A stretch of DNA of 64,000 nt from NCBI RefSeq assembly GCF_024346755.1, contig NZ_AP024862.1, positions 1,116,001 to 1,180,000 of the forward strand. Reading direction: 5' to 3'. This document shows, piece after piece, positions 1 to 64,000 of the stretch; the stretch's first letter is position 1; each line of letters opens with the position of its first letter. Made by a program: the position numbers and the translations under genes. The notes beneath the pieces were generated by a model, which worked only from the letters and a program-made list of their open reading frames with translations, did not search any database and had not been told where the DNA came from. The stretch is from Vibrio aerogenes (GTDB lineage: Bacteria; Pseudomonadota; Gammaproteobacteria; Enterobacterales; Vibrionaceae).

Positions 1-2833
1 TTGTCGCACCGGTCGGATCCGTCACGGCACGCAGTTTATCAAACGCCCCATATTCAAACCGGCGGGTATGACCCAGCGTGTCGGTCACACTGGTTAAATT
101 GCCTTCGATATCATAACTGAAGCGGGCCGTGGTGCCGTCCTCATAAATAATTTGTGAGGGCGTCAGCTGTTTGCCTTCATAACACCAGCGCCGCACCTGT
201 TTATTGTCGCTCTCGCGTTTGATCAACCGGTCCAGTACATCGTAGTAGAACGTCATCCCGTATCCGGTCGCCGGTTCAAGCCTGTGCGGCAAACCCTGAT
301 CGTTATACTGCCAGCGGGTGACGCTGCCATCCGGCCCGGTCACACTGTCGCGCAGGCCGCGTGAGGTATACGTCTGAAGCCACTGCCGCCCGTCCGGGTC
401 GGTCACTTTAGTCACATCACCCTGCTTATTATGTTCATACAGCCACTGCGCCCCGGCGGGATTGGTATAAGCGGTCAGCCAGCCTTTGTCGTTATAGGTG
501 TAAGTGTGCGCCGTGCCGTCCGGCAGGGTCACCGAGGTCACATTGCCCCATTCGTCGTACTGATAAGTATTCGTCTCACCCAGCGGATTGGTTTCACTGA
601 CAAGTTTATCGCCCTGCCAGTGTTGTGCTGAACGATGGCCTTCCGGGTCAACAATGGCTTCCGCCCGGTACGCTTCATTGAGATGAAATTCGGTGATCCC
701 GCCAAAGGTACTTTTATGATAGTGGATGCGCTTTTCATCGTCGTAACGGACCTGTCCGCTCCAGTAGCCCTCCGCACAGCGGTTATCCGTCACCCGCCCC
801 TGCTCATCATAATCATGCTCAGCCCAGGTTTTCGCCAAATCCTGCCAGCGGGTGAGATAGCCTTCCGGACTGTACTGATAGTCAAAGTTACGTCCCGGCT
901 CACCACGAACAGACATCAGCCAGCCTTTGTTATCATAGGTATAACGGGCCAGCTCGCGCAGCGGATTTTTCTGTTTGTCGCACAAAGTCAGACAAGTGAT
1001 ACGCTTACGCTCTGTTTCCACTTTGACTAAACGTTCATCACTCAGCATCACCCATTTCAGTGTGCCGCGCTCATACAAAAAGGCGTTTTCATTGCCGTAA
1101 GCATCACGGATGCGGGTCAGGCGCAGCTGTGAGCCAATCGCATGCTCAAACCAGTATTGCTGACCGTCTTTGTGTTTTAAAATCAGCTCACCACAATTTC
1201 CCCGGTGCAACCAGTATTGTGGCTTTTCAGCCGACTGAGTCGGCAAATCCTGATACGGGAGAATAAATTCGGCAGTGGTGTAATCTTCATCGGTAAAGGT
1301 CACATCGGTCCCGTTAACTTCCAGACTGATATCCCAGCTGCTGCGCCATAAGGCGCCCATCAACCCGGTTTCCCGGCGGCCAACCGAATGATAATAGCGG
1401 CTGTGGATCAGCGGCTGGAAACCCGCCACGACAAAGTCCTGACGGGATTCAAACACCTGCCCGGTTGAAACATCCACCGGATCGTCTTTACACACTATCG
1501 GATCTTTTTCTTTGGCTTTGGTCTTGTCTGTTGGTGTTTCCGCATCTTTAGCCTGCTGCGCTTCATGCGTTTTTTTCAGCTCAGCATCTTCCAGATCTTT
1601 TTTACGGTAATTCTCTTTGCCCGCATTGGTATTCACCGGGTCTTTCATGGTCTTTTTCTTATACGGTGTGCCGGTTTTGTGTGTCACCACCTTGTCCACA
1701 AACTCATCGACTTTGGACTTGATTTTCCCCGTCATCTCATCGATTTTGTTTTCCAGCTTTTTCATCGCCTCCACAAGCTTCATGAAGGCATCTTTCATCA
1801 GCACCACCGCCCAGTTGTTGCTCTTGTTCACCGCATCCGTCAGCCCGGCGATGATTTCCTGCAACAGCTTCTTCGCTTTGCCCGCATACTCATCCAGCGT
1901 GCTGCCGAATTTCTTCAGATACTTCACCAGATTGCCGTTCGACAGGCTGCGCAGGATTTTAATCGCCTTCTGAATCACCCGCGAATCAGCCTTTTGCAGC
2001 GCTTCGATAATCGTTTTACCGGTCTTTTTGGTCGCATCCCCCAGCCCCGGTATAAAACCAATCACCACCAGCACGCCTCCGGCCCAGTGCCAGAAATCCA
2101 GCTCGTCTTTGGTGCAGGTATCCCAGCCCCAGCAGCCCAGGTCATACAAATCCATCGCCTGACCGACCACCGGCACAAACCCCAGCGCCACCTCACAAAA
2201 CAGCAGAATTGCCGTGTTGTCATGCGCCAGACCCGCCATTTCACCCGCCAGACTGCTGTGAATCTTGTTCACCGCCTTGCGCAAATCCACCGAGCCGTGG
2301 TTAATCTGTTTGACTAATTCCTGAAACCGGTCATACGCCGGCGCATATTCATCAGGAATGCTGCCTTTCATCCAGTGGCGGTCGATATCAATCTCATCAT
2401 CCGAGCTGTCACTGGCATCATATTCCAGATAACCCGCCCGGTTGAGCGTCGCATACAGGGCAAAATATTCCCCCGCCAGCACCGCATATTTGGGGTTATT
2501 CTGCAATACCGGATTGTTCTCCATCGCATCTTCCGGCTTGAAGGTGTCTTTGCCCTCCCCGAGCATCAAATCATACCCGCCGCAGCCCATGTCCTTGACT
2601 TTCAGCAGCCCGTTGTCATCCGTGGTGCCGCTCACCTCCGTTTTGTTACTGTCGGTCAGCACCACTTCCGCCCCGGCGATGGGTTGGTCATCGTCATAGT
2701 GATAGCGGATAAACAGCTCACAGCCGCATTTTACGCAGCCACAGTCCAGCACCTTATCGGTGGAGAAATTCTGCTCAGCCGCCTCGACACTGGACAGAAT
2801 GTCGGCTTGTTTCTGCTGGTTACTCTTACTCAT
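1..2833 (-). CDS. Rhs-family polymorphic toxin (T6SS cargo), C-terminus outside window
   Basis: About 944 codons are open from the ATG at 2833 to the window edge; the Rhs core end and the toxin tip are missing. Residues 15-25 carry a cysteine cluster, CGCVKCGC, followed by a carboxypeptidase-regulatory-like beta segment. Residues about 200-265 are hydrophobic (FVPVVGQAMDLYDL and a WHWAGGVLVVIGFIPG stretch), and residues about 320-420 are Lys/Glu-rich helix. Near residue 445, DPVDVSTGQV opens a DUF6531-like segment that leads into YD/Rhs repeats such as YDEQGRV, YNDKGWL and YDVLDRL. In this family the repeats form a hollow shell that encloses a C-terminal toxin. The start overlaps the stop of the upstream DUF4123 gene by 4 bp (ATGA), so the two are translationally coupled. 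I see no clear PAAR domain at the N-terminus. Delivery through the T6SS is inferred from the DUF4123 neighbours; no VgrG is in the window. Confidence 0.88.
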   Translation of the reverse strand, partial: MSKSNQQKQADILSSVEAAEQNFSTDKVLDCGCVKCGCELFIRYHYDDDQPIAGAEVVLTDSNKTEVSGTTDDNGLLKVKDMGCGGYDLMLGEGKDTFKPEDAMENNPVLQNNPKYAVLAGEYFALYATLNRAGYLEYDASDSSDDEIDIDRHWMKGSIPDEYAPAYDRFQELVKQINHGSVDLRKAVNKIHSSLAGEMAGLAHDNTAILLFCEVALGFVPVVGQAMDLYDLGCWGWDTCTKDELDFWHWAGGVLVVIGFIPGLGDATKKTGKTIIEALQKADSRVIQKAIKILRSLSNGNLVKYLKKFGSTLDEYAGKAKKLLQEIIAGLTDAVNKSNNWAVVLMKDAFMKLVEAMKKLENKIDEMTGKIKSKVDEFVDKVVTHKTGTPYKKKTMKDPVNTNAGKENYRKKDLEDAELKKTHEAQQAKDAETPTDKTKAKEKDPIVCKDDPVDVSTGQVFESRQDFVVAGFQPLIHSRYYHSVGRRETGLMGALWRSSWDISLEVNGTDVTFTDEDYTTAEFILPYQDLPTQSAEKPQYWLHRGNCGELILKHKDGQQYWFEHAIGSQLRLTRIRDAYGNENAFLYERGTLKWVMLSDERLVKVETERKRITCLTLCDKQKNPLRELARYTYDNKGWLMSVRGEPGRNFDYQYSPEGYLTRWQDLAKTWAEHDYDEQGRVTDNRCAEGYWSGQVRYDDEKRIHYHKSTFGGITEFHLNEAYRAEAIVDPEGHRSAQHWQGDKLVSETNPLGETNTYQYDEWGNVTSVTLPDGTAHTYTYNDKGWLTAYTNPAGAQWLYEHNKQGDVTKVTDPDGRQWLQTYTSRGLRDSVTGPDGSVTRWQYNDQGLPHRLEPATGYGMTFYYDVLDRLIKRESDNKQVRRWCYEGKQLTPSQIIYEDGTTARFSYDIEGNLTSVTDTLGHTRRFEYGAFDKLRAVTDPTGAT

Positions 2834-3795
2834 ACGACGTCTGACTCCTCATCATGCGCTTCTCCTAATGCTTTCAGTCCCCGTTCGACCAGCCGGTCTA
2901 TCCGGTCTTTCAGTCCTTTCACCTGATTCTCCCGCAGAATTTCCTGCGCCCACGGCCGGGTGATAAAATCCTCCCCCACCGCAATCGTCAGGGTCAGGTA
3001 TTTCAGCTGCTCAACACGGTCACCGAAGCCATGCGATTTGGCCTGGCTGAGATGGGTGTATAAATAGTCATCAAACCGGGCTTCATCCCAGTCTGCGGTT
3101 TCTTCGCCGTGGTGTGTTTGCAGGTGCTGCTGATATTGACGGTAGCGCTGCTGCTCCGTGCGGATGGTCAGCGCTTTATCCTGCGGCGCTGTCAGCACCA
3201 GCGGCAGCTCAATGGTCGATGCCTGCACAATATCCGGCGGGGTCTCAAAGGCCAGATAATCCACGGTCTCTGCACCCGGCTGCCAGTAAGCCACCGCGCC
3301 CAGCGGGCCACGCAGCTGATGGCGGCTCAATTCGCCGCTGGCCTGCCACAGGGTGGTGAATATCTCCCAGTCACTGATGCGCAAAATGATCGTCCCTTCC
3401 TGCGGGTAATCCACCAGCGTCCACGCCCGAAGATGACGCAGCACCATCTCCAGCTGCTGCGCCGGGGGCTGTGACAGCAGCGACGGGTCCAGCCGCACCG
3501 CCATCCCCCACGGCGGCTGAGTGGCGATATATTCCTCAAACCATTCAAACGACTCCGGGCGCAGCAGGTGCGGCGACAGCGCAGCGTTCTGCTCCCCCAT
3601 CGCGCCCCAGAACAGCCGGTTTTTATCCGGCGTATCCTGCGCTTCGGCAAACATCATCACATCATCATTGACCGAGGCTTCCGCCACCAGAAACCAGCCC
3701 GGCTCACTGAGCATCGCCTGCCAGTCCGCCAGCGGGATTTGGGTCGGCGCTGTGCGCATCAGCGCTGCTGCCGGTTCATGTGCCGTCTCGTTCAT
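2830..3795 (-). CDS. DUF4123 T6SS effector adaptor/chaperone (second of tandem pair)
   Basis: This is a 321-residue protein. Residues about 30-170 fit a DUF4123 domain: a strand near LVAEASVNDDVMMF, then a central segment with SFEWFEEYI, VLRHLRAWTLVDYPQEGTII, and LRISDWEIFTTLWQASG. The C-terminal third is helical and charged, with ERGLKALGEAHDEES at the end. DUF4123 proteins load Rhs or other effectors onto VgrG, and this gene sits directly before the Rhs gene with a 4-bp ATGA overlap, so it is the likely dedicated adaptor for that Rhs protein. It also overlaps the upstream DUF4123 gene by 4 bp, which makes a tightly coupled three-gene operon. The DUF4123 family call is good; the identity of the bound partner is inferred from position. 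Confidence 0.8.
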   Translation of the reverse strand: MNETAHEPAAALMRTAPTQIPLADWQAMLSEPGWFLVAEASVNDDVMMFAEAQDTPDKNRLFWGAMGEQNAALSPHLLRPESFEWFEEYIATQPPWGMAVRLDPSLLSQPPAQQLEMVLRHLRAWTLVDYPQEGTIILRISDWEIFTTLWQASGELSRHQLRGPLGAVAYWQPGAETVDYLAFETPPDIVQASTIELPLVLTAPQDKALTIRTEQQRYRQYQQHLQTHHGEETADWDEARFDDYLYTHLSQAKSHGFGDRVEQLKYLTLTIAVGEDFITRPWAQEILRENQVKGLKDRIDRLVERGLKALGEAHDEESDVV

Positions 3796-4934
3796 TGGGA
3801 CTCCGTATTGTCAGTTGCAGAGGGCTTGTTGGTTGCAGGAGAAGCCTCTGCCGTCAGTTCATCCGGCCAGCCTGCGGTGCGGTAAGGGGCCAGTTCATCC
3901 TCCCGGCCCCGGAAACGATCATCAAACTCACCGGTCGCCTCGCGCAGCGGATAAAATTTACGCAGCCGGACAAATTCCGGATGCCGGTAATAGCCATCGC
4001 CTAAATGAAAGCGGTACACCGCAAAGGTGCGCCGGGCCAGCAAATCTGATGACGGAAACAGCGACTGTGCCAGCGCCATCCCTTCTTCATAACCGGCGAC
4101 CATCGCCTCGCGGGTCAGCGTCCGGCCATCGCGCACCGTCAGCCGGGTATATAAATCATCGAGAAAGGCTTCCAGCAGCTGCGGGTAATACAGCTCGTCA
4201 TATTGCGGCTGGGTGAGGTGCAGCGGGAAATCATCAAACGGGAGTAAGTCCGGCCCGGATGCCGAAGTGGTCAGCGGCTCAACCGGGGCAAGTTTGAGTG
4301 TGTTGTTGTCGGCTTCATCGCGCTGCGGGAGGTAAATTTGCGTGTGACTACCGAAAAAGCGCAGGCGCTGCGCCGGGGTGAGGATCCGGTGCCAGACGTG
4401 AAAAACCGCCGGGTCGTACCAGCGGGGCATGATGTAAGTCCCATCGGGAAAGTAGCCATCGACCCAGGGCCGCCAGTGGGCTTTAAGGGAGTCAAAATCG
4501 CCGTCCCACACCCCGGCCAGACCAAAACCAGCGGCGGCGGGTTCGTTTTCATCCAGCCAGTAGAACAGGGTTTCCGCAGGATTGCCGTCCGCGATACACA
4601 TCAGGATCGGCGAACCTTCCGCCATATACTGAAGTGCGGTGCCGCGCACCAGCTCACACCACTGCACATCGTCGCGGTATTTCATGGTGTCCCAGAATTC
4701 GCTGGCTTCGTCGGATTTATACCTGTCATATAAAAGGTAAAAGGTTTTCCCTTCTGACGCGGTCATAACTTCAAACAGTGTCTGTAACTCACTCACAACT
4801 TCATCACCTAACGTCTCCGGATTGGCCGGAAATAACAAAGACATCGTCCATAACAACCGAAGCCGGGGCGATGTCATCAAAGTGTGGTATCCGGTGTGTT
4901 CAACATACCCGGATATATTTAGACTGACATCCAC
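3792..4934 (-). CDS. DUF4123 T6SS effector adaptor/chaperone (first of tandem pair)
   Basis: This 380-residue protein has DUF4123 features at residues about 60-215: KTFYLLYDRY, GSPILMCIADG, LKAHWRPWVDGYFPDGTYIM, and the family-typical MPRWYDPAVFHVWHRILTP leading to LRFFGSHTQIYLP. The remaining 165 residues are an extra helical C-terminal region, which in this family contributes effector specificity. The longest reading starts at GTG (4934), with an in-frame TGA upstream and no good Shine-Dalgarno; ATG at residue 19 is an alternative start. It is the first gene of the DUF4123-DUF4123-Rhs operon and overlaps the next gene by 4 bp. Two different DUF4123 proteins before one Rhs gene is less usual than one; they could form a heteromer, or one could be left from a replaced effector. 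Inference only. Confidence 0.78.
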   Translation of the reverse strand: MDVSLNISGYVEHTGYHTLMTSPRLRLLWTMSLLFPANPETLGDEVVSELQTLFEVMTASEGKTFYLLYDRYKSDEASEFWDTMKYRDDVQWCELVRGTALQYMAEGSPILMCIADGNPAETLFYWLDENEPAAAGFGLAGVWDGDFDSLKAHWRPWVDGYFPDGTYIMPRWYDPAVFHVWHRILTPAQRLRFFGSHTQIYLPQRDEADNNTLKLAPVEPLTTSASGPDLLPFDDFPLHLTQPQYDELYYPQLLEAFLDDLYTRLTVRDGRTLTREAMVAGYEEGMALAQSLFPSSDLLARRTFAVYRFHLGDGYYRHPEFVRLRKFYPLREATGEFDDRFRGREDELAPYRTAGWPDELTAEASPATNKPSATDNTESQ

Positions 4935-5007
4935 TTCAGCAATGGTTATGCCACTTTGGCAAACATCAAAGAATCAATGGGTTGTAGTTATATATTTATA
5001 AATACAG

Positions 5008-5060
5008 GCAAGATCTTGCTCAGAAGCGAGCAAAAAGTTGCCCGGCGAGCAAGATCTTGC
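5008..5060. repeat. 14-bp perfect inverted repeat upstream of the DUF4123-Rhs operon
   Basis: GCAAGATCTTGCTC at 5008-5021 and its exact reverse complement at 5047-5060 are separated by 25 bp. Each arm contains the self-complementary 12-mer GCAAGATCTTGC. It lies 74-126 bp upstream of the DUF4123 GTG start and is followed by no T tract in that operon's direction, so an operator or RNA cruciform is more likely than a terminator. Function unknown. Confidence 0.5.
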
Positions 5061-5085
5061 CCGGTAAATATGGAATCAAGATCAC

Positions 5086-5114
5086 AAAAACCCTGACGAC
5101 ATGATCCATCAGGG
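5086..5114 (-). terminator. Rho-independent terminator of NRPS D
   Basis: On the minus strand CCCTGA (5114-5109) pairs with TCAGGG (5096-5091), followed at once by TTTTTG. It sits about 60 bp beyond the NRPS D stop codon. A second stem just upstream, GTCAGCG/CGCTGAC with an 11-nt loop at 5133-5157, lies between the stop and this terminator. Together they separate NRPS D transcription from the T6SS operon in the same orientation. Confidence 0.75.
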
Positions 5115-5172
5115 CGTGTATCAGATGGGTCCGTCAGCGCTCCCCCGGAACGCTGACAAGACGGCACTGGAT

Positions 5173-8100
5173 TTATACGGGCATTTCATCCGGTTGTTCC
5201 TGCGTCACTTTGGCCCCATAACAGGCATGACGAATGGCAACCGCAGCTGAAAAGTCTTTCAGAACCGGCGCATCAAACAGCATCTTTAATGAGAAATCAA
5301 TACCATGTTGACGGGCCTGATTGACCAGCTGAATCGCCATCATCGAGTGGCCGCCAAGGGCGAAAAAGTCATCTTCCCGGCCAACTGAATCAACTGCCAG
5401 CACCGATTCCCACAAGCGGGCCAGCGTCTGCTCCGTTTGTCCCTGAGGCGGCGTATAGTCACAGCGGATATAGTCATCATTTCCGGGCGCAGGCAATGCG
5501 CGGAAATCGACGCCTGAATGCATGATGGTTGTCGGTGAGCCCTCTTCATCAAACGCATCCACATCACAGACCGGCCGGGACGGCGAACGTTCCAGCACAC
5601 TGACCAGACGGGCCAGCGTCCCGGTGACCATCGTACCCACCAGTCCGCAACTGACCCGGGCATCCACCTGAAGATCAAGCGAGAAGCCTTCTCCGGGACA
5701 ATCATTGACCGACAAAGACAGCGGGAAAGTTGAACGTTCTTCTTCCATGACAATATCCACCGGTAAATGCTCCAGCACATCGACCTGCGCATTTCCTCCC
5801 TGATAGCGATAGTTCAGCAGGCTGCTGAACAAGGGCTGACTGGCAGGCACACCACTGCATTGTTGCACCTGTGACAGGGGGGTATGTTCGTAATCCATCA
5901 ACTCTGCCAGCTGGTGATGAATGGTCCGGACCATTTCGTCTGTGGGCGTTTTATCCAGCCGCATCCGGAAAGGCAGGGTGTTAAGAAACAGCCCCAGTGT
6001 GCGGTCTGAACCCGCTCCGGCAGACATCCGGCCAAGTAAAATAGTGCCGGTAACCACATCGTCACGTCCACTCGCCGAACGAAGTACCAGCCCCCAGACC
6101 AGATGGAACAGACTGGCCGTACTCACCTGATGCAGTTTTGCCTGACGGCGTAATCGCTGCGCCAGCCGGTCATTGACAGCCAGATGCAATGTGTTCACCT
6201 GCCCGCCTTCACCTTGCGTATGCGCTAAGCCAAACGGGACTGAAGGCATTGAGAAATCCCCCAGCTGACGGGAGAAATACGCCCGCGCGGCCTGTTCGTC
6301 CTGCTGTGAAACTTTGCCAATATAGTTGCGAAATGGCAGCGGTTCAGGTAACTGTTCTGCTTTACCCTGCCAGTGCGCCTGTACCTCTTCGATCATCAGT
6401 TCAAGACTGGTGTGATCGGTACACAGGTGGTGCATCCGCAGGCACAGCAGCCAGCGTTCATTGGCGGCATCTTCTGCCTGATACGCTTCGATCATCGGTG
6501 CATGGCTGACATTGATCCGGCTGTGTTCCGGACGAAAACGCCGTTCCAGCTCATCGGCGACATCTTCAGCCCCGAGATTGAGCGTCACAACATCCAGCGG
6601 TGCATTTCGCCAGACGATTTGCACCGGTTGATCCAGTCCTTCCCATGCCATCGAGGTTCGCAAAATGTCGTGACGGCGGATCACCTTCTGCAATGCATCC
6701 GTAAATGACAGGAGCATTTGCTGGTCGGGAAATGCCTGAATCATCCGAATCGTGTATAAATCGCCCTGTTTTTGCAACAGATGCTGAACCAGCAGCCCCT
6801 GTTGCAGCGGCCCGGCCGGATAAATGTCCTGCACATTGGCGGCACCACCGGGAATTTCAGACACCAGCATATCGATTTGTGCTTGTGTCAGGCTGACCAG
6901 GGGTAACATATCCGGCGTAATTTGATGGCAGTCCTGCGGAATCAGTGAAGGCGGAATATCTTCTGCCGGTGGTTTTTCTGCGGCGATCAGGGCTGCCAGC
7001 TCTGCCAGAACCGGCTGCTCAAACAGTGTCTTCACCGTGAGCTGATACCCCTGTTTTCTCAGCAACTCACTCATCTGTACAGCCAGCAGTGAATGCCCGC
7101 CCAATTCAAAGAAATTGTCCATCCGGCCTGCTTTTTCCACACCAAGCAGGGATTGCCATACATCGGCCAGCACTTTTTCTGCCGGTGTCCGTGGCGCTTC
7201 GTACGCCTGCCGGACAAATGAACTTTCATCCGGTTGCGGCAGGGTTCTGTAATTCACTTTGCCATTCGCAGTGAGTGGAATGTGCGCCAGGCGAACATAA
7301 GCCGCCGGGACCATATACTCAGGCAACACCTGACTCAACTGCTGTTTCAGGTTCGCCGCTGAGACCGTTTCATACCCGTCATAAAGCGTGTAATAAGCAA
7401 CCAACCGCTTCTCTGTGGACGACTGTCCCTGTAATGCCTGTCCTTTTAGTGGTGCCTGTCCTTCTAACGTTTGTCCTTTTGTTAACGGTGCCTGTCCTTG
7501 TAAAGATTGTCCTTGTAAAGATTGCCCGCTGATTGCCACCACGACGGCATTTTTCACGCAGTCACAACGCTGCAACGCCGAAGCCACTTCACCGGGCTCG
7601 ATTCTGAATCCACGGATTTTGACCTGGCTGTCATTCCTGCCTAAGTATTCAATGGTGCCATCAGGCAGCCAGCGGGCCAGATCACCGCTTCGGTACATCC
7701 GGGCGCCCTGCACTTCAGAGAAAGGGTCAGCCAGAAAACGTTCCGCGGTTAAATCGGGGCGATTCAGGTATCCGCGCGACACACCAGTGCCGCCAATATA
7801 AATTTCACCTTCCACACCCACCGGAACCAGCTGACGTTGTTCATCCAGAATATAAATCTTCATGTTATTCAGCGGACGCCCGATATGCAGCACTGAATCG
7901 TCTGCGCAAATGGCTCCGGACGTTGCAACCACCGTTGTTTCGGTCGGGCCATAGTTATTGACCAGTGTAAAACCGGCATCCGGTTCAGGAAGTACATTCA
8001 ACCGGTCACCACCGACCAGCAGGGTTCTCAGTGTCGGATGCTTGATCCTGCGGGCAAAAGCCAGTTCTGCAATCGGCGTGGAAAGAAACCCAACCTGAAT

Positions 8101-10248
8101 CGGTTGATTGACCCACCAGTTAAGCAGCTGTTCCGGATCACGCGAGACAGCCAGCGGCGGCAGAACCAGATAAGCACCGGCACATAGTGGCGGCCAGATT
8201 TCCCACACTGCGGCGTCAAATCCCATTCCGGCAACACTGGAAGAACAGTCTCCTGTCTGCAAATCAAATGACTGGCGATGCCAGTGGATCAGGTTGGTCA
8301 GCGTTTTGTGTTCAACCATCACACCTTTGGGTTTTCCGGTCGAGCCAGAGGTATAGATGATATAAGCAAGATTATCCGGTGTCAGATTGCCGCGCGGTAG
8401 ATTTTCTTCTGAGTAATCAACCCACAGATAAGCATCCGTACGAAAGTTGATATGATGCATTTTCGACCGGCCCATGTCCTCATCCGGAAACACTCCGGCC
8501 CACACTTCACCGGATAAAATGCCATCGGTCAGCAAAGCATCCGGTGTGCTGTCTTCGAGAATATACTGAATCCTTTCCTGTGGGTAATTCGGGTCCAGCG
8601 GTACATAGCCCGCGCCGGCTTTGAGCGTCGCCAGCATAGCAACAATCAAGCCACTGCCCCGGTCAAAACAAAGAGCGACCCGTTTTTCAGGGCCAACCCC
8701 CAATTTGCGCAGATAACGGGCCAGCTGGTTCGCCTGTGCATTCAGCTCACCATACGTCATACGATGGTGATGACAGACAACGGCGAGAGAATCCGGTGCG
8801 GATGCCGCATAGTGTTCAAATAGCTCATGCGCACAGAACTCAGCCGGATATGGCACCTGTGTATTGTTCCACTGTGCCAGAATCTGCGTCCGCTCTTCAG
8901 GCAGAAGCCAATCATACTGTGTGACGGGTAAATCTGGATTTTGTGAAGAGGCAATGGAGAAAAAGTGAACCAGACGGCGGAAATGGGATTCGATACAGGC
9001 TTCATCATACAAGGCTGTGTTTGCATCGATACACAGTTCCAGCCCGTTTTCAGCACCACGATCATAAATATTCACCGACAAGTCATCGGTAGGACCAAGG
9101 CAAAGATTATGCACCGCAACCGGGTACGCTCCGAAGCGGATATCATATTCAAATGGCATGATATTGATGGAAGTTGAATAAAGCGTACCACTTTCGGTGC
9201 TGAGGTTCAGGTCAGAACGCAATGTTTCCCCGCGGTAACGCTGATGCCGGACAACAGCCGTGACCTGACGCTTCACCTGCTCCAGGCATTCCCGTAACCG
9301 GATATCCGGGTTCAGTGACAACCGCAGTGGCAACACATTGGTCATCATCCCCGGAAAAGCCCGCAGCATCCGGCTGTTTCGGGCCATCACAGGAAAGCCA
9401 AGCACCAAGTCTTCTTCTCCCGTGACCCGGTAAAAGTAGAGCGCGATCAGGGCAGTGAGAAGTTGTGGCAGCGTCGTCCCGCATGTCACAGCAAATTGTC
9501 GCAGCGACTGGTTGGTTGCATCAGGTAAATAGACCTGACGGCGCAATACATCAGCACAAGCCATTTCCTTCCCGGCCAGACTCAATGGCTCTGGCCGGTT
9601 TTCCATCAGGTCGCCCCAATACTGACGATCACGTTGAAACTGTTTGGATGCTTCATAATTTTGATCCGCCAGCATAACATCAGATAAACGGGAAAACGGA
9701 CAGGCTGGCGGCGTTTCTCCGGCAATCAGTGCAGAGTATATTTGTGCCAGACGGGAAGAAAAAAGCACTCCGCCAAAGCCATCCATCATGATGTGATGAC
9801 CGCTGAGATAAAACAGGAAACGTTCCGGCGCAACGCGAAGTAACGCCAATGAAAAAAGAGGCCCTTGCTGTAAGTCAAAAGGCCTCTCCATATCAGATGT
9901 CATCCATTCACGGGCAGCTGCATCCGGATCATCTTCACCACTCATATCAAGTACCGGAAATGGCCAGAATGGCAATGAAATCAGCCGTTGCCGTGGCCCG
10001 TCCGGCGTTCGTTCAAAAACCAGATGGCAAGATTCAGTCTCACCAATCGTTTGACGTGCTGCTGTTTCAAAAAGGTCGGTCCGGACCGGGCCGAAAATTT
10101 CCAGACACTCAGTGACCTTATAAACTTTGGGATTTGCTTTTTGGTTAATTTCCTGAGCAAACCAGATGCCCCATTGTGCGGTGGAGAGCGGCAGCAAAAG
10201 CTCTTCAGACCTTTTTTTTTCAGAGAGGTTATTACTTTGATAATTCAT
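5173..10248 (-). CDS. NRPS D: C(starter-type)-A(Leu)-T-C(dual E/C-like)-T, no A domain in module 2
   Basis: This 1691-residue protein starts with an EntF/starter-like C domain (LPLSTAQWGIWFAQ near residue 22; HHIMMDG near 151). The A domain spans about 475-1000 (YTSGSTGKPKG near 633); its read code is DAWFLGNVVK, the classic Leu code. T1 carries LGGHSLL near 1050. A second C domain (about 1105-1540) has the dual C/E layout: DIYPAGPLQQGLLVQ, then QHLLQKQGD where dual domains have HH[I/L]xxxxGD, and MHHLCTDH in place of HHxxxDG. From about residue 1560 the sequence goes straight to FRALPAPGNDDY, which matches the A-to-T linker, and T2 (LGGHSMM near 1633), so the whole A domain of module 2 is absent without a frameshift. 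There is no TE. A GQ-rich repeat sits near residues 907-942. The protein could accept a residue loaded in trans. It is far from the main NRPS operon, so pathway membership is uncertain. Confidence 0.93.
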   Translation of the reverse strand: MNYQSNNLSEKKRSEELLLPLSTAQWGIWFAQEINQKANPKVYKVTECLEIFGPVRTDLFETAARQTIGETESCHLVFERTPDGPRQRLISLPFWPFPVLDMSGEDDPDAAAREWMTSDMERPFDLQQGPLFSLALLRVAPERFLFYLSGHHIMMDGFGGVLFSSRLAQIYSALIAGETPPACPFSRLSDVMLADQNYEASKQFQRDRQYWGDLMENRPEPLSLAGKEMACADVLRRQVYLPDATNQSLRQFAVTCGTTLPQLLTALIALYFYRVTGEEDLVLGFPVMARNSRMLRAFPGMMTNVLPLRLSLNPDIRLRECLEQVKRQVTAVVRHQRYRGETLRSDLNLSTESGTLYSTSINIMPFEYDIRFGAYPVAVHNLCLGPTDDLSVNIYDRGAENGLELCIDANTALYDEACIESHFRRLVHFFSIASSQNPDLPVTQYDWLLPEERTQILAQWNNTQVPYPAEFCAHELFEHYAASAPDSLAVVCHHHRMTYGELNAQANQLARYLRKLGVGPEKRVALCFDRGSGLIVAMLATLKAGAGYVPLDPNYPQERIQYILEDSTPDALLTDGILSGEVWAGVFPDEDMGRSKMHHINFRTDAYLWVDYSEENLPRGNLTPDNLAYIIYTSGSTGKPKGVMVEHKTLTNLIHWHRQSFDLQTGDCSSSVAGMGFDAAVWEIWPPLCAGAYLVLPPLAVSRDPEQLLNWWVNQPIQVGFLSTPIAELAFARRIKHPTLRTLLVGGDRLNVLPEPDAGFTLVNNYGPTETTVVATSGAICADDSVLHIGRPLNNMKIYILDEQRQLVPVGVEGEIYIGGTGVSRGYLNRPDLTAERFLADPFSEVQGARMYRSGDLARWLPDGTIEYLGRNDSQVKIRGFRIEPGEVASALQRCDCVKNAVVVAISGQSLQGQSLQGQAPLTKGQTLEGQAPLKGQALQGQSSTEKRLVAYYTLYDGYETVSAANLKQQLSQVLPEYMVPAAYVRLAHIPLTANGKVNYRTLPQPDESSFVRQAYEAPRTPAEKVLADVWQSLLGVEKAGRMDNFFELGGHSLLAVQMSELLRKQGYQLTVKTLFEQPVLAELAALIAAEKPPAEDIPPSLIPQDCHQITPDMLPLVSLTQAQIDMLVSEIPGGAANVQDIYPAGPLQQGLLVQHLLQKQGDLYTIRMIQAFPDQQMLLSFTDALQKVIRRHDILRTSMAWEGLDQPVQIVWRNAPLDVVTLNLGAEDVADELERRFRPEHSRINVSHAPMIEAYQAEDAANERWLLCLRMHHLCTDHTSLELMIEEVQAHWQGKAEQLPEPLPFRNYIGKVSQQDEQAARAYFSRQLGDFSMPSVPFGLAHTQGEGGQVNTLHLAVNDRLAQRLRRQAKLHQVSTASLFHLVWGLVLRSASGRDDVVTGTILLGRMSAGAGSDRTLGLFLNTLPFRMRLDKTPTDEMVRTIHHQLAELMDYEHTPLSQVQQCSGVPASQPLFSSLLNYRYQGGNAQVDVLEHLPVDIVMEEERSTFPLSLSVNDCPGEGFSLDLQVDARVSCGLVGTMVTGTLARLVSVLERSPSRPVCDVDAFDEEGSPTTIMHSGVDFRALPAPGNDDYIRCDYTPPQGQTEQTLARLWESVLAVDSVGREDDFFALGGHSMMAIQLVNQARQHGIDFSLKMLFDAPVLKDFSAAVAIRHACYGAKVTQEQPDEMPV
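7422..7529 (-). repeat. In-frame 15-21 bp minisatellite in the NRPS D adenylation domain
   Basis: Six to seven degenerate units of TGTCCTT-T-A (plus strand) lie in tandem; the last two full 15-bp units, TGTCCTTGTAAAGAT, are identical. All unit lengths are multiples of three, so the frame is kept and the units encode (S/A)LQGQ-like pentapeptides with longer PLTKG/PLKG variants. They fall in the loop between the A8 region and the KRLVAYY strand of the A subdomain, where other A domains in the window have only a few residues. Confidence 0.85.
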
Positions 10249-11100
10249 ATAACACCAACTTCCATATTATTAACGGTTAATCATATTTTTATTTCAGGAC
10301 GTAATAAGCCTGTCATCCGTCAAATACTGAGGCCAGTAAAATAGAGATGAATCCGTCCCATTTTTATAATTTTTTAAATATAAACATCATGAATAAACAA
10401 CAATTTATGTAACGCACAACAACTAATTCATAACGAACATATAAAACCGAATATAACAAAAAGCTTTTTATACTCAAGTGAATCAAATATTAAATAATTG
10501 TTTAACAAAACAGTTCAATCAAATAACTATCTCATCATTAAAAAATGACAAAATAAACAAAAAAACAAAGGAAAACCCAATAAAACATATCATTAAAATA
10601 TTTTTAAAATATATATAAAATATATTAAACACAAAGAAAAACAGATAGTTAAAAAGACACAAAGAACACTATCATCATTAAAAATACAACAAAGTATTAT
10701 AATTTAATTATTTTTAGCATTTAATATAAATGATACAAAAAACACTAACCTGTATATAAGTTTATCAAGCATACAGATAAACCATAACTCAGAATAAGAT
10801 ATGATAATAACTTATCAAACCAGTTGTATATTTTTTATTTTAAATAAATCCAGAATAACAAACCTTTTTGTGGTGATTTTTTATACAAATCGCATCGATT
10901 AACACTTAATTAACAAAAATAGAAAGAATATTATACTAACAAGCCTGTATATTTAATAAATATAGCGTAAACGACATATCACAAAAGGGAATATTATGTT
11001 TAATATTTAACAAAATATGGCTCATATCTAATAATACATCTGTTATTTATTTATCATCATCTTAATAAATATCTGCATATCATGAATATTTATAAGAGCT
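10249..11100. other. AT-rich non-coding leader of NRPS D, with shared GGTG ribosome-binding leader
   Basis: No gene is seen in this stretch; it is strikingly AT-rich, with long A/T runs. Next to the NRPS D start, on the minus strand, AAGTTGGTGT (10261-10252) precedes TAT and the ATG at 10248. GGTG can pair with the CACC part of the 16S anti-SD. The same decamer precedes NRPS A. The AT bias suggests an H-NS-type silenced promoter region (inference). Confidence 0.7.
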
Positions 11101-11131
11101 GACAAGTTATAGGCGCAGTTATCGGCGAGTT

Positions 11132-11200
11132 ATCGGGGACAGGCACCAGAAACCATGATCGGGGACACGCACCAGAAGTTATCGGGGACACGCACCAGAA
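11132..11200. repeat. Three REP-like repeats beside the RAYT gene
   Basis: ATCGGGGACA(G/C)GCACCAGAA occurs three times, at 11132-11151, 11158-11177 and 11181-11200. Repeats of this GGGGACACGCACC type commonly flank REP-associated Y1 transposase genes, and one begins 149 bp downstream. Confidence 0.75.
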
Positions 11201-11348
11201 ACCTGTAGGTCAAAACTCAAGACATCATACTGATATCACATACGATTTCATTCACAACGCAAAGTCCATCGCATCTCCTGTTACTGCATTTTCAACCATG
11301 TCATTCAACCGGTATGATTGACTCAAGCACAATCAACCTGACGAAGTT

Positions 11349-12305
11349 ATGACCACACCCAGAGCACAGAAAGTTTCTCTTGATATCACGCCTTATTACC
11401 ACTGCGTCTCCCGCTGTGTCCGGCATTCTTTTCTGTGCGGGGAAGATCAGTTCTCAGGCAAGTCTTATGAGCACCGTCGCCTGTGGGTTGAAAACCGGAT
11501 TCTTGCGCTTGCTCAGGTTTATTGTATTGATATCTGTGCGTATGCGGTGATGCATAACCATTATCACCTTGTGGTGCATATCAATCAGGAAAAGGCAGCA
11601 CAGCTGACAAATGCTGAAGTGATTGAACGCTGGTCTGTTGAGCATCAACTGCCGACGATCATTCAGCGCTATTTACATCTCCCATTAACACCCGCTGAAA
11701 ACAGACAATGTGAAGTCATTATCGAAGCATGGCGCCAGCGCCTCTGGTCTCTGAGCTGGCTGATGAAAGAACTCAATGAGGAGATAGCCAAACAAGCCAA
11801 TCAGGAAGATCACTGCACGGGTCATTTCTGGGAAGGCCGTTTCAAATCTCAGGCACTGCTGGATGAGAAAGCCTTACTGGCAGCCATGACGTATGTTGAC
11901 CTGAACCCCATTCGGGCAAAGGTCAGCCCCACCCCGGAAACCTCACAGCATACTTCCGTGAAAAAGCGGCTGGATAGTCTCGAAAATCACCAGCCAACGC
12001 CTGCTGGCCTGCACCCTTTTACAGGTTATGAACATCAGGAAAACCCCGCAGGCATTCCGTTTCGGCTCATGGATTATCTCGAATGGGTTGATTTTGTCGG
12101 GCGGCAAATCCGGCAAGATAAGCCGGGCTATATCGATGCGCATCAGCCTGCCATTGTCTTGCGTCTTTCCCTGAACCAGACTGAATGCCTCAAGCTCTGT
12201 ACTCATCTGGAACAAAACCGATGTGGGTGGATTGGACCACCTGAGCAGCTCCGGATAGTGAAAACCTTTTTCAACAAACAGCGAATTCACGGGATTTATT
12301 GTTAA
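11349..12305 (+). CDS. REP-associated Y1 (HUH) transposase, RAYT/IS200-like
   Basis: This 318-residue protein has the Y1 transposase opening ITPYYHCVSRCVRHSFL and the HUH motif as HNHYHLVVH near residue 75. The family-typical HFWEGRFKSQALLDE is near residue 158 and YVDLNPIRAK near residue 180. The length fits the long RAYT subgroup. Such single-copy, domesticated transposases act on REP palindromes by single-strand nicking, and REP-like repeats lie directly upstream and elsewhere in this window. It has no terminal inverted repeats and no partner orfB, so it is a RAYT rather than an intact IS200/IS605 element. The ATG at 11349 has only a weak upstream ribosome-binding sequence. It is a good candidate for the source of the REP-like motifs at 13.7, 18.4, 22.0 and 23.6 kb; that link is inference. 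Confidence 0.85.
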   Translation: MTTPRAQKVSLDITPYYHCVSRCVRHSFLCGEDQFSGKSYEHRRLWVENRILALAQVYCIDICAYAVMHNHYHLVVHINQEKAAQLTNAEVIERWSVEHQLPTIIQRYLHLPLTPAENRQCEVIIEAWRQRLWSLSWLMKELNEEIAKQANQEDHCTGHFWEGRFKSQALLDEKALLAAMTYVDLNPIRAKVSPTPETSQHTSVKKRLDSLENHQPTPAGLHPFTGYEHQENPAGIPFRLMDYLEWVDFVGRQIRQDKPGYIDAHQPAIVLRLSLNQTECLKLCTHLEQNRCGWIGPPEQLRIVKTFFNKQRIHGIYC

Positions 12306-12436
12306 TCCGGGTTTCGCTGCATCCTGAATGAATCAACAACCAGCTTTCCTTATCTGAATTACCTCAAACGTGCTGTTTTCTTAGCGAAAAAGACTAAAAA
12401 GCTCATCCTTTTTTAATGCAACATTGTATTTCCGTG

Positions 12437-12487
12437 TGGTAAAGGCAGTTGTTGTGTGACCTTTGTTAAGGTGCATGTCCCTGTTAT
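12437..12487. repeat. Dispersed repeat, copy 1 (partner at 18520-18570)
   Basis: GTGTGACCTTTGTTA followed by GTGCATGTCCCTGTTA here resembles GTGTGACCTTTGTTA followed by GAGCTTGTCCTTGTTA at 18.5 kb, and both follow TGGTAAAG. The core resembles the reverse strand of the ACAGGACAGGCAC repeats, so it looks like a degenerate REP-family member between the RAYT and ompK genes. The rest of 12306-12666 holds the ompK promoter region and no gene. Confidence 0.55.
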
Positions 12488-12516
12488 TTTATTTAGTTCC
12501 ATAATAAACACATTTA

Positions 12517-12532
12517 TGTGACTCGCATCACA
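12517..12532 (+). promoter_or_regulatory. CRP binding site upstream of ompK
   Basis: TGTGA-CTCGCA-TCACA is a perfect match to the TGTGA-N6-TCACA consensus, in an AT-rich context 135 bp upstream of the ompK start. tsx-family nucleoside channels are classically CRP-controlled in enteric bacteria, so cAMP-CRP control of this gene is a reasonable inference. Confidence 0.75.
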
Positions 12533-12666
12533 ATAAATATTCACTGTTTCTTGGTTTTCTACTTTTAATTGAGAGATAAATCGCTATCATCTTCGGCATT
12601 AGTAACCGATGACGTCAACGCAATCGATTATATAAACTGAAAATCACAATGTAGAGAATCACAGCA

Positions 12667-13467
12667 ATGCGCAAATCACTTTTAGCACTAAGTCTGGCTG
12701 CTGCAGTTTCCACTCCTGCCCTGGCCGCTGATTACACTGATGGTAACACTCATAAAAACGATTATAAGTGGATGCAATTTAACCTGATGCATGTACTTAA
12801 TGAAAAGCCTGGTAACAATAACCACACATACTTCGAAATGGAGTTTGGCGGTCGTTCAGGAATTTTTGATCTGTATGGTTACCTTGATGTGTTCAACCTG
12901 ACGGACGATGATGACAGTGATAAATCCGCAAACAAAGGCAACAATGCTAAAACGTTCGCTAAATTTGCACCACGTATGTCTATCGATGGTTTGTTCAACA
13001 CCGATTTATCTGTTGGCCCAATTAAAGAATGGTATGTTGCTAACTACACCACGATTGATGGCAATAACGATGGCGGTTACGCGACCAAAAACGGTATCGG
13101 TGCCGACGTCATGGTACCATGGTTTGGTAAAGTGCAATTTAACCTTTACAAATCTTACAACATCAAAAACAACGAGTGGAATGGTTACCAGTTCTCGACA
13201 GTATGGTTCAAGCCTTTTGTTAACTTTGACAACGGTTCATTTATCGCCTATCAGGGTTACCTGGATTACGAATTCGACCTGCAAGAAAAAGCCGGCGCAA
13301 CATCTGATCACGGCCTGGCTTGGTTTAACGGTATCTATTGGCACAGCAACCGCTATGCAGTCGGTTACGGTCTGAAAGTGTTTGATGATGTTTACGGCAT
13401 TAAAGATTCTTCAGGCTTTAGATCATCTGGCGTATCACACTACTTTGACGTCACTTACAAATTCTGA
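12667..13467 (+). CDS. ompK: OmpK-like outer-membrane channel, Tsx (nucleoside-specific channel) family
   Basis: This 266-residue protein has a clear Sec signal peptide (MRKSLLALSLAAAVSTPALA, cleavage after about residue 20). The mature part is rich in alternating aromatic strands and ends in FDVTYKF, the C-terminal aromatic signature of outer-membrane beta-barrels. WMQFNLMHVLNEKPGNN, FEMEFGGRSGIFDLYGYLD and GIYWHSNRYAVGYGLKVF fit the Tsx/OmpK barrel family. In vibrios OmpK is a porin of this family and a phage receptor. A perfect CRP site lies upstream and a strong terminator follows 26 bp after the stop, so it is monocistronic. It is an ordinary core gene inside an otherwise rearranged stretch, and it is the best lineage marker in the window. 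Confidence 0.88.
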   Translation: MRKSLLALSLAAAVSTPALAADYTDGNTHKNDYKWMQFNLMHVLNEKPGNNNHTYFEMEFGGRSGIFDLYGYLDVFNLTDDDDSDKSANKGNNAKTFAKFAPRMSIDGLFNTDLSVGPIKEWYVANYTTIDGNNDGGYATKNGIGADVMVPWFGKVQFNLYKSYNIKNNEWNGYQFSTVWFKPFVNFDNGSFIAYQGYLDYEFDLQEKAGATSDHGLAWFNGIYWHSNRYAVGYGLKVFDDVYGIKDSSGFRSSGVSHYFDVTYKF

Positions 13468-13493
13468 TTTGCCAAGCAAATGAAACTTGATGA

Positions 13494-13520
13494 ATGGCGC
13501 GATAATCGCGCCATTTTTTA
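13494..13520 (+). terminator. Rho-independent terminator of ompK
   Basis: ATGGCGCGA (13494-13502), loop TAA, then TCGCGCCAT (13506-13514), followed by TTTTTA: a perfect 9-bp stem with a U tract just after the ompK stop codon. Confidence 0.9.
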
Positions 13521-13600
13521 TGTCCGCAGGTTAGCTTTAGTGTGGCCGGTTGCCGGGAAAAGTCTGTCTCTTTCAGGGGGATTAAAATGTCCTCAGAATT

Positions 13601-13664
13601 GCAATTCAACATCCAGCTCTTTTGCACCACATCCATATGTTCTGCTGTATCAGATGCAGCAACG
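13601..13664 (-). pseudogene. 64-bp relic of the cdiA-like gene
   Basis: This stretch is identical to 20851-20915 inside the CdiA-like gene except for one missing T in a homopolymer. It covers the codons around AEHMDVVQKELDVELL, but is frameshifted and has no coding context here. It abuts the REP-like repeat that starts at 13666, immediately before MNT-HEPN copy 1. The remainder of 13521-13800 holds no gene I can support. Confidence 0.85.
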
Positions 13665-13800
13665 TAATAAACAGGACAGGCACAACATCACCTTGCTGAA
13701 CCACGAATTGCAACCCCAATCACCTTGAAACCTATAGACATTTTCCTCATAACCGGCCACACTGACTCAATTGTCTGTTTATACATCTGTCACCCGTATC

Positions 13801-14679
13801 ATGAAGAAAAGCCTTGAACACCTCCCTGAACTCAAACAGCACGAACTCCGGACGATGTCTGTGATTTTTCGCAATACCATGGATGAGTTCGTGAAACATA
13901 AACAAGGGAGTAAGCGGGAGTTCCGGATCTTAAAAATCATCCTTTTTGGCAGCCACGCCAAAGGTACGCAGGTCAATGACCCGGAGAATGGCTATGTGTC
14001 GGATTACGATATTCTGGTGGTGGTGAATCATGATGATGCCGTGGAAGAAGATATTATCTGGCAGCGGGCAAGGGAGGAGATTGACCGAAAAGTGACGTCT
14101 GCGCCCCTTGGCCTGATTGTGCATTCGCTCCATGATGTCAACGAGCGACTCCAGCAAGGTCACTATTTTTTTAAAGATATCCGCGAAGAAGGCATTGAAG
14201 TTTTCTCAGCGATACCGAAAGAACTCTCCCTGCCGGGAAAACTGACTGAAGAAGAGAAAAAAGCCATTGCAACAAAATATTATCAGCAATGGTCGGAAAA
14301 TTTTGCAGACGATTTTGACATTTATACTTATGCAAGAGAACGATCAAGATTAAAAAAATCAGCTTTTGAGCTTCATCAGGCAACGGAGCATTTATACGCC
14401 TGTGCCCTTCTCACCTGCACCAATTACCTGCCCAAATCCCACAATATTGAAAAACTTGGTAAGCTCTGCGCACAAATCGACCCGGAATTTAAAACCATTC
14501 TGCCGCTGGACAGCAAGTTTCACCGCCGCAGCTTCCGCCGCCTGCAACGTGCTTATATCGAGGCCCGTTATTCAGAACATTATCAAATTACCGAAGATGA
14601 ATTAGATTATCTGGCTGGCGAAGTTTTGAAGCTGAAAATATTGGTGGAACGGGTGTGTTTGGCCCGGATTGGGGAGTGA
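13801..14679 (+). CDS. MNT-HEPN fusion protein (nucleotidyltransferase + HEPN), copy 1
   Basis: This 292-residue protein has a minimal nucleotidyltransferase domain at residues about 15-150, with the pol-beta signature GSHAKGT near residue 49 and SDYDILVV about 15 residues later. A C-terminal HEPN domain covers about 175-290 (ending ARYSEHYQITEDELDYLAG). Separate MNT and HEPN proteins often form toxin-antitoxin pairs in which the MNT partner modifies the HEPN RNase; here both are in one chain, so it may act on another RNA or a nucleotide substrate. A longer TTG reading exists from 13771, but the second copy has TTA there, so the ATG at 13801 is chosen. Residues about 141-200 differ from copy 2 while the flanks are nearly identical. 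An inverted-repeat stem-loop follows the stop. Confidence 0.8.
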   Translation: MKKSLEHLPELKQHELRTMSVIFRNTMDEFVKHKQGSKREFRILKIILFGSHAKGTQVNDPENGYVSDYDILVVVNHDDAVEEDIIWQRAREEIDRKVTSAPLGLIVHSLHDVNERLQQGHYFFKDIREEGIEVFSAIPKELSLPGKLTEEEKKAIATKYYQQWSENFADDFDIYTYARERSRLKKSAFELHQATEHLYACALLTCTNYLPKSHNIEKLGKLCAQIDPEFKTILPLDSKFHRRSFRRLQRAYIEARYSEHYQITEDELDYLAGEVLKLKILVERVCLARIGE

Positions 14680-14695
14680 ATTTATTATCGGCTAG

Positions 14696-14713
14696 CGCCC
14701 GGATTTCCGGGCG
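14696..14713 (+). terminator. Stem-loop after MNT-HEPN copy 1
   Basis: CGCCCGGA-TT-TCCGGGCG forms an 8-bp GC-rich stem 16 bp after the stop codon, with no clear U tract. It is conserved after the second copy with a 9-bp stem, so it belongs to the duplicated unit and may be a weak terminator or an end element. Confidence 0.5.
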
Positions 14714-14757
14714 GTTGTATGGATTGGGCGACCGTTCATCCCCAACAAAATTAATCA

Positions 14758-15312
14758 CTACTGACCCAATCCCGCCAGATCTTTGACAATCAAACTGGAG
14801 ATCAAAGCAACATCTCTGGGTTCATCTTCTTCATCCCATGTGAATGCTGCGATTTCTAAAGTTACAGCTGTATCTTCAAGGAATCCATACGCTGTTGTGT
14901 AGTGATCTTTTCCAAATCTTGCTAACTTATTGCCATTCTGAAAAACAGTTACATCGTGTGATACATCAGGTTTATTTAACGCTTTTCCACCATAGTTAAA
15001 TTTCCTTATATAATTAACCACAATATTGACTTCTGGAGTATTCTCCCCTTTTTCAGACGCTAAAATTCCTTTTTCTTCCATATTTTTTTTAATAAAATCA
15101 TAAAATTCCTGATTCAAGACAGATTCGGAAGCAAATTTATTATCCCCAGGAATTGCACCATGACCTAAGATTAAATTAACTTTCACTTCACCTAATGAAT
15201 ACTTTGTCACTTCTTTCTTCAAAGGAGTTGGTTCCATGTAATAATAATATTTGTGACCAGCGCATCCAGAAAAAAACAAAACACTAATTAACACCAATAA
15301 AAAACGTTGCAT
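14758..15312 (-). CDS. Putative lipoprotein of unknown function
   Basis: This 184-residue protein has a signal-peptidase-II type leader, MQRFLLVLISVLFFSGC, with the lipidated Cys at residue 17. A Shine-Dalgarno AAGAGG precedes the ATG at 15312 with good spacing. The mature part begins with a Tyr run (HKYYYYMEP), then a mixed alpha/beta domain with VKVNLILGHGAIPGDNKF, VNIVVNYIRKFNYGG and FTWDEEDEPRDVALISSLIV. I do not recognise the family. It is AT-rich compared with the NRPS genes and stands alone; the 175 bp upstream (15313-15487) hold no further gene. Anchoring in the outer or inner membrane on the periplasmic side is inferred from the lipobox. Confidence 0.75.
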   Translation of the reverse strand: MQRFLLVLISVLFFSGCAGHKYYYYMEPTPLKKEVTKYSLGEVKVNLILGHGAIPGDNKFASESVLNQEFYDFIKKNMEEKGILASEKGENTPEVNIVVNYIRKFNYGGKALNKPDVSHDVTVFQNGNKLARFGKDHYTTAYGFLEDTAVTLEIAAFTWDEEDEPRDVALISSLIVKDLAGLGQ

Positions 15313-15743
15313 ACATACCTCTTAAATTATGCGAGTAAAAACAGAACCAGCCAGTTTATTTTTGCCCTGAAAATATGCCATCATTCTTCCGTTATTCCAA
15401 TGAATGACAAATATATATTATTCCGGCGATTATTTTAAATAGAATGCCAATGATAACACAATTATCAATAACATTGAAACATATCTTTTATTTCTGTATA
15501 TCATTATTATTTTTTAAATATAAATCATAAAGATAATCAGACAAAAGGAGTAACTCATCTGTAGTTTCTATGCCAATCTCCACATGATTATTAATTATTT
15601 CTAAAGCATACTCCTGAGTTTGATGAAGTCCACCTGAGTGTATTTTTTTAATTTTTTTGAGCATAAGGAAAAATGATTTACATTTTTCCTTTCCATAATC
15701 CAAAAATTATTATTATTTATATAATCCTGTAGTATTTTTTCTA

Positions 15744-16911
15744 AATAACTGTTCCTAATTACGCTCCACTTTCATCGAGCCATGACCCCCACCGGGGAAT
15801 GGTGAAACGTTATCCAGAAAGTAACGCACCCGCTGCAATAATTGCCACATCGTTTTACACTGATGATTCCGGGTCACCGTCTCATGTAAAGCGTGCCAAA
15901 GCTTCTCTATTTTATTCACCCACGGAGAATAAACAGGCTGAAACAGAAGAATAAATTTTGGATTTTTCTTCAACCAGCTCTGGATCTTTTTACTTTTATG
16001 AATGATGTAATTATCGACAATCAACGTGATTGTTTTTGCCCGCCGATATTGGCGTTTCAAGCATTCCAGCATCGCAATAAACAACTCTGAACTCTTACTG
16101 GCGCTGGCAACATACGTGACTTTCCCTGTTGTCGCATGCAGCGCCCCAGCCAGATAATGTTTGGCATTTTGCCCCGGCGTAACCACTTTCTTTTGCTGAC
16201 CTTTTCCCTGATGCATCCAGTCTGCACCGATTTTCGGGTTCAGATGAATATCGACTTCATCTTCGTAAAAGACCGGATGGTCAATATCACATTGTTCTAA
16301 AGCCTGTTTGATACGAGCCAGTTTTGCTTCTTTCTCCGGGTCTTTGATATGAAGTGTTGGCACGGCTCTGCGCCAGACGATCCCAAGTTTTGGCAACCAG
16401 CGACGAATCGTTGATGCATGGACCTTCAGGTCAAAAATTCGGTTCACTTCCATGGCCATCAACTCTGTACTCCAGCGGGAGCGCTGGTAGCCAAGGTGCT
16501 GTGGGTTTATTTCAATCAATGTCTTCAAGATGGCAGCTATCTGAACAAAAGGTAATACGCTCGTCCTGCCACGGCTGAGACTTTCTAACCCTTTGAGTCC
16601 ATATTCGGTGTACCAGTGAATCCATCGGTTGACTGATGAACGGGCGGCAGCAAGTAGCAGAGAAACTTTTGTGACAGTCTGTCCGTCAGCCAGAAGTAAT
16701 ATGGCATTCAAATGACGATAATGGTCTTTATCCTTTGTCTTATGCATTTTTTTGATAATTCGGCGTCGCTCTGCACGGTCAGGTAATGTTAAAATCATGG
16801 CTCTCGGTAGTGATTGTTGATTTGTGGGTTTGGCGACTAATCAGATCGCGCAAACGCTACCGAGTTCCTTTCCTTTTTATTCTCCGGTGATCTACATTTA
16901 GGAACAGTTAT
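15744..16911 (-). mobile_element. IS630-family insertion sequence with intact ends
   Basis: AATAACTGTTCCTAA at 15744-15758 and its exact reverse complement at 16897-16911 bound the element. A TA dinucleotide at each side (15742-15743, 16912-16913) is the target duplication typical of IS630. It carries one intact transposase gene whose stop codon lies in the left repeat. It interrupts a small gene. Confidence 0.92.
15755..16798 (-). CDS. IS630-family transposase
   Basis: This 347-residue protein has an N-terminal winged-helix/HTH part (LLLAAARSSVNRWIHWYTEYG) and a second HTH around HASTIRRWLPKLGIVW. The DDE catalytic core shows FYEDEVDIHLNPKIGADWM, LIVDNYIIHKSK and YSPWVNKIEKLWHALH, giving the expected D, D, E residues. 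The length and layout fit complete IS630 transposases. The terminal repeats and TA duplication are intact, so the element could still be active. Confidence 0.92.
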   Translation of the reverse strand: MILTLPDRAERRRIIKKMHKTKDKDHYRHLNAILLLADGQTVTKVSLLLAAARSSVNRWIHWYTEYGLKGLESLSRGRTSVLPFVQIAAILKTLIEINPQHLGYQRSRWSTELMAMEVNRIFDLKVHASTIRRWLPKLGIVWRRAVPTLHIKDPEKEAKLARIKQALEQCDIDHPVFYEDEVDIHLNPKIGADWMHQGKGQQKKVVTPGQNAKHYLAGALHATTGKVTYVASASKSSELFIAMLECLKRQYRRAKTITLIVDNYIIHKSKKIQSWLKKNPKFILLFQPVYSPWVNKIEKLWHALHETVTRNHQCKTMWQLLQRVRYFLDNVSPFPGGGHGSMKVERN

Positions 16912-16987
16912 TTAGTCTATCTGCATCTTCTGGATGTACATGAAAAAAAACATAAAGTAAAAAGTCATAATGTCTACCTTCAAGAAT

Positions 16988-18258
16988 AGGGCCGGCCCTA
17001 GGGTGACCGCATGAGTGTTTAACTTTTATTCATCGAGTTCAAACCAGCATTAAGGACGGCTTCCAACATGGATGTATTCATCATGCAGCGTTTTTGCTTT
17101 CCAACAATGCTCAGTTTGGTTGGCTCTGAACGCAACATATTTAGACCAATATGACGTAAGCAAGAGAGGTTTTCTGCTCCGTGACCCTTGTAAATCTGGC
17201 AAGCATCTTCGGCCATGGTGACATCTAAAACCCAGTGCATTGACTCTATGCCCCAATGCTCTCTAACTGCGCTTGCTACTTGCTCTGCATTCAACTGCTT
17301 TGAGCTGATGTAGTAACGATACTCGAGCTCTGCCTCTTTGCCTTTTTGATAGCGGAAATTTTCTACCATAACAATGGACTTAAGTCCTTTCCAACGCGAG
17401 AAATCACCGTCGAGAGCTTCACTGCTTAATACGTATGCCTGACGGGATTCAATACGACCATGACCTTGCTCAACCCTGATACGTTCTGGCGTCGTTGCCC
17501 GTTGCGTCGCAAAAACTGCTTCGACTGCCTGACGTAATTTGCCCTGATTGTTTTTGACTGCAAGTAAGTAATCGGCACCTTGGTCGACGATCGTTTTCGC
17601 TATTTCGGTTTGACACGCCATTGCATCGATAGTGACCAAAGCACCCTTGATATCGAGAAGTTTAATCAGCTCAGGTATTGCTGTGATTTCATTGCTTTTC
17701 TCTTCTGTTTTAAGCTGTCCAAGCACCAACTTGTTTGAAGAGGCATAAGCACTAATCATGTGAATAGTGCTGGCGCGATCATCTCTGTTGTATGAGCCTC
17801 GAAGCGTCTTTCCATCGATAGCAACGACTTGAGACCATCAGTCAATGAATGCACCGCTGACATCCAGTCAATAAAGCAGACGTGAAACGACTCTGGGTCA
17901 ATTCTGGAGATGATACGGGCTATCGTATCATCGGCAGGAATGTCTTTAATAAACATATCATTACGCTTAAACCAATCATGATGACCAAGAATGTATTCGC
18001 GAATGTCAAACCACCCTTTTGCTCCGGCAATAACGGCACATAAAGAGCCAAACAATACCTCAAATAGGCAATAGGTTACCTTTGCAGATTGGCGTTCATC
18101 TGTTACCGCATGGAAATATTCTTTAAACTCGTCAATGTGCATAATAGGAAGCGCTCTTTCATCAAAGGAGCATATATGATCACAGGTAAATATGATCGTC
18201 AACCTGATCGTTCTAATAGTTCAAAAAACGTTCGCGATCTTGCCCTGGGGTCGGCCCT
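16988..18258 (-). mobile_element. ISAs1-like insertion sequence, degenerate
   Basis: The left end AGGGCCGGCCCTAGGG and the inverted right end AGGGCCGACCCCAGGG agree at 14 of 16 positions, with weaker similarity further in. No target duplication is evident. Removing this span rejoins a reading frame on the minus strand. The single transposase gene inside is frameshifted. Confidence 0.75.
17019..18142 (-). pseudogene. ISAs1-family transposase, frameshifted
   Basis: The 5' part from MHIDEFKEYFHAVTDERQ (ATG 18142; an open extension reaches 18202) runs to FIDWMSAVHSLTDG. The frame then shifts near 17830: in the other frame the expected continuation SQVVAIDGKTLRGSYNRDD is seen, followed by MISAYASSNKLVLGQ and the rest of the DDE domain (TIDAMACQTEIA, EHWGIESMHWVLDVTMAED) to NSMNKS. 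A single-base loss explains it. The overlap of the two open parts (17756-17759) has no feature of programmed frameshifting that I can see, so the element is probably inactive. Confidence 0.85.
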
Positions 18259-18442
18259 ATACCAACCAACCCGAAACACCTTTCCAATTACCTGACGAAA
18301 AATTCTTCTCGCTGTATTTTCATCACTGTATTCTCTAACTCTCATTTTAGAAACTTCCCTTCTGCAATTGTGGAATTCTAACTTCAGGTTCAAATGAATT
18401 AATATACTCAGGAACTATTTCCGGCTTGTAAATACGCCATGA

Positions 18443-18472
18443 AATAAACAGAACAGGCACAACATCACCTTG
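18443..18472. repeat. REP-like repeat AATAAACAG(G/A)ACAGGCAC..., isolated copy
   Basis: AATAAACAGAACAGGCAC followed by AACATCACCTTG matches the leaders of both MNT-HEPN units (13666 and 21973) but here has no MNT-HEPN gene behind it. A shorter relative, AGGACAGGCACAAC, lies at 23614-23627 over the stop of the oxidoreductase gene. Members of this family sit at breakpoints in this region. Confidence 0.7.
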
Positions 18473-18519
18473 TTAGGCTGCAATAATATATCCAAGGTAG
18501 TTCCCGAATCATACTTCTC

Positions 18520-18570
18520 TATGGTAAAGAAATTTTTGTGTGACCTTTGTTAGGGAGCTTGTCCTTGTTA
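18520..18570. repeat. Dispersed repeat, copy 2 (partner at 12437-12487)
   Basis: TGGTAAAG and GTGTGACCTTTGTTA followed by GAGCTTGTCCTTGTTA match the copy upstream of ompK with scattered changes. It lies just beyond the 3' end of the immunity gene. The surrounding 18345-18575 has no gene. Confidence 0.55.
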
Positions 18571-18575
18571 GTACT

Positions 18576-19127
18576 TCAATACATGTCCATGTCATTTTTG
18601 TTCTTTTTTAATAGAGACATTTTCTTTATCTCACTTAACACATAATGACGAGTACGTTGTGAAATCGATTTATTTAAAACAACTTCATTCAGAGAGTCAA
18701 AAAAAACAATCCTATCCTTAATATCCATATTCACATACCAATTCAGAGCCAATTCAATCCAATAATTAGAACCATATTTAAAGGCAACTTGAATAATGTT
18801 TTTAAATGGAAAATAAAATATTATTTTTTCTTTTAAGAATTCATTCAAATCAAGTTCATCAATTTTATCTTTTATATCATCAAAAGAATACTCAAGAAGA
18901 ACAATCAGATATTTATATCTATCCTCGTTATCTAGAGCCATTAATTTTAGCTCTTTTTTAATGACCCATATCCCAGAGTCACTTATACCCAACCAAATAG
19001 AATTCTCTTCATTTAAAGGTATCACGGGAAACCAGCCAACTAACTGCTCAGTACCACTCATAGCCGAGAACTGGATCATAGCCGATTTTCCCAATTCTTT
19101 AAAAAATGAAACATATTCTTCTGTCAT
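18576..19127 (-). CDS. Probable immunity protein for the adjacent CdiA-like toxin
   Basis: This 183-residue, AT-rich gene starts 2 nt after the stop of the CdiA-like gene, with SD AAGGAA upstream of ATG 19127. The sequence is mostly helical and acidic/aromatic (DDIKDKIDELDLNEFLKEKI, YGSNYWIELALNWYVNM) with no signal peptide, as expected for a cytosolic immunity protein. I do not recognise a named family. Function is assigned from position: in contact-dependent inhibition and related polymorphic toxin loci, the gene directly after the toxin end encodes its specific inhibitor. The drop in GC relative to the upstream gene is also typical of horizontally exchanged toxin tips and their immunity genes. 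Confidence 0.7.
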   Translation of the reverse strand: MTEEYVSFFKELGKSAMIQFSAMSGTEQLVGWFPVIPLNEENSIWLGISDSGIWVIKKELKLMALDNEDRYKYLIVLLEYSFDDIKDKIDELDLNEFLKEKIIFYFPFKNIIQVAFKYGSNYWIELALNWYVNMDIKDRIVFFDSLNEVVLNKSISQRTRHYVLSEIKKMSLLKKNKNDMDMY

Positions 19128-19129
19128 AG

Positions 19130-21973
19130 CTACATTCCTTCATTATGCTGGACTACGATTCCATGAGCTTTAAGCGTTTGCTGAAACTGCTGCCTTTTCT
19201 CTTGGTTCCAATTTTCCCAAAAATGACCACTAAACTCGTTAGTTATAATCTCACCATTAGCTCCTCTTCTAAACATTCCCCCAACAACATCAGACGAATT
19301 AGCATCTATTGTATGAGCTAACTGTTGATGTGGAGATAAACCGGCAATTCCGCTTTTAGGTTTACCAACTAAAAACGTTTCTGATTTGGTATCAAATATA
19401 AATTCAATGCTACCTTCTTTAGGATAATAATTCTGTATGGCTTGAGTTGAACTTGATAATGAGTTTGCACCAAGCACACCTGCCTCCAGACCAGACCCAG
19501 ACCATTTTTCCGCCAACACCGTCCCGGCACCAACATCAGAGAAATCTGCATCATCAGCAAAATTATCAACAAGCCTGCCCGCATCCCCAACATCAATACT
19601 AAGTCCCAATTGATTGTCAGACAACGAGTCAACCATTGATGTAGATGTATATGCTGGGCTATCCAGCGCTGTCACACCTTCAGCAATAAACGACCCATTT
19701 CCACCAGTGTAATTCGGCAATGGCTCAGATTTCACTATTTGAGCAGCAGAGCTCCCCTGCACATAATTCTGATACAGGTTGTCCATTTCCTGCTTCGATG
19801 CCTGAGTAATATCAATCCCCCAGGATTTCACCGCTGCAATCAACTCGGTTTTACTTAAAGATGGAACGCCTTTTTGAACCAGCAGCTTGGCTATATCCGT
19901 TCCAAGCTCAGCTAAACCCATCGCCCCTGAAGGCACTCCAGCCGCAGTGAAAGCGTTATCCCATGTTTCCTGAATGGCATTCACCCGCTCACTACCTGAA
20001 GGATCACGCACCAGATCGGCAATCCCCATCGACATCACATTTGTCAGTGCCCGGTTATATGCCTCTTTTTGTCCCTCATCGGCTTCAATCACATAATCTG
20101 CCAACTGATATCGGTTGTTATACAGGAATGTCAAAACATTTTGAGATACGCCCTGCTCTTTCAACCGATCAACAACATACGCCATCTTGTTATCAGATGA
20201 AGATGGCGCATTTGCCATCGCACCATAAGTCATCAGATAAACAGCATCATCCAGAATCTGATTCATTTGACCTAATGTGACATCAGATAAAGCGGGTTCA
20301 GTGGAAACTAACTGAGCAAAACGCTTGTAACCGCCATCCTGAACCATTTCAAAGTCCAGCTGGCTGACCGGTACATCTTTCACTGTGTTCCAGTTATTCT
20401 GAATTAACGCGGAGTTATTCCCGATATGCTGATTCACATTGCCGGTATTCAGGCTGCCCAGCCCGGCGTGCTCCAGTGCAAATGCATAGTTTTCTGCCCC
20501 ATAGGAACCTATCAGCTCTGCATAATTTTCACTCTGATCACCTTTTGAGCCAATCACCCCCTGAGACTCCAGACCATGTGTCACTTCATGCGCCAGTGTG
20601 GTCATGTACTCTTTCGCATTTTTCAGAGCAGCGTCATTAATAACAATGTTGCTGCCACCAGACCCGGATGAATAATGCGCACCGCCCATCGCTTTATTGA
20701 CGGCAATCACCAGCGCACTATCGATACTGATCCCGAATACCTGCGCATAAGCTGCGGCATAATCATTGATTGCTTTTTGTTTCTGTGCTGCGGTTGCTGT
20801 ATCCAGATTGTTGATACTGACTGTCGAATCACCATGTTCCTTCGCGACCAGCAATTCAACATCCAGCTCTTTTTGCACCACATCCATATGTTCTGCTGTA
20901 TCAGATGCAGCAACGGATTCCTGTGTGAACACATCGGCCACTGAGCTACCGGCCAGCATCGTCCGGTAAGCATCCTCCGCAATCGAATTCCATCCTTCTT
21001 CGCTATACAACCGGTGGTCGATTGATACATTAAAATTCCCCTGCTGGCGCTCTACCGTAAACAGGTCGGTATCTGAGTTCTCCACATCCCGGTTCAGTGC
21101 CGTGGTGTCGTCACTGCCTGCTTCATCACCGATGATCAGGTTGCCCTGACCAATGGTGGCCAGTGTTTTACCCTTGTGATAATTCGAGGTATTGCTCAGT
21201 TGCGCCGAGCTGGTGTTGTAGCCCGCGCTGACCGTGGTTTCGGTTTCTCCGGTGTCTTCATTGACCGCCTGACCAATCCCAACACCGGTATTCAGACCGG
21301 CGCTCATACTGCTGCTGTAGCTGGTATTACTCAGGTCACTGTAGGTCAGCGTCCCGGTTTGCAGCGTCAGCTGGCCGGTGTCTTTGCCGTCTTCATCTGT
21401 GGTGGCAATCGTCGCGCCTTTGATATCGGTATTGCCGCCGACCGTGATATGAGCTGTGCCGCCGGAGGTCAGGCTGGTCAACACAGTGTCACGGCTTCGC
21501 TCGCGGCCATTGGAGACATTGAACCCGCCATTGACACCAGTCAGCGTCCCTGCGCTGCTGGTATCAGACATCACATGGCTGCCTTTTGCAGCCTGCCCGC
21601 CTGTCAGGCTGACTCCGCCGCTGATGCTGTTCCCGTGGCTGCTGGATGAATGATGATCCTGCACCGATGCGACATTCAAATCGCCGCCAACATGCATCTC
21701 CAGCTCATCTTCAGCCCGAACCGTCGTGCCCTGCGCATTGGTATCGCCCACGGAAGTGATCTGAATGTTGTCCGCATTCAGCGTGCTGTTAGTATGGGTT
21801 TCTGAGCGGTCGCTGTTTTCATTACGGCTGTAACTGGCATTTACATTGATACCACCACCCGTTGCCCCATAGACCGTCATCGAGGCACCGAGATGACCGG
21901 ATTTGGTCTGGCTTGAACTCTGGCTGTGATCGGTTGAGGCCAACAAATTCACTTCATGGCCGGAAACACTCAA
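19130..21973 (-). CDS. CdiA/filamentous-hemagglutinin-like toxin, 5'-truncated C-terminal part
   Basis: The 947 open codons begin at an in-frame TTG exactly where a REP-like repeat starts, with a stop just upstream. The secretion signal, TPS domain and most of the FHA repeats are missing, and no cdiB is in the window. Residues 1-300 are Gly/Ser/Thr-rich hemagglutinin repeats (LEMHVGGDLNVASVQ, AHITVGGNTDIKGA). Residues about 470-480 contain LAHEVTHGLE, an HExxH metallopeptidase-like motif in the pre-toxin region. The last 95 residues form a separate tip: EFIFDTKSETFLVGKPKSG, SPHQQLAHTI, and NEFSGHFWENW near the end. I cannot name the tip's activity with confidence. It is followed after 2 nt by the probable immunity gene. 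As it stands it is likely an orphan toxin/immunity module unable to be exported unless recombined with a full-length cdiA. Confidence 0.8.
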   Translation of the reverse strand: MSVSGHEVNLLASTDHSQSSSQTKSGHLGASMTVYGATGGGINVNASYSRNENSDRSETHTNSTLNADNIQITSVGDTNAQGTTVRAEDELEMHVGGDLNVASVQDHHSSSSHGNSISGGVSLTGGQAAKGSHVMSDTSSAGTLTGVNGGFNVSNGRERSRDTVLTSLTSGGTAHITVGGNTDIKGATIATTDEDGKDTGQLTLQTGTLTYSDLSNTSYSSSMSAGLNTGVGIGQAVNEDTGETETTVSAGYNTSSAQLSNTSNYHKGKTLATIGQGNLIIGDEAGSDDTTALNRDVENSDTDLFTVERQQGNFNVSIDHRLYSEEGWNSIAEDAYRTMLAGSSVADVFTQESVAASDTAEHMDVVQKELDVELLVAKEHGDSTVSINNLDTATAAQKQKAINDYAAAYAQVFGISIDSALVIAVNKAMGGAHYSSGSGGSNIVINDAALKNAKEYMTTLAHEVTHGLESQGVIGSKGDQSENYAELIGSYGAENYAFALEHAGLGSLNTGNVNQHIGNNSALIQNNWNTVKDVPVSQLDFEMVQDGGYKRFAQLVSTEPALSDVTLGQMNQILDDAVYLMTYGAMANAPSSSDNKMAYVVDRLKEQGVSQNVLTFLYNNRYQLADYVIEADEGQKEAYNRALTNVMSMGIADLVRDPSGSERVNAIQETWDNAFTAAGVPSGAMGLAELGTDIAKLLVQKGVPSLSKTELIAAVKSWGIDITQASKQEMDNLYQNYVQGSSAAQIVKSEPLPNYTGGNGSFIAEGVTALDSPAYTSTSMVDSLSDNQLGLSIDVGDAGRLVDNFADDADFSDVGAGTVLAEKWSGSGLEAGVLGANSLSSSTQAIQNYYPKEGSIEFIFDTKSETFLVGKPKSGIAGLSPHQQLAHTIDANSSDVVGGMFRRGANGEIITNEFSGHFWENWNQEKRQQFQQTLKAHGIVVQHNEGM

Positions 21974-22107
21974 ATAAACAGGACAGGCACAACATCACCC
22001 TGCTGAACCACGAATTGAATCCCCAATCACCCTGAAACCTATAGACATTTCCCCCATAACCGGCCACACTGACTCAATTATCTGTTTATACATCCGTCAC
22101 CCGTATC

Positions 22108-22986
22108 ATGAAGAAAAGCCTTGAACACCTCCCCGACCTCAAACAGCACGAACTCCGGACGATGTCTGTGATTTTTCGCAATACCATGGATGAGTTCGTG
22201 AAACATAAACAAGGGAGTAAGCGGGAATTCCGGATTTTAAAAATCATTCTGTTTGGCAGCCACGCCAAAGGCACTCAGGTTAATGACCCGGACAATGGCT
22301 ATGTGTCGGATTACGATATTCTGGTGGTGGTGAATCATGATGATGCCGTGGAAGAAGACATTATCTGGCAGCGGGCAAGAGAAGAGATTGACCGAAAAGT
22401 GACGTCTGCGCCCCTTGGCCTGATTGTGCATTCGCTCCATGATGTCAACGAACGACTCCAGCAAGGTCATTATTTTTTTAAAGATATCCGCGAAGAAGGC
22501 ATTGAGGTTTTCTCAGCCATACCGAAAGAGTTAGCGCAGCCGGGAGGCTTAACTCCCGAAGAAAAAAAAGTCATTGCAAAAAAACATTATGATCAGTGGT
22601 TTACCAGCGCCAATGAATTTTTTATTTATTTCGAACTGATGGTCAAAAATGGCCATTACAAAACAGCGGCATTTCAACTTCATCAAGTGACAGAAAAATT
22701 TTACGCCTGTACCCTGCTCACCTGCACCAATTACCTGCCAAAATCCCACAATATTGAAAAACTTGGCAAGCTCTGCGCACAAATCGACCCGGAATTTAAA
22801 ACCATTCTGCCGCTGGACAGCAAGTTTCACCGCCGCAGCTTTCGCCGCTTGCAACGCGCTTATATCGAGGCCCGTTATTCAGAGCATTATCAAATTACCG
22901 AAGATGAATTAGATTATCTGGCTGGCGAAGTTTTGAAGCTGAAAGGACTGGTGGAACGGGTGTGTTTGGCCCGGATTGGGGAGTGA
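22108..22986 (+). CDS. MNT-HEPN fusion protein (nucleotidyltransferase + HEPN), copy 2
   Basis: This 292-residue protein is identical in length to copy 1, with the same MNT motifs (GSHAKGT, SDYDILVV) and the same C-terminal HEPN end (ARYSEHYQITEDELDYLAG). Residues about 141-200 are replaced by a diverged block: copy 2 reads EFFIYFELMVKNGHYKTAAF where copy 1 reads DFDIYTYARERSRLKKSAF. The two genes align without gaps. The sharp change between near-identity and divergence inside the HEPN domain suggests recombination with another allele, or selection on this segment. The ATG at 22108 is the first possible start. A 9-bp GC stem-loop follows at 23001-23020. Molecular target unknown. Confidence 0.8.
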   Translation: MKKSLEHLPDLKQHELRTMSVIFRNTMDEFVKHKQGSKREFRILKIILFGSHAKGTQVNDPDNGYVSDYDILVVVNHDDAVEEDIIWQRAREEIDRKVTSAPLGLIVHSLHDVNERLQQGHYFFKDIREEGIEVFSAIPKELAQPGGLTPEEKKVIAKKHYDQWFTSANEFFIYFELMVKNGHYKTAAFQLHQVTEKFYACTLLTCTNYLPKSHNIEKLGKLCAQIDPEFKTILPLDSKFHRRSFRRLQRAYIEARYSEHYQITEDELDYLAGEVLKLKGLVERVCLARIGE

Positions 22987-23000
22987 GTTTATTGGCGCTG

Positions 23001-23020
23001 CCGCCCGGATTTCCGGGCGG
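23001..23020 (+). terminator. Stem-loop after MNT-HEPN copy 2
   Basis: CCGCCCGGA-TT-TCCGGGCGG, a 9-bp perfect stem 14 bp after the stop codon, without a U tract; it matches the structure after copy 1. Confidence 0.5.
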
Positions 23021-23094
23021 CTGTGTGTATTGGACAGTCTCTATATAATATATAAAGTTATCCCTAAGATCCTCTCTATGAAAGTTCACTAAAA

Positions 23095-23550
23095 CTAAAA
23101 ATGCCCTTTAATTTCTTTTAAGTAAATATCTTGAGCTTTGTAAGGCATAGATAAGTCAAAGTTCATTACCGCAGAAACAAATTTTTCAGGTGGTAAATAG
23201 CTATGCTTTTCAACATAGTGATAAACCATTGTTGGTGCAGCAAAAAAAACACTTCCATCTTTTGATGGAACCCATATTTCCGCAGTCCCTAAAGAAGATT
23301 TTTTCCCGTTAACTTCTATTTCTAACATGCCGCAATCATATAAAGAACAAGGATGCATTGAACGTATACGGTTTACTTGTGCATCAACAGAGTCATTTCC
23401 CAAAATAATATTGGACAACTTTGATAGAAAACCATCCAACACTTTGCCTGTCTTATAGGGCTGATCTTTCTCTAGCCAACCAACATTTCTCACCGTTGAA
23501 ACAGGTGTTTTTAAGTAATAACAATAATTACTCAAATCTTCATAAAACAT
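23095..23550 (-). CDS. Small immunity-like protein (YEDLSxYxYYL...NVGWL type)
   Basis: This 151-residue protein has SD AAAGG before the ATG at 23550. It opens with MFYEDLSNYCYYL and VRNVGWLEKDQPYKTGKV, then a segment with RSMHPCSLYDCGMLEI and SLGTAEIWVPSKDGSVFFAAPTM. This combination (YEDLS...NVGWL, then H/C residues, then an E-I-W-V strand) recalls a family of small proteins often found beside polymorphic toxins; I cannot verify a family name. It is cytosolic by sequence (no signal, no membrane segment). It lies between MNT-HEPN copy 2 and the oxidoreductase gene with no toxin gene next to it, so it may be an orphan immunity gene or a leftover of a displaced toxin locus. Confidence 0.6.
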   Translation of the reverse strand: MFYEDLSNYCYYLKTPVSTVRNVGWLEKDQPYKTGKVLDGFLSKLSNIILGNDSVDAQVNRIRSMHPCSLYDCGMLEIEVNGKKSSLGTAEIWVPSKDGSVFFAAPTMVYHYVEKHSYLPPEKFVSAVMNFDLSMPYKAQDIYLKEIKGHF

Positions 23551-23626
23551 AAAATCAACCTTTATTTAAGCTCAGTAAATGCAGCCCATTGCACACAGCC
23601 CATATAACTAAGCAGGACAGGCACAA

Positions 23627-24421
23627 CTAAGCGTTCGTTACCACCGAACAAGCGATTGCAAGTGCATCTCTGGGCTTAGGTACTAGTTTTGTTAGATCAC
23701 TAGAGTCAGTTTTTAGGAAACCTGCCATTGACGAAGCATATATAGACATCAGCATAGGAACCTGAAAGGGAAGTAGTTGTAAAGTATCCAGTCTACTTCT
23801 TTCTGTGCTTAAGTCAGTTGGTTCGTAATGAACAGAAAGACGTCGGGCAATATCGGGCACTGAAAATGACTTTACCCCAGATAGCTCATATACCTTATTA
23901 TTGTGCGCTGCTGTATCTTTGAGCACTGTCACCGCTGCATCTGCAAGGTCTTCTCGTGAAACGGCTGAAATTTCTTCGCTACCAAAAGGTGCGGTTATTC
24001 GACCTTCACAGGAACTAGTAAGACTGCCAATTAATCCAGCGTAAAGACCATTACGCAATATTGTCCATGCCATACCGCTTTCTTGTAACCTTCTTTCCGT
24101 CCAACGGTGAGCTAAGGCAAAACCCAGATGATCACTTGCACAAGAAAGGCTTGTATAAACAATATGCTTTACTCCTTGCGTACTGGCTGCAGTAATAACG
24201 TTATTGTGCCGGCGGATAACAATATCATCTTCGGCATAACCAGCGGAAGTCAGGAAAATAGTGTCGACACCTGTAAAATCTAATGTTTCAATATGATCAA
24301 AGTCCATCTGCCTATCAGCATTAAGTGCTCGGCTCGCTGTTATAAAATCTAAACCCAGCTCTTTTGCTTTGGCAATAATAAGTGATGATAGTTGTCCTGA
24401 AGCTCCAGTTATGAGAATCAT
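23627..24421 (-). CDS. NmrA-like NAD(P)-binding oxidoreductase (QorB/YtfG type)
   Basis: The 264-residue protein begins MILITGASGQLSS, a TGxxGxL Rossmann dinucleotide-binding start. It continues with GVKHIVYTSLSCAS, WTILRNGLYAGLIG, ISAVSREDLADAAVTVL and KVYELSGVKSFSVPDIARRL, all typical of NmrA-like / QorB atypical short-chain reductases. The ATG at 24421 is preceded by a strong SD (GGAGG, 7 nt spacing); an open extension to 24559 crosses the regulator's start and is rejected. It is divergent from an HxlR-type regulator 69 bp away, the same arrangement as ytfG/ytfH in enterics, so the regulator probably controls it in response to a quinone or electrophile (inference). Its stop codon overlaps a REP-like AGGACAGGCACAAC motif. 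Confidence 0.85.
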   Translation of the reverse strand: MILITGASGQLSSLIIAKAKELGLDFITASRALNADRQMDFDHIETLDFTGVDTIFLTSAGYAEDDIVIRRHNNVITAASTQGVKHIVYTSLSCASDHLGFALAHRWTERRLQESGMAWTILRNGLYAGLIGSLTSSCEGRITAPFGSEEISAVSREDLADAAVTVLKDTAAHNNKVYELSGVKSFSVPDIARRLSVHYEPTDLSTERSRLDTLQLLPFQVPMLMSIYASSMAGFLKTDSSDLTKLVPKPRDALAIACSVVTNA

Positions 24422-24490
24422 AGTATTTCCTCCATTGTTAGTTTTCTCTACTGTAGAGAAATTCCAGTTTCTTTGTAAGGAGGCACAATT

Positions 24491-24898
24491 TTGTCTGATA
24501 CGCACATAAATGTTCGTCCTACAGCAACACCCTTGACTCCCTGTGGCTCCAATGAGCATGAGGATTGTGGCTTGCGTATGATTCTTGATCGCTTAGGCGA
24601 GCAGTGGACTGTGATGACATTGGCAGAACTTTCCAGTGGCCCGAAACGTTATCGGGAAATTGAAAAGGCATTAGTTGGCATATCGCAGAGGATGATGACA
24701 CTGACACTACGAAGATTAGAACGTGATGGTTATGTTCTTCGACATGTTGAACCCACGATTCCTCCAAGCGTAACTTATGAACTATCCGCTCTCGGACATT
24801 CATTTTCGAATCAGGTTGCATCACTGGCGGAGTGGTGTAAGCAGCACAAGTCTGATTTAGAACACGCACGAGCTATTTTTGATGAGAAACACACTTAA
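24491..24898 (+). CDS. HxlR-family transcriptional regulator
   Basis: This 135-residue winged-helix protein starts at TTG 24491 with an ideal SD, AAGGAGG, 7 nt upstream. HxlR features are visible: PCGSNEHEDCGLRMILDRLG at the start (an N-terminal Cys followed by another), WTVMTLAELSSGPKRYREIE, the recognition helix ISQRMMTLTLRRLERDG, and the wing YVLRHVEPTIPPSVTYELS. Members sense electrophiles or oxidants through the N-terminal Cys and act as dimers. It is divergent from the NmrA-like oxidoreductase, and the 69-bp gap must hold both promoters and the operator. 24899-25000 beyond it contain a CCAG(G)CCC-TTC-GGGCTGG hairpin and no gene. Confidence 0.9.
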   Translation: MSDTHINVRPTATPLTPCGSNEHEDCGLRMILDRLGEQWTVMTLAELSSGPKRYREIEKALVGISQRMMTLTLRRLERDGYVLRHVEPTIPPSVTYELSALGHSFSNQVASLAEWCKQHKSDLEHARAIFDEKHT

Positions 24899-25003
24899 TC
24901 GTTTTTTAAAACATAACCAATCAACCAGGCCCTTCGGGCTGGACAGCCTACGCGTTGCTTCGGCTGCCAGTTATACTGCTCAGGCCTGATGCTGCCAACA
25001 TGC

Positions 25004-25027
25004 AAAAGGCCGGTCAAAACCGGCCTT
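25004..25027 (-). terminator. Terminator of the NRPS/ABC-transporter operon
   Basis: AAGGCCGGT (25006-25014), loop CAAA, then ACCGGCCTT (25019-25027): a perfect 9-bp stem. On the minus strand the stem ends in GGCCTTTT, giving a short U tract 40 bp after the transporter stop codon. Confidence 0.8.
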
Positions 25028-25066
25028 CTTTATCACAATCATCAGGCGTGTTTTTCTTTCACCGCC

Positions 25067-26770
25067 TTAAGCCATCACCAGTTCAGCCTGTTCAGAAACA
25101 TGATATTGCTGCGGCTGAGCCTGCCGCTCATCCACCACGATCTGTCCGTTTTCAAACTTCACCAGCTGATCCGCCAGATGGAAGTACCTGTCATCATGGC
25201 TGATCACCACCACCAGTTTATTCTGACGCTTCAGCTGCGGAATAATCTGCGTGTAGAAGATTTCCCGGAAACGGGGATCCTGATCCGCGGCCCATTCGTC
25301 GTACAGGCACACCGGCGTGTTCTCAATATAAGACATCAGCAGTGCCAGGCGTTTCTTCTGCCCCTGCGACATCGCCACAGAAGAGAATTTCCCGTCTTTT
25401 GACGTGACTTTATGCCCCAGCTCCAATTCCGTCAGATACCGGCCGATCACCTCATCACTTTCCAGCTCTCCTGCCGCATTCAGTACATGCTCGAACAGGT
25501 GGAAGTCTGAGAAAATGGTGGAAAACATCTGCTGATAATCGCTGATATCCACCGCATCATACACCGCCTGATCATCCAGCTGAATACTGCCCTGATCCGG
25601 CTGATATAAGCCAACCAGCAACTTGGCAAAGGTTGACTTGCCGCTGCCGTTCCCGCCGGTGAGAAAGACCGCTTCGCCGCGCCGGAACGTTGTATTCACC
25701 GGGCCGACATGAAACGTGTATTCATCCTCAAGATCAGATTGATACTCAAACACTAGATCACGGACCGCCAGTGTCGACCAGTCAGCCACCGAATCATCCA
25801 CCTGACGGGTCAGATCCGTCCGCCGTTCGAACTCATCCGGTTCACCCAGTTCCAGCCCTTCGATATTGCGGTAAGACGCCGAACAATCACTGAAACGGTT
25901 CATGGAATCCACCACACTTTGCAGCGGGGTCACCATATACAGAATCGTCAGCACAAACGTCACCACCACACCCAGTGGCACCTGCGGAAAATAAACTTGA
26001 CTGCCGAACACAATCACACCAATCACAAAAAAGACCAGCGTTGAGGCCATACTGCCCAGCATGGTGAAAATCAGCGACACCTTCACACTACGGTCACGAA
26101 TCACCGCGAAGTTCGGCTCCAGAATTTCATCATAAGTAAACCGGCGGCGACGGGCGTTAATCGTCAACTCTTTCACACCATCGACCAGGGTTTTCATGCC
26201 GCTGAACATATCATCTTCGTACTCTCTCAACCGCAGATAATGATGCAGGCCGCGGTTCAGAATCAGTTTAGAGACAAACATAATCAGCGCGATCAGTACA
26301 AACACCACGGTAAACAGCTGCCATGAGGTGTACACCATATATCCCAGACACAACAGCACCGTCACAAAGCTGTAAATGAAGCCGGGCAACAGCAGCAACC
26401 CATCAGACAGCTTCGACGCATCCGTTTTCATTGCTGCCATGATCCGGTGTCCGCCGATCTTTTCAATACTGGCATAACTGGTTGCGAGCAGACGCTTTGC
26501 CAGTGAATCACGAAACTCATAGACAATCCGCGCACTCAGTTTTGCCAGCAGATAACGGGACAACAGACTAAACAGCAATACCGCTGACACCGCGCCGACA
26601 AAGATCGGGAAAGCATACGGTCCGGGCGACCCGCCTGCACCGAGCTGACTGACCTGCATCGTAATAATTTTCAGCATCACAATCCCGGCCAGCGCCCCGA
26701 CCACACTCAACAGTGTCGCGCCAACAATCGACCATTTAAAGCGGATCAAAATAGATTTAAACATCTTCAT
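25067..26770 (-). CDS. Cyclic-peptide/lipopeptide export ABC transporter (PvdE/SyrD type), fused permease-ATPase
   Basis: This 567-residue half-transporter has an N-terminal membrane domain with about six segments (for example VGATLLSVVGALAGIVML, LLLPGFIYSFVTVLLCLGY, LVFFVIGVIVFGSQVYF). Its C-terminal ATPase has Walker A GGNGSGKST near residue 378, the signature MSQGQKKRLAL near 477, Walker B CLYDEWAADQDP near 498 and the switch His in VISHDD. This matches the single-gene exporters of pyoverdine precursor (PvdE) and syringomycin-type lipopeptides (SyrD), which work as homodimers in the inner membrane. It lies 51 bp after NRPS C in the same direction, so it is probably co-transcribed and exports the product. 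ATG 26764 (third codon) has better spacing from GAGGA than ATG 26770; either is possible. Confidence 0.92.
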   Translation of the reverse strand: MKMFKSILIRFKWSIVGATLLSVVGALAGIVMLKIITMQVSQLGAGGSPGPYAFPIFVGAVSAVLLFSLLSRYLLAKLSARIVYEFRDSLAKRLLATSYASIEKIGGHRIMAAMKTDASKLSDGLLLLPGFIYSFVTVLLCLGYMVYTSWQLFTVVFVLIALIMFVSKLILNRGLHHYLRLREYEDDMFSGMKTLVDGVKELTINARRRRFTYDEILEPNFAVIRDRSVKVSLIFTMLGSMASTLVFFVIGVIVFGSQVYFPQVPLGVVVTFVLTILYMVTPLQSVVDSMNRFSDCSASYRNIEGLELGEPDEFERRTDLTRQVDDSVADWSTLAVRDLVFEYQSDLEDEYTFHVGPVNTTFRRGEAVFLTGGNGSGKSTFAKLLVGLYQPDQGSIQLDDQAVYDAVDISDYQQMFSTIFSDFHLFEHVLNAAGELESDEVIGRYLTELELGHKVTSKDGKFSSVAMSQGQKKRLALLMSYIENTPVCLYDEWAADQDPRFREIFYTQIIPQLKRQNKLVVVISHDDRYFHLADQLVKFENGQIVVDERQAQPQQYHVSEQAELVMA

Positions 26771-26821
26771 TCCTCATTTATCTTCCGCTGCCGTTTCCGG
26801 CAACACGCAAGAACATCATCG

Positions 26822-29800
26822 TTAAATGGCCGCCTGGCCCAGAATTATCTCAGCCAACAGCGTCACATCCGGCGATTTCAGCAATGTGACATGATTCCCC
26901 GGACTATGGAAAATCTGCACCGATGGCATGAAAGACTGCCACTCCGGTTGCCGCGTATCCGGCACATCATGCGCCAGTAACAACCGGGCGGGTGTCTTCG
27001 GTAACGTCTCCGGCAGGTAACGGGTCCGGACATTAGCCGAAAATGACCGGTAAATCGCTGTCACTTCTTTGAGTGTGGTTCTCGCATGCATCAGGCCACT
27101 TTCAGTCAGGGCCAGATGCAAGCGCTGAAGCCGTGCTTCCGGTGCCATCGGTGCCAGCATGGCTTCAGTCAGACCCAGCGATTTGCCGCGCATCTCAAAC
27201 AAACGAATCAGCCACATCATGGTTTCAAGATTGGTATATTCCTCCTGACGTGGCGTCACCGGCGCACGCGAATCTGCCATCGTCAATGAAGCGACCTGAA
27301 TCCCCTTATCTTCCATCTGTTTGACCAGCGCCATCGCCACCCAGCCACCAAAAGAGTGTCCCAGTACATGGATTTCCCGCTGTTGCAGTCTTGGTGTTAA
27401 TGCCTGCAGATAAAATGCCGCCGCCGCTTCAACACTGGCATGCGGCACCCCATTGCCCCATAATCCACGGGGTTGCAACGCCAGCATCGTCTGTGTTTTC
27501 GGCATTGACTGAACCAGATCGACAAAGCTCAGCACATTATCGCCCGCGCCCGGAATACAGATGCACACCGGTTGTCCTGGCACCCCGGCCTGCAACGTGA
27601 CCACCGGCTCATAAGGCTGACCCGTTTGCTGACCGGATAACAAGCCTGATGAAGCGGCCTTCCGGCGACGGGCCACCGCTGCCGAAATCGCCTGTCCCAC
27701 ATGAGGCAAACAAGCCCCGGTGACCAGCTCAAAGTGCTCACCCGGTACACTTTCCACATGAATCTGTGCCGTATCCAGCACCTGATCCCAGCCCAGATAC
27801 AACTCACCCAGTGCAGATGGATTATCCTGCGCTGCGAACAAATCAATCTCAACCGGTAAAGGCAGGGCGTGATACTCCGCATTGAGGAAGTCTTTCTGAT
27901 GAATCAGCATGTTATGGAAATAGGTTTCACTCCAGCTGGCAGGCAAACATCCGGTGGCTTTGGCAATCCGGTAATCATCCTGCCAGTCACCGCTTTGCGG
28001 CAGATCAACCGTCTGTCCGCTTTGCTGCATCAGGTAGTTCACCATACCCCGGCTCAGTTCACGCATCATCGCCTGTCCGGACAGCGCTGGTCGCTGAATC
28101 AATCCCGGCTTCCAGCTGTCCAGCATGCCAAGGAATTCAACGGTCTGATCAAGTCCAAGCAGCTGAGCCGCAATTTCATACGCCACCACACCACCGGTTG
28201 ACCAGCCCAGCAAACGATACGGACCTTCCGGCTGTGTCCGGCGAATCATCTGAACATAGCGGGTTGCCATGTGCTGATAGGTTTTCAGGGAAGGCTGCAT
28301 TCTGTCTGGTGCGGACAGTCCATACACCGGGATATCCGCGTCAATGACGGCTGTTAAAGCCGGGCCGTATAACAGTTCACCACTGAATTCCGGCACAATA
28401 AACAACGGTGTCTGAGACCCGGTCGTCCGGAACGGAATCACCGGATCGGCCGCCAATGATGCAGCGGAAGAGGCAGTGATCACGCTCGCCAGTGACGATA
28501 AAACCGGCGCAGTGAATAAGGTCGCCAGATCCAGCCGGAAACCCTGCTTCTGCACTTCACTCACCAGACGAATCGCCAGCAGCGAATGCCCGCCCAGTTC
28601 GAAGAAGTGATCGTGACGACTCACCTGCGCCACACCCAGCAACTGCTGCCAGATCGCCGCCAGCTTCAGTTCCGTTTCACCCTGCGGCGCTTCATATGCA
28701 TGGCGGATTAACGCACTGTCATCCGGTTCGGGCAGTGCTTTACGGTTCACTTTACCATTCGGCGTCAGCGGCAGGCTCTCCAGCGCCACGTAGGCCGACG
28801 GCACCATATATTCTGGTAAACGCGCTGACAGTTCCGCTTTCACGGCTTCCGCACCAACGGCCTCATCACTGGTGTAATAACCCACCAGCTGCTTCGCCGC
28901 ACCAGTGCCACGGGCAATCACCACGGCTTCCTGAACGCCCCGGCAGTCTTGCAACGCCGAGCTGATTTCACCCAGCTCAACCCGGAATCCGCGGATTTTG
29001 ACCTGATCATCATTGCGGCCCTGATAGTCAATCGTCCCATCCGCCAGCCAGCAGCCCACATCGCCGGTGCGGTACATCATCGCATCCGCATCGTCGGCAA
29101 ACGGGTCGGCCATAAATTTCTCTGCCGTCAGTTCCGGGCGGTTGAGATAGCCCCGCGCCACCTGCACGCCACCGATATATAACTCACCCGCAACACCGAC
29201 CGGCACCGGCTGACCCTGTGCATCCAGCACGTACATCCGGGTGTTCGCCACCGGCGCACCAATCGACATCCGGTCTCCTTCAAGGTCCCGCGGACACGCC
29301 CAGGCCGTCACATCGACCGCCGCTTCCGTCGGGCCGTATAAATTATGCAGCGCCACATCCGGCAGTTGTTGCGTGGTTTTTCTCACCGCCGCCGCAGGCA
29401 ACGCTTCGCCACTACAGAACACCAGCCGCAGGCTGTGGCAGTCACCGGCCTCTGTCACTTCCAGGAAGGTTTGCAGCATCGGCGGCACAAAGTGCAGAAT
29501 CGTCACCTGACGCTGCTCAATCAGTGCTTTCAGATAATGTGGATCTTTGTGGCCTTCCGGCTTCGCCATCACCAGCGTTGAACCGGCCCACAAGCTACAG
29601 AAGAATTCCCACACCGACACATCAAAGCTGAACGGTGTTTTCTGCAACACCACATCGGCCGGGCCGAAGCCGTAATCCTCTTTCATCCAGCTCAGGCGGT
29701 TGACCACGCCCCGGTGCTCGTTCATCACGCCTTTCGGGTTGCCGGTCGAGCCGGAGGTGTAAATGATGTACGCCAGATGGCGCGGCGTCAGACCGGTCCG

Positions 29801-32800
29801 GTTCAGGTTGTGTGTCTCTTCAGTCAGCCACGGACGCTCTGCCGTGATATCAACCACCGTGGTCGCTGAAGGGATATCACCCAGCCGTGGCTGTAATTCA
29901 GCCGTGGTCACCACCACCACCGGTTGACTGTCGGCCAGCATGTACGCCAGCCGCTCCTGCGGATAACCCGGATCCAGCGGCACATACGCGCCTCCGGCTT
30001 TGAGCGTCGCCATCAGGGCGACGACCAGATCGCAGCTGCGCTCCAGCGAGACGGCAACACGACTGTCGGGACAGACACCCTGCGCGACCAGCCAGCGGGC
30101 AAGCTGGTTAGCCTGCTGATTGAGCTGGTGATACGTCAGTGACTGCTGCTCACAGACCACGGCGGTGGCGTGCGGCTGCGCAGCCACGGTTTGTTCGAAC
30201 AGCTGGTGAATACACTGCTGCTCAGGGAATGGTGTCTGCGTCTGGTTAAAGCCTGCCAGCACCTGAAAGCGCTCGCTTTCAGGCAGGAGATTCAGCTGGC
30301 TGATCAAGGTGCCCTGCTGCGGTTGTACCAACGCTGCAACCAGCGCTTCCAGTGCCTGAGTCATCATCATCGCGACCCGCTCACAGCCAATCTGCGCATC
30401 AATTTTCAGGTCAAGACAGAATCCCTGTCCGGCGATATCATCCACCGAGAGGCCAACCGGATAATTGGTCCGTTCTTCGCCGGATAACATCTCCACGCCC
30501 TGCCAGACGGTTTCGGCCTGTTCGGATGATGCCGGTGTATGGCTGCCCTGATAACGATAATTCAACAACGACGTAAATAAAGGCATTTGTGCCGCCACGC
30601 CGCTGCACTGCTGTACCATCGACAAGGGCGCGTGTTCGTAATTCAGCAGTTCAGCCAGCCGGGTATGTGTTTCCTGCACCGCACCAGCCACCGTCATGTC
30701 ACCCAGCGATAAGCGCAGTGGCAGCGTATTGAGGAACATGCCCAACGCCCGGTCAGCCCCATCGCCGCCCGCCATCCGGCCAAATAATACGGTGCCGAAT
30801 ACCACATCATCCCGGCCGGTTGCCGCCCGGACAACCATGCCCCAGGCCAGATGGAACAGACTGGCAGCACTCACACCCAACTCACGGGCCTGTTCACGCA
30901 GCTGTCGTGCCAGTGCGTCATCCAGCGGATAACGCGCGGAATCAATCTGCTGCCCGTGACTTTGTGTATTCAGCAGATTAAACGGTGCACAGGGCGTATC
31001 AATATCCGATAACTGTTGACGGAAATAACTCAGATAAGCGTCACGATCCATCTCCTGAGAGGCTTGCGCAACAAAATTCCGGAACGGTACCGGTGCCGGT
31101 AAAGAGGCCTCCTGCCCGGTCAGATACGCCTGAATTTCCGCCAGTACCAGCTCCAGTGTCGTGTGATCCATACTCAGGTGGTGCATTTGCAAACACAGGA
31201 ACCAGCGTTGACCCGCAGGTTCTGCCACCTGCCAGGCAGCAATCATCGGCGCACGTGTGATCTCAACCCGCACTTTTGACGGTGCAAACCGGCGCTGCAA
31301 TGCGTCAGCAATATCCACCGCATCCACATCGTCAAACAACAACGCATCGGCTGTGATTTCCGTCACCTGCAGCGGCGCATCCCGCCACACCACCTGCTGT
31401 GCTTCATTCAGCCCGTCCCACACCACGGCGGTCCGCAAAATATCGTGACGCCGAATCACCGCCTGCATTGCGGTCAGAAATTCGTCCAGACGCGGCTTAC
31501 TGTCAAAGCCCAGAATCGCGGGTGTCACATAAGGATCGTTGTCAGGTTGCAGCAGATGATGGAACAAAATGCCTTCCTGCAACGGGGCCAGCGGATAAAT
31601 ATCCTGAACATTGGCAGCCCCACCGGGGACAGTCGCTGTAATGCAGTCAATCTCTGCCTGTGACAAGGTGGTCAAAGGCAACATCTCCGGTGTAATCGCG
31701 GCACACTGCGCCGGGATCAGATTCTCCGGAATCTGAATCCCACCCGCCGGGTCTGCGGATAACACACCAGCCAGCGAAGCAATCGTCGGATGATTAAACA
31801 GTGAGCGGGCATCGAGATGTCTGCCGTGCTGACGCAGTTTTTCAATCAACTGCACAGCCAGCAGTGAGTGCCCGCCCAGCTCAAAGAAATGATCCTGCCG
31901 TCCGGCACGGGAAAGCCCTAACAGTTCACACCAGAGCTGTGCCAGTAACTGTTCGGTTTCTCCCTGCGGCGCTTCATAGGCCTGCCGGGCAAATGCCGAT
32001 TCATCCGCGACCGGCAGCGCTTTGCGGTCCACTTTTCCGTTCGGTGTCAGCGGCATTTCATCCAGCCTGACATAAGCGGCCGGGACCATATAATCCGGCA
32101 ATGTTTCACTCAGCTGAGATTTCAGGGCCGACACGTCGACAGCGGATTCACCATCACCTGAGATAGTCATACCATCAGATATAGTTATACCACCGGATGC
32201 AGCAATATAATAAGCCACCAGCTGCGGATGACCAGCAGCGCTTTGCTGTGCTTCCACAACAGCTTCTTCAACTCCCGGACACTGCTGCAAAGCCGTTTCA
32301 ATTTCACCCAGCTCAATCCGGTAACCACGGATCTTCACCTGATTGTCGCAGCGCCCCTGATAATGGATCAGTCCATCCGCGCCCCAGCAGCCTAAATCAC
32401 CGGTGCGGTACATGCGCTGGCCCGGTTCTCCGGTCAAGACGTCATCGGTGAAAGGCTCATCAGCAAAAAACGGATCCGGCAGAAAAGCCGCCTGTGTTAA
32501 ATCCGGCCGGTTCAGGTAGCCTCGGGCAACACCAACCCCACCGAGATAAATTTCCCCCGTCACACCCAGCGGCACCGGCTCACCCGACGGGTCAAGAATG
32601 TAAACTTTGCTGTTCGGCCGGGGCAACCCGATCGGCGGCTGCCCCTCAAAAGCCTGATGCAGCGCGCAGGTTGTCCCCCAAATCGTGGTTTCCGTCGGGC
32701 CGTAGCCATTGTAGACATCGCGCCCTGGCTGAATCCATGGCTCAATCACGCTGCGGGTAATCGCTTCCCCGGCCGTCAGCAAAAAGGTCAGATCCGGCAA

Positions 32801-35071
32801 ATCGACATCATGACGCATACTGGATATGGCTGCCGGAGGCAGTGTCGCATGGGTGATCCGGCGGGATTTCATCACCGCATACAGAGATTCACCCAACGGT
32901 TGTCCCGGCCCGGCAAAGTGCAGCGCTGCACCGGAACAGATCCCCATAATGATATCAAACATACTGGCATCAAAGCTGATCGAGGCATATTGCAGCACGC
33001 GGTCGCCCGGCCCTACGGAAAACATCCGGCGCTGCGCCGCAGAGACATTACACACGCCCTGATGCGGAATCATCACCCCTTTCGGCTGACCGGTCGAGCC
33101 GGATGTGTAGATGATGTAAGCCAGATGCTGAGACGTCAGTTGCAGCGCAAATTTATCCGGATCAGAAGCCGGATAATCCTGCCATAAATGCAGGTCACGC
33201 CGGATATCAATCACCGTACAGCGATCATTTGTCTGACCTAAACGAGCCAGCATCTCCGCATGGGTGATCAGCACTTCCGGATCGCTGTCTGCCAGCATGT
33301 ACTGCAAGCGCGCATCGGGATAATTCGGATCCATCGGTACATAGCAACCACCGGCTTTCATGATTGCCAGCATCGCAACCAGTAAGTCAGCACTACGGGG
33401 AATGGCGACTGCGACCCGGCTGTCCGGCTGCACACCGTCCTCAATCAGCCAGTGCGCGAGCTGATTGGCACGTTGATTTAACGCCGCATAAGTCAGCGAC
33501 TCACAATCCGTGACCAATGCCACAGCCTGTGGATTCGCAGCCACCATTTGTTCGAATATTTCATGAATACAGGCATGTTCCGGAAAATCCATCCGGGTCT
33601 GATTCAGTCCATCCAGCAAATAAAGTCGTTCCGCTTCAGCAAGCACAGGGAGTGACTGCACCGGCTGATGACTCTGGGCTATCATGCCTTTGAGTAACCT
33701 GACCCAATAACCGGCATAACGCTCCATCGTTTCCTTATCAAACAGTGCGGTGGCATAATTGAGCCCTCCGGTAATCTCTGCTTCGCTTTCATTCAGAATC
33801 AGCGCCAGATCGACCTTGGCTGATTTATCCGGCACATCAACAGAAGACAGGCTCATCCCCGACAAAGACAGTTCGCTTTTGGGCAGATTTTGTAACGCAA
33901 ACACCGCCTGGAACACCGGCGAATAAGACAGATGACGCACGGGAGCTACGGCTTTAACAATATCTTCAAACGGCATGTCCTGATGAGACTGAGCGGCCAG
34001 CGCCGTCGATTTCACCTGTGCCAGCAGCGCCGCAGTATCAGGATCTCCGGATAGATCAACCCGCAGCGCCTGCGTATTGACAAACATTCCGATCAGTCCT
34101 TCGGCTTCTTTGCGGGTCCGGCATGCTACCGGCGAGCCAATCACGACCTCTTCCTGTCCGGACAAACGGCTCATCAAAGCCGCCCATGCGGCCAGTAATG
34201 TCATATATAACGTGCAACCATGGCGCTGACTCAGCGCTTTCAGCCCGGCGGTCAGTTCAGCATCCAGCGTGACAGCAATATTATCACCCACATAGTCACG
34301 CAGTTCCGGTCGTGGCCGGTCTGTCGGCAACGTCAAAAGTTCCGGCGCACCCCTGAGATGGGACACCCAGAATTCCCGTTGCTTCTCCAGCACCTCACCC
34401 TGAAGATAAGACTGCTGCCAGCAGGCATAATCACCGAACCGGATTGGCAGTTCAGGCAGCGGATCCGGCAGCCCCTGAACAAAGGCAGCGTAGAGTGCGC
34501 TCAGTTCAGCGGTAAAAATCCCCATCGACCAGCCATCCGCAATGATGTGGTGCATAGCGATTTTAAGAATATGCTCCTGCTCACTTTGATGAATCAGTTG
34601 CCCACAGACCAGCGGACCATTCACCAAATCAAATTCCGGCTCAAATGGCTGGTTTTCCGGTGTCACCTGAGAGTGGTTGATTTCTTCGAGCGGAAAGCCG
34701 TCGTCTTGTGATGAGATCACCTGAACCGGCTCACCATCACGTATTTCAATGCGTGTCCGCAGCGCACTGTGCCGGGCAACCACCCGGTCCAGTGCACGGG
34801 TCAGTGCATCCATATCCAGCTGGCCGCACAACCGTAATCCGCCAGCGATCACATACGCGGCGGTGGTCTCTGCTTCCATTTGAGACATCACCCATAAGCG
34901 TCTCTGTGCCAGAGACAGCGGGAATTCGCGCCGCTCCGGATCTGCAACGATCATCTCAGGTACCAGAGGTTCACTCTGGACTGGTTTTACGTCGTCCTGC
35001 TCTAACTGTTCCAGGACGGCCATCAGTTCTTCCGGGGATAACTGATCGAGAGAAAAGCGTGTATCAGTCAT
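26822..35071 (-). CDS. NRPS C: C-A(aromatic-like/unknown)-T-C(dual E/C)-A(Ser)-T-TE-TE, terminal synthetase
   Basis: This 2749-residue protein has C1 (LCL type, FPLSLAQRRLW near 52, HHIIADG near 174). A1 has TSGSTGQPKG near 657; its read code DAFTLAGIWK is unassigned, with 6 of 10 matches to the Phe code of GrsA. T1 is near 1068. C2 has DIYPLAPLQEGILF, then HHLLQPDND near 1170 and HHLSMDH near 1297, the dual condensation/epimerization layout with N for G in the first motif, predicting a D residue at position 9. A2 gives DVWHFSLVDK, the Ser code of EntF. T2 is near 2163. Two thioesterases follow: GWSTG (Ser near 2291) and GHSFG (Ser near 2572). Tandem TEs are typical of cyclic lipopeptide synthetases of Gram-negatives, where the first usually cyclises or releases. 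The start overlaps the NRPS B stop by 8 bp with AAGGA upstream. The helical, acidic N-terminus (SLDQLSPEELMAVLEQLEQD) may dock to NRPS B. Confidence 0.95.
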   Translation of the reverse strand: MTDTRFSLDQLSPEELMAVLEQLEQDDVKPVQSEPLVPEMIVADPERREFPLSLAQRRLWVMSQMEAETTAAYVIAGGLRLCGQLDMDALTRALDRVVARHSALRTRIEIRDGEPVQVISSQDDGFPLEEINHSQVTPENQPFEPEFDLVNGPLVCGQLIHQSEQEHILKIAMHHIIADGWSMGIFTAELSALYAAFVQGLPDPLPELPIRFGDYACWQQSYLQGEVLEKQREFWVSHLRGAPELLTLPTDRPRPELRDYVGDNIAVTLDAELTAGLKALSQRHGCTLYMTLLAAWAALMSRLSGQEEVVIGSPVACRTRKEAEGLIGMFVNTQALRVDLSGDPDTAALLAQVKSTALAAQSHQDMPFEDIVKAVAPVRHLSYSPVFQAVFALQNLPKSELSLSGMSLSSVDVPDKSAKVDLALILNESEAEITGGLNYATALFDKETMERYAGYWVRLLKGMIAQSHQPVQSLPVLAEAERLYLLDGLNQTRMDFPEHACIHEIFEQMVAANPQAVALVTDCESLTYAALNQRANQLAHWLIEDGVQPDSRVAVAIPRSADLLVAMLAIMKAGGCYVPMDPNYPDARLQYMLADSDPEVLITHAEMLARLGQTNDRCTVIDIRRDLHLWQDYPASDPDKFALQLTSQHLAYIIYTSGSTGQPKGVMIPHQGVCNVSAAQRRMFSVGPGDRVLQYASISFDASMFDIIMGICSGAALHFAGPGQPLGESLYAVMKSRRITHATLPPAAISSMRHDVDLPDLTFLLTAGEAITRSVIEPWIQPGRDVYNGYGPTETTIWGTTCALHQAFEGQPPIGLPRPNSKVYILDPSGEPVPLGVTGEIYLGGVGVARGYLNRPDLTQAAFLPDPFFADEPFTDDVLTGEPGQRMYRTGDLGCWGADGLIHYQGRCDNQVKIRGYRIELGEIETALQQCPGVEEAVVEAQQSAAGHPQLVAYYIAASGGITISDGMTISGDGESAVDVSALKSQLSETLPDYMVPAAYVRLDEMPLTPNGKVDRKALPVADESAFARQAYEAPQGETEQLLAQLWCELLGLSRAGRQDHFFELGGHSLLAVQLIEKLRQHGRHLDARSLFNHPTIASLAGVLSADPAGGIQIPENLIPAQCAAITPEMLPLTTLSQAEIDCITATVPGGAANVQDIYPLAPLQEGILFHHLLQPDNDPYVTPAILGFDSKPRLDEFLTAMQAVIRRHDILRTAVVWDGLNEAQQVVWRDAPLQVTEITADALLFDDVDAVDIADALQRRFAPSKVRVEITRAPMIAAWQVAEPAGQRWFLCLQMHHLSMDHTTLELVLAEIQAYLTGQEASLPAPVPFRNFVAQASQEMDRDAYLSYFRQQLSDIDTPCAPFNLLNTQSHGQQIDSARYPLDDALARQLREQARELGVSAASLFHLAWGMVVRAATGRDDVVFGTVLFGRMAGGDGADRALGMFLNTLPLRLSLGDMTVAGAVQETHTRLAELLNYEHAPLSMVQQCSGVAAQMPLFTSLLNYRYQGSHTPASSEQAETVWQGVEMLSGEERTNYPVGLSVDDIAGQGFCLDLKIDAQIGCERVAMMMTQALEALVAALVQPQQGTLISQLNLLPESERFQVLAGFNQTQTPFPEQQCIHQLFEQTVAAQPHATAVVCEQQSLTYHQLNQQANQLARWLVAQGVCPDSRVAVSLERSCDLVVALMATLKAGGAYVPLDPGYPQERLAYMLADSQPVVVVTTAELQPRLGDIPSATTVVDITAERPWLTEETHNLNRTGLTPRHLAYIIYTSGSTGNPKGVMNEHRGVVNRLSWMKEDYGFGPADVVLQKTPFSFDVSVWEFFCSLWAGSTLVMAKPEGHKDPHYLKALIEQRQVTILHFVPPMLQTFLEVTEAGDCHSLRLVFCSGEALPAAAVRKTTQQLPDVALHNLYGPTEAAVDVTAWACPRDLEGDRMSIGAPVANTRMYVLDAQGQPVPVGVAGELYIGGVQVARGYLNRPELTAEKFMADPFADDADAMMYRTGDVGCWLADGTIDYQGRNDDQVKIRGFRVELGEISSALQDCRGVQEAVVIARGTGAAKQLVGYYTSDEAVGAEAVKAELSARLPEYMVPSAYVALESLPLTPNGKVNRKALPEPDDSALIRHAYEAPQGETELKLAAIWQQLLGVAQVSRHDHFFELGGHSLLAIRLVSEVQKQGFRLDLATLFTAPVLSSLASVITASSAASLAADPVIPFRTTGSQTPLFIVPEFSGELLYGPALTAVIDADIPVYGLSAPDRMQPSLKTYQHMATRYVQMIRRTQPEGPYRLLGWSTGGVVAYEIAAQLLGLDQTVEFLGMLDSWKPGLIQRPALSGQAMMRELSRGMVNYLMQQSGQTVDLPQSGDWQDDYRIAKATGCLPASWSETYFHNMLIHQKDFLNAEYHALPLPVEIDLFAAQDNPSALGELYLGWDQVLDTAQIHVESVPGEHFELVTGACLPHVGQAISAAVARRRKAASSGLLSGQQTGQPYEPVVTLQAGVPGQPVCICIPGAGDNVLSFVDLVQSMPKTQTMLALQPRGLWGNGVPHASVEAAAAFYLQALTPRLQQREIHVLGHSFGGWVAMALVKQMEDKGIQVASLTMADSRAPVTPRQEEYTNLETMMWLIRLFEMRGKSLGLTEAMLAPMAPEARLQRLHLALTESGLMHARTTLKEVTAIYRSFSANVRTRYLPETLPKTPARLLLAHDVPDTRQPEWQSFMPSVQIFHSPGNHVTLLKSPDVTLLAEIILGQAAI
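28575..30299. repeat. Near-identical Ser A-T segment, copy in NRPS C module 2
   Basis: From the T-domain core back to the C-A linker this DNA matches 51444-53168 (NRPS A module 3) at a constant offset of 22869 bp without indels. Long stretches are identical; patches such as 29540-29640 are more diverged. Similarity drops sharply outside the A-T unit. Confidence 0.85.
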
Positions 35072-38000
35072 TCATTTTTCCTTTTGATAAACGTTGCATG
35101 ACCTTCTCAATATCTTGCGAAGAAAATGCAGAAAGTTTGATATAAGCCAGTTTTGCTGCGAATGCAGATAACGAAGCATTTTCAAAGAGTTGTGTAATCG
35201 TCACTTCCAGATTGAGCTGATGACGCACTTCAGCAATAAGCTGTACCGCCAGCAGAGAGTGGCCGCCCAGTTCAAAGAAATCGTCCTGTCGGCCGACCTG
35301 TTTGACACCGAGCAACTGTTCCCAGATCGCAGCCAGCCGGATTTCCATTGCGCCTTCAGGGGCCTCATAAGTGCGGGTCACAAATGCGGATTCATCCGGT
35401 GCGGGCAATGCCCGGCGGTCGATCTTGCCATTACTGGTCAGCGGCATCTGGTCAAGCACAACATATGCGGCAGGAATCATGTAAGCCGGCAGGCTTTCTC
35501 CCAGCCGGGCTTTCAGTGAAGCGGCTGTCAGATCCGTCCCGGTGACATACGCAACCAGCTGTTTTTCACCGGAAGCTTGTGTCCGGGCGATCACCAGTGC
35601 TTTTTGCACGCCATCGCATGCCTGAAGCGCGGCTTCAATCTCACCGGGCTCGATCCGGAAACCACGGATCTTGACCTGAAAATCGTTTCGCCCTGCAAAT
35701 TCTAATGTGCCGTCAGCGCGCCAGTAGCCGGTGTCACCACTTTTATACATCCGGGCATCCGGGCTGGCCGAAAACGGATCCGGCATGAAGCTGTTTTGCG
35801 TCAGTTCAGGTTGCCCAAGATATCCCAGCGCCACACCATCGCCGCCGATATAAATTTCACCGATAACTCCACGAGGCACAGGCTGCCGGTGACTATCCAG
35901 AAGATAAATTTGAGTATTCGCAATGGGCCGTCCGAGCGGAATACTGACCGCATCCTTGCTGACTGAATCAATCTCATGCGTCAAAGCAAAGGTCGTCGTT
36001 TCCGTCGGACCGTAGCCATTGAGCAGTTTCTCCGGCGGGTTGTCCGTGAGCACCTGACGAATCACTTTCGGATCCAGCGCGTCCCCGCCAACCAGCAGAT
36101 ATTTCAACCGGCTCAGTGCCTGACCAAGCCCGTCTGCGTACTGGTTAAACAATCCGACGGTCAGCCAAAGGATATTGACCTGATGGTCAGTCAGTGTGGT
36201 TGCTAGTGCATCAACATTGAGAAGTGTTTCCTGACGAACGACCACAACAGAAGCGCCGTTGAGCAGCGGAGCCCAGACTTCCATCGTGGTGGCATCAAAT
36301 GCCGGGTTTGCCGCAAAGGCCACGCGATCGGACGGGCTGACATCCATATAACCGTTATCAATCACCAGCCGGACAATCGCCCGGTGAGGAACCACCACCC
36401 CTTTAGGTTGACCCGTTGACCCCGAGGTATACATGACATACGCCGGTGCATCACCACGAACTTGTGTATCAACAACGGGGGCTCCGGACTGGCTGAGCAT
36501 CTCTTCAGTCACTGTCAGTAACTGAGCCGAAACATCCACATGACACCCTTCCTCCGTCAGTATCAGCTCAGCACCACAATCGCTGAGCACATAATCACGC
36601 CGGTCCGGTGGTGTAGACGGGTCTAACGGCACATAGACGGCACCACATTTCAGAATCGCCAGCTCAGCGACAATCAATTGCGGTGAACGTGGTAATAACG
36701 TTGCCACACACTGTCCCGGATTCACCCCGGATGCCAGTAACCGGCCAGCCAGTGCATTCGCGGCAGCTTCCAGCGCCGCATAGCGCCAGCAAACCTCTTC
36801 TGCGGCCTGTGTCTGAGTGGTAACCAAATCCGGATAAATAATGGCCGGTGCGTCCGGCTGTTGCTGTGCCAGACGGGTATACAGTGAATGTACGCCAGTA
36901 TCAGACGGATAATCTGCCTGCGTCTGATTGAAAAGCTCAGTCACCTGTTGATATTCCGCTTCATCCATCAGCGACAAAGTGCTGACCGGTGCATCCGGAT
37001 TCGCCACCATGCCCGCCAGTAACTGTTGCCAGTAACCGAGATAACGCTGCACCGTCTTTTCGTCAAACAGAGCGGTGGCAAAATTCAGCATGCCTTCCAG
37101 ACCGTTTGCTGTTTCATACATCAGCAGGCTGAGATCCACCTGTGCCGTATTCATTTCGGCAGGTAAAGAAGAGAAAGTGAGCCCGTCGGCTTCCAGCATT
37201 TCTTCCGGCATATTTTGCAGGGCAAACATCACCTGAAAAACCGGACTGTGATTGAGGCTGCGTCCCGGTGCAACGGCTTCCACCACCTGCTCAAACGGTA
37301 AATCCTGATTCGCCTGTGCAGCTAATGAAGTCGCCCGGACCTGAGACAGCAACGATGCGGTATCCGGCTGGCCGGATAAATCCACCCGCAGCGCCTGGGT
37401 ATTGACGAACATCCCGATCAAACCTTCCAGCTCTGCGCGGGTCCGTCCTGCGACCGGGGAACCAATCACCACGTCGTCTTCTCCGGACAGACGGTTCATC
37501 AAAGCAGCCCATGCCGACAGCAATGTCATGTATAACGTACAGCCATGACGCTGACTGAGCGCTTTCAGCCCGTCAGTCAGCGCTGAATCCAGACAAACCG
37601 GCACCGCTGCACCACGATAATCCATATGAGCGGGTCTTGGCCGGTCTGACGGCAGCGTCAGACATTCAGGAATGCCACTCAGTTGTTCCTTCCAGTAAGC
37701 TTGCTGCTGTTGCAGCACCTCTCCCTGCAAATGCGTCTGCTGCCATGCGGCATAATCACCATACTGAATACTCAGTGGCGGCAGTGGATCAGCCTGACCC
37801 TGACTGTATGCCGCATACAGTGCAGACAGTTCACGGGTCAGAATCCCCATCGACCAGCCATCGGTGATGATGTGATGCATCGCCAGACGCAGCCAGTGCT
37901 CCTCATCACTGATGTGAATCAGCTGTCCCTGCACCAGCGGGCCGGTGGTCAGATTAAATTCAGGACAGAACGGTGCGATATCATGCTGCAACGCTTCCCC

Positions 38001-41000
38001 TTCCAGCCAGGTCAGCGGGAAGCCTTGCTGCACATCATTGATGATTTGTACCGGCACGCCACCCGCATCGGCAAACCGGGTTCTCAGCGGCGCATGACGG
38101 GTCACAATCTGATTCAGTGCCCGCTGTAATGCGTCCACATCCAGCGCTCCGGTCAGACGCACCCCACTGTAAACCACATAAGCGGCAGAGGCGGCCGGTT
38201 CCATCTGTGACAGGAACCATAACCGTTGCTGCGCCAGAGATAACGGCGGATTTTCATGACTGCCCAGCGGCACAATCTCAGGTAACGCCGCAGACGCCCC
38301 CGCCATGGTATCCAGCGCCCGTGCCAGTTCATGTAAGACAGGCGTTGCAAACAGCGTAGTCAGTGGCAGTTCCGTATCCAGCGCTGTCCGCAGCCGTGAA
38401 ACCAGCTGTACCGCCATCAGAGAGTGACCGCCCAGCGCGAAGAAATCATCATGCCGGCCCACTTGCTCAATCCCCAGCAACTGTTGCCAGATCGCTGCAA
38501 GCTTTTGTTCCGTCTCACTCTGAGGCGCTTCATATTCGTGGCGGATCAGGGCGGCTTCATCCGGCTCCGGCAGCGCTCTGTAGTCAATTTTTCCGTTCGG
38601 TGTCAGCGGAATCTCATCCAGCACAACATACGCGGCCGGGATCATGTAATCCGGTAAGGCAGTACCAAGGCGGGTTTTCAGTTCATCCGGGGTCACTGCC
38701 GTGCCGGATACAGCAGCAGGCAAATAATACGCAACCAGCCGTTTTTCAGCCCCGTCACCTTTGGCAATCACAAATGCATCCTGCACACCATCACACAATT
38801 GCAGCACCGAGCTGATTTCACCCAGCTCTATCCGGAAGCCCCGGATTTTGACCTGATCGTCATTACGTCCCAGATATTCTACGGAACCATCGGCCAGCCA
38901 GCGTCCCATATCACCGGACTTGTACATCCGGGCTCCCGGTGTGGTAACAAACGGGTCTTCAGGGAAGCGCTCTGCCGTGAGTTCCGGCCGGTTGAAATAG
39001 CCACGGGCCACACCGTCACCGCCGACATACAATTCACCGGCCACACCCACAGGCACCGGCTGCTGATGCGGGTCGAGGATATACAGACGTAAATCAGCCA
39101 GTTGCCGTCCGATCGGGCTCGGTCCGGCACGTCCGGCATCTTCTGCCATCACCGGGTAATACGTCGTGTGGACTGTGGTTTCCGTAATCCCGTACATATT
39201 CACCAGCTGAGTCGCAGCATTCACCGGGCGCTGATACCAGGGCGTCAGTGCCGCCAGATCGAGCGCCTCACCGCCAAAAATCACATAGCGCAGCTGATGC
39301 GCTGCCGGAGTTTCACCCTGAGCGCTGATCAGCTGGCGGAATGCACTTGGGGTCTGGTTCAGTACCGTGACACCCTGTTCACACAGCAGCAGGTAAAAGT
39401 CCTGCGGAGAACGGGATGTCAGCTGCGGCACAATCACCAGACGTCCGCCAAACAGCAGCGCACCCCAGATTTCCCACACAGAAAAGTCAAAGGCATAAGA
39501 GTGGAACAAGGTCCAGACATCGTGCGCGCCAAACTGATAATCAGTTTGAGTCGCCGCCATCAGCCTGATGACATTGCGGTGTTCAATCATCACGCCTTTG
39601 GGTTTTCCGGTCGAACCGGAAGTGTAAATAATGTAAGCCAGATGATGGCAATTCACGCCCGATTGTTGCAGCGGAATATTCTCTGCCGGACAGGAAGCCC
39701 ATGGCTGTGTTTGCTGATCAAGCAGCACCAGTGACATGGCCGGGTCAAGGCTTTCGGTCGTGAACCCGTCTGGCTGTGACATCACCGACAAGGTGGTGAT
39801 TAAGACCTCTGGCTTGCTGTCATGCAGGGTATACGCAATCCGGTCGGCCGGATAATCCGGATCCAGTGGTACATAAGCTCCGCCCGCTTTGAGTGTCGCC
39901 AGAATCGCCACCGGCAGTTCAAGACAACGTGGCAGCGCGATCGCCACCCGGCTGTCCGGCCGGACACCCTGCTCACGCAGCCAGTGCGCCAGCTGATTCG
40001 CTTTGTGGTTCAGCTCGCCGTAAGTCAGCGATTGCTCTTCAAAGACAACGGCAACGGCATCCGGCGTTGCATGAGCCTGCCGTTCGAACTGCTGATGAAT
40101 CAGCGCCTCAGAAGCAAATTGTGTCTGATCTGCGTTGAAACCATGAATGATCTGTTGATATTCCGCTTCATCCATCAGCGGCAATTCACTGAGCGGCTGT
40201 GCGGGTGCCATCATCATCGCTGACAGCAGATTGCGCCAGTAGTGCAAATAGCGCCGGGCCGTCGGTTCATCAAACAGTGCGGTGGCATAATTGAGCGTCG
40301 CCACCAGCGAGTCTCCGGCTTCATGTACCTGAAGACTGAGGTCAACCTGCGCCGTCGTCATTTCTGCGGCCGGTGAAGACAGGATTAATCCATCCGCTTC
40401 CAGTGATTCTTCCGGCATATTCTGCAAGGCAAACATCACCTGGAACACCGGACTATGGGTCAGATTCCGCTGCGGTGCCACGGCTTCCACCACCTGCTCA
40501 AACGGCAAATCCTGATGCGACTGTCCCTGTAAGGCGGTGGCTTTTACCTGCGCCAGCAGACCGGCGGTATCCGGATGGTCTTCGAAGCCGACCCGGATAG
40601 CCAGACTGTTAACAAACATGCCGATCAACCCTTCTGCTTCAGTCCGGGTACGGCCAGCCACCGGCGAGCCAATCACCACATCATCCTGACCGGACAGGCG
40701 GCTCATCAGTGCGGCCCAGCCGGACAGCAGCGTCATATACAAAGTACAATCATGGCTTCGGCTGAGTGTTTTCAGCGCATTTGTCAGCGTGGCATCAAGA
40801 TTCAGGGACACGGTCGCGCCACTGTAGTCCTGATATTCAGGCCGTGGCCGGCTGGCCGGCAGGCTCAGGCATTCCGGAATCCCTTTCAGCTGGGTGCTCC
40901 AGTAAGCCTGCTGCTGTTGTAACCGTTCACCGGCCAGATGCGTTTGCTGCCACGCGGCATAATCGCCATATTGAATCGTCAGCGGCGCTAACGGGCTGTC

Positions 41001-44000
41001 TTCTCCGCGGTTAAACGCACGATATAAAGCGGACAATTCACGGGTAAAGATCCCCATCGACCAGCCATCGGTAATGATGTGATGCATCGCCAGATGCAGC
41101 CAGTGTTCGTCATCTGATATGCGGATCAGTTGCCCCAAAGCCAGCGGACCGGCAGACAGGTCAAACTCAGGGAAGCACTCAGGGAAACATGGCTCAGACG
41201 CGTCGTTTGCTGCATCCAGACAAGTGAGCGGGAAGCCCTGTGTCGCTTCACCAATCACCTGTACCGGCACACCATCCTCATCTGCAAAACAGGTCCGCAG
41301 CGGTGCATGCCGGGCCACAATTTCATCCAGCGCCTGCTGCAACGCACCGACATTCAGTGCGCCATTCAGCCGGACCGCACGGGTAATGGTATACGCCGCT
41401 GTTGCCGACGGAGCCATTTGTGACAGGAACCACAGCCGTTGTTGTGCCAGAGACAGCGGTGGCCTGACGCCCTGAGCCAATGGTGTGATTTCAGGCAGAG
41501 CGTCCGGTGACGTCTGTTGTCCGGAGATTTCACCGGCCAGTGCGTGTAACACCGGCGCCGCAAACAAGGTTGTCAGCGATAGCTCACATCCAAGAACAGA
41601 ACGAATCCGGGAGATCAGCTGGACAGCGAGCAGTGAATGTCCACCCAGTTCGAAGAAGTGGTCATCCCGGCCGACCTGCGCCACACCCAGCAGTTGCTGC
41701 CAGATACCGGCCAGTGCCGTTTCTGTTTCCCCCTGCGGCGCATGATATTGCCGGGTCACGCGGGCACTGTCATCAGGCGCCGGCAGCGCTTTCAGATCGA
41801 CCTTGCCATTCGGAGTCAGCGGCAGTGCATCCAGCATCACATAGGCGGCAGGCACCATGTATTCAGGTAAGCACTCACTTAAACGGGCTTTCAGTGCTGC
41901 CGGGGTAACGTGAGTTTCCGGCATTTCTGATGAACCTGCTTTGGATGAAAGCGTGTAATAACCGGTCAGGCTGAGATAACCCGACGGGTCTTTCGCCGCC
42001 ACGACGACGGCACTGCCCACACCTTGACACTGCTGAAGCGCGGTTTCAATCTCACCCGGCTCTATCCGGTGACCACGGATTTTAACCTGCTGATCGCTCC
42101 GGCCAAGGTAGTCAATCGTGCCGTCGGGCCGCCAGCTGGCGAGATCGCCGGTGCGGTACATCCGGGCGTCCGGTTGATCTGAGAACGGATCGATCAGGAA
42201 GCGTTCCTGCGTCAGATCGTCCCGGTTCAAATAGCCGCGTGCAATGCCGACACCGCCGATATAAATTTCTCCGCAGACACCCACCGGCACCGGCACACCC
42301 TGAGCATCAAGAATGTAAATCCGGGTATTTTCCACCGGCTGGCCAATGGAAGGCTGGCCGGTAAACGGCTGATGCAATGCAGCCGTTGTTGCCCAGATGG
42401 TTGTTTCTGTCGGGCCGTAAGCGTTGAACACTTTCCGTCCATCCAGCCAGGGCTCAATCACCGCTCGGGTTAGTGCTTCACCGGCCGTAATCAGCACTTT
42501 CAGATCCGGCAGCGCACGGGCGGGGTCAAGGCTGGACAGCGCCGCCGGTGGCAGTGTGACATGGGTAATCTGCCGGGCTTCCAGCACATCAGACAAGGCG
42601 TCTCCCAGCAGCTGTGACGGACCGGCCAGATGCAGTGCTGCACCGGTGCAAAGCCCCATCACCATGTCAAAGACACTGGCATCAAAACTAATCGAGCTGA
42701 ACTGCAACACCCGGCTGTCGGCCCCCACATTGAACAGACGACGCTGCGCCGAAGCGACATTACACAGGCCGTGATGTGGCACCATGACGCCTTTCGGCAG
42801 CCCGGTAGAGCCGGATGTATATATCAGATAAGCCAGATGATGAGGCGTCAGACCTTCCACCTGTGGATTGTGGTCCGGCTGTTTTGCCCAGCGCGACTGA
42901 TGCCGCTGAATATCAATCTTCTTCCATCCCCCCTGAGTTTGGGCAAAACGGGGCGCAACATCTGCTGTTGTGATCAAAACTTTCGGCGCACTATCGGTCA
43001 GGATATGCAGCAGACGGCTGTCCGGATAATTCGGGTCCATCGGTACGTACACACCACCGGCCTTGAAGGTCGCCAGCATCGCCACAATCAGATCGACATG
43101 ACGGGGCACCGCAACGCCGACCCGGTCATCCGGCTGAATCCCCTGCGCTATCAGCCAGTGTGCCAGCCGGTTCGCCCGGCTGTTCAGCTGTTCATAAGTC
43201 AGCGATTCATGATCACTGACCAGTGCAACCGCGTCCGGCGTTTCCCAGTCAAAACGCTCAAATAACTGATAAATACAGACATTGTGCCTGAATGTCTTGC
43301 GGGTCTGATTGAAGCCATGTAAGACCTGATTCAGTTGCGCTTCGGGCAACACATTCAGCCGGATAATGTCAGTGGCGGAGCGCTGTTCCAGTGCATCCGC
43401 CAGCCCGGCCAGTGCGGTTGTCATCATGCCGGCAATCCGTTCCGCGCCAATCTGACGGGTAACCATCACATCGAGTGAGAAATCCGCCCCGTCGATATCA
43501 TTCACCGACAGATTCAGCGGGTAGTTGGTACTTTCTTCTGCAAAAACCACCGACATCTTCAGCGGTGCGGGGGTTTCCAGTTGCTGGCTGCCCCCCTGAT
43601 AACGGTAATTAAGCAATGCGCTGAATAATGGTGTACCGGCATCCACACCACTGCACTGCTGTGCCTGCACCAGCGACGCATGTTCATGGGCCAGTAATCC
43701 GGCCAGTTGATCGCGGGTGTGCTGCAAGGCTTGTTCCGCTGTCAGATCCGCCAGTGAAAGGCGCAGTGGCAGTGTGTTCAGGAACATGCCCATCACGCGG
43801 TCAGCCCCTTCACCGCCATCCATCCGGCCAAACAAGACCGTGCCGAAGACAACATCGTTTTGACCGGTGGCCGCACGGGTCACCATCCCCCATGCCAGAT
43901 GGAACAACGTCGCCGGACTCATCCCGCGCTGGCGGGCCAGTCTCCGCAGGCGTTGTGCCAGTGACGCATCCAGCGCCACATTCAGATTTTCATTCTGCTC

Positions 44001-47000
44001 ACCGTTGTGCCGGACATTCAGCAGGCCGAATGGCGCACAGGGTTCATCAATCTCTGCCAGTTGCCGGGTAAAATAGGCCTGATGCTCAGCATCACTGACC
44101 GAACGCGAGCGGGCAACAAAATTACGGAATGGCAGCGGCTGCGGCAGTTGGTCTGCCTGTCCTGCCAGATGTGCCATGACCTCTTCGACCACCAGTTCCA
44201 GCGTGGTGTGGTCATTACATAAATGATGGCAGAGGAAACACAGCAGCCAGCGGTTGTGAGCCGGGTCGGCCACTTTGTACGCTTCAATCATCGGCGCACG
44301 CTGCACATCCATCCGGGTATGCGCCGGATCAACATGCTGTTGCAGGGCGGTTGCCACATCCTCGCTGTGAGTCAGGTCCAGCGTTTGTACCCGGACCGGC
44401 GCCTGACGCCAGACCACCTGAACCGGTGATTCGAGTCCTTCCCAGACCACAGCGGTGCGCAGAATATCATGGCGCTGAATGACCGGCTCAAGCGCCGCAA
44501 GAAATGCATCCACTTCAGACTCATCACGCAATGCCTGAATAAAGCGGGTCACATACGGGTCACCGTCCTGCTGTAGCAGGTGATGGAACAGAATCCCTTC
44601 CTGCAATGGCGCGAGCGGATAAATATCCTGAATATTTACCATGCCACCATCAACGCGGGCCGCAACGGTATCAATTTCTGCCTGAGTCAGTTCAGCCAGT
44701 GGCAACATCTGTGGTGTGATCGCCTGACATGACGGTGGAATCAGATTGGGCGGTACAGCCGTTTGTGCTGCGGACTGACCGGCAAGTACCGGAGCCAGAC
44801 CCGCGACCGTCGGATGGCTGAACAGATCCCGGACAGCCAGATGCATCTGATGCTGACGGAGCTGTTCGATCATCTGCACCGCGAGCAGCGAGTGGCCGCC
44901 CAGTTCAAAGAAATTATCATGACGGCTGACCTGCGCAATCGACAGCAGGGATTGCCAGATACCGGCCAGCAACTGTTCCGTCTCGCCCTGCGGCGGCTCG
45001 TATTCCGCACGGGCAAAGGCAGATTCATCGGGTGCAGGCAGGGCTTTGCGGTCCACTTTGCCATTGGCGTTCAGTGGCATCTGTTCCAGCACCATGAAGG
45101 CAGCAGGCACCATATAGGCCGGTAAGCGTCCGCCCAGTTTCTCTTTCAGCGTTTCTGCGCAAAGATCCTGGCCGCTGACATAAGCAACCAGCCGTTTCTC
45201 GCCGGATGGCAGCGTGGGTGCAATCACCAGCGCCTGTTGCACACCGGCACAATCGCGCAGCGCTGCTTCAATTTCTCCCAGCTCAATCCGGAAGCCGCGA
45301 ATCTTGACCTGAAAATCATTCCGGCCCAGAAATTCGAGAATCCCATCCTGCCGCCAGTAGCCTAAGTCACCACTTTTGTACATCCGGGCACCGGGTTGAT
45401 CCGAGAAGGGATCGGGCAGAAAGCTGGCTGCTGTCAGCTCCGGGCGTCCGAGGTATTCCAGCGCGACGCCGTCACCGGCAATATAAATTTCACCAGCCAC
45501 ACCACACGGCACCGGCTGGCGGTTGTCATTGAGCACATAAATTTGCGTGTTCCCGATTGGCCGCCCCAGCGGGATACTGGCATCCTGCTCTCCCACCGAC
45601 TGAATGTCATGGGTCAGTGCAAATGTGGTGGCTTCGGTCGGGCCATAGCCGTTGAGCAATTTTTGCGGCGGATGATTGAGCAAGACCTGACGAATGGTTT
45701 TCGGATCCAGCGCATCACCGCCCACCAGCAGATATTTAAGTCCGGCAAAGACCGGACCGATCCGCGTCGCATACTGGTTAAACAAACCGACGGTCAGCCA
45801 CAAAATGCTGACCTGATGGCGGCTCAGCGCTGCTGAAAAAGCATCGGCATCGAGCAGGGTTTCCTGACTGATGACCACCACGGATGCCCCGTTGAGCAGT
45901 GGGCCCCAGAGTTCCATCGTCGACACATCAAACACCGGGTTGACGGCAAACGCGACCCGGTCTGCCGGGTCAATCTCCATATAGCCGTTATTTATCACCA
46001 GCCGGGCGATGCCCTGATGCGGGATCATCACCCCTTTGGGTTTGCCGGTTGAACCGGACGTATACATCACATAAGCCGGGTCATGACCGCGCACCGGCAC
46101 ATCGACCGCTGCCTGTCCCTGTAGTGCCTGTCCCTGTAAGATGGCTTCCTCTGAGACAGCATCAATGTTGATGATCTGCACGTCAGCATCGACAACCACC
46201 GGTTCACCGGCGGCCACGATCACCGTTGCACCGCAGTCTGCCAGCACAAAATCCAGACGATCCTGCGGGGCATTCGGGTCCATCGGCACATAAGCTGCAC
46301 CACATTTGAGAATCGCCAGCTCTGCCACCACCAGTTGCAGCGAACGCGGCAGTGAAATCACCACAAACTGACCGCGGGATACACCGGCTTCAATCAACCG
46401 GTGTGCCAGCTGATTGGCACGGTTTTCGAGTGTGGCATAATCCATGTGCCCGCCATCCGGCATGCCGTTTTCATACACAACTGCCAGTGCGTCCGGCGTC
46501 TTTTGTGCCTGACGGGAAAACAGGCTGTGAACGCCAATGTCTGATGGGTAGTCATAGCGGGTGTCGTTAAACTGATGGATCACCTGCTGATATTCCGGCT
46601 CATCCAGTAAAGGCAGCGCTTTGACCGCCGTTTCCGGCTCAGCCACCATGCCTTCCAGCAGGCGGATCCAGTAATTCAGATAGCGGGTGATGGTCGCTTC
46701 GCTAAACAGCGCCGTCGCATAATTCAGATAGCCACAAAGCTGATCACCACATTCATCGATCAGCAGACTCAGTTCAAATTTCGCGGTTGACATGGGTTCA
46801 TCAACCGCTGACAGGGTTAATCCGGGTAGTGTGAGCGTCGCATCCGGCAGGTTCTGTAATGCGAACAACACCTGAAACACCGGGGAACGGGAAGGATCGC
46901 GCGTCGGTGCAATGGCTTCCACCACCTGCTCAAACGGGATGTCCTGATGAGACTGTGCCGCCAGTGACGTCGCCTTCACCTGCCCCAGCAAGGCCGCAGT

Positions 47001-48032
47001 GTCCGGATTGTCAGAGAGGTCGACCCGCAATGCCTGCGTATTGACAAACATGCCGATCAGCCCTTCCAGCTCTGCACGGTTTCGGCCTGCGACCGGAATC
47101 CCAATCACGACATCGTCCTGATTGGCAAGACGCCCCATCAGCGCACCCCAGCTGGCAAATAAAGTCATAAATAAGGTGGTATCAAAACGCTGACTCAGAT
47201 TTTTCAGTGCGGCGCTCAGCGCCGGATCAAGGCTGAATTTCAGGCTGTTGCCCCGGTGTTCCTGTACCACCGGACGGGGGAAGTCCGTGATTAAATCAAG
47301 ATATTCCGGCGCATCTCCCAATTGCTTAAGCCAGTAATCTTTCTGAGTTTGCATGGTCTCAGCAGGCAGTGCCTGCTGCCAGTGGGCATAATCTGCAAAC
47401 TGTACCGGCAACAAAGGCAGTGGATCAGGCTGGTTTTGTGTCAGCGCTGCATAAAGGCGGCCGACTTCACCAATCAGCACGCTCATTGACCAGCCATCGG
47501 CGATCGCATGATGCAAGGCGACCCGCAGAATGTGTTGCTGGTCTGAAACCCGGACCAGTTCTGCACAAGCCAGTGGTCCGGTGGTTAAATCAAACTGAGG
47601 CAGATAAGGTGCTGACAGATCAGTATTTGACGCATCAGCATGAGTGAAACGAAACCCGGTCTCCGCCGGCAGAATTTTTTGCACCGGCTGACCGTCATGC
47701 CGGGAGAAACAGGTTCTCAGTGATTCATGACGGGCCGCCAGGCGATCAAGCGTGGTTTGCAATGCGTCAATATCAAGTTGTCCTTCCAGACGATATGCGC
47801 CGTTAATAATATAGGCTTCGGAGGTCTCCTGCTCCATTTCGGACAAAAACCAGATCCGGCGTTGTGCCAGACCAAGGGGTTCGCCTTCTTCAGAACGCGC
47901 CACCGGCTCAATCGTCCGGTTGGCGGCTTTCTTTTTCCGTTTTAATCCTTTTGCTTTTGCCAGCTGAAAGAGTCTGACGACTTCATCTTCCGGTAGTTCG
48001 CTGACCGGATTGCTCTTTTTATTTTGGTCCAT
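35064..48032 (-). CDS. NRPS B: four modules, C-A(Val-like)-T-C(dual E/C)-A(aromatic-like)-T-C-A(Thr)-T-C-A(Val-like)-T
   Basis: This is a 4322-residue elongation synthetase. C1 (HHAIADG near 177) is LCL type. A1 code DVMWLGGTFK belongs to the -W-GGTFK group, closest to Val. T1 is near 1048. C2 carries HHLLQQDGD near 1150, an exact HH[I/L]xxxxGD dual E/C motif, plus HHLCNDH near 1270, so residue 5 should be D. A2 code DAFTIAAIWK matches 8 of 10 positions of the GrsA Phe code. T2 is near 2132. C3 (HHIITDG near 2315) leads to A3 with DFWNIGMVHK, an exact Thr code. T3 is near 3202. C4 (HHIITDG near 3385) leads to A4, DAMWLGGTFK, Val-like. T4 is near 4258. The N-terminus (VVRLFQLAKAKGLKRKKK) is strongly basic, and the C-terminus ends IEKVMQRLSKGKMND. 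The gene lies 20 bp after NRPS A and overlaps NRPS C by 8 bp. A two-unit LQGQALQGQ repeat sits before the A3 core of A1. Confidence 0.95.
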   Translation of the reverse strand: MDQNKKSNPVSELPEDEVVRLFQLAKAKGLKRKKKAANRTIEPVARSEEGEPLGLAQRRIWFLSEMEQETSEAYIINGAYRLEGQLDIDALQTTLDRLAARHESLRTCFSRHDGQPVQKILPAETGFRFTHADASNTDLSAPYLPQFDLTTGPLACAELVRVSDQQHILRVALHHAIADGWSMSVLIGEVGRLYAALTQNQPDPLPLLPVQFADYAHWQQALPAETMQTQKDYWLKQLGDAPEYLDLITDFPRPVVQEHRGNSLKFSLDPALSAALKNLSQRFDTTLFMTLFASWGALMGRLANQDDVVIGIPVAGRNRAELEGLIGMFVNTQALRVDLSDNPDTAALLGQVKATSLAAQSHQDIPFEQVVEAIAPTRDPSRSPVFQVLFALQNLPDATLTLPGLTLSAVDEPMSTAKFELSLLIDECGDQLCGYLNYATALFSEATITRYLNYWIRLLEGMVAEPETAVKALPLLDEPEYQQVIHQFNDTRYDYPSDIGVHSLFSRQAQKTPDALAVVYENGMPDGGHMDYATLENRANQLAHRLIEAGVSRGQFVVISLPRSLQLVVAELAILKCGAAYVPMDPNAPQDRLDFVLADCGATVIVAAGEPVVVDADVQIINIDAVSEEAILQGQALQGQAAVDVPVRGHDPAYVMYTSGSTGKPKGVMIPHQGIARLVINNGYMEIDPADRVAFAVNPVFDVSTMELWGPLLNGASVVVISQETLLDADAFSAALSRHQVSILWLTVGLFNQYATRIGPVFAGLKYLLVGGDALDPKTIRQVLLNHPPQKLLNGYGPTEATTFALTHDIQSVGEQDASIPLGRPIGNTQIYVLNDNRQPVPCGVAGEIYIAGDGVALEYLGRPELTAASFLPDPFSDQPGARMYKSGDLGYWRQDGILEFLGRNDFQVKIRGFRIELGEIEAALRDCAGVQQALVIAPTLPSGEKRLVAYVSGQDLCAETLKEKLGGRLPAYMVPAAFMVLEQMPLNANGKVDRKALPAPDESAFARAEYEPPQGETEQLLAGIWQSLLSIAQVSRHDNFFELGGHSLLAVQMIEQLRQHQMHLAVRDLFSHPTVAGLAPVLAGQSAAQTAVPPNLIPPSCQAITPQMLPLAELTQAEIDTVAARVDGGMVNIQDIYPLAPLQEGILFHHLLQQDGDPYVTRFIQALRDESEVDAFLAALEPVIQRHDILRTAVVWEGLESPVQVVWRQAPVRVQTLDLTHSEDVATALQQHVDPAHTRMDVQRAPMIEAYKVADPAHNRWLLCFLCHHLCNDHTTLELVVEEVMAHLAGQADQLPQPLPFRNFVARSRSVSDAEHQAYFTRQLAEIDEPCAPFGLLNVRHNGEQNENLNVALDASLAQRLRRLARQRGMSPATLFHLAWGMVTRAATGQNDVVFGTVLFGRMDGGEGADRVMGMFLNTLPLRLSLADLTAEQALQHTRDQLAGLLAHEHASLVQAQQCSGVDAGTPLFSALLNYRYQGGSQQLETPAPLKMSVVFAEESTNYPLNLSVNDIDGADFSLDVMVTRQIGAERIAGMMTTALAGLADALEQRSATDIIRLNVLPEAQLNQVLHGFNQTRKTFRHNVCIYQLFERFDWETPDAVALVSDHESLTYEQLNSRANRLAHWLIAQGIQPDDRVGVAVPRHVDLIVAMLATFKAGGVYVPMDPNYPDSRLLHILTDSAPKVLITTADVAPRFAQTQGGWKKIDIQRHQSRWAKQPDHNPQVEGLTPHHLAYLIYTSGSTGLPKGVMVPHHGLCNVASAQRRLFNVGADSRVLQFSSISFDASVFDMVMGLCTGAALHLAGPSQLLGDALSDVLEARQITHVTLPPAALSSLDPARALPDLKVLITAGEALTRAVIEPWLDGRKVFNAYGPTETTIWATTAALHQPFTGQPSIGQPVENTRIYILDAQGVPVPVGVCGEIYIGGVGIARGYLNRDDLTQERFLIDPFSDQPDARMYRTGDLASWRPDGTIDYLGRSDQQVKIRGHRIEPGEIETALQQCQGVGSAVVVAAKDPSGYLSLTGYYTLSSKAGSSEMPETHVTPAALKARLSECLPEYMVPAAYVMLDALPLTPNGKVDLKALPAPDDSARVTRQYHAPQGETETALAGIWQQLLGVAQVGRDDHFFELGGHSLLAVQLISRIRSVLGCELSLTTLFAAPVLHALAGEISGQQTSPDALPEITPLAQGVRPPLSLAQQRLWFLSQMAPSATAAYTITRAVRLNGALNVGALQQALDEIVARHAPLRTCFADEDGVPVQVIGEATQGFPLTCLDAANDASEPCFPECFPEFDLSAGPLALGQLIRISDDEHWLHLAMHHIITDGWSMGIFTRELSALYRAFNRGEDSPLAPLTIQYGDYAAWQQTHLAGERLQQQQAYWSTQLKGIPECLSLPASRPRPEYQDYSGATVSLNLDATLTNALKTLSRSHDCTLYMTLLSGWAALMSRLSGQDDVVIGSPVAGRTRTEAEGLIGMFVNSLAIRVGFEDHPDTAGLLAQVKATALQGQSHQDLPFEQVVEAVAPQRNLTHSPVFQVMFALQNMPEESLEADGLILSSPAAEMTTAQVDLSLQVHEAGDSLVATLNYATALFDEPTARRYLHYWRNLLSAMMMAPAQPLSELPLMDEAEYQQIIHGFNADQTQFASEALIHQQFERQAHATPDAVAVVFEEQSLTYGELNHKANQLAHWLREQGVRPDSRVAIALPRCLELPVAILATLKAGGAYVPLDPDYPADRIAYTLHDSKPEVLITTLSVMSQPDGFTTESLDPAMSLVLLDQQTQPWASCPAENIPLQQSGVNCHHLAYIIYTSGSTGKPKGVMIEHRNVIRLMAATQTDYQFGAHDVWTLFHSYAFDFSVWEIWGALLFGGRLVIVPQLTSRSPQDFYLLLCEQGVTVLNQTPSAFRQLISAQGETPAAHQLRYVIFGGEALDLAALTPWYQRPVNAATQLVNMYGITETTVHTTYYPVMAEDAGRAGPSPIGRQLADLRLYILDPHQQPVPVGVAGELYVGGDGVARGYFNRPELTAERFPEDPFVTTPGARMYKSGDMGRWLADGSVEYLGRNDDQVKIRGFRIELGEISSVLQLCDGVQDAFVIAKGDGAEKRLVAYYLPAAVSGTAVTPDELKTRLGTALPDYMIPAAYVVLDEIPLTPNGKIDYRALPEPDEAALIRHEYEAPQSETEQKLAAIWQQLLGIEQVGRHDDFFALGGHSLMAVQLVSRLRTALDTELPLTTLFATPVLHELARALDTMAGASAALPEIVPLGSHENPPLSLAQQRLWFLSQMEPAASAAYVVYSGVRLTGALDVDALQRALNQIVTRHAPLRTRFADAGGVPVQIINDVQQGFPLTWLEGEALQHDIAPFCPEFNLTTGPLVQGQLIHISDEEHWLRLAMHHIITDGWSMGILTRELSALYAAYSQGQADPLPPLSIQYGDYAAWQQTHLQGEVLQQQQAYWKEQLSGIPECLTLPSDRPRPAHMDYRGAAVPVCLDSALTDGLKALSQRHGCTLYMTLLSAWAALMNRLSGEDDVVIGSPVAGRTRAELEGLIGMFVNTQALRVDLSGQPDTASLLSQVRATSLAAQANQDLPFEQVVEAVAPGRSLNHSPVFQVMFALQNMPEEMLEADGLTFSSLPAEMNTAQVDLSLLMYETANGLEGMLNFATALFDEKTVQRYLGYWQQLLAGMVANPDAPVSTLSLMDEAEYQQVTELFNQTQADYPSDTGVHSLYTRLAQQQPDAPAIIYPDLVTTQTQAAEEVCWRYAALEAAANALAGRLLASGVNPGQCVATLLPRSPQLIVAELAILKCGAVYVPLDPSTPPDRRDYVLSDCGAELILTEEGCHVDVSAQLLTVTEEMLSQSGAPVVDTQVRGDAPAYVMYTSGSTGQPKGVVVPHRAIVRLVIDNGYMDVSPSDRVAFAANPAFDATTMEVWAPLLNGASVVVVRQETLLNVDALATTLTDHQVNILWLTVGLFNQYADGLGQALSRLKYLLVGGDALDPKVIRQVLTDNPPEKLLNGYGPTETTTFALTHEIDSVSKDAVSIPLGRPIANTQIYLLDSHRQPVPRGVIGEIYIGGDGVALGYLGQPELTQNSFMPDPFSASPDARMYKSGDTGYWRADGTLEFAGRNDFQVKIRGFRIEPGEIEAALQACDGVQKALVIARTQASGEKQLVAYVTGTDLTAASLKARLGESLPAYMIPAAYVVLDQMPLTSNGKIDRRALPAPDESAFVTRTYEAPEGAMEIRLAAIWEQLLGVKQVGRQDDFFELGGHSLLAVQLIAEVRHQLNLEVTITQLFENASLSAFAAKLAYIKLSAFSSQDIEKVMQRLSKGKMND
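46110..46140 (-). repeat. Two-unit in-frame repeat TGCCTGTCCCTGTA(G/A) in NRPS B A1
   Basis: Two 15-bp units encode LQGQA-LQGQA between the A2 and A3 cores of the first adenylation domain. They resemble the units in NRPS D and the TGCCTGTCCTGTTTATT strand of the REP-like repeats. Confidence 0.7.
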
Positions 48033-48052
48033 CGTGTACTGCCTTTTTTATT

Positions 48053-51000
48053 TTATTCTGCCAAATCCATCAAATCACTGACGTCAAACTCAGCAAGTCC
48101 GATATAAGCCACGCGCTTACTGAATTCTGCTAATGTCGGGTGGGAGAACAGTTCTGTCAGAGGCACTTCAAGTTCCAGTTCATCACGAATCTGAGAACCC
48201 AGCTGTGCCGCCAGCAGCGAATGCCCGCCCAGTTCAAAGAAACTGTCGTGACGTCCAACCTGTTCCACACCCAGTAGTTCCTGCCAAATCTCTGCAATCA
48301 CCTCTTCCAGTTCACCCTGGGGTGCTTCATATACCTGACGAATGACCGCCGCTTCATCCGGCTCCGGTAACGCTTTACGGTCTACTTTGCCGTTCGGGTT
48401 CAGCGGCAGCGATGCCAGCGGTATCCATGCTGAAGGCACCATCCAGTCCGGCAGTCGCCCGGCCACATGAGCCCGCAGCTGTTCAGCCCCGACGCTGCCG
48501 GAACCCGCCTCTGTGGCGCTCGTACCGTTTGTGGAAACATAGTAAGCCGCGAGCAACCGCGAGCCGTCGGCCATTTTCGGTGCCTGAACCACCACCAGCT
48601 CAATCCCTTCAACTTCCCGGATACAGGCTTCAATTTCACCCAGCTCAATCCGGAAACCGCGGATTTTGACCTGAAAGTCATTCCGTCCGACAAACTCAAT
48701 CACCCCATCGGCCCGCCGGTAACCCAGGTCACCGGTCTGATACATCCGCGCCTGCGGATCTGCCACAAAGGGATCAGGAATGAAACGAGCCTGTGTTTGC
48801 TCCGGCTGATTGAGATAGCCCAGCGCCAGTCCGTCACCGGCGATAAACAGTTCTCCGGTCACCCCGGCCGGTACGGGTTGTCCGTACGGGTCAAGGATAT
48901 ACACACGGGTATTCCCGATTGGCCGCCCGATCGGCACACTGATGGCGTCATCATCCAGCGCATCAATCTGATGCGTCAGGGCAAAGGTGGTACTTTCTGT
49001 CGGGCCGTAGCAGTTGAGCAGATGCTGAGGTGCGTGATGATTCAGCACCTGCCGGATCACCTCCGGATCCAGCACGTCACCGCCGGTCATCAGGTAGCGC
49101 AGCTGTTTCAGCGTATCGCCCAGCAGAGCGGCATACTGGTTAAACAAGCCGACAGTCATCCACAAAATACTCACTTCATGCTGTTTCAGCGCAGCGGCAA
49201 ACAGTGTCGGATCAAGCAGTGTCGTCTGGTCGATCACCACCACAGCACCGCCGTTGAGTAACGGTGCCCAGATTTCCATCGTCGTGGCATCAAAGGCCGG
49301 GTTCGCTGCCAGAGCAATCCGGTCCGTTGGCCGGAAATCCGCATAACCACAATCAGTCACCAGCCGGTGAATCGCCTGATGCGGTACCACCACACCTTTC
49401 GGCTGTCCGGTGGAGCCGGAGGTATACATGACATAAGCCGCAGATTCGCTGTCAACCGTAGCCGGTATGTTTTCTCCGTCACCGGCATGCAGCACAGCCT
49501 GCGTGACCGCGAGCATCTCTGCCCCGGTCTGATGCAATGACTGAAGTAATGGCGCATGCTGTGTCGCTGCATCTTCGTGAACCAGAATCAGCTTCGCGGC
49601 ACAGTCTTCCAGAATATAGTGCAGCCGTTCAGCCGGTACGTGCGTATCCAGAGGCACATAAACTGCACCACACTTGAGAATCGCCAGTTCAGCAATCATC
49701 AGTTCTGCGGAGCGTTCCAGACAAATCGCGACAAACTGCCCGGCCTGTACGCCTTTGGCACGCAGGTGACCGGCAAGCCGGTTTGCCATCCGGTTCAGCG
49801 TGTCGTAGTCATACTGGTGTTCACCATCAATCACGGCAATGGCCTGTGGATGTGCCGCGGCCTGCTGTTCAAAGCGCTGATGTACACACAGATGACGCGG
49901 ATAATCACTTTGTGTCTGGTTCACGGATTCGGTCAGCATATGATGCTCGGTTTCAGACAGCATCGGCAGTTGTCCGACCGGTAAAGCCGGTTCAGAGACC
50001 ATACCTTCTAAGATCGCAACCCAGTAACCGAGATAGCGCTGCACGGTCGCTTCATCAAACAGTGCGGTCGCATAATTGAGGAACCCGGTGATCTGTCCAC
50101 CGCTGATCTGCCCGGAAGGCATGTGTTGACCGGATTCACGCAGAATCAGACTAAGGTCAAACTGAGCGGTGGTCATTTGTTCCGGCAGCGCGGATAACGT
50201 CACCCCGTTCAGCTGGCGGGTTTCCTGCGGCATATTTTGCAGGCTGAACATCACCTGAAAAATCGGGCTGTAACTCATGCTGCGAACCGGTGCGACTGCT
50301 TCAACCACCTGTTCAAACGGCAGATCCTGATGCGACTGCGCCTGCAATGCCGTCGCTTTGACCTGCTCAATCAACGCTGCCGGATCCGGCTGCTGAGACA
50401 GGTTCACCCGGATGGCCTGCGTATTGACAAACATGCCAATCAGCCCTTCCAGTTCCGCACGGGTCCGTCCGGCGACCGGAGAGCCGATCACCACCTCATC
50501 CTGACCGGACAGACGGTGCATCAATGTGGCCCAACCTGTCAGCAGGGTCATATACAGGGTACAGCCGTGACGCTGACTGAAAGTTTTCAGCCGGGAAGTC
50601 AGTGCCGCATCCAGTGTGACATCAATGCTGGCTCCGCGATAATCCTGAGCGGCAGGGCGGGGCCGGTCTGTCGGCAATGTCAGGCATGCCGGTGTGTCTT
50701 TGAGCTGTTCCGTCCAGTATTGCTGCTGGCGTTGTAACACGTCGCCCTGCATGTGTGTCTGCTGCCATGCCGCATAGTCACCATACTGAATGGTCAGCGG
50801 TGGCAGCGGATCGGCCTGCCCCTGACTGAAGGCGGCATACAGTTCAGACAGTTCGCGGGTAAAGATGCCCATCGACCAGCCATCGGTAATGATGTGATGC
50901 ATCGCCAGCCGCAGCCAGTGTTCAGTATCACGGACATGAATCAGCTGACCTTTCACCAGTGGTCCGCTGGCCAGATTGAATTCAGGGCAGAATGGCGCCA

Positions 51001-54000
51001 GTTCATCGGAAACAGATTCACCTTCCAGCCAGGTCAGCGGGAATCCCTGATGCACATCGGCGACAATCTGCACCGGCACCCCATCCCGGTCGATGAAATG
51101 CGTCCGCAGCGGTGCATGGCGGGTCACGATCTGGTTCAGTGCCCGTTGCAGCGCATCAATATCCAGTGCGCCGGTCAGCCGGACGCCGCCCTGAATGACA
51201 TAAGTAACCGTAGCCGACGGTTCCATTTTTGACAAAAACCACAGACGCTGTTGAGCCAGTGACAATGGCGGCATGGTGCCATCCGCCAGCGGCACAATCT
51301 CCGGTAATATCGCGGCCGGTTCACCGCTTTCCTGTCCGTGTGACAGCGCGTTTGCCAGCTCAGACAGAACCGGCCGGGCAAACAGTGTTGTCAGCGGCAG
51401 TTCTGCGCCAAGCGCTGAACGAATCCGGGATGCCAGCTGTACGGCCAGCAGCGAATGCCCGCCCAGTTCGAAGAAGTGATCGTGACGACTCACCTGCGCC
51501 ACACCCAGCAACTGCTGCCAGATCGCCGCCAGTGTCTGTTCCGTGTCACCCTGCGGCGCTTCGTATTCATGACGGATTAACGCACTGTCATCCGGTTCGG
51601 GCAGTGCTTTACGGTTCACTTTACCATTCGGCGTCAGCGGCAGGCTCTCCAGCGCCACGTAGGCCGACGGCACCATATACGCGGGTAAACGCGCTGACAG
51701 TTCCGCTTTCACGGCTTCCGCACCAACGGCCTCATCACTGGTGTAATAACCCACCAGCTGCTTCGCCGCACCAGTGCCACGCGCCATCACCACCGCTTCC
51801 TGTACCCCGCTGCAATCCTGCAACGCCGAGCTGATTTCACCCAGCTCGACCCGGAATCCGCGGATTTTGACCTGATCATCATTGCGGCCCTGATAGTCAA
51901 TCGTCCCATCCGCCAGCCAGCAACCCACATCGCCGGTGCGGTACATCATCGCATCCGCATCTTCGGCAAACGGGTCGGCCATAAATTTCTCTGCCGTCAG
52001 TTCCGGGCGGTTGAGATAGCCCCGCGCCACCTGCACGCCACCGATGTACAGCTCACCCGCAACACCGACCGGCACCGGCTGACCCTGTGCATCCAGCACG
52101 TACATCCGGGTGTTCGCCACCGGCGCACCAATCGACATCCGGTCTCCTTCAAGGTCCCGCGGACACGCCCAGGCCGTCACATCGACCGCCGCTTCCGTCG
52201 GGCCGTATAAATTATGCAGCGCCACATCCGGCAGTTGTTGCGTGGTTTTTCTCACCGCCGCCGCAGGCAACGCTTCGCCACTACAGAACACCAGCCGCAG
52301 GCTGCCGCAGTCACCAGCCTCTGTCACTTCAAGGAAGGTTTGCAGCATCGGCGGCACAAAGTGCAGAATCGTCACCTGACGCTGCTCAATCAGTGCTTTC
52401 AGATAGTGCGGATCTTTATGCCCTTCCGGTTTGGCCATCACCAGCGTCGCTCCCGACCAGAGTGTGGCGAAGAACTCCCACACCGACACATCAAAGCTGA
52501 ACGGCGTTTTCTGCAATACCACATCGGCCGGGCCGAAGCCGTAATCCTCTTTCATCCAGCTCAGGCGGTTGACCACGCCCCGGTGCTCGTTCATCACACC
52601 TTTCGGGTTGCCGGTCGAGCCGGAGGTGTAAATGATGTACGCCAGATGGCGCGGCGTCAGGCCGGTCCGGTTCAGGTTATGTGTCTCTTCGGTCAGCCAC
52701 GGACGCTCTGCCGTGATATCAACCACCGTGGTCGCTGAAGGGATGTCGCCCAGCCGCGGCTGCAATTCAGCCGTGGTCAGCACGACCACCGGCTGACTGT
52801 CGGCCAGCATATACGCCAGCCGCTCCTGCGGATAACCCGGATCCAGCGGCACATACGCGCCTCCGGCTTTGAGCGTCGCCATCAGGGCGATGACCAGATC
52901 GCAGCTGCGCTCCAGCGAGACGGCAACACGACTGTCGGGACAGACACCCTGCGCGACCAGCCAGCGGGCAAGCTGGTTAGCCTGCTGATTGAGCTGGTGA
53001 TACGTCAGTGATTGCTGCTCACAGACCACGGCTGTCGCGTGCGGCTGCGCGGCCACAGTTTGTTCGAACAGCTGGTGAATACACTGCTGCTCAGGGAATG
53101 GTGTCTGCGTCTGGTTAAAGCCTGCCAGCACCTGAAAGCGCTCGCTTTCCGGCAGGAGATTCAGCTGACGCAGCGGTGCTTCGGTGGTCTGTATCAACAC
53201 TGCGGCCAGTTCATTCAGTGCCTGACTGAACATCGCTGCTACGCGCGCTGAACCAATCCGCACATCCGCCTGAACTTCAGCAGAGAAACTGCCGTCGGCA
53301 ACATCGTTAATCGTCAGAGTCAGCGGATAGTTGGTGTTCTCTTCCACAAAGACCACCGCACTGCGAAGTGCTTCTGCGCCCGATTCAGTGGTCTGTTGTG
53401 AATGACCGCCCTGATAACGGTAATTCATCATCGAGTTAAATAAGGTTGCCTGACGGCTGACGCCACTGCACTGCTGTGCAAGGGCCAGTGACGCATGTTC
53501 ATGATCAAGCAGTTCCGCCAGTCGCTGCCGGGTCTGAAGCAGTGCCTGATCCGCGGTTAACTCTCCGGGAGACAGACGCAGCGGCAGCGTATTGAGGAAC
53601 ATACCTAAAGTCCGGTCGGCACCTTCTCCACCCGCCATCCGGCCAAACAATACGGTGCCGAAAACTACGTCATCCTGTCCGGTGGCAACACGCGCCACCA
53701 TCGCCCAGGCGAGATGGAAAATCACAGCGGGACTCATTTTGCGCTGCCGCGCCAGCTCACGCAGCTGCCGGGCCAGCTGATCGTCCAGATTCAGATGCGT
53801 GGTCAGGATCGGCTGATCTGCTTGCCGCTCAGCGATTCCAAACGGAACACACGCTTCATCCCGGTCCGATAAAAGCTGCCGGAAATAAGCCTGATGACTT
53901 TCACGATCCGCGTCTGACGTCGTCTGTGCAATGAAGTTGCGGAACGGCAGCGGTGTCGTCAGTTCATCGGTCCGGCCTGACAGGTGCAGCATCACTTCTT

Positions 54001-57000
54001 CTGCCAGCAGCTCGATCGTGGTGTGGTCGTTACACAGGTGATGCAGTAAGAAGCACAGCAGCCAGCGGTCCTGTTGCGGATCAGCGACTTTGTACGCTTC
54101 AATCATTGGCGCCTGCCGGACATCCATCCGGGTATGCGCCGGGTCGAAATGGGTCTGTAATGCACTGAGGATATCGTCACCCGGCGCAAAATCCAGACGC
54201 GATAAACGCACCGGTGCTTCGCGCCAGACCACCTGAACCGGTGTTTCCAGCCCTTCCCAGACAACGGCGGTACGCAAAATATCATGCCGCGAAACGACAT
54301 GTTGCAGTGCCGCGACAAACGCATCCACACTGGATTCATCTTCAAAGGCCTGAATGAAGCGGGTCACATACGGGTCACCTTGAGGCTGCATCAGATGATG
54401 GAACAGAATCCCTTCCTGCAGTGGTGCCAGCGGGTAAATATCCTGAATATTGGCAGCGCCGCCAGCCACGGTCTTGCAAACCGAATCTATCTCGGCCGGT
54501 GTCAGCTCAACCAGCGGTAACATCTCCGGCGTGATGCGCCGGCAGTCCGCGGGAATCAGGTTTGGCGGCACATCCACCGCCGGTGAAGATGGCAACGTTG
54601 TCAGGACAGACGCCAGTCCGGCCAGGCTGTTTTGTTCAAACAATTCCCGGATGGCCAGATGCCAGCCCTGCTGACGCAGGCGCTCAATCAGCAGCACCGC
54701 CATCAGGGAGTGACCGCCCAGAGCAAAGAAATTGTCATGACGACCCACCTGTTCAACATGCAACAACGATTGCCAGATCGAAGCAAGACATTGCTCTGCT
54801 TCGGTTTGCGGCGCTTCATAGTCATGATGAATCAACGCAGAATCATCTGGCTCGGGTAAGGCTCTGCGGTTGACTTTTCCGTTCGGTGTCAGCGGCAGCG
54901 CATCCAGCAGCACATAGGCCGCGGGCACCATGTAATCCGGCAGACGCTCTGCCAGTGAAGCTTTAATGGTTTCCGGTGTCAGTGATTGTGCCCGGTCACG
55001 CAGGGTGTAATAACCCACCAGACGTTTTTCTGCGCCCTGACCACTGGCGATCACAACCGCTTCATGCACTCCCGGACAGCCTTGCAGTGCTGAGCCAATT
55101 TCACCCAGCTCAACCCGGAAGCCGCGGATTTTGACCTGATCGTCATTACGGCCCTGATATTCAATAGTGCCATCTGCCAGCCAGCGACCGACATCGCCGG
55201 TCCGGTACATCCGGGCCTGCGGCTGAGCTGAGAATGGATCCGGCAGGAATTTCTCTGCGGTCAGTTCAGGCCGGTTGAAGTAGCCTCTGGCGACCTGAAC
55301 CCCACCAATATAAAGTTCACCGGCAACGCCCACCGGCACCGGTTGTGCCTGTGCATCCAGCACATACATCCGGGTATTGGCTACCGGCGCACCAATCGAC
55401 ATCCGGTCTCCTGCCAGATCTTTCGGACAGGCCCATGCCGTAACATCGACCGCGGCTTCCGTCGGACCATATAAATTATGCACTTCAGCCTGTGGCATAC
55501 GCTGCGCCGCTTTGCGAACCACGGCTGCGGGCAGTGCTTCCCCGCTACAGAAGACCAGGCGGAGACTCTGACAGTCCGCCGGAGAAATGACTTCAAGGAA
55601 AGTTTGCAGCATCGGCGGCACAAAGTGCAAAATTGTCACCTGCTGCTGTTCAATCAGTGCTTTCAGATACAGTGGATCTTTGTGTCCTTCGGGCTTCGCC
55701 ATCAGCAGCGTGGCACCCGCCCACAACGGACAGAAGAATTCCCACACTGACACATCAAAACTGAACGGCGTCTTCTGCAACACCACATCATCGGTGCTGA
55801 AGCCGTAATCATCTTTCATCCAGCTCAGCCGGTTGACCACGCCCCGGTGCTCGTTCATCACGCCTTTCGGATGACCGGTCGACCCGGAGGTATATATCAT
55901 GTAAGCCAGATGACGGTTATTCAGCTCAGGCAGATTAAGATTTTCCGGCGCTTCATCAAGCCACGGACGGGCTGCGGTCATATCAACCACAACGGTTTGC
56001 TCAGGAATGTCACCCAGACGGGTTTGCAGGTCTGCGGTGGTCAGCACGACGACCGGCTGACTGTCGGCCAGCATATACGCCAGCCGTTCCTGCGGGTATC
56101 CCGGATCCAGCGGTACATAAGCGCCGCCCGCTTTCAGCGTCGCCATCAGTGCCACCACCAAGTCGCAGCTCCGCTCCAGCGACACCGCGACACGGCTATC
56201 GGGACAGACACCCTGCGCCACCAGCCAGCGTGCGAGCTGATTGGCCTGCTGGTTCAGTTCCCGGTAAGTCAGTGTCTGCTGCTCACACACGACGGCTGTG
56301 GCATCCGGCTGACGACATACCGTCTGTTCGAACAGCTGGTGTACACACGTGTTATCAAGCAGCTGAGCGTCCGGTTCCGGGAGCTGCGTGTCAGGGAATG
56401 ACGTTTGAGTCTGATTGAATCCGTCAATCACCAGCGCATACTCAGCCTCATCAAGCATGGGGAGCTGACAGAGCGGCGATTCCGGCATGGCGGTCATGGC
56501 GGTCAGCAGCTGTTGCCAGTAATTCAGATAACGCTGAACGGTTGGCTCATCAAAGAGTGCCGTTGAATAATTGAGCGTCGCAACCAGGGTATTTCCCGAC
56601 TCAAAAATTTGCAGGTTCAGGTCAAACTGGGCTGTCGTCACTTCCGTTTCAACGTCTGAGCACACCAGCCCCGGTACGTTAATGTCCGCTTCCGGCAGAT
56701 TCTGTAGTCCGAACATCACCTGAAAGACCGGCGAGTGAGACAGACTGCGGGTCGGAGAAACCGCTTCAACCACCTGTTCAAACGGCAGATCCTGATATTC
56801 CTGTGCGGTCAGTACCGTCTCTTTCACCTGTGCCAGTAAACCAGCTGTCGTCAGTGAGTTTTCCAGACCTATCCGGATCGCCTGTGTATTGACAAACATC
56901 CCGATCAGCGATTCCAGTTCGGTATGTGTCCGCCCGGCGACCGGCGTGCCAATCACCACATCATCCTGATTCGCCAGCCGTCCCATCAAGGCGGCCCAGC

Positions 57001-60000
57001 CGGACAATAAGGTCATAAACAGCGTACAGCGATTCTGCTGACTCAGGTCATGCAGGGCAGTGGTCAGTGAAGCATCCAGAGTCCGGGTGATATTGGCGCC
57101 GGAAAACTGCTGCGTTTTAGGCCGGGGGCGATCTGCAGGCAGCGTCAGGCAATCCGGAATCCCCTGAAGCTGACGGGTCCAGTACTGTTGCTGATCCTGT
57201 AGCGTTTCCCCCCGGAGATAGTCGCGCTGCCATAACGCATAGTCACCATATTGAACGGGCAGTGCCGGGAGTGGATCCGGCTGCTCCTGAACATATGCGG
57301 CATACAGCTGGCTGACTTCGCGGATTAAAATGCCGACGGACCAGCCATCGGAAATCATGTGATGCATTGCAAGACGCAGCCGGTGAGTCTGTTCATCCAG
57401 CCGGATCAATTGTGCCTGAATCAGCGGCCCGGTTGATAAATCAAAGACAGGCGGGAAAACAGAAGCAGTGTCGGAATCTCCGTCAATCACCGACAGCATC
57501 ATCCCCTGATTTTCAGGGCCGGTTTGCTGAACCGGCACACCATCGCGGACTTCAATATAACTGCGCAACACTTCATGACGCTTGACGATGTGGTCGAGTG
57601 CCTGCCGGAGTGCCGGAATATTCAGCTGCCCGTCAAGCACCATGCTGCCAACCATATTATACGCGGCGGTGGCTTCCGGGTGGAAACGGGACAGCAACCA
57701 CAGGCGCTGTTGTGCCATAGACAGAGGTGGCGGCGTCGCTGACTGACGGGGCTGAATTGCCGGCATGCCATGGATTGAGGTTGCGGCTCTCACGGCATCC
57801 GCCATATCACATAACACCGGCTGTGCAAAAATGGTCGCCAGCGCCAGTTCCTGGCCGAATTCATCCCGGACTCTGGCAATCAGTTGCATCGCAAGGAGTG
57901 AATGGCCGCCCAGTTCAAAGAAATGATCATTCCGGCCAATCTGTTCCATCTCAAACAGTTGCTGCCAGATTTCAGCCAGACGCGATTCCGTACCGCTCTG
58001 CGGCGCTTCATAGCTGCGGCTGACCAGCACATTCATCTCCGGCACCGGCAGCCCTTTACGATCGACTTTGCCATTCGGGGTCAGCGGAAAAGCTTCCAGC
58101 GCCACATAGCCGACCGGCACCATATAATCGGGTAACCGCGCCCGCAGCTGCGTTTTCAGTTCACTGGTGTCAATTTCTGCTGACGTGGTGTAGTAGGCAA
58201 CCAACACCGGCTCGCCACCGCGGATATCAGCAGCACTGACCACCGCATCTTCAATCCCGTCATATGCCAGTAACACGGATTCAATCTCACCCAGCTCAAT
58301 CCGGTATCCGCGGATTTTGACCTGAAAGTCACAACGGCCCAAGCACTCAATTGCACCATTAGGATGCCAGCGGCCTAAATCGCCGGTCCGGTACATGAGC
58401 GCGCCGGGCTGGTCAGAAAACGGGTCCTCCACAAACGCTGCTGCCGTTAAATCCGGACGGTTCAGATAACCATGAGTCACGCCGTCACCCGCGATGCAGA
58501 TTTCACCGATCGCCCCAACCGGAACCTGCCTGTGCTGTGCATCCAGCAGGTAAATCCGGGTATTGGCAATTGGCTGGCCAATCCATACACAAGGGTCGGT
58601 TTCACGCATATCCCATGTCGCAGACCAAACCGTGGTTTCGGTAGGTCCATACATGTTACGAAGACGGCCAACCCGGCTGAGAATTGAATCCGCCAGTGAT
58701 TTAGGGAACGATTCACCGCCGATCAGCCCAATCAGCTGAGGCGATCCCTGCCATGACGAAGCGAGTAGTAATTTCCACGTCGCGGGGGTGGCCTGAAACA
58801 GCGTAATATCATGCGTGGTCAGATATTGTCCCAGCGCATCGCCGTCCCGGCTCAGATTTTTTCCGGCAAGATGCAGCTCACCGCCGCAGATTAGCGGCAG
58901 ATAAATTTCCAGCACATGGATATCAAATGAAATGGTGGTCACGGCCAGCAGGCGGGTGTCCTGAGTGACATGATTCTGCTGTTGCTGGCTGAGAAGGAAG
59001 TTCATGACGGACCGGTGAGGCACCATCACCCCTTTCGGATTCCCGGTTGAACCTGAAGTATAAATCACATAAGCCAGCTGTTCTGCATCCGGCGCAGGAA
59101 CGTCCGGATTCGTGTCAGGCAGCAGACTGAACCATGGCAAATCTTTTTTCAGATCGATGACATCCGGCTCAGAAAGCTGAGTGCCGATGACACTTTCAAG
59201 CACCATCGAACTATCAGAAATCAGGACCACAGGCTGGCTGTCAGCCATCATATATTGCAGACGCTGTGCAGGAAAAACAGGATCCAGCGGGACGTAAGCC
59301 GCACCGGATTTGAGGGTTGCCAGCATGGCAACAACCATGTCACAACTTCTCTCCACGGCAATCGCCACATAACGTCCGGGACAGGCACCCTTTTCGATCA
59401 GTGCATGTGCCAGCTGATTGGCTCTGGCATTGAGTTCACCATACGACAAGGTGCTGCCATGGCAGATAACCGCGGTCGCTTCAGGGCGAAGCATCGCCTG
59501 CCGTTCAAATAATTGCTGAATACACGCTGTTTTCGGGTACGCCATCGCCGCCCCCTGAAACTGCGTCATGATTTGAGCGCGTTCTTCTTCAGACAGAATG
59601 TCCGTCCGGCAGGGAAACGGATTGTCTGAGTATGCAATCTGAGTTAGGAAGTGGTGAAAACGGTGGATATGGCGTTGTAAGTCGGTCTGTTGATACAAAG
59701 CTGCATTGGCATTGAAAATCAGATTGAATCCCAGCTCAGCGCCCCAGTCGTAGATATTGAATGAGAAGTCATCCACCGGACCAATCGCCGTATAGGTAAT
59801 CGCTGATGAGACATCACCATAATTCAGACGGTAACCGGAGGGAATATAGTTAATAATGGTCGAAAACCAGCGGTCTTCCGTGCCTTGTTGCCCCGCAAGC
59901 TGACGTAAATCTTCTGCCGGAAAACGTGAACGGCGGGATGTCGCATTGACCTGAAGTTTGACTTGTTCAAGCAGTTCCTCTAACGGCATCTCAGGACTGA

Positions 60001-60943
60001 CATGAATCCCCAGCGGCAGTACATTTGCCAGCAACCCGGTCGTCCGCCTCAGGGAACGGCTCATCCGGCCACTGTGGATAAACCCGGTCATCAGTGAGGT
60101 TTCACCCGTCATCAGATGCAGATAGACAGCAGTTAACGCAATCACCAGTGTCGACAACTGGCTGTCATAGCTTTTAGCCAGTGTCTGAAGCCGGTGATAT
60201 ATCTCCGGCTCAATTTTCAGCTGCTCAGATAATACATCCGTACAGGCTGTCACCGGCACAGAAGCCATACTGACGGCGTGATAATTCTGGCTCATCTGAT
60301 CGAGCCAGAATGCCTGATCCCGCGGAAAAGCCGATGATGCCCGGTAAGTCTGCTCCGCTTCGACCAGTGCTGAAACGCCAAGAATGTCGCTGGGTGGGAC
60401 CGGTACACCGGCAACCAGTGCTGAATAAATTTCAGCCAGCCGGGTGTTAAACAGCATAAAGCCGTATCCGTCGGCGGCAATATGGTGGGTACTGCAATAT
60501 AAATAAAACCGGGAGGGGCCGGATTTCAGAAGCGCGATATCGAATAAAGGTTGTTTCTGATCAAGGGGAAGCGGGAAGTCAGTGCGTGATTTCAGCCATC
60601 GCCTGGCGGCTTCATCAGGTTCGGGTTCTCCGGTGAAATCCACCAGAGAAAAGTGCCAGTCCGTAAACGGTTCAACACGCTGATATAAATGACCTGCCTC
60701 ATAGAATGCACTGACTCTGAGTGTTTCAGACTCATGAATGGCCTGTCTCGCGGCAGCTTCCATCAGTTCTGGCTGAACATATCCCTGAATACTGGCAAAA
60801 CCTGCAACTTTCAGCACTTTGCCGGCAGCATCGGGCATCACATGATGAGCGAACCAGATGCCTTGTTGAGGTGTTGATAATGGAAACACAATCGACGGGG
60901 GAGTTTCCTGATTTTTACAGAAACTTTGACTTTCTTTATACAT
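48053..60943 (-). CDS. NRPS A: four modules, C(starter-type)-A(Gly)-T-C-A(Ser)-T-C(dual E/C)-A(Ser)-T-C-A(Val-like)-T, initiating synthetase
   Basis: This 4296-residue protein opens with an EntF/starter-type C domain (FPLSTPQQGIWFAHH near 20; HHIAADG near 155), so the first Gly is probably N-acylated; fatty acyl or aryl cannot be told apart. A1 code DILQLGMVWK is almost the standard Gly code. T1 is near 1015. C2 (HHMISDG near 1194) leads to A2 with DVWHFSLVDK, identical to the EntF Ser code. T2 is near 2077. C3 has HHLMQPQGD near 2174, an exact dual E/C motif, and HHLCNDH near 2304, so Ser2 should be D. A3 repeats the Ser code. T3 is near 3164. C4 (HHIITDG near 3351) leads to A4 with DAMWMGCTFK, nearest to Val codes but with C at a usually Gly position. 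T4 is near 4241. The C-terminus FDVSDLMDLAE is acidic and may dock to the basic N-terminus of NRPS B. AAGTTGGTGT (60957-60948) provides a GGTG-type ribosome-binding site. First gene of the operon A-B-C-exporter. Confidence 0.95.
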   Translation of the reverse strand: MYKESQSFCKNQETPPSIVFPLSTPQQGIWFAHHVMPDAAGKVLKVAGFASIQGYVQPELMEAAARQAIHESETLRVSAFYEAGHLYQRVEPFTDWHFSLVDFTGEPEPDEAARRWLKSRTDFPLPLDQKQPLFDIALLKSGPSRFYLYCSTHHIAADGYGFMLFNTRLAEIYSALVAGVPVPPSDILGVSALVEAEQTYRASSAFPRDQAFWLDQMSQNYHAVSMASVPVTACTDVLSEQLKIEPEIYHRLQTLAKSYDSQLSTLVIALTAVYLHLMTGETSLMTGFIHSGRMSRSLRRTTGLLANVLPLGIHVSPEMPLEELLEQVKLQVNATSRRSRFPAEDLRQLAGQQGTEDRWFSTIINYIPSGYRLNYGDVSSAITYTAIGPVDDFSFNIYDWGAELGFNLIFNANAALYQQTDLQRHIHRFHHFLTQIAYSDNPFPCRTDILSEEERAQIMTQFQGAAMAYPKTACIQQLFERQAMLRPEATAVICHGSTLSYGELNARANQLAHALIEKGACPGRYVAIAVERSCDMVVAMLATLKSGAAYVPLDPVFPAQRLQYMMADSQPVVLISDSSMVLESVIGTQLSEPDVIDLKKDLPWFSLLPDTNPDVPAPDAEQLAYVIYTSGSTGNPKGVMVPHRSVMNFLLSQQQQNHVTQDTRLLAVTTISFDIHVLEIYLPLICGGELHLAGKNLSRDGDALGQYLTTHDITLFQATPATWKLLLASSWQGSPQLIGLIGGESFPKSLADSILSRVGRLRNMYGPTETTVWSATWDMRETDPCVWIGQPIANTRIYLLDAQHRQVPVGAIGEICIAGDGVTHGYLNRPDLTAAAFVEDPFSDQPGALMYRTGDLGRWHPNGAIECLGRCDFQVKIRGYRIELGEIESVLLAYDGIEDAVVSAADIRGGEPVLVAYYTTSAEIDTSELKTQLRARLPDYMVPVGYVALEAFPLTPNGKVDRKGLPVPEMNVLVSRSYEAPQSGTESRLAEIWQQLFEMEQIGRNDHFFELGGHSLLAMQLIARVRDEFGQELALATIFAQPVLCDMADAVRAATSIHGMPAIQPRQSATPPPLSMAQQRLWLLSRFHPEATAAYNMVGSMVLDGQLNIPALRQALDHIVKRHEVLRSYIEVRDGVPVQQTGPENQGMMLSVIDGDSDTASVFPPVFDLSTGPLIQAQLIRLDEQTHRLRLAMHHMISDGWSVGILIREVSQLYAAYVQEQPDPLPALPVQYGDYALWQRDYLRGETLQDQQQYWTRQLQGIPDCLTLPADRPRPKTQQFSGANITRTLDASLTTALHDLSQQNRCTLFMTLLSGWAALMGRLANQDDVVIGTPVAGRTHTELESLIGMFVNTQAIRIGLENSLTTAGLLAQVKETVLTAQEYQDLPFEQVVEAVSPTRSLSHSPVFQVMFGLQNLPEADINVPGLVCSDVETEVTTAQFDLNLQIFESGNTLVATLNYSTALFDEPTVQRYLNYWQQLLTAMTAMPESPLCQLPMLDEAEYALVIDGFNQTQTSFPDTQLPEPDAQLLDNTCVHQLFEQTVCRQPDATAVVCEQQTLTYRELNQQANQLARWLVAQGVCPDSRVAVSLERSCDLVVALMATLKAGGAYVPLDPGYPQERLAYMLADSQPVVVLTTADLQTRLGDIPEQTVVVDMTAARPWLDEAPENLNLPELNNRHLAYMIYTSGSTGHPKGVMNEHRGVVNRLSWMKDDYGFSTDDVVLQKTPFSFDVSVWEFFCPLWAGATLLMAKPEGHKDPLYLKALIEQQQVTILHFVPPMLQTFLEVISPADCQSLRLVFCSGEALPAAVVRKAAQRMPQAEVHNLYGPTEAAVDVTAWACPKDLAGDRMSIGAPVANTRMYVLDAQAQPVPVGVAGELYIGGVQVARGYFNRPELTAEKFLPDPFSAQPQARMYRTGDVGRWLADGTIEYQGRNDDQVKIRGFRVELGEIGSALQGCPGVHEAVVIASGQGAEKRLVGYYTLRDRAQSLTPETIKASLAERLPDYMVPAAYVLLDALPLTPNGKVNRRALPEPDDSALIHHDYEAPQTEAEQCLASIWQSLLHVEQVGRHDNFFALGGHSLMAVLLIERLRQQGWHLAIRELFEQNSLAGLASVLTTLPSSPAVDVPPNLIPADCRRITPEMLPLVELTPAEIDSVCKTVAGGAANIQDIYPLAPLQEGILFHHLMQPQGDPYVTRFIQAFEDESSVDAFVAALQHVVSRHDILRTAVVWEGLETPVQVVWREAPVRLSRLDFAPGDDILSALQTHFDPAHTRMDVRQAPMIEAYKVADPQQDRWLLCFLLHHLCNDHTTIELLAEEVMLHLSGRTDELTTPLPFRNFIAQTTSDADRESHQAYFRQLLSDRDEACVPFGIAERQADQPILTTHLNLDDQLARQLRELARQRKMSPAVIFHLAWAMVARVATGQDDVVFGTVLFGRMAGGEGADRTLGMFLNTLPLRLSPGELTADQALLQTRQRLAELLDHEHASLALAQQCSGVSRQATLFNSMMNYRYQGGHSQQTTESGAEALRSAVVFVEENTNYPLTLTINDVADGSFSAEVQADVRIGSARVAAMFSQALNELAAVLIQTTEAPLRQLNLLPESERFQVLAGFNQTQTPFPEQQCIHQLFEQTVAAQPHATAVVCEQQSLTYHQLNQQANQLARWLVAQGVCPDSRVAVSLERSCDLVIALMATLKAGGAYVPLDPGYPQERLAYMLADSQPVVVLTTAELQPRLGDIPSATTVVDITAERPWLTEETHNLNRTGLTPRHLAYIIYTSGSTGNPKGVMNEHRGVVNRLSWMKEDYGFGPADVVLQKTPFSFDVSVWEFFATLWSGATLVMAKPEGHKDPHYLKALIEQRQVTILHFVPPMLQTFLEVTEAGDCGSLRLVFCSGEALPAAAVRKTTQQLPDVALHNLYGPTEAAVDVTAWACPRDLEGDRMSIGAPVANTRMYVLDAQGQPVPVGVAGELYIGGVQVARGYLNRPELTAEKFMADPFAEDADAMMYRTGDVGCWLADGTIDYQGRNDDQVKIRGFRVELGEISSALQDCSGVQEAVVMARGTGAAKQLVGYYTSDEAVGAEAVKAELSARLPAYMVPSAYVALESLPLTPNGKVNRKALPEPDDSALIRHEYEAPQGDTEQTLAAIWQQLLGVAQVSRHDHFFELGGHSLLAVQLASRIRSALGAELPLTTLFARPVLSELANALSHGQESGEPAAILPEIVPLADGTMPPLSLAQQRLWFLSKMEPSATVTYVIQGGVRLTGALDIDALQRALNQIVTRHAPLRTHFIDRDGVPVQIVADVHQGFPLTWLEGESVSDELAPFCPEFNLASGPLVKGQLIHVRDTEHWLRLAMHHIITDGWSMGIFTRELSELYAAFSQGQADPLPPLTIQYGDYAAWQQTHMQGDVLQRQQQYWTEQLKDTPACLTLPTDRPRPAAQDYRGASIDVTLDAALTSRLKTFSQRHGCTLYMTLLTGWATLMHRLSGQDEVVIGSPVAGRTRAELEGLIGMFVNTQAIRVNLSQQPDPAALIEQVKATALQAQSHQDLPFEQVVEAVAPVRSMSYSPIFQVMFSLQNMPQETRQLNGVTLSALPEQMTTAQFDLSLILRESGQHMPSGQISGGQITGFLNYATALFDEATVQRYLGYWVAILEGMVSEPALPVGQLPMLSETEHHMLTESVNQTQSDYPRHLCVHQRFEQQAAAHPQAIAVIDGEHQYDYDTLNRMANRLAGHLRAKGVQAGQFVAICLERSAELMIAELAILKCGAVYVPLDTHVPAERLHYILEDCAAKLILVHEDAATQHAPLLQSLHQTGAEMLAVTQAVLHAGDGENIPATVDSESAAYVMYTSGSTGQPKGVVVPHQAIHRLVTDCGYADFRPTDRIALAANPAFDATTMEIWAPLLNGGAVVVIDQTTLLDPTLFAAALKQHEVSILWMTVGLFNQYAALLGDTLKQLRYLMTGGDVLDPEVIRQVLNHHAPQHLLNCYGPTESTTFALTHQIDALDDDAISVPIGRPIGNTRVYILDPYGQPVPAGVTGELFIAGDGLALGYLNQPEQTQARFIPDPFVADPQARMYQTGDLGYRRADGVIEFVGRNDFQVKIRGFRIELGEIEACIREVEGIELVVVQAPKMADGSRLLAAYYVSTNGTSATEAGSGSVGAEQLRAHVAGRLPDWMVPSAWIPLASLPLNPNGKVDRKALPEPDEAAVIRQVYEAPQGELEEVIAEIWQELLGVEQVGRHDSFFELGGHSLLAAQLGSQIRDELELEVPLTELFSHPTLAEFSKRVAYIGLAEFDVSDLMDLAE
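51444..53168. repeat. Near-identical Ser A-T segment, copy in NRPS A module 3
   Basis: Partner of 28575-30299. The boundaries fall at the T-domain LGGHSLL and just after the LNLLPESERFQVLAGFNQ linker, so the shared unit is one A-T didomain. The adjoining C domains and the C-terminal parts of T differ. Confidence 0.85.
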
Positions 60944-62411
60944 AGCGACACCAACTTAATATTAGTTTTAGTTTTATTACCGCGTTATTACCACGTTTTT
61001 TAAGTGTCAAAATACCGCATACATCCGGACTCAGTCACAGATGATGAAATATAATCATGACAACGATGATTTATAATCTACTAAATGTTCATAAATATAA
61101 TAAGAATCTAAATGCGACCCTCAAATAAAAGTATTAAATTCACACCTAACTCATTAGATTTTTAATAAAACCCGGTTTCAAAATACATCAACAAAAGTAT
61201 GAGAATCAAGTAACAATTAGGTTAAATGAATAAAGCTATTATTTATAAAATAATCAATTTATTTAAATCTTAAATATCATACAACTATAATCACAAAACT
61301 ATTATTAATACATAAAACCATGGAGCAAATACTCTAAAAAACAAACCGTTATTGATATTAATATATAATAATTTGGGAGCTATTTTTGAAGAAAAACACA
61401 TTGTTCAAAAGACAGGGTTTTGATTTTTTATCCTTAAAAATCAAAATGATAATAAATAATGTGTCTTAAAAAAAAACAGAGTTTAATGAAAATCCAATCC
61501 ATTTCCCTGAAAAATATGGGATCATGAAAAATGATTAAATTACTAAAATTTATTGCTCATAATATGACTTACGCTTTATTTATAACCCATAAAATTGATA
61601 TTAATATCACTACTAACACAATCCTGACATGATAATATGCACTATCAGTCATATATTGAATAGAAATTATTCTCAATGATTCGGATGTGAACAGAATCAG
61701 GCCGTTAACTATGGCTGTTGTGAACCCTGTCATGAGTTAAAAAATTGTATCCACTTGTCTGGAGCCAGATCGGTAAGCTTTCAATATAATTAAAAAATGG
61801 TGTCACAGGTAAATGTCAATACAGGATAAAAAGCAGGAACACACTGATGTATGCAAAATATTATCCTGAATGAATTCCTGACTATCTGTATATTATGCCG
61901 ATATAATTGATCCAATCGAACCAGGCTTAAATATATAAAGCCACATACACTGAATTCAATACTAATAACATTGAATGGTTCTTCTTGTTAATTCACAATG
62001 AAAAAAAAGTTATATCTACCAGTCGATGGCGCATTTATTTTTATCATCAAACAGACAAAAAACTTTAATATTAATTACAAAATTATCGGATGCGATCAAA
62101 ATATTAATTTAGATAAATAACTCTAATTATAATATTAATAATATACGACTTGCTGAGATCAAATATATACCCAAGCTATCTGAAAATGCATGTCACCTGA
62201 AACTGGATGTTCAGACCACATCAAGCAGCATTGCGGAAAAACCATTCTGTGAACTACTTCTTGTTACCATTGTTTTTATCAAAAACTACAATTGCACAAA
62301 ACCCCGCGCAACCATATGATAAACATATATATTTACCCAGTATTATTCACAAAATAGAATAACAATAAGAATAATTATTGACAAATCAGTAGACACAGAA
62401 GGACGTACACT
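60944..62411. other. AT-rich non-coding region between NRPS A and the chemoreceptor gene
   Basis: Nearly 1.5 kb with no credible gene on either strand and very high AT content. It must hold the promoter of the NRPS A-B-C operon (leftward) and of the chemoreceptor (rightward). The shared AAGTTGGTGT leader lies at 60948-60957 next to the NRPS A start. A Fur-box-like sequence, AATAGAAATTATTCTCAAT at 61659-61677, agrees with AATGANAATNATTNTCATT at 13 of 16 defined positions, but in such AT-rich DNA this may be chance. An H-NS-bound regulatory region is plausible (inference). Confidence 0.7.
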
Positions 62412-64000
62412 ATGATTAAGAAGTTGAATATTTTTACAATTGCCGTTTCCTTTGTACTCATGGCGTTAGTCATTGCTCTTGGTTATTTTTATCTTGAAGG
62501 ATGGAAGAACCAGCGAACCGTGAACAACGATACTCAGTCAAAACAGATGTTACTTACGCTGCTGGACTATGCAGAATCACAGGCCACTCATCAGGCTGAA
62601 GAAGTCGCTTCTCAAATGGCGGATGGGTTTGACTCATTTTCTGATGAAACCCTGAAATACAAAATCAGGCTGATAGAAAAAGCCAACCCGATGTTCTCTT
62701 ATGCGTTCTTTGCTTTCCCGGATGGCCGGGTGCTGAAAAGTGATGGTTACATTCATGGCTTTAATGCCAAAAAATCGCAGCGGGAATATTATGTCAGAGG
62801 GTTTGGGCATGCAGAAAGCGGATTTGTCACCCAACCCTATAAAAACGCCAGTGGCGGCACTTCTGTCGGGATTGTTGCTGCGGTTCAGAAAAGCAACAAG
62901 ATTTCAGCACTGTTAGTGATCATCATTGATCCCCTTTCCCTGATGCCGGAAACGGGGAATACGTTTGTGATGAGCCAGCCTAATGGTGATGTATATCTGG
63001 CAGATGGTGCAGTGAAAGCGTGGATTGGCAAAAACATCTTTGAAATTAAGCCTGATTTTAAACAGATCAGTGTCGGCGATAAGCCATTTATGCATCAGAG
63101 CCCTGACGGTGAGTGGTTCAGTGTCACGAAAAATACTTTGGAAAACGGTAATATTTTCTGGAACCTGACGAATCAGGAAGAAGCAGTGCATTTATCTGAC
63201 GCCATCCTTTACAGTATTTTACTGATCTCCGTTTTTTATATGTCAGCGAATGCAATCGTTCTCTTTATCGCCCTGAGAAGAGAGCTCAGGCATATGCCTC
63301 AAACAGTTTCCGTGATTCATGATATGTCTCAGGGGGATTTTTCAGCCAAAGCTATCCCTTCTTCCGCTAACGAGCTGGACATCATCAACGAAGCGGTGGA
63401 TACCCTGCAAAACGAGATATCCAAGATTGTCCGGGTTTCTGAACAGAGTATGGATGAACTGGCGCAGAATCAGCGTAATATTACAGAGATTGTGCAGCGC
63501 AACCTGCAGCATTGTGATCAGGAACTCTCTGCTGTTGAACAGGTGGCGACAGCGGCTACGGAATTGTCTTCGACAGCGGCAGATGTGGCAATGAATGCTT
63601 CGCATGCCGAAGAAGCGACATCCGGTGCCATGGATGTGATTACCGCCAGTTCAGAGACGCTTAAACGCTCTGAAGATATTACACAGCAGGTCCGGACCTC
63701 CATGCTTGAGTCAACCGGTACGGTGAACGAATTACGGATTCATTCAGAGAAAATCAGCCAGGTGATTGAAGTGATTAATTCAATTTCTGAGCAAACCAAC
63801 CTGCTGGCCCTGAATGCAGCCATTGAAGCAGCCCGTGCGGGAAGCTATGGACGTGGCTTTGCGGTAGTCGCCGATGAGGTCAGAGCACTTGCGGCAAAAA
63901 CACAACAGTCCACGGTCGATATTCAGAACATTATCCAGCAGTTACAGGCGCAATCCAGAAAAGCGGATGAGTCGATGCAACAAAACTCCGGGTTGATGGA
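62412..64000 (+). CDS. Methyl-accepting chemotaxis protein, C-terminus outside window
   Basis: 529 codons are present from ATG 62412 (SD AAGGA upstream). A first membrane segment lies at residues about 7-28 ([20 protein letters not shown]). A periplasmic Cache-type sensor spans about 30-260 ([41 protein letters not shown]). A second membrane segment is at about 265-290, followed by a HAMP region. The cytoplasmic signalling domain includes [19 protein letters not shown] near residue 460 and [18 protein letters not shown], the hairpin tip that binds CheA/CheW. The sensed ligand is unknown; the YVRGF and VG-I-A pattern fits small-molecule-binding Cache domains. It is divergent from the NRPS operon across 1.47 kb of AT-rich DNA, and nothing ties it to the peptide pathway. 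The end of the signalling domain is cut off by the window. Confidence 0.92.

Follow-up and report, generated by a model that had tools for sequence, protein, structure and literature searches.

A ten-module NRPS line in Vibrio aerogenes with a predicted capped decapeptide product and probable copying of adenylation domains between its modules

Introduction

Which peptide would the large non-ribosomal peptide synthetase (NRPS) operon in this DNA of Vibrio aerogenes make, and how are its ten adenylation (A) domains related to each other and to those of other vibrios? The stretch analyzed, called the window below, is 64 kb long (G000:C2:1116001-1180000) and comes from a genome of 5.37 Mb in 3 contigs. 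An earlier note on the window had proposed a ten-module line for an N-acylated decapeptide with D residues at positions 2, 5 and 9. Lines of comparable layout are familiar from Pseudomonas lipopeptide synthetases, which have a starter condensation (C) domain, dual epimerase/condensation (E/C) domains without separate E domains, tandem thioesterases (TEs) and SyrD/PvdE-like export. In the passages of PMC11546977 consulted, arthrofactin synthetase is described with a starter C domain and dual E/C domains, and passages of a review of Vibrionaceae compounds name the unnarmicins, ngercheumicins, solonamides and others as non-ribosomal depsipeptides of this family (PMC3225927).

Results

Three collinear genes encode ten complete modules

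The three NRPS genes and the exporter gene (Table 1) are open frames without internal stops. By their coordinates, NRPS A and B are separated by 20 bp, B and C overlap by 8 bp, and 51 bp lie between C and the exporter gene, in agreement with the tight spacing first reported for the NRPS genes. Motif scans (A3, carrier [T] and C motifs) found four C-A-T modules in A, four in B and two in C, and each of the ten possesses a C motif, A3, a code, A10 and a T motif, as expected of a modular NRPS. Likewise, NCBIfam models matched four adenylation-domain stretches in NRPS A and four in NRPS B, while Pfam found 2 Condensation, 2 AMP-binding, 2 PP-binding and 2 Thioesterase stretches in NRPS C. The claim of a ten-module line encoded by three collinear genes was therefore borne out, as was that of tandem TEs, since the two Thioesterase stretches at the end of NRPS C are accompanied by two GxSxG motifs. 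The exporter scored 380.3 bits against TIGR01194, 'cyclic peptide export ABC transporter' (cut-off 286.2), confirming its assignment to the PvdE/SyrD type; its closest named relatives are from V. ruber, Vibrio sp. MEBiC08052 and V. xiamenensis.

Table 1. Positions of the features within the window
Feature	Position	Strand	Evidence
NRPS A, modules 1-4: predicted Gly - Ser - Ser - Val-like	48053..60943	-	ORF, 4296 aa; module motifs; aligned codes
NRPS B, modules 5-8: predicted Val-like - aromatic-like (DAFTIAAIWK) - Thr - Val-like	35064..48032	-	ORF, 4322 aa; module motifs; aligned codes
NRPS C, modules 9-10: DAFTLAGIWK (same family as module 6) - predicted Ser, TE-TE	26822..35071	-	ORF, 2749 aa; Pfam; aligned codes
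Cyclic-peptide (PvdE/SyrD-type) export ABC transporter	25067..26770	-	567 aa; TIGR01194 above cut-off; Pfam ABC_tran, ABC_membrane
C1, starter-type condensation domain, HHIAADG, Phe at acyl-gate position	59570..60886	-	PDB matches 7c1k/7c1h/7c1p, then EntF
C3, dual epimerase/condensation type, N-terminal HHLMQPQGD: predicted D-Ser2	53135..54445	-	motif; identity matrix
C6, dual type, HHLLQQDGD: predicted D-residue 5	43383..44630	-	motif; identity matrix
C10, dual type by clustering, altered motif HHLLQPDND: D-residue 9 probable	30269..31609	-	motif; identity matrix
Thioesterase TE1, GWSTGG	27686..28408	-	Pfam; motif; PDB matches
Thioesterase TE2, GHSFGG	26915..27562	-	Pfam Abhydrolase_6; motif
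Putative homogenized tract, module 3 copy, starting in the C-A linker and ending shortly after the carrier serine	51446..53167	-	96% nt identical to module 10 copy
Putative homogenized tract, module 10 copy	28577..30298	-	segmentation, boundary residues

The protein ends, read by eye, look charge-complementary, the tail of A being acidic and the head of B basic, the tail of B basic and the head of C acidic, which fits the order A-B-C; in relatives with the same type of line these putative docking ends are conserved. The operon has a G+C content of 56% vs 38-46% in its flanks and in neighbouring stretches. In the genome we found two ACPS-family matches, one of them in a 223-aa frame, the size expected of an Sfp-type activating enzyme. 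A search of the genome for an MbtH-like protein found none; many NRPSs need no such partner. Taken together, the features read directly from the DNA (the order of the genes, their modules and codes, the C classes, the tandem TE and the exporter family) make it likely that the three genes form a complete assembly line for the predicted capped ten-residue peptide.

Adenylation codes and predicted substrates

Specificity positions were taken from a MAFFT alignment of the A domains, the final K being set rather than read. Codes 1-5 were DILQLGMVWK, DVWHFSLVDK, DVWHFSLVDK, DAMWMGCTFK and DVMWLGGTFK, and codes 6-10 were DAFTIAAIWK, DFWNIGMVHK, DAMWLGGTFK, DAFTLAGIWK and DVWHFSLVDK. All ten equal, letter for letter, the codes that had been picked out by eye. 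The Gly, Ser, Val and Thr assignments follow what we take to be the meanings in the usual code tables. Since the A6 code differs at only 2 of 10 positions from what we take to be the Phe code of GrsA (DAWTIAAICK), our best guess for the A6 substrate is Phe or a related aromatic residue. Among the PDB entries matched by the A6 sequence are two Phe-activating enzymes, tyrocidine synthase 1 and gramicidin synthetase 1, but several other synthetases match as well, some with higher scores, and for this reason the Phe reading stays a guess. The A9 core is 62% identical to that of A6, which places A9 in the A6 family and suggests that X9 is probably related to X6. The PDB matches of A6 and A9 were also considered as proof of substrate, a use in which they failed to settle either one.

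A starter-type C1 suggests an N-terminal acyl cap

In an identity matrix of the ten C domains C1 stands alone, with 21-24% identity to C2-C10. Its matches among solved structures were, best first, 7c1k, 7c1h and 7c1p, followed by EntF, CDA peptide synthetase entries and ObiF1. Entry 7C1H and its companions represent the starter domain of the rhizomide synthetase RzmA, according to the parts of PMC7804268 consulted, and RzmA is thus the best structural match of the window's C1, the comparison covering the C1 domain alone. The starter-type assignment accordingly stands, and by its domain class C1 likely confers an acyl cap.

We then considered the nature of this cap. In RzmA, a change of R148 to G turns a C2 acyl chain into one of C8 or C10, and bulkier residues at this gate position lead to shorter chains (PMC7804268, in part). 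The residue aligned with R148 of RzmA is Phe in the window and in six relatives described below (G130, G133, G204, G063, G062 and G156), and EntF is the next best match of C1 after RzmA, suggesting that the cap may not be a fatty acid. By analogy these observations weakly point to a short or unusual acyl group. A short or aromatic cap, on a product that would not be a classical surfactant lipopeptide, is nevertheless a reading to which we give slightly less than an even chance, because a single gate residue tested in RzmA/HolA may not predict chain length in a distant domain, and because the gate position holds S, S and G in G125, G220 and G105, whose predicted peptides differ from that of the window. 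As a separate observation, the C1 motif reads DHITTDG in all five V. ruber-like genomes shown (G133, G204, G063, G062 and G156), with D for the first histidine and the second histidine kept.

Dual-type C domains predict D residues

Dual E/C domains are marked by an extra N-terminal motif, HH[IL]xxxxGD. Three domains of the line, C3, C6 and C10, form one class at 57-63% mutual identity (C10 being 57% identical to C3 and to C6), and the six others, C2, C4, C5, C7, C8 and C9, are ordinary domains sharing 51-71%. The dual-type domains thus follow modules 2, 5 and 9, as proposed. The extra HH motif is intact in C3 and C6, making D configuration at residues 2 and 5 well supported by domain type, whereas in C10 its G is replaced. 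The C10 motif is altered across the ten-module type: the window and G130 have HHLLQPDND, G133 has HHILQKDRD, and the other four (G136, G204, G063 and G062) all have HHILQKESD. The G is thus missing in 7/7 genomes of this type read, the eighth (G156) having runs of N at the site. Of the three D residues originally called, those at 2 and 5 were upheld; that at 9 is probable, and weaker, because it derives from class membership of C10 while the extra motif is altered. The absence of the motif G from all seven genomes could also mean that C10 is a dual-type domain without epimerase activity, leaving residue 9 in the L form in an otherwise unchanged line. We consider this unlikely, given that C10 clusters with C3 and C6 and retains both histidines and the final D.

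With the codes correct, a starter-like C1, dual-type C3, C6 and C10, TEs and an exporter in place, the collinear decapeptide prediction is supported. Its chemistry (which substrates are used, their stereochemistry, the acyl cap, how the chain is released and its export) is deduced from sequence, and would run as follows. C1 would acylate the glycine, perhaps with a short or unusual group, and the ten modules would add Gly1-Ser2-Ser3-Val4-Val5-X6-Thr7-Val8-X9-Ser10, with an aromatic residue, Phe or a similar one, as the probable X6 and a related residue as the probable X9. The dual C domains would turn residues 2, 5 and probably 9 to the D form. Release by the tandem TEs would give a linear peptide or a lactone closed via the side chain of a Ser or Thr, to be exported by the PvdE/SyrD-type ABC transporter.

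Relatives of the line occur in several Vibrio species

We searched 227 Vibrio genomes with the exporter. Matches at E <= 1e-60 were present in 40 genomes, and 13, the window's own included, carried an exporter at least 45% identical. NRPS-side stretches were examined for 12 relatives, 11 of which have NRPS genes beside the exporter, several with other predicted peptides; in G023 there was no NRPS ORF within the 40 kb examined beside the exporter. The closest relative, G130, has ten C domains in the same order at 80-89% identity and keeps 9/10 A assignments, the exception being module 8, whose A core is replaced and carries the code DAMFLGVTYK. Four relatives, G133, G204, G063 and G062, have codes for Gly-Ser-Ser-Val-Val-Gly-Ser-Val-X-Ser. 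In V. ruber (G136) the draft contig begins within the NRPS genes, and the codes give (missing)-Ser-Gly-Val-Val-Ser-Ser-Val-X-Ser; this genome has an extra dual-type C domain ahead of the seventh residue. G156 yielded six A domains only, its sequence being interrupted by N runs. At position 9, one code site has P instead of T in G130 and in the five V. ruber-like genomes read, a reading that took in G156 and V. ruber itself. A different peptide, Ala-Thr-Ser-Leu-Thr-Val-Leu-Ser-Ser, is read from the codes of G125, G220 and G105, the first gene of G105 being split over three ORFs. V. xiamenensis (G227) has three A domains in a stretch at a contig start.

An order-wide draw of 394 genomes, which contained none of the 12 Vibrio relatives with a match, gave exporter matches at E <= 1e-140 only in the window's genome and in G383, a member of another family of the order with 15 A domains in the stretch taken. 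Among plasmids, megablast with 24.9 kb of the NRPS genes returned short fragments in three records, none covering 80%, and tblastn with the exporter found no match at E <= 1e-100. The few kb upstream of the line, with a chemotaxis gene, are common to the window and G130 and absent from the V. ruber-like group, whose genomes share their own set of upstream genes, indicating that the line occupies a different location in each group.

Ser and Gly A domains are mostly closest to another module within the genome

For 45 domains, drawn from the modules for Ser, Gly and Val in six genomes (the window, G130, G133, G204, G063 and G062), we compared the distance to a same-specificity module within the genome with the distance to the same-position domain of another genome. 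G130 contributed only Ser domains (its Val set is broken) and the window has no Gly pair; G136 and G156 were left out as incomplete. The same-genome copy was nearer for 30/45 Acore and 30/45 Asub regions, for 5/45 T domains and for 0/45 C domains. By substrate, the Acore wins were 20/22 for Ser, 6/8 for Gly and 4/15 for Val. The margin was at least two points in only 19 of the 30 (Ser 12, Gly 6, Val 1), an effect of the close relationship between G063 and G062; without G062 the counts were 16/18, 4/6 and 6/12, respectively, and every Ser or Gly win was by two points or more. Same-genome likeness is thus strong for Ser, clear in some genomes for Gly, and weak for Val. Within the window, Acore 3 and Acore 10 are 98% identical to each other and 89-90% identical to their G130 counterparts, while module 2 is 90% identical to its G130 counterpart vs 84% to its own copies.

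These findings make it probable that A domains for the same amino acid have been copied repeatedly between modules of one genome in this Vibrio family. Near-identical repeats can also arise in assembly, and the G156 record has five N runs here, as expected from collapsed repeats, while the V. ruber record G136 is a draft with a contig start inside the NRPS genes. An assembly artefact is very unlikely as the explanation for the near-identical Ser and Gly domains, however, since G000, G130, G133, G204, G063 and G062 are assembled in 2-3 contigs and the copies are mostly 93-99%, not 100%, identical in DNA.

Tract ends and code-changing replacements

The extent of the copied stretch was estimated by fitting two changepoints to codon-aligned DNA of 49 same-genome pairs. 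A tract of at least 93% identity was found in 28/34 Ser/Gly pairs, with left ends 160-210 codons before motif A3, in the C-A linker, and right ends 391-427 codons after A3, just past the carrier serine. The six remaining Ser/Gly pairs were two in the window and two in G130 (77-80%), the 1/6 pair of G133 (77%) and the 3/7 pair of G204, which the fit split into 88% and 98%. Of the 15 Val pairs, only the four that join modules 4 and 8 (in G133, G204, G063 and G062) had a tract of 96% identity or higher, running from about A3 to 350 codons after it.

The left end is partly forced where the paired C domains differ in class; in same-class pairs (3/10 and 2/7) it lies at the same place or up to ~40 codons earlier. 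The right flank is short because the fit reached no further than 440 codons. In the module 3/7 pairs, identity over this flank is still 67-100% (98% in the split G204 pair), indicating that the copied stretch there runs further into the carrier domain; both points argue against a sharp right joint. In unfitted profiles of the seven Ser/Gly pairs shown, identity falls to about 50-77% by 400 codons.

We also compared genomes at positions where the code has changed. At module 8, the window and G130 are 81% and 77% identical outside a 54% tract extending from -187 to +217 codons around A3, and the code changes from DAMWLGGTFK to DAMFLGVTYK, which is presumably Ile-like. At position 3, V. ruber and G133 are 81% and 85% identical outside a 55% tract from -200 to +367, and Ser has become Gly; here the near-identical repeats of the draft record could have been misjoined. 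These two replacements have their left joint in common. At position 6 of V. ruber (Ser for Gly) the left end is similar and the right end less clear, and for the changes between the window and G133 at positions 6 and 7 divergence was too high to place the ends. Of three control positions without a code change, position 9 gave fairly even identity, position 5 (V. ruber vs G133) a 96% block from -7 to +323 with flanks of 79% and 90%, and position 3 (G133 vs G062) a short dip. Identity is therefore not flat even where the code is unchanged.

Flanking genes and other loci of the genome

A Pfam scan of 17 selected flanking ORFs, the upstream side being the one ORF to the window end, found no regulator. 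The only possible tailoring gene among them encodes an NmrA-like protein (23627-24559). This gene and a DUF7919 gene, both beyond the exporter, were considered as parts of the cluster and dropped, as neither had a match at the 12 relative loci, which in G130 took in 14.3 kb counted from the end of the exporter.

PvdE belongs to the cyclic-peptide exporter family. That membership and the other NRPS loci of the genome are all that would favour a peptide siderophore, a reading that we reject as scarcely credible, since none of the ten codes, by their usual meanings, suggests hydroxyornithine or hydroxyaspartate, no iron-ligand residue is among the predicted amino acids, and iron-uptake genes are absent from the 17 flanking ORFs scanned.

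The genome has 34 Condensation-family matches in all. A small NRPS at 5173-10248 (-) of the window has the order C-A-T-C-T, ending in a C-T pair without A or TE, and its code is DAWFLGNVVK, which we take to be Leu; the same C-T ending is found at a locus near G000:C2:1281482-1289182 (L059). Another locus (L056, around G000:C2:1090722-1095128) encodes an NRPS of two modules, both with Leu-type codes, that has a dual-type C domain and one TE motif. Further NRPS genes lie at G000:C2:721721-753848 and other places, one frame being 4897 aa long, and a second exporter, 31% identical, lies at C2:726884-728419. The rest of the window includes an RHS-repeat protein running off its edge (2-4934, -) with two DUF4123 proteins adjoining, likely a polymorphic-toxin locus; a filamentous-haemagglutinin repeat protein with a C-terminal Ntox43 domain, resembling contact-dependent inhibition systems (19130-21973, -); and two HEPN/nucleotidyltransferase-type proteins, 13771-14679 (+) and 22108-22986 (+), flanking transposase genes at 15755-18202.

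Discussion

We know of no member of the Pseudomonas cyclic lipopeptide group with the order Gly-Ser-Ser-Val-Val-X-Thr-Val-X-Ser. The window's line resembles the arthrofactin-type synthetases of that group in its starter C, dual E/C domains, tandem TEs and SyrD/PvdE-like export; in contrast to them, it has a Vibrio host, Phe at the acyl gate (R148 in RzmA) and no LuxR-type regulator among the flanking ORFs scanned. Full-text literature searches by peptide, hosts and codes, in a collection with few subscription papers, listed no matching peptide, and a text search for six of the code strings found them in no paper. The main text of a paper on wild-rice Vibrio (PMC12625758) contains no NRPS or gene-cluster terms, and 'lipopeptide' occurs only in the references of one on V. 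gazogenes and aflatoxin (PMC10516221). The passages of the Vibrionaceae review consulted describe no peptide of this composition, the unnarmicins having four residues vs the ten predicted here (PMC3225927). With the line intact, close relatives in several Vibrio species and the product absent from the literature searched, the line is a tractable target for compound discovery.

Recombination of A domains is already a known process. In the portions of the published studies consulted, most recombination events hit parts of Acore and left Asub untouched (PMC8097286), breakpoint hotspots lie between the C and A domains and on both sides of the pocket (PMC7486941), and intragenomic A-domain recombination is described, with gene conversion and concerted evolution mentioned as a complication (PMC9205934). 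The Vibrio family resembles these cases in that A domains are exchanged without the C domain, with C/A breakpoints and within a genome (PMC8097286, PMC7486941, PMC9205934, each in part). It differs in that Ser/Gly exchange runs through Asub into the carrier domain, as opposed to the untouched Asub of the consulted part of PMC8097286, a paper whose main text lacks the terms 'gene conversion', 'homogeniz', 'concerted' and 'Vibrio'. To this the Vibrio family adds replication within one line, together with tracts that continue past Asub into the carrier domain; a literature search on gene conversion and concerted evolution of A domains listed a single paper, and the pattern may have been reported before.

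Taken together, these observations may describe a natural shuffling of A units, in which a ~1.7 kb unit, starting in the C-A linker and ending just beyond the carrier serine, is copied time and again between modules of a genome, keeping same-substrate A domains alike, while replacements that use the same left joint change the product. We regard the case for this as evenly balanced. If it is true, the unit would offer an evolution-tested pair of fusion points for NRPS engineering. The family also provides replicated natural evidence on the joints, a right one inside the carrier domain included, at which A domains can be exchanged without obvious loss of the line, a matter of practical interest to those who engineer NRPSs.
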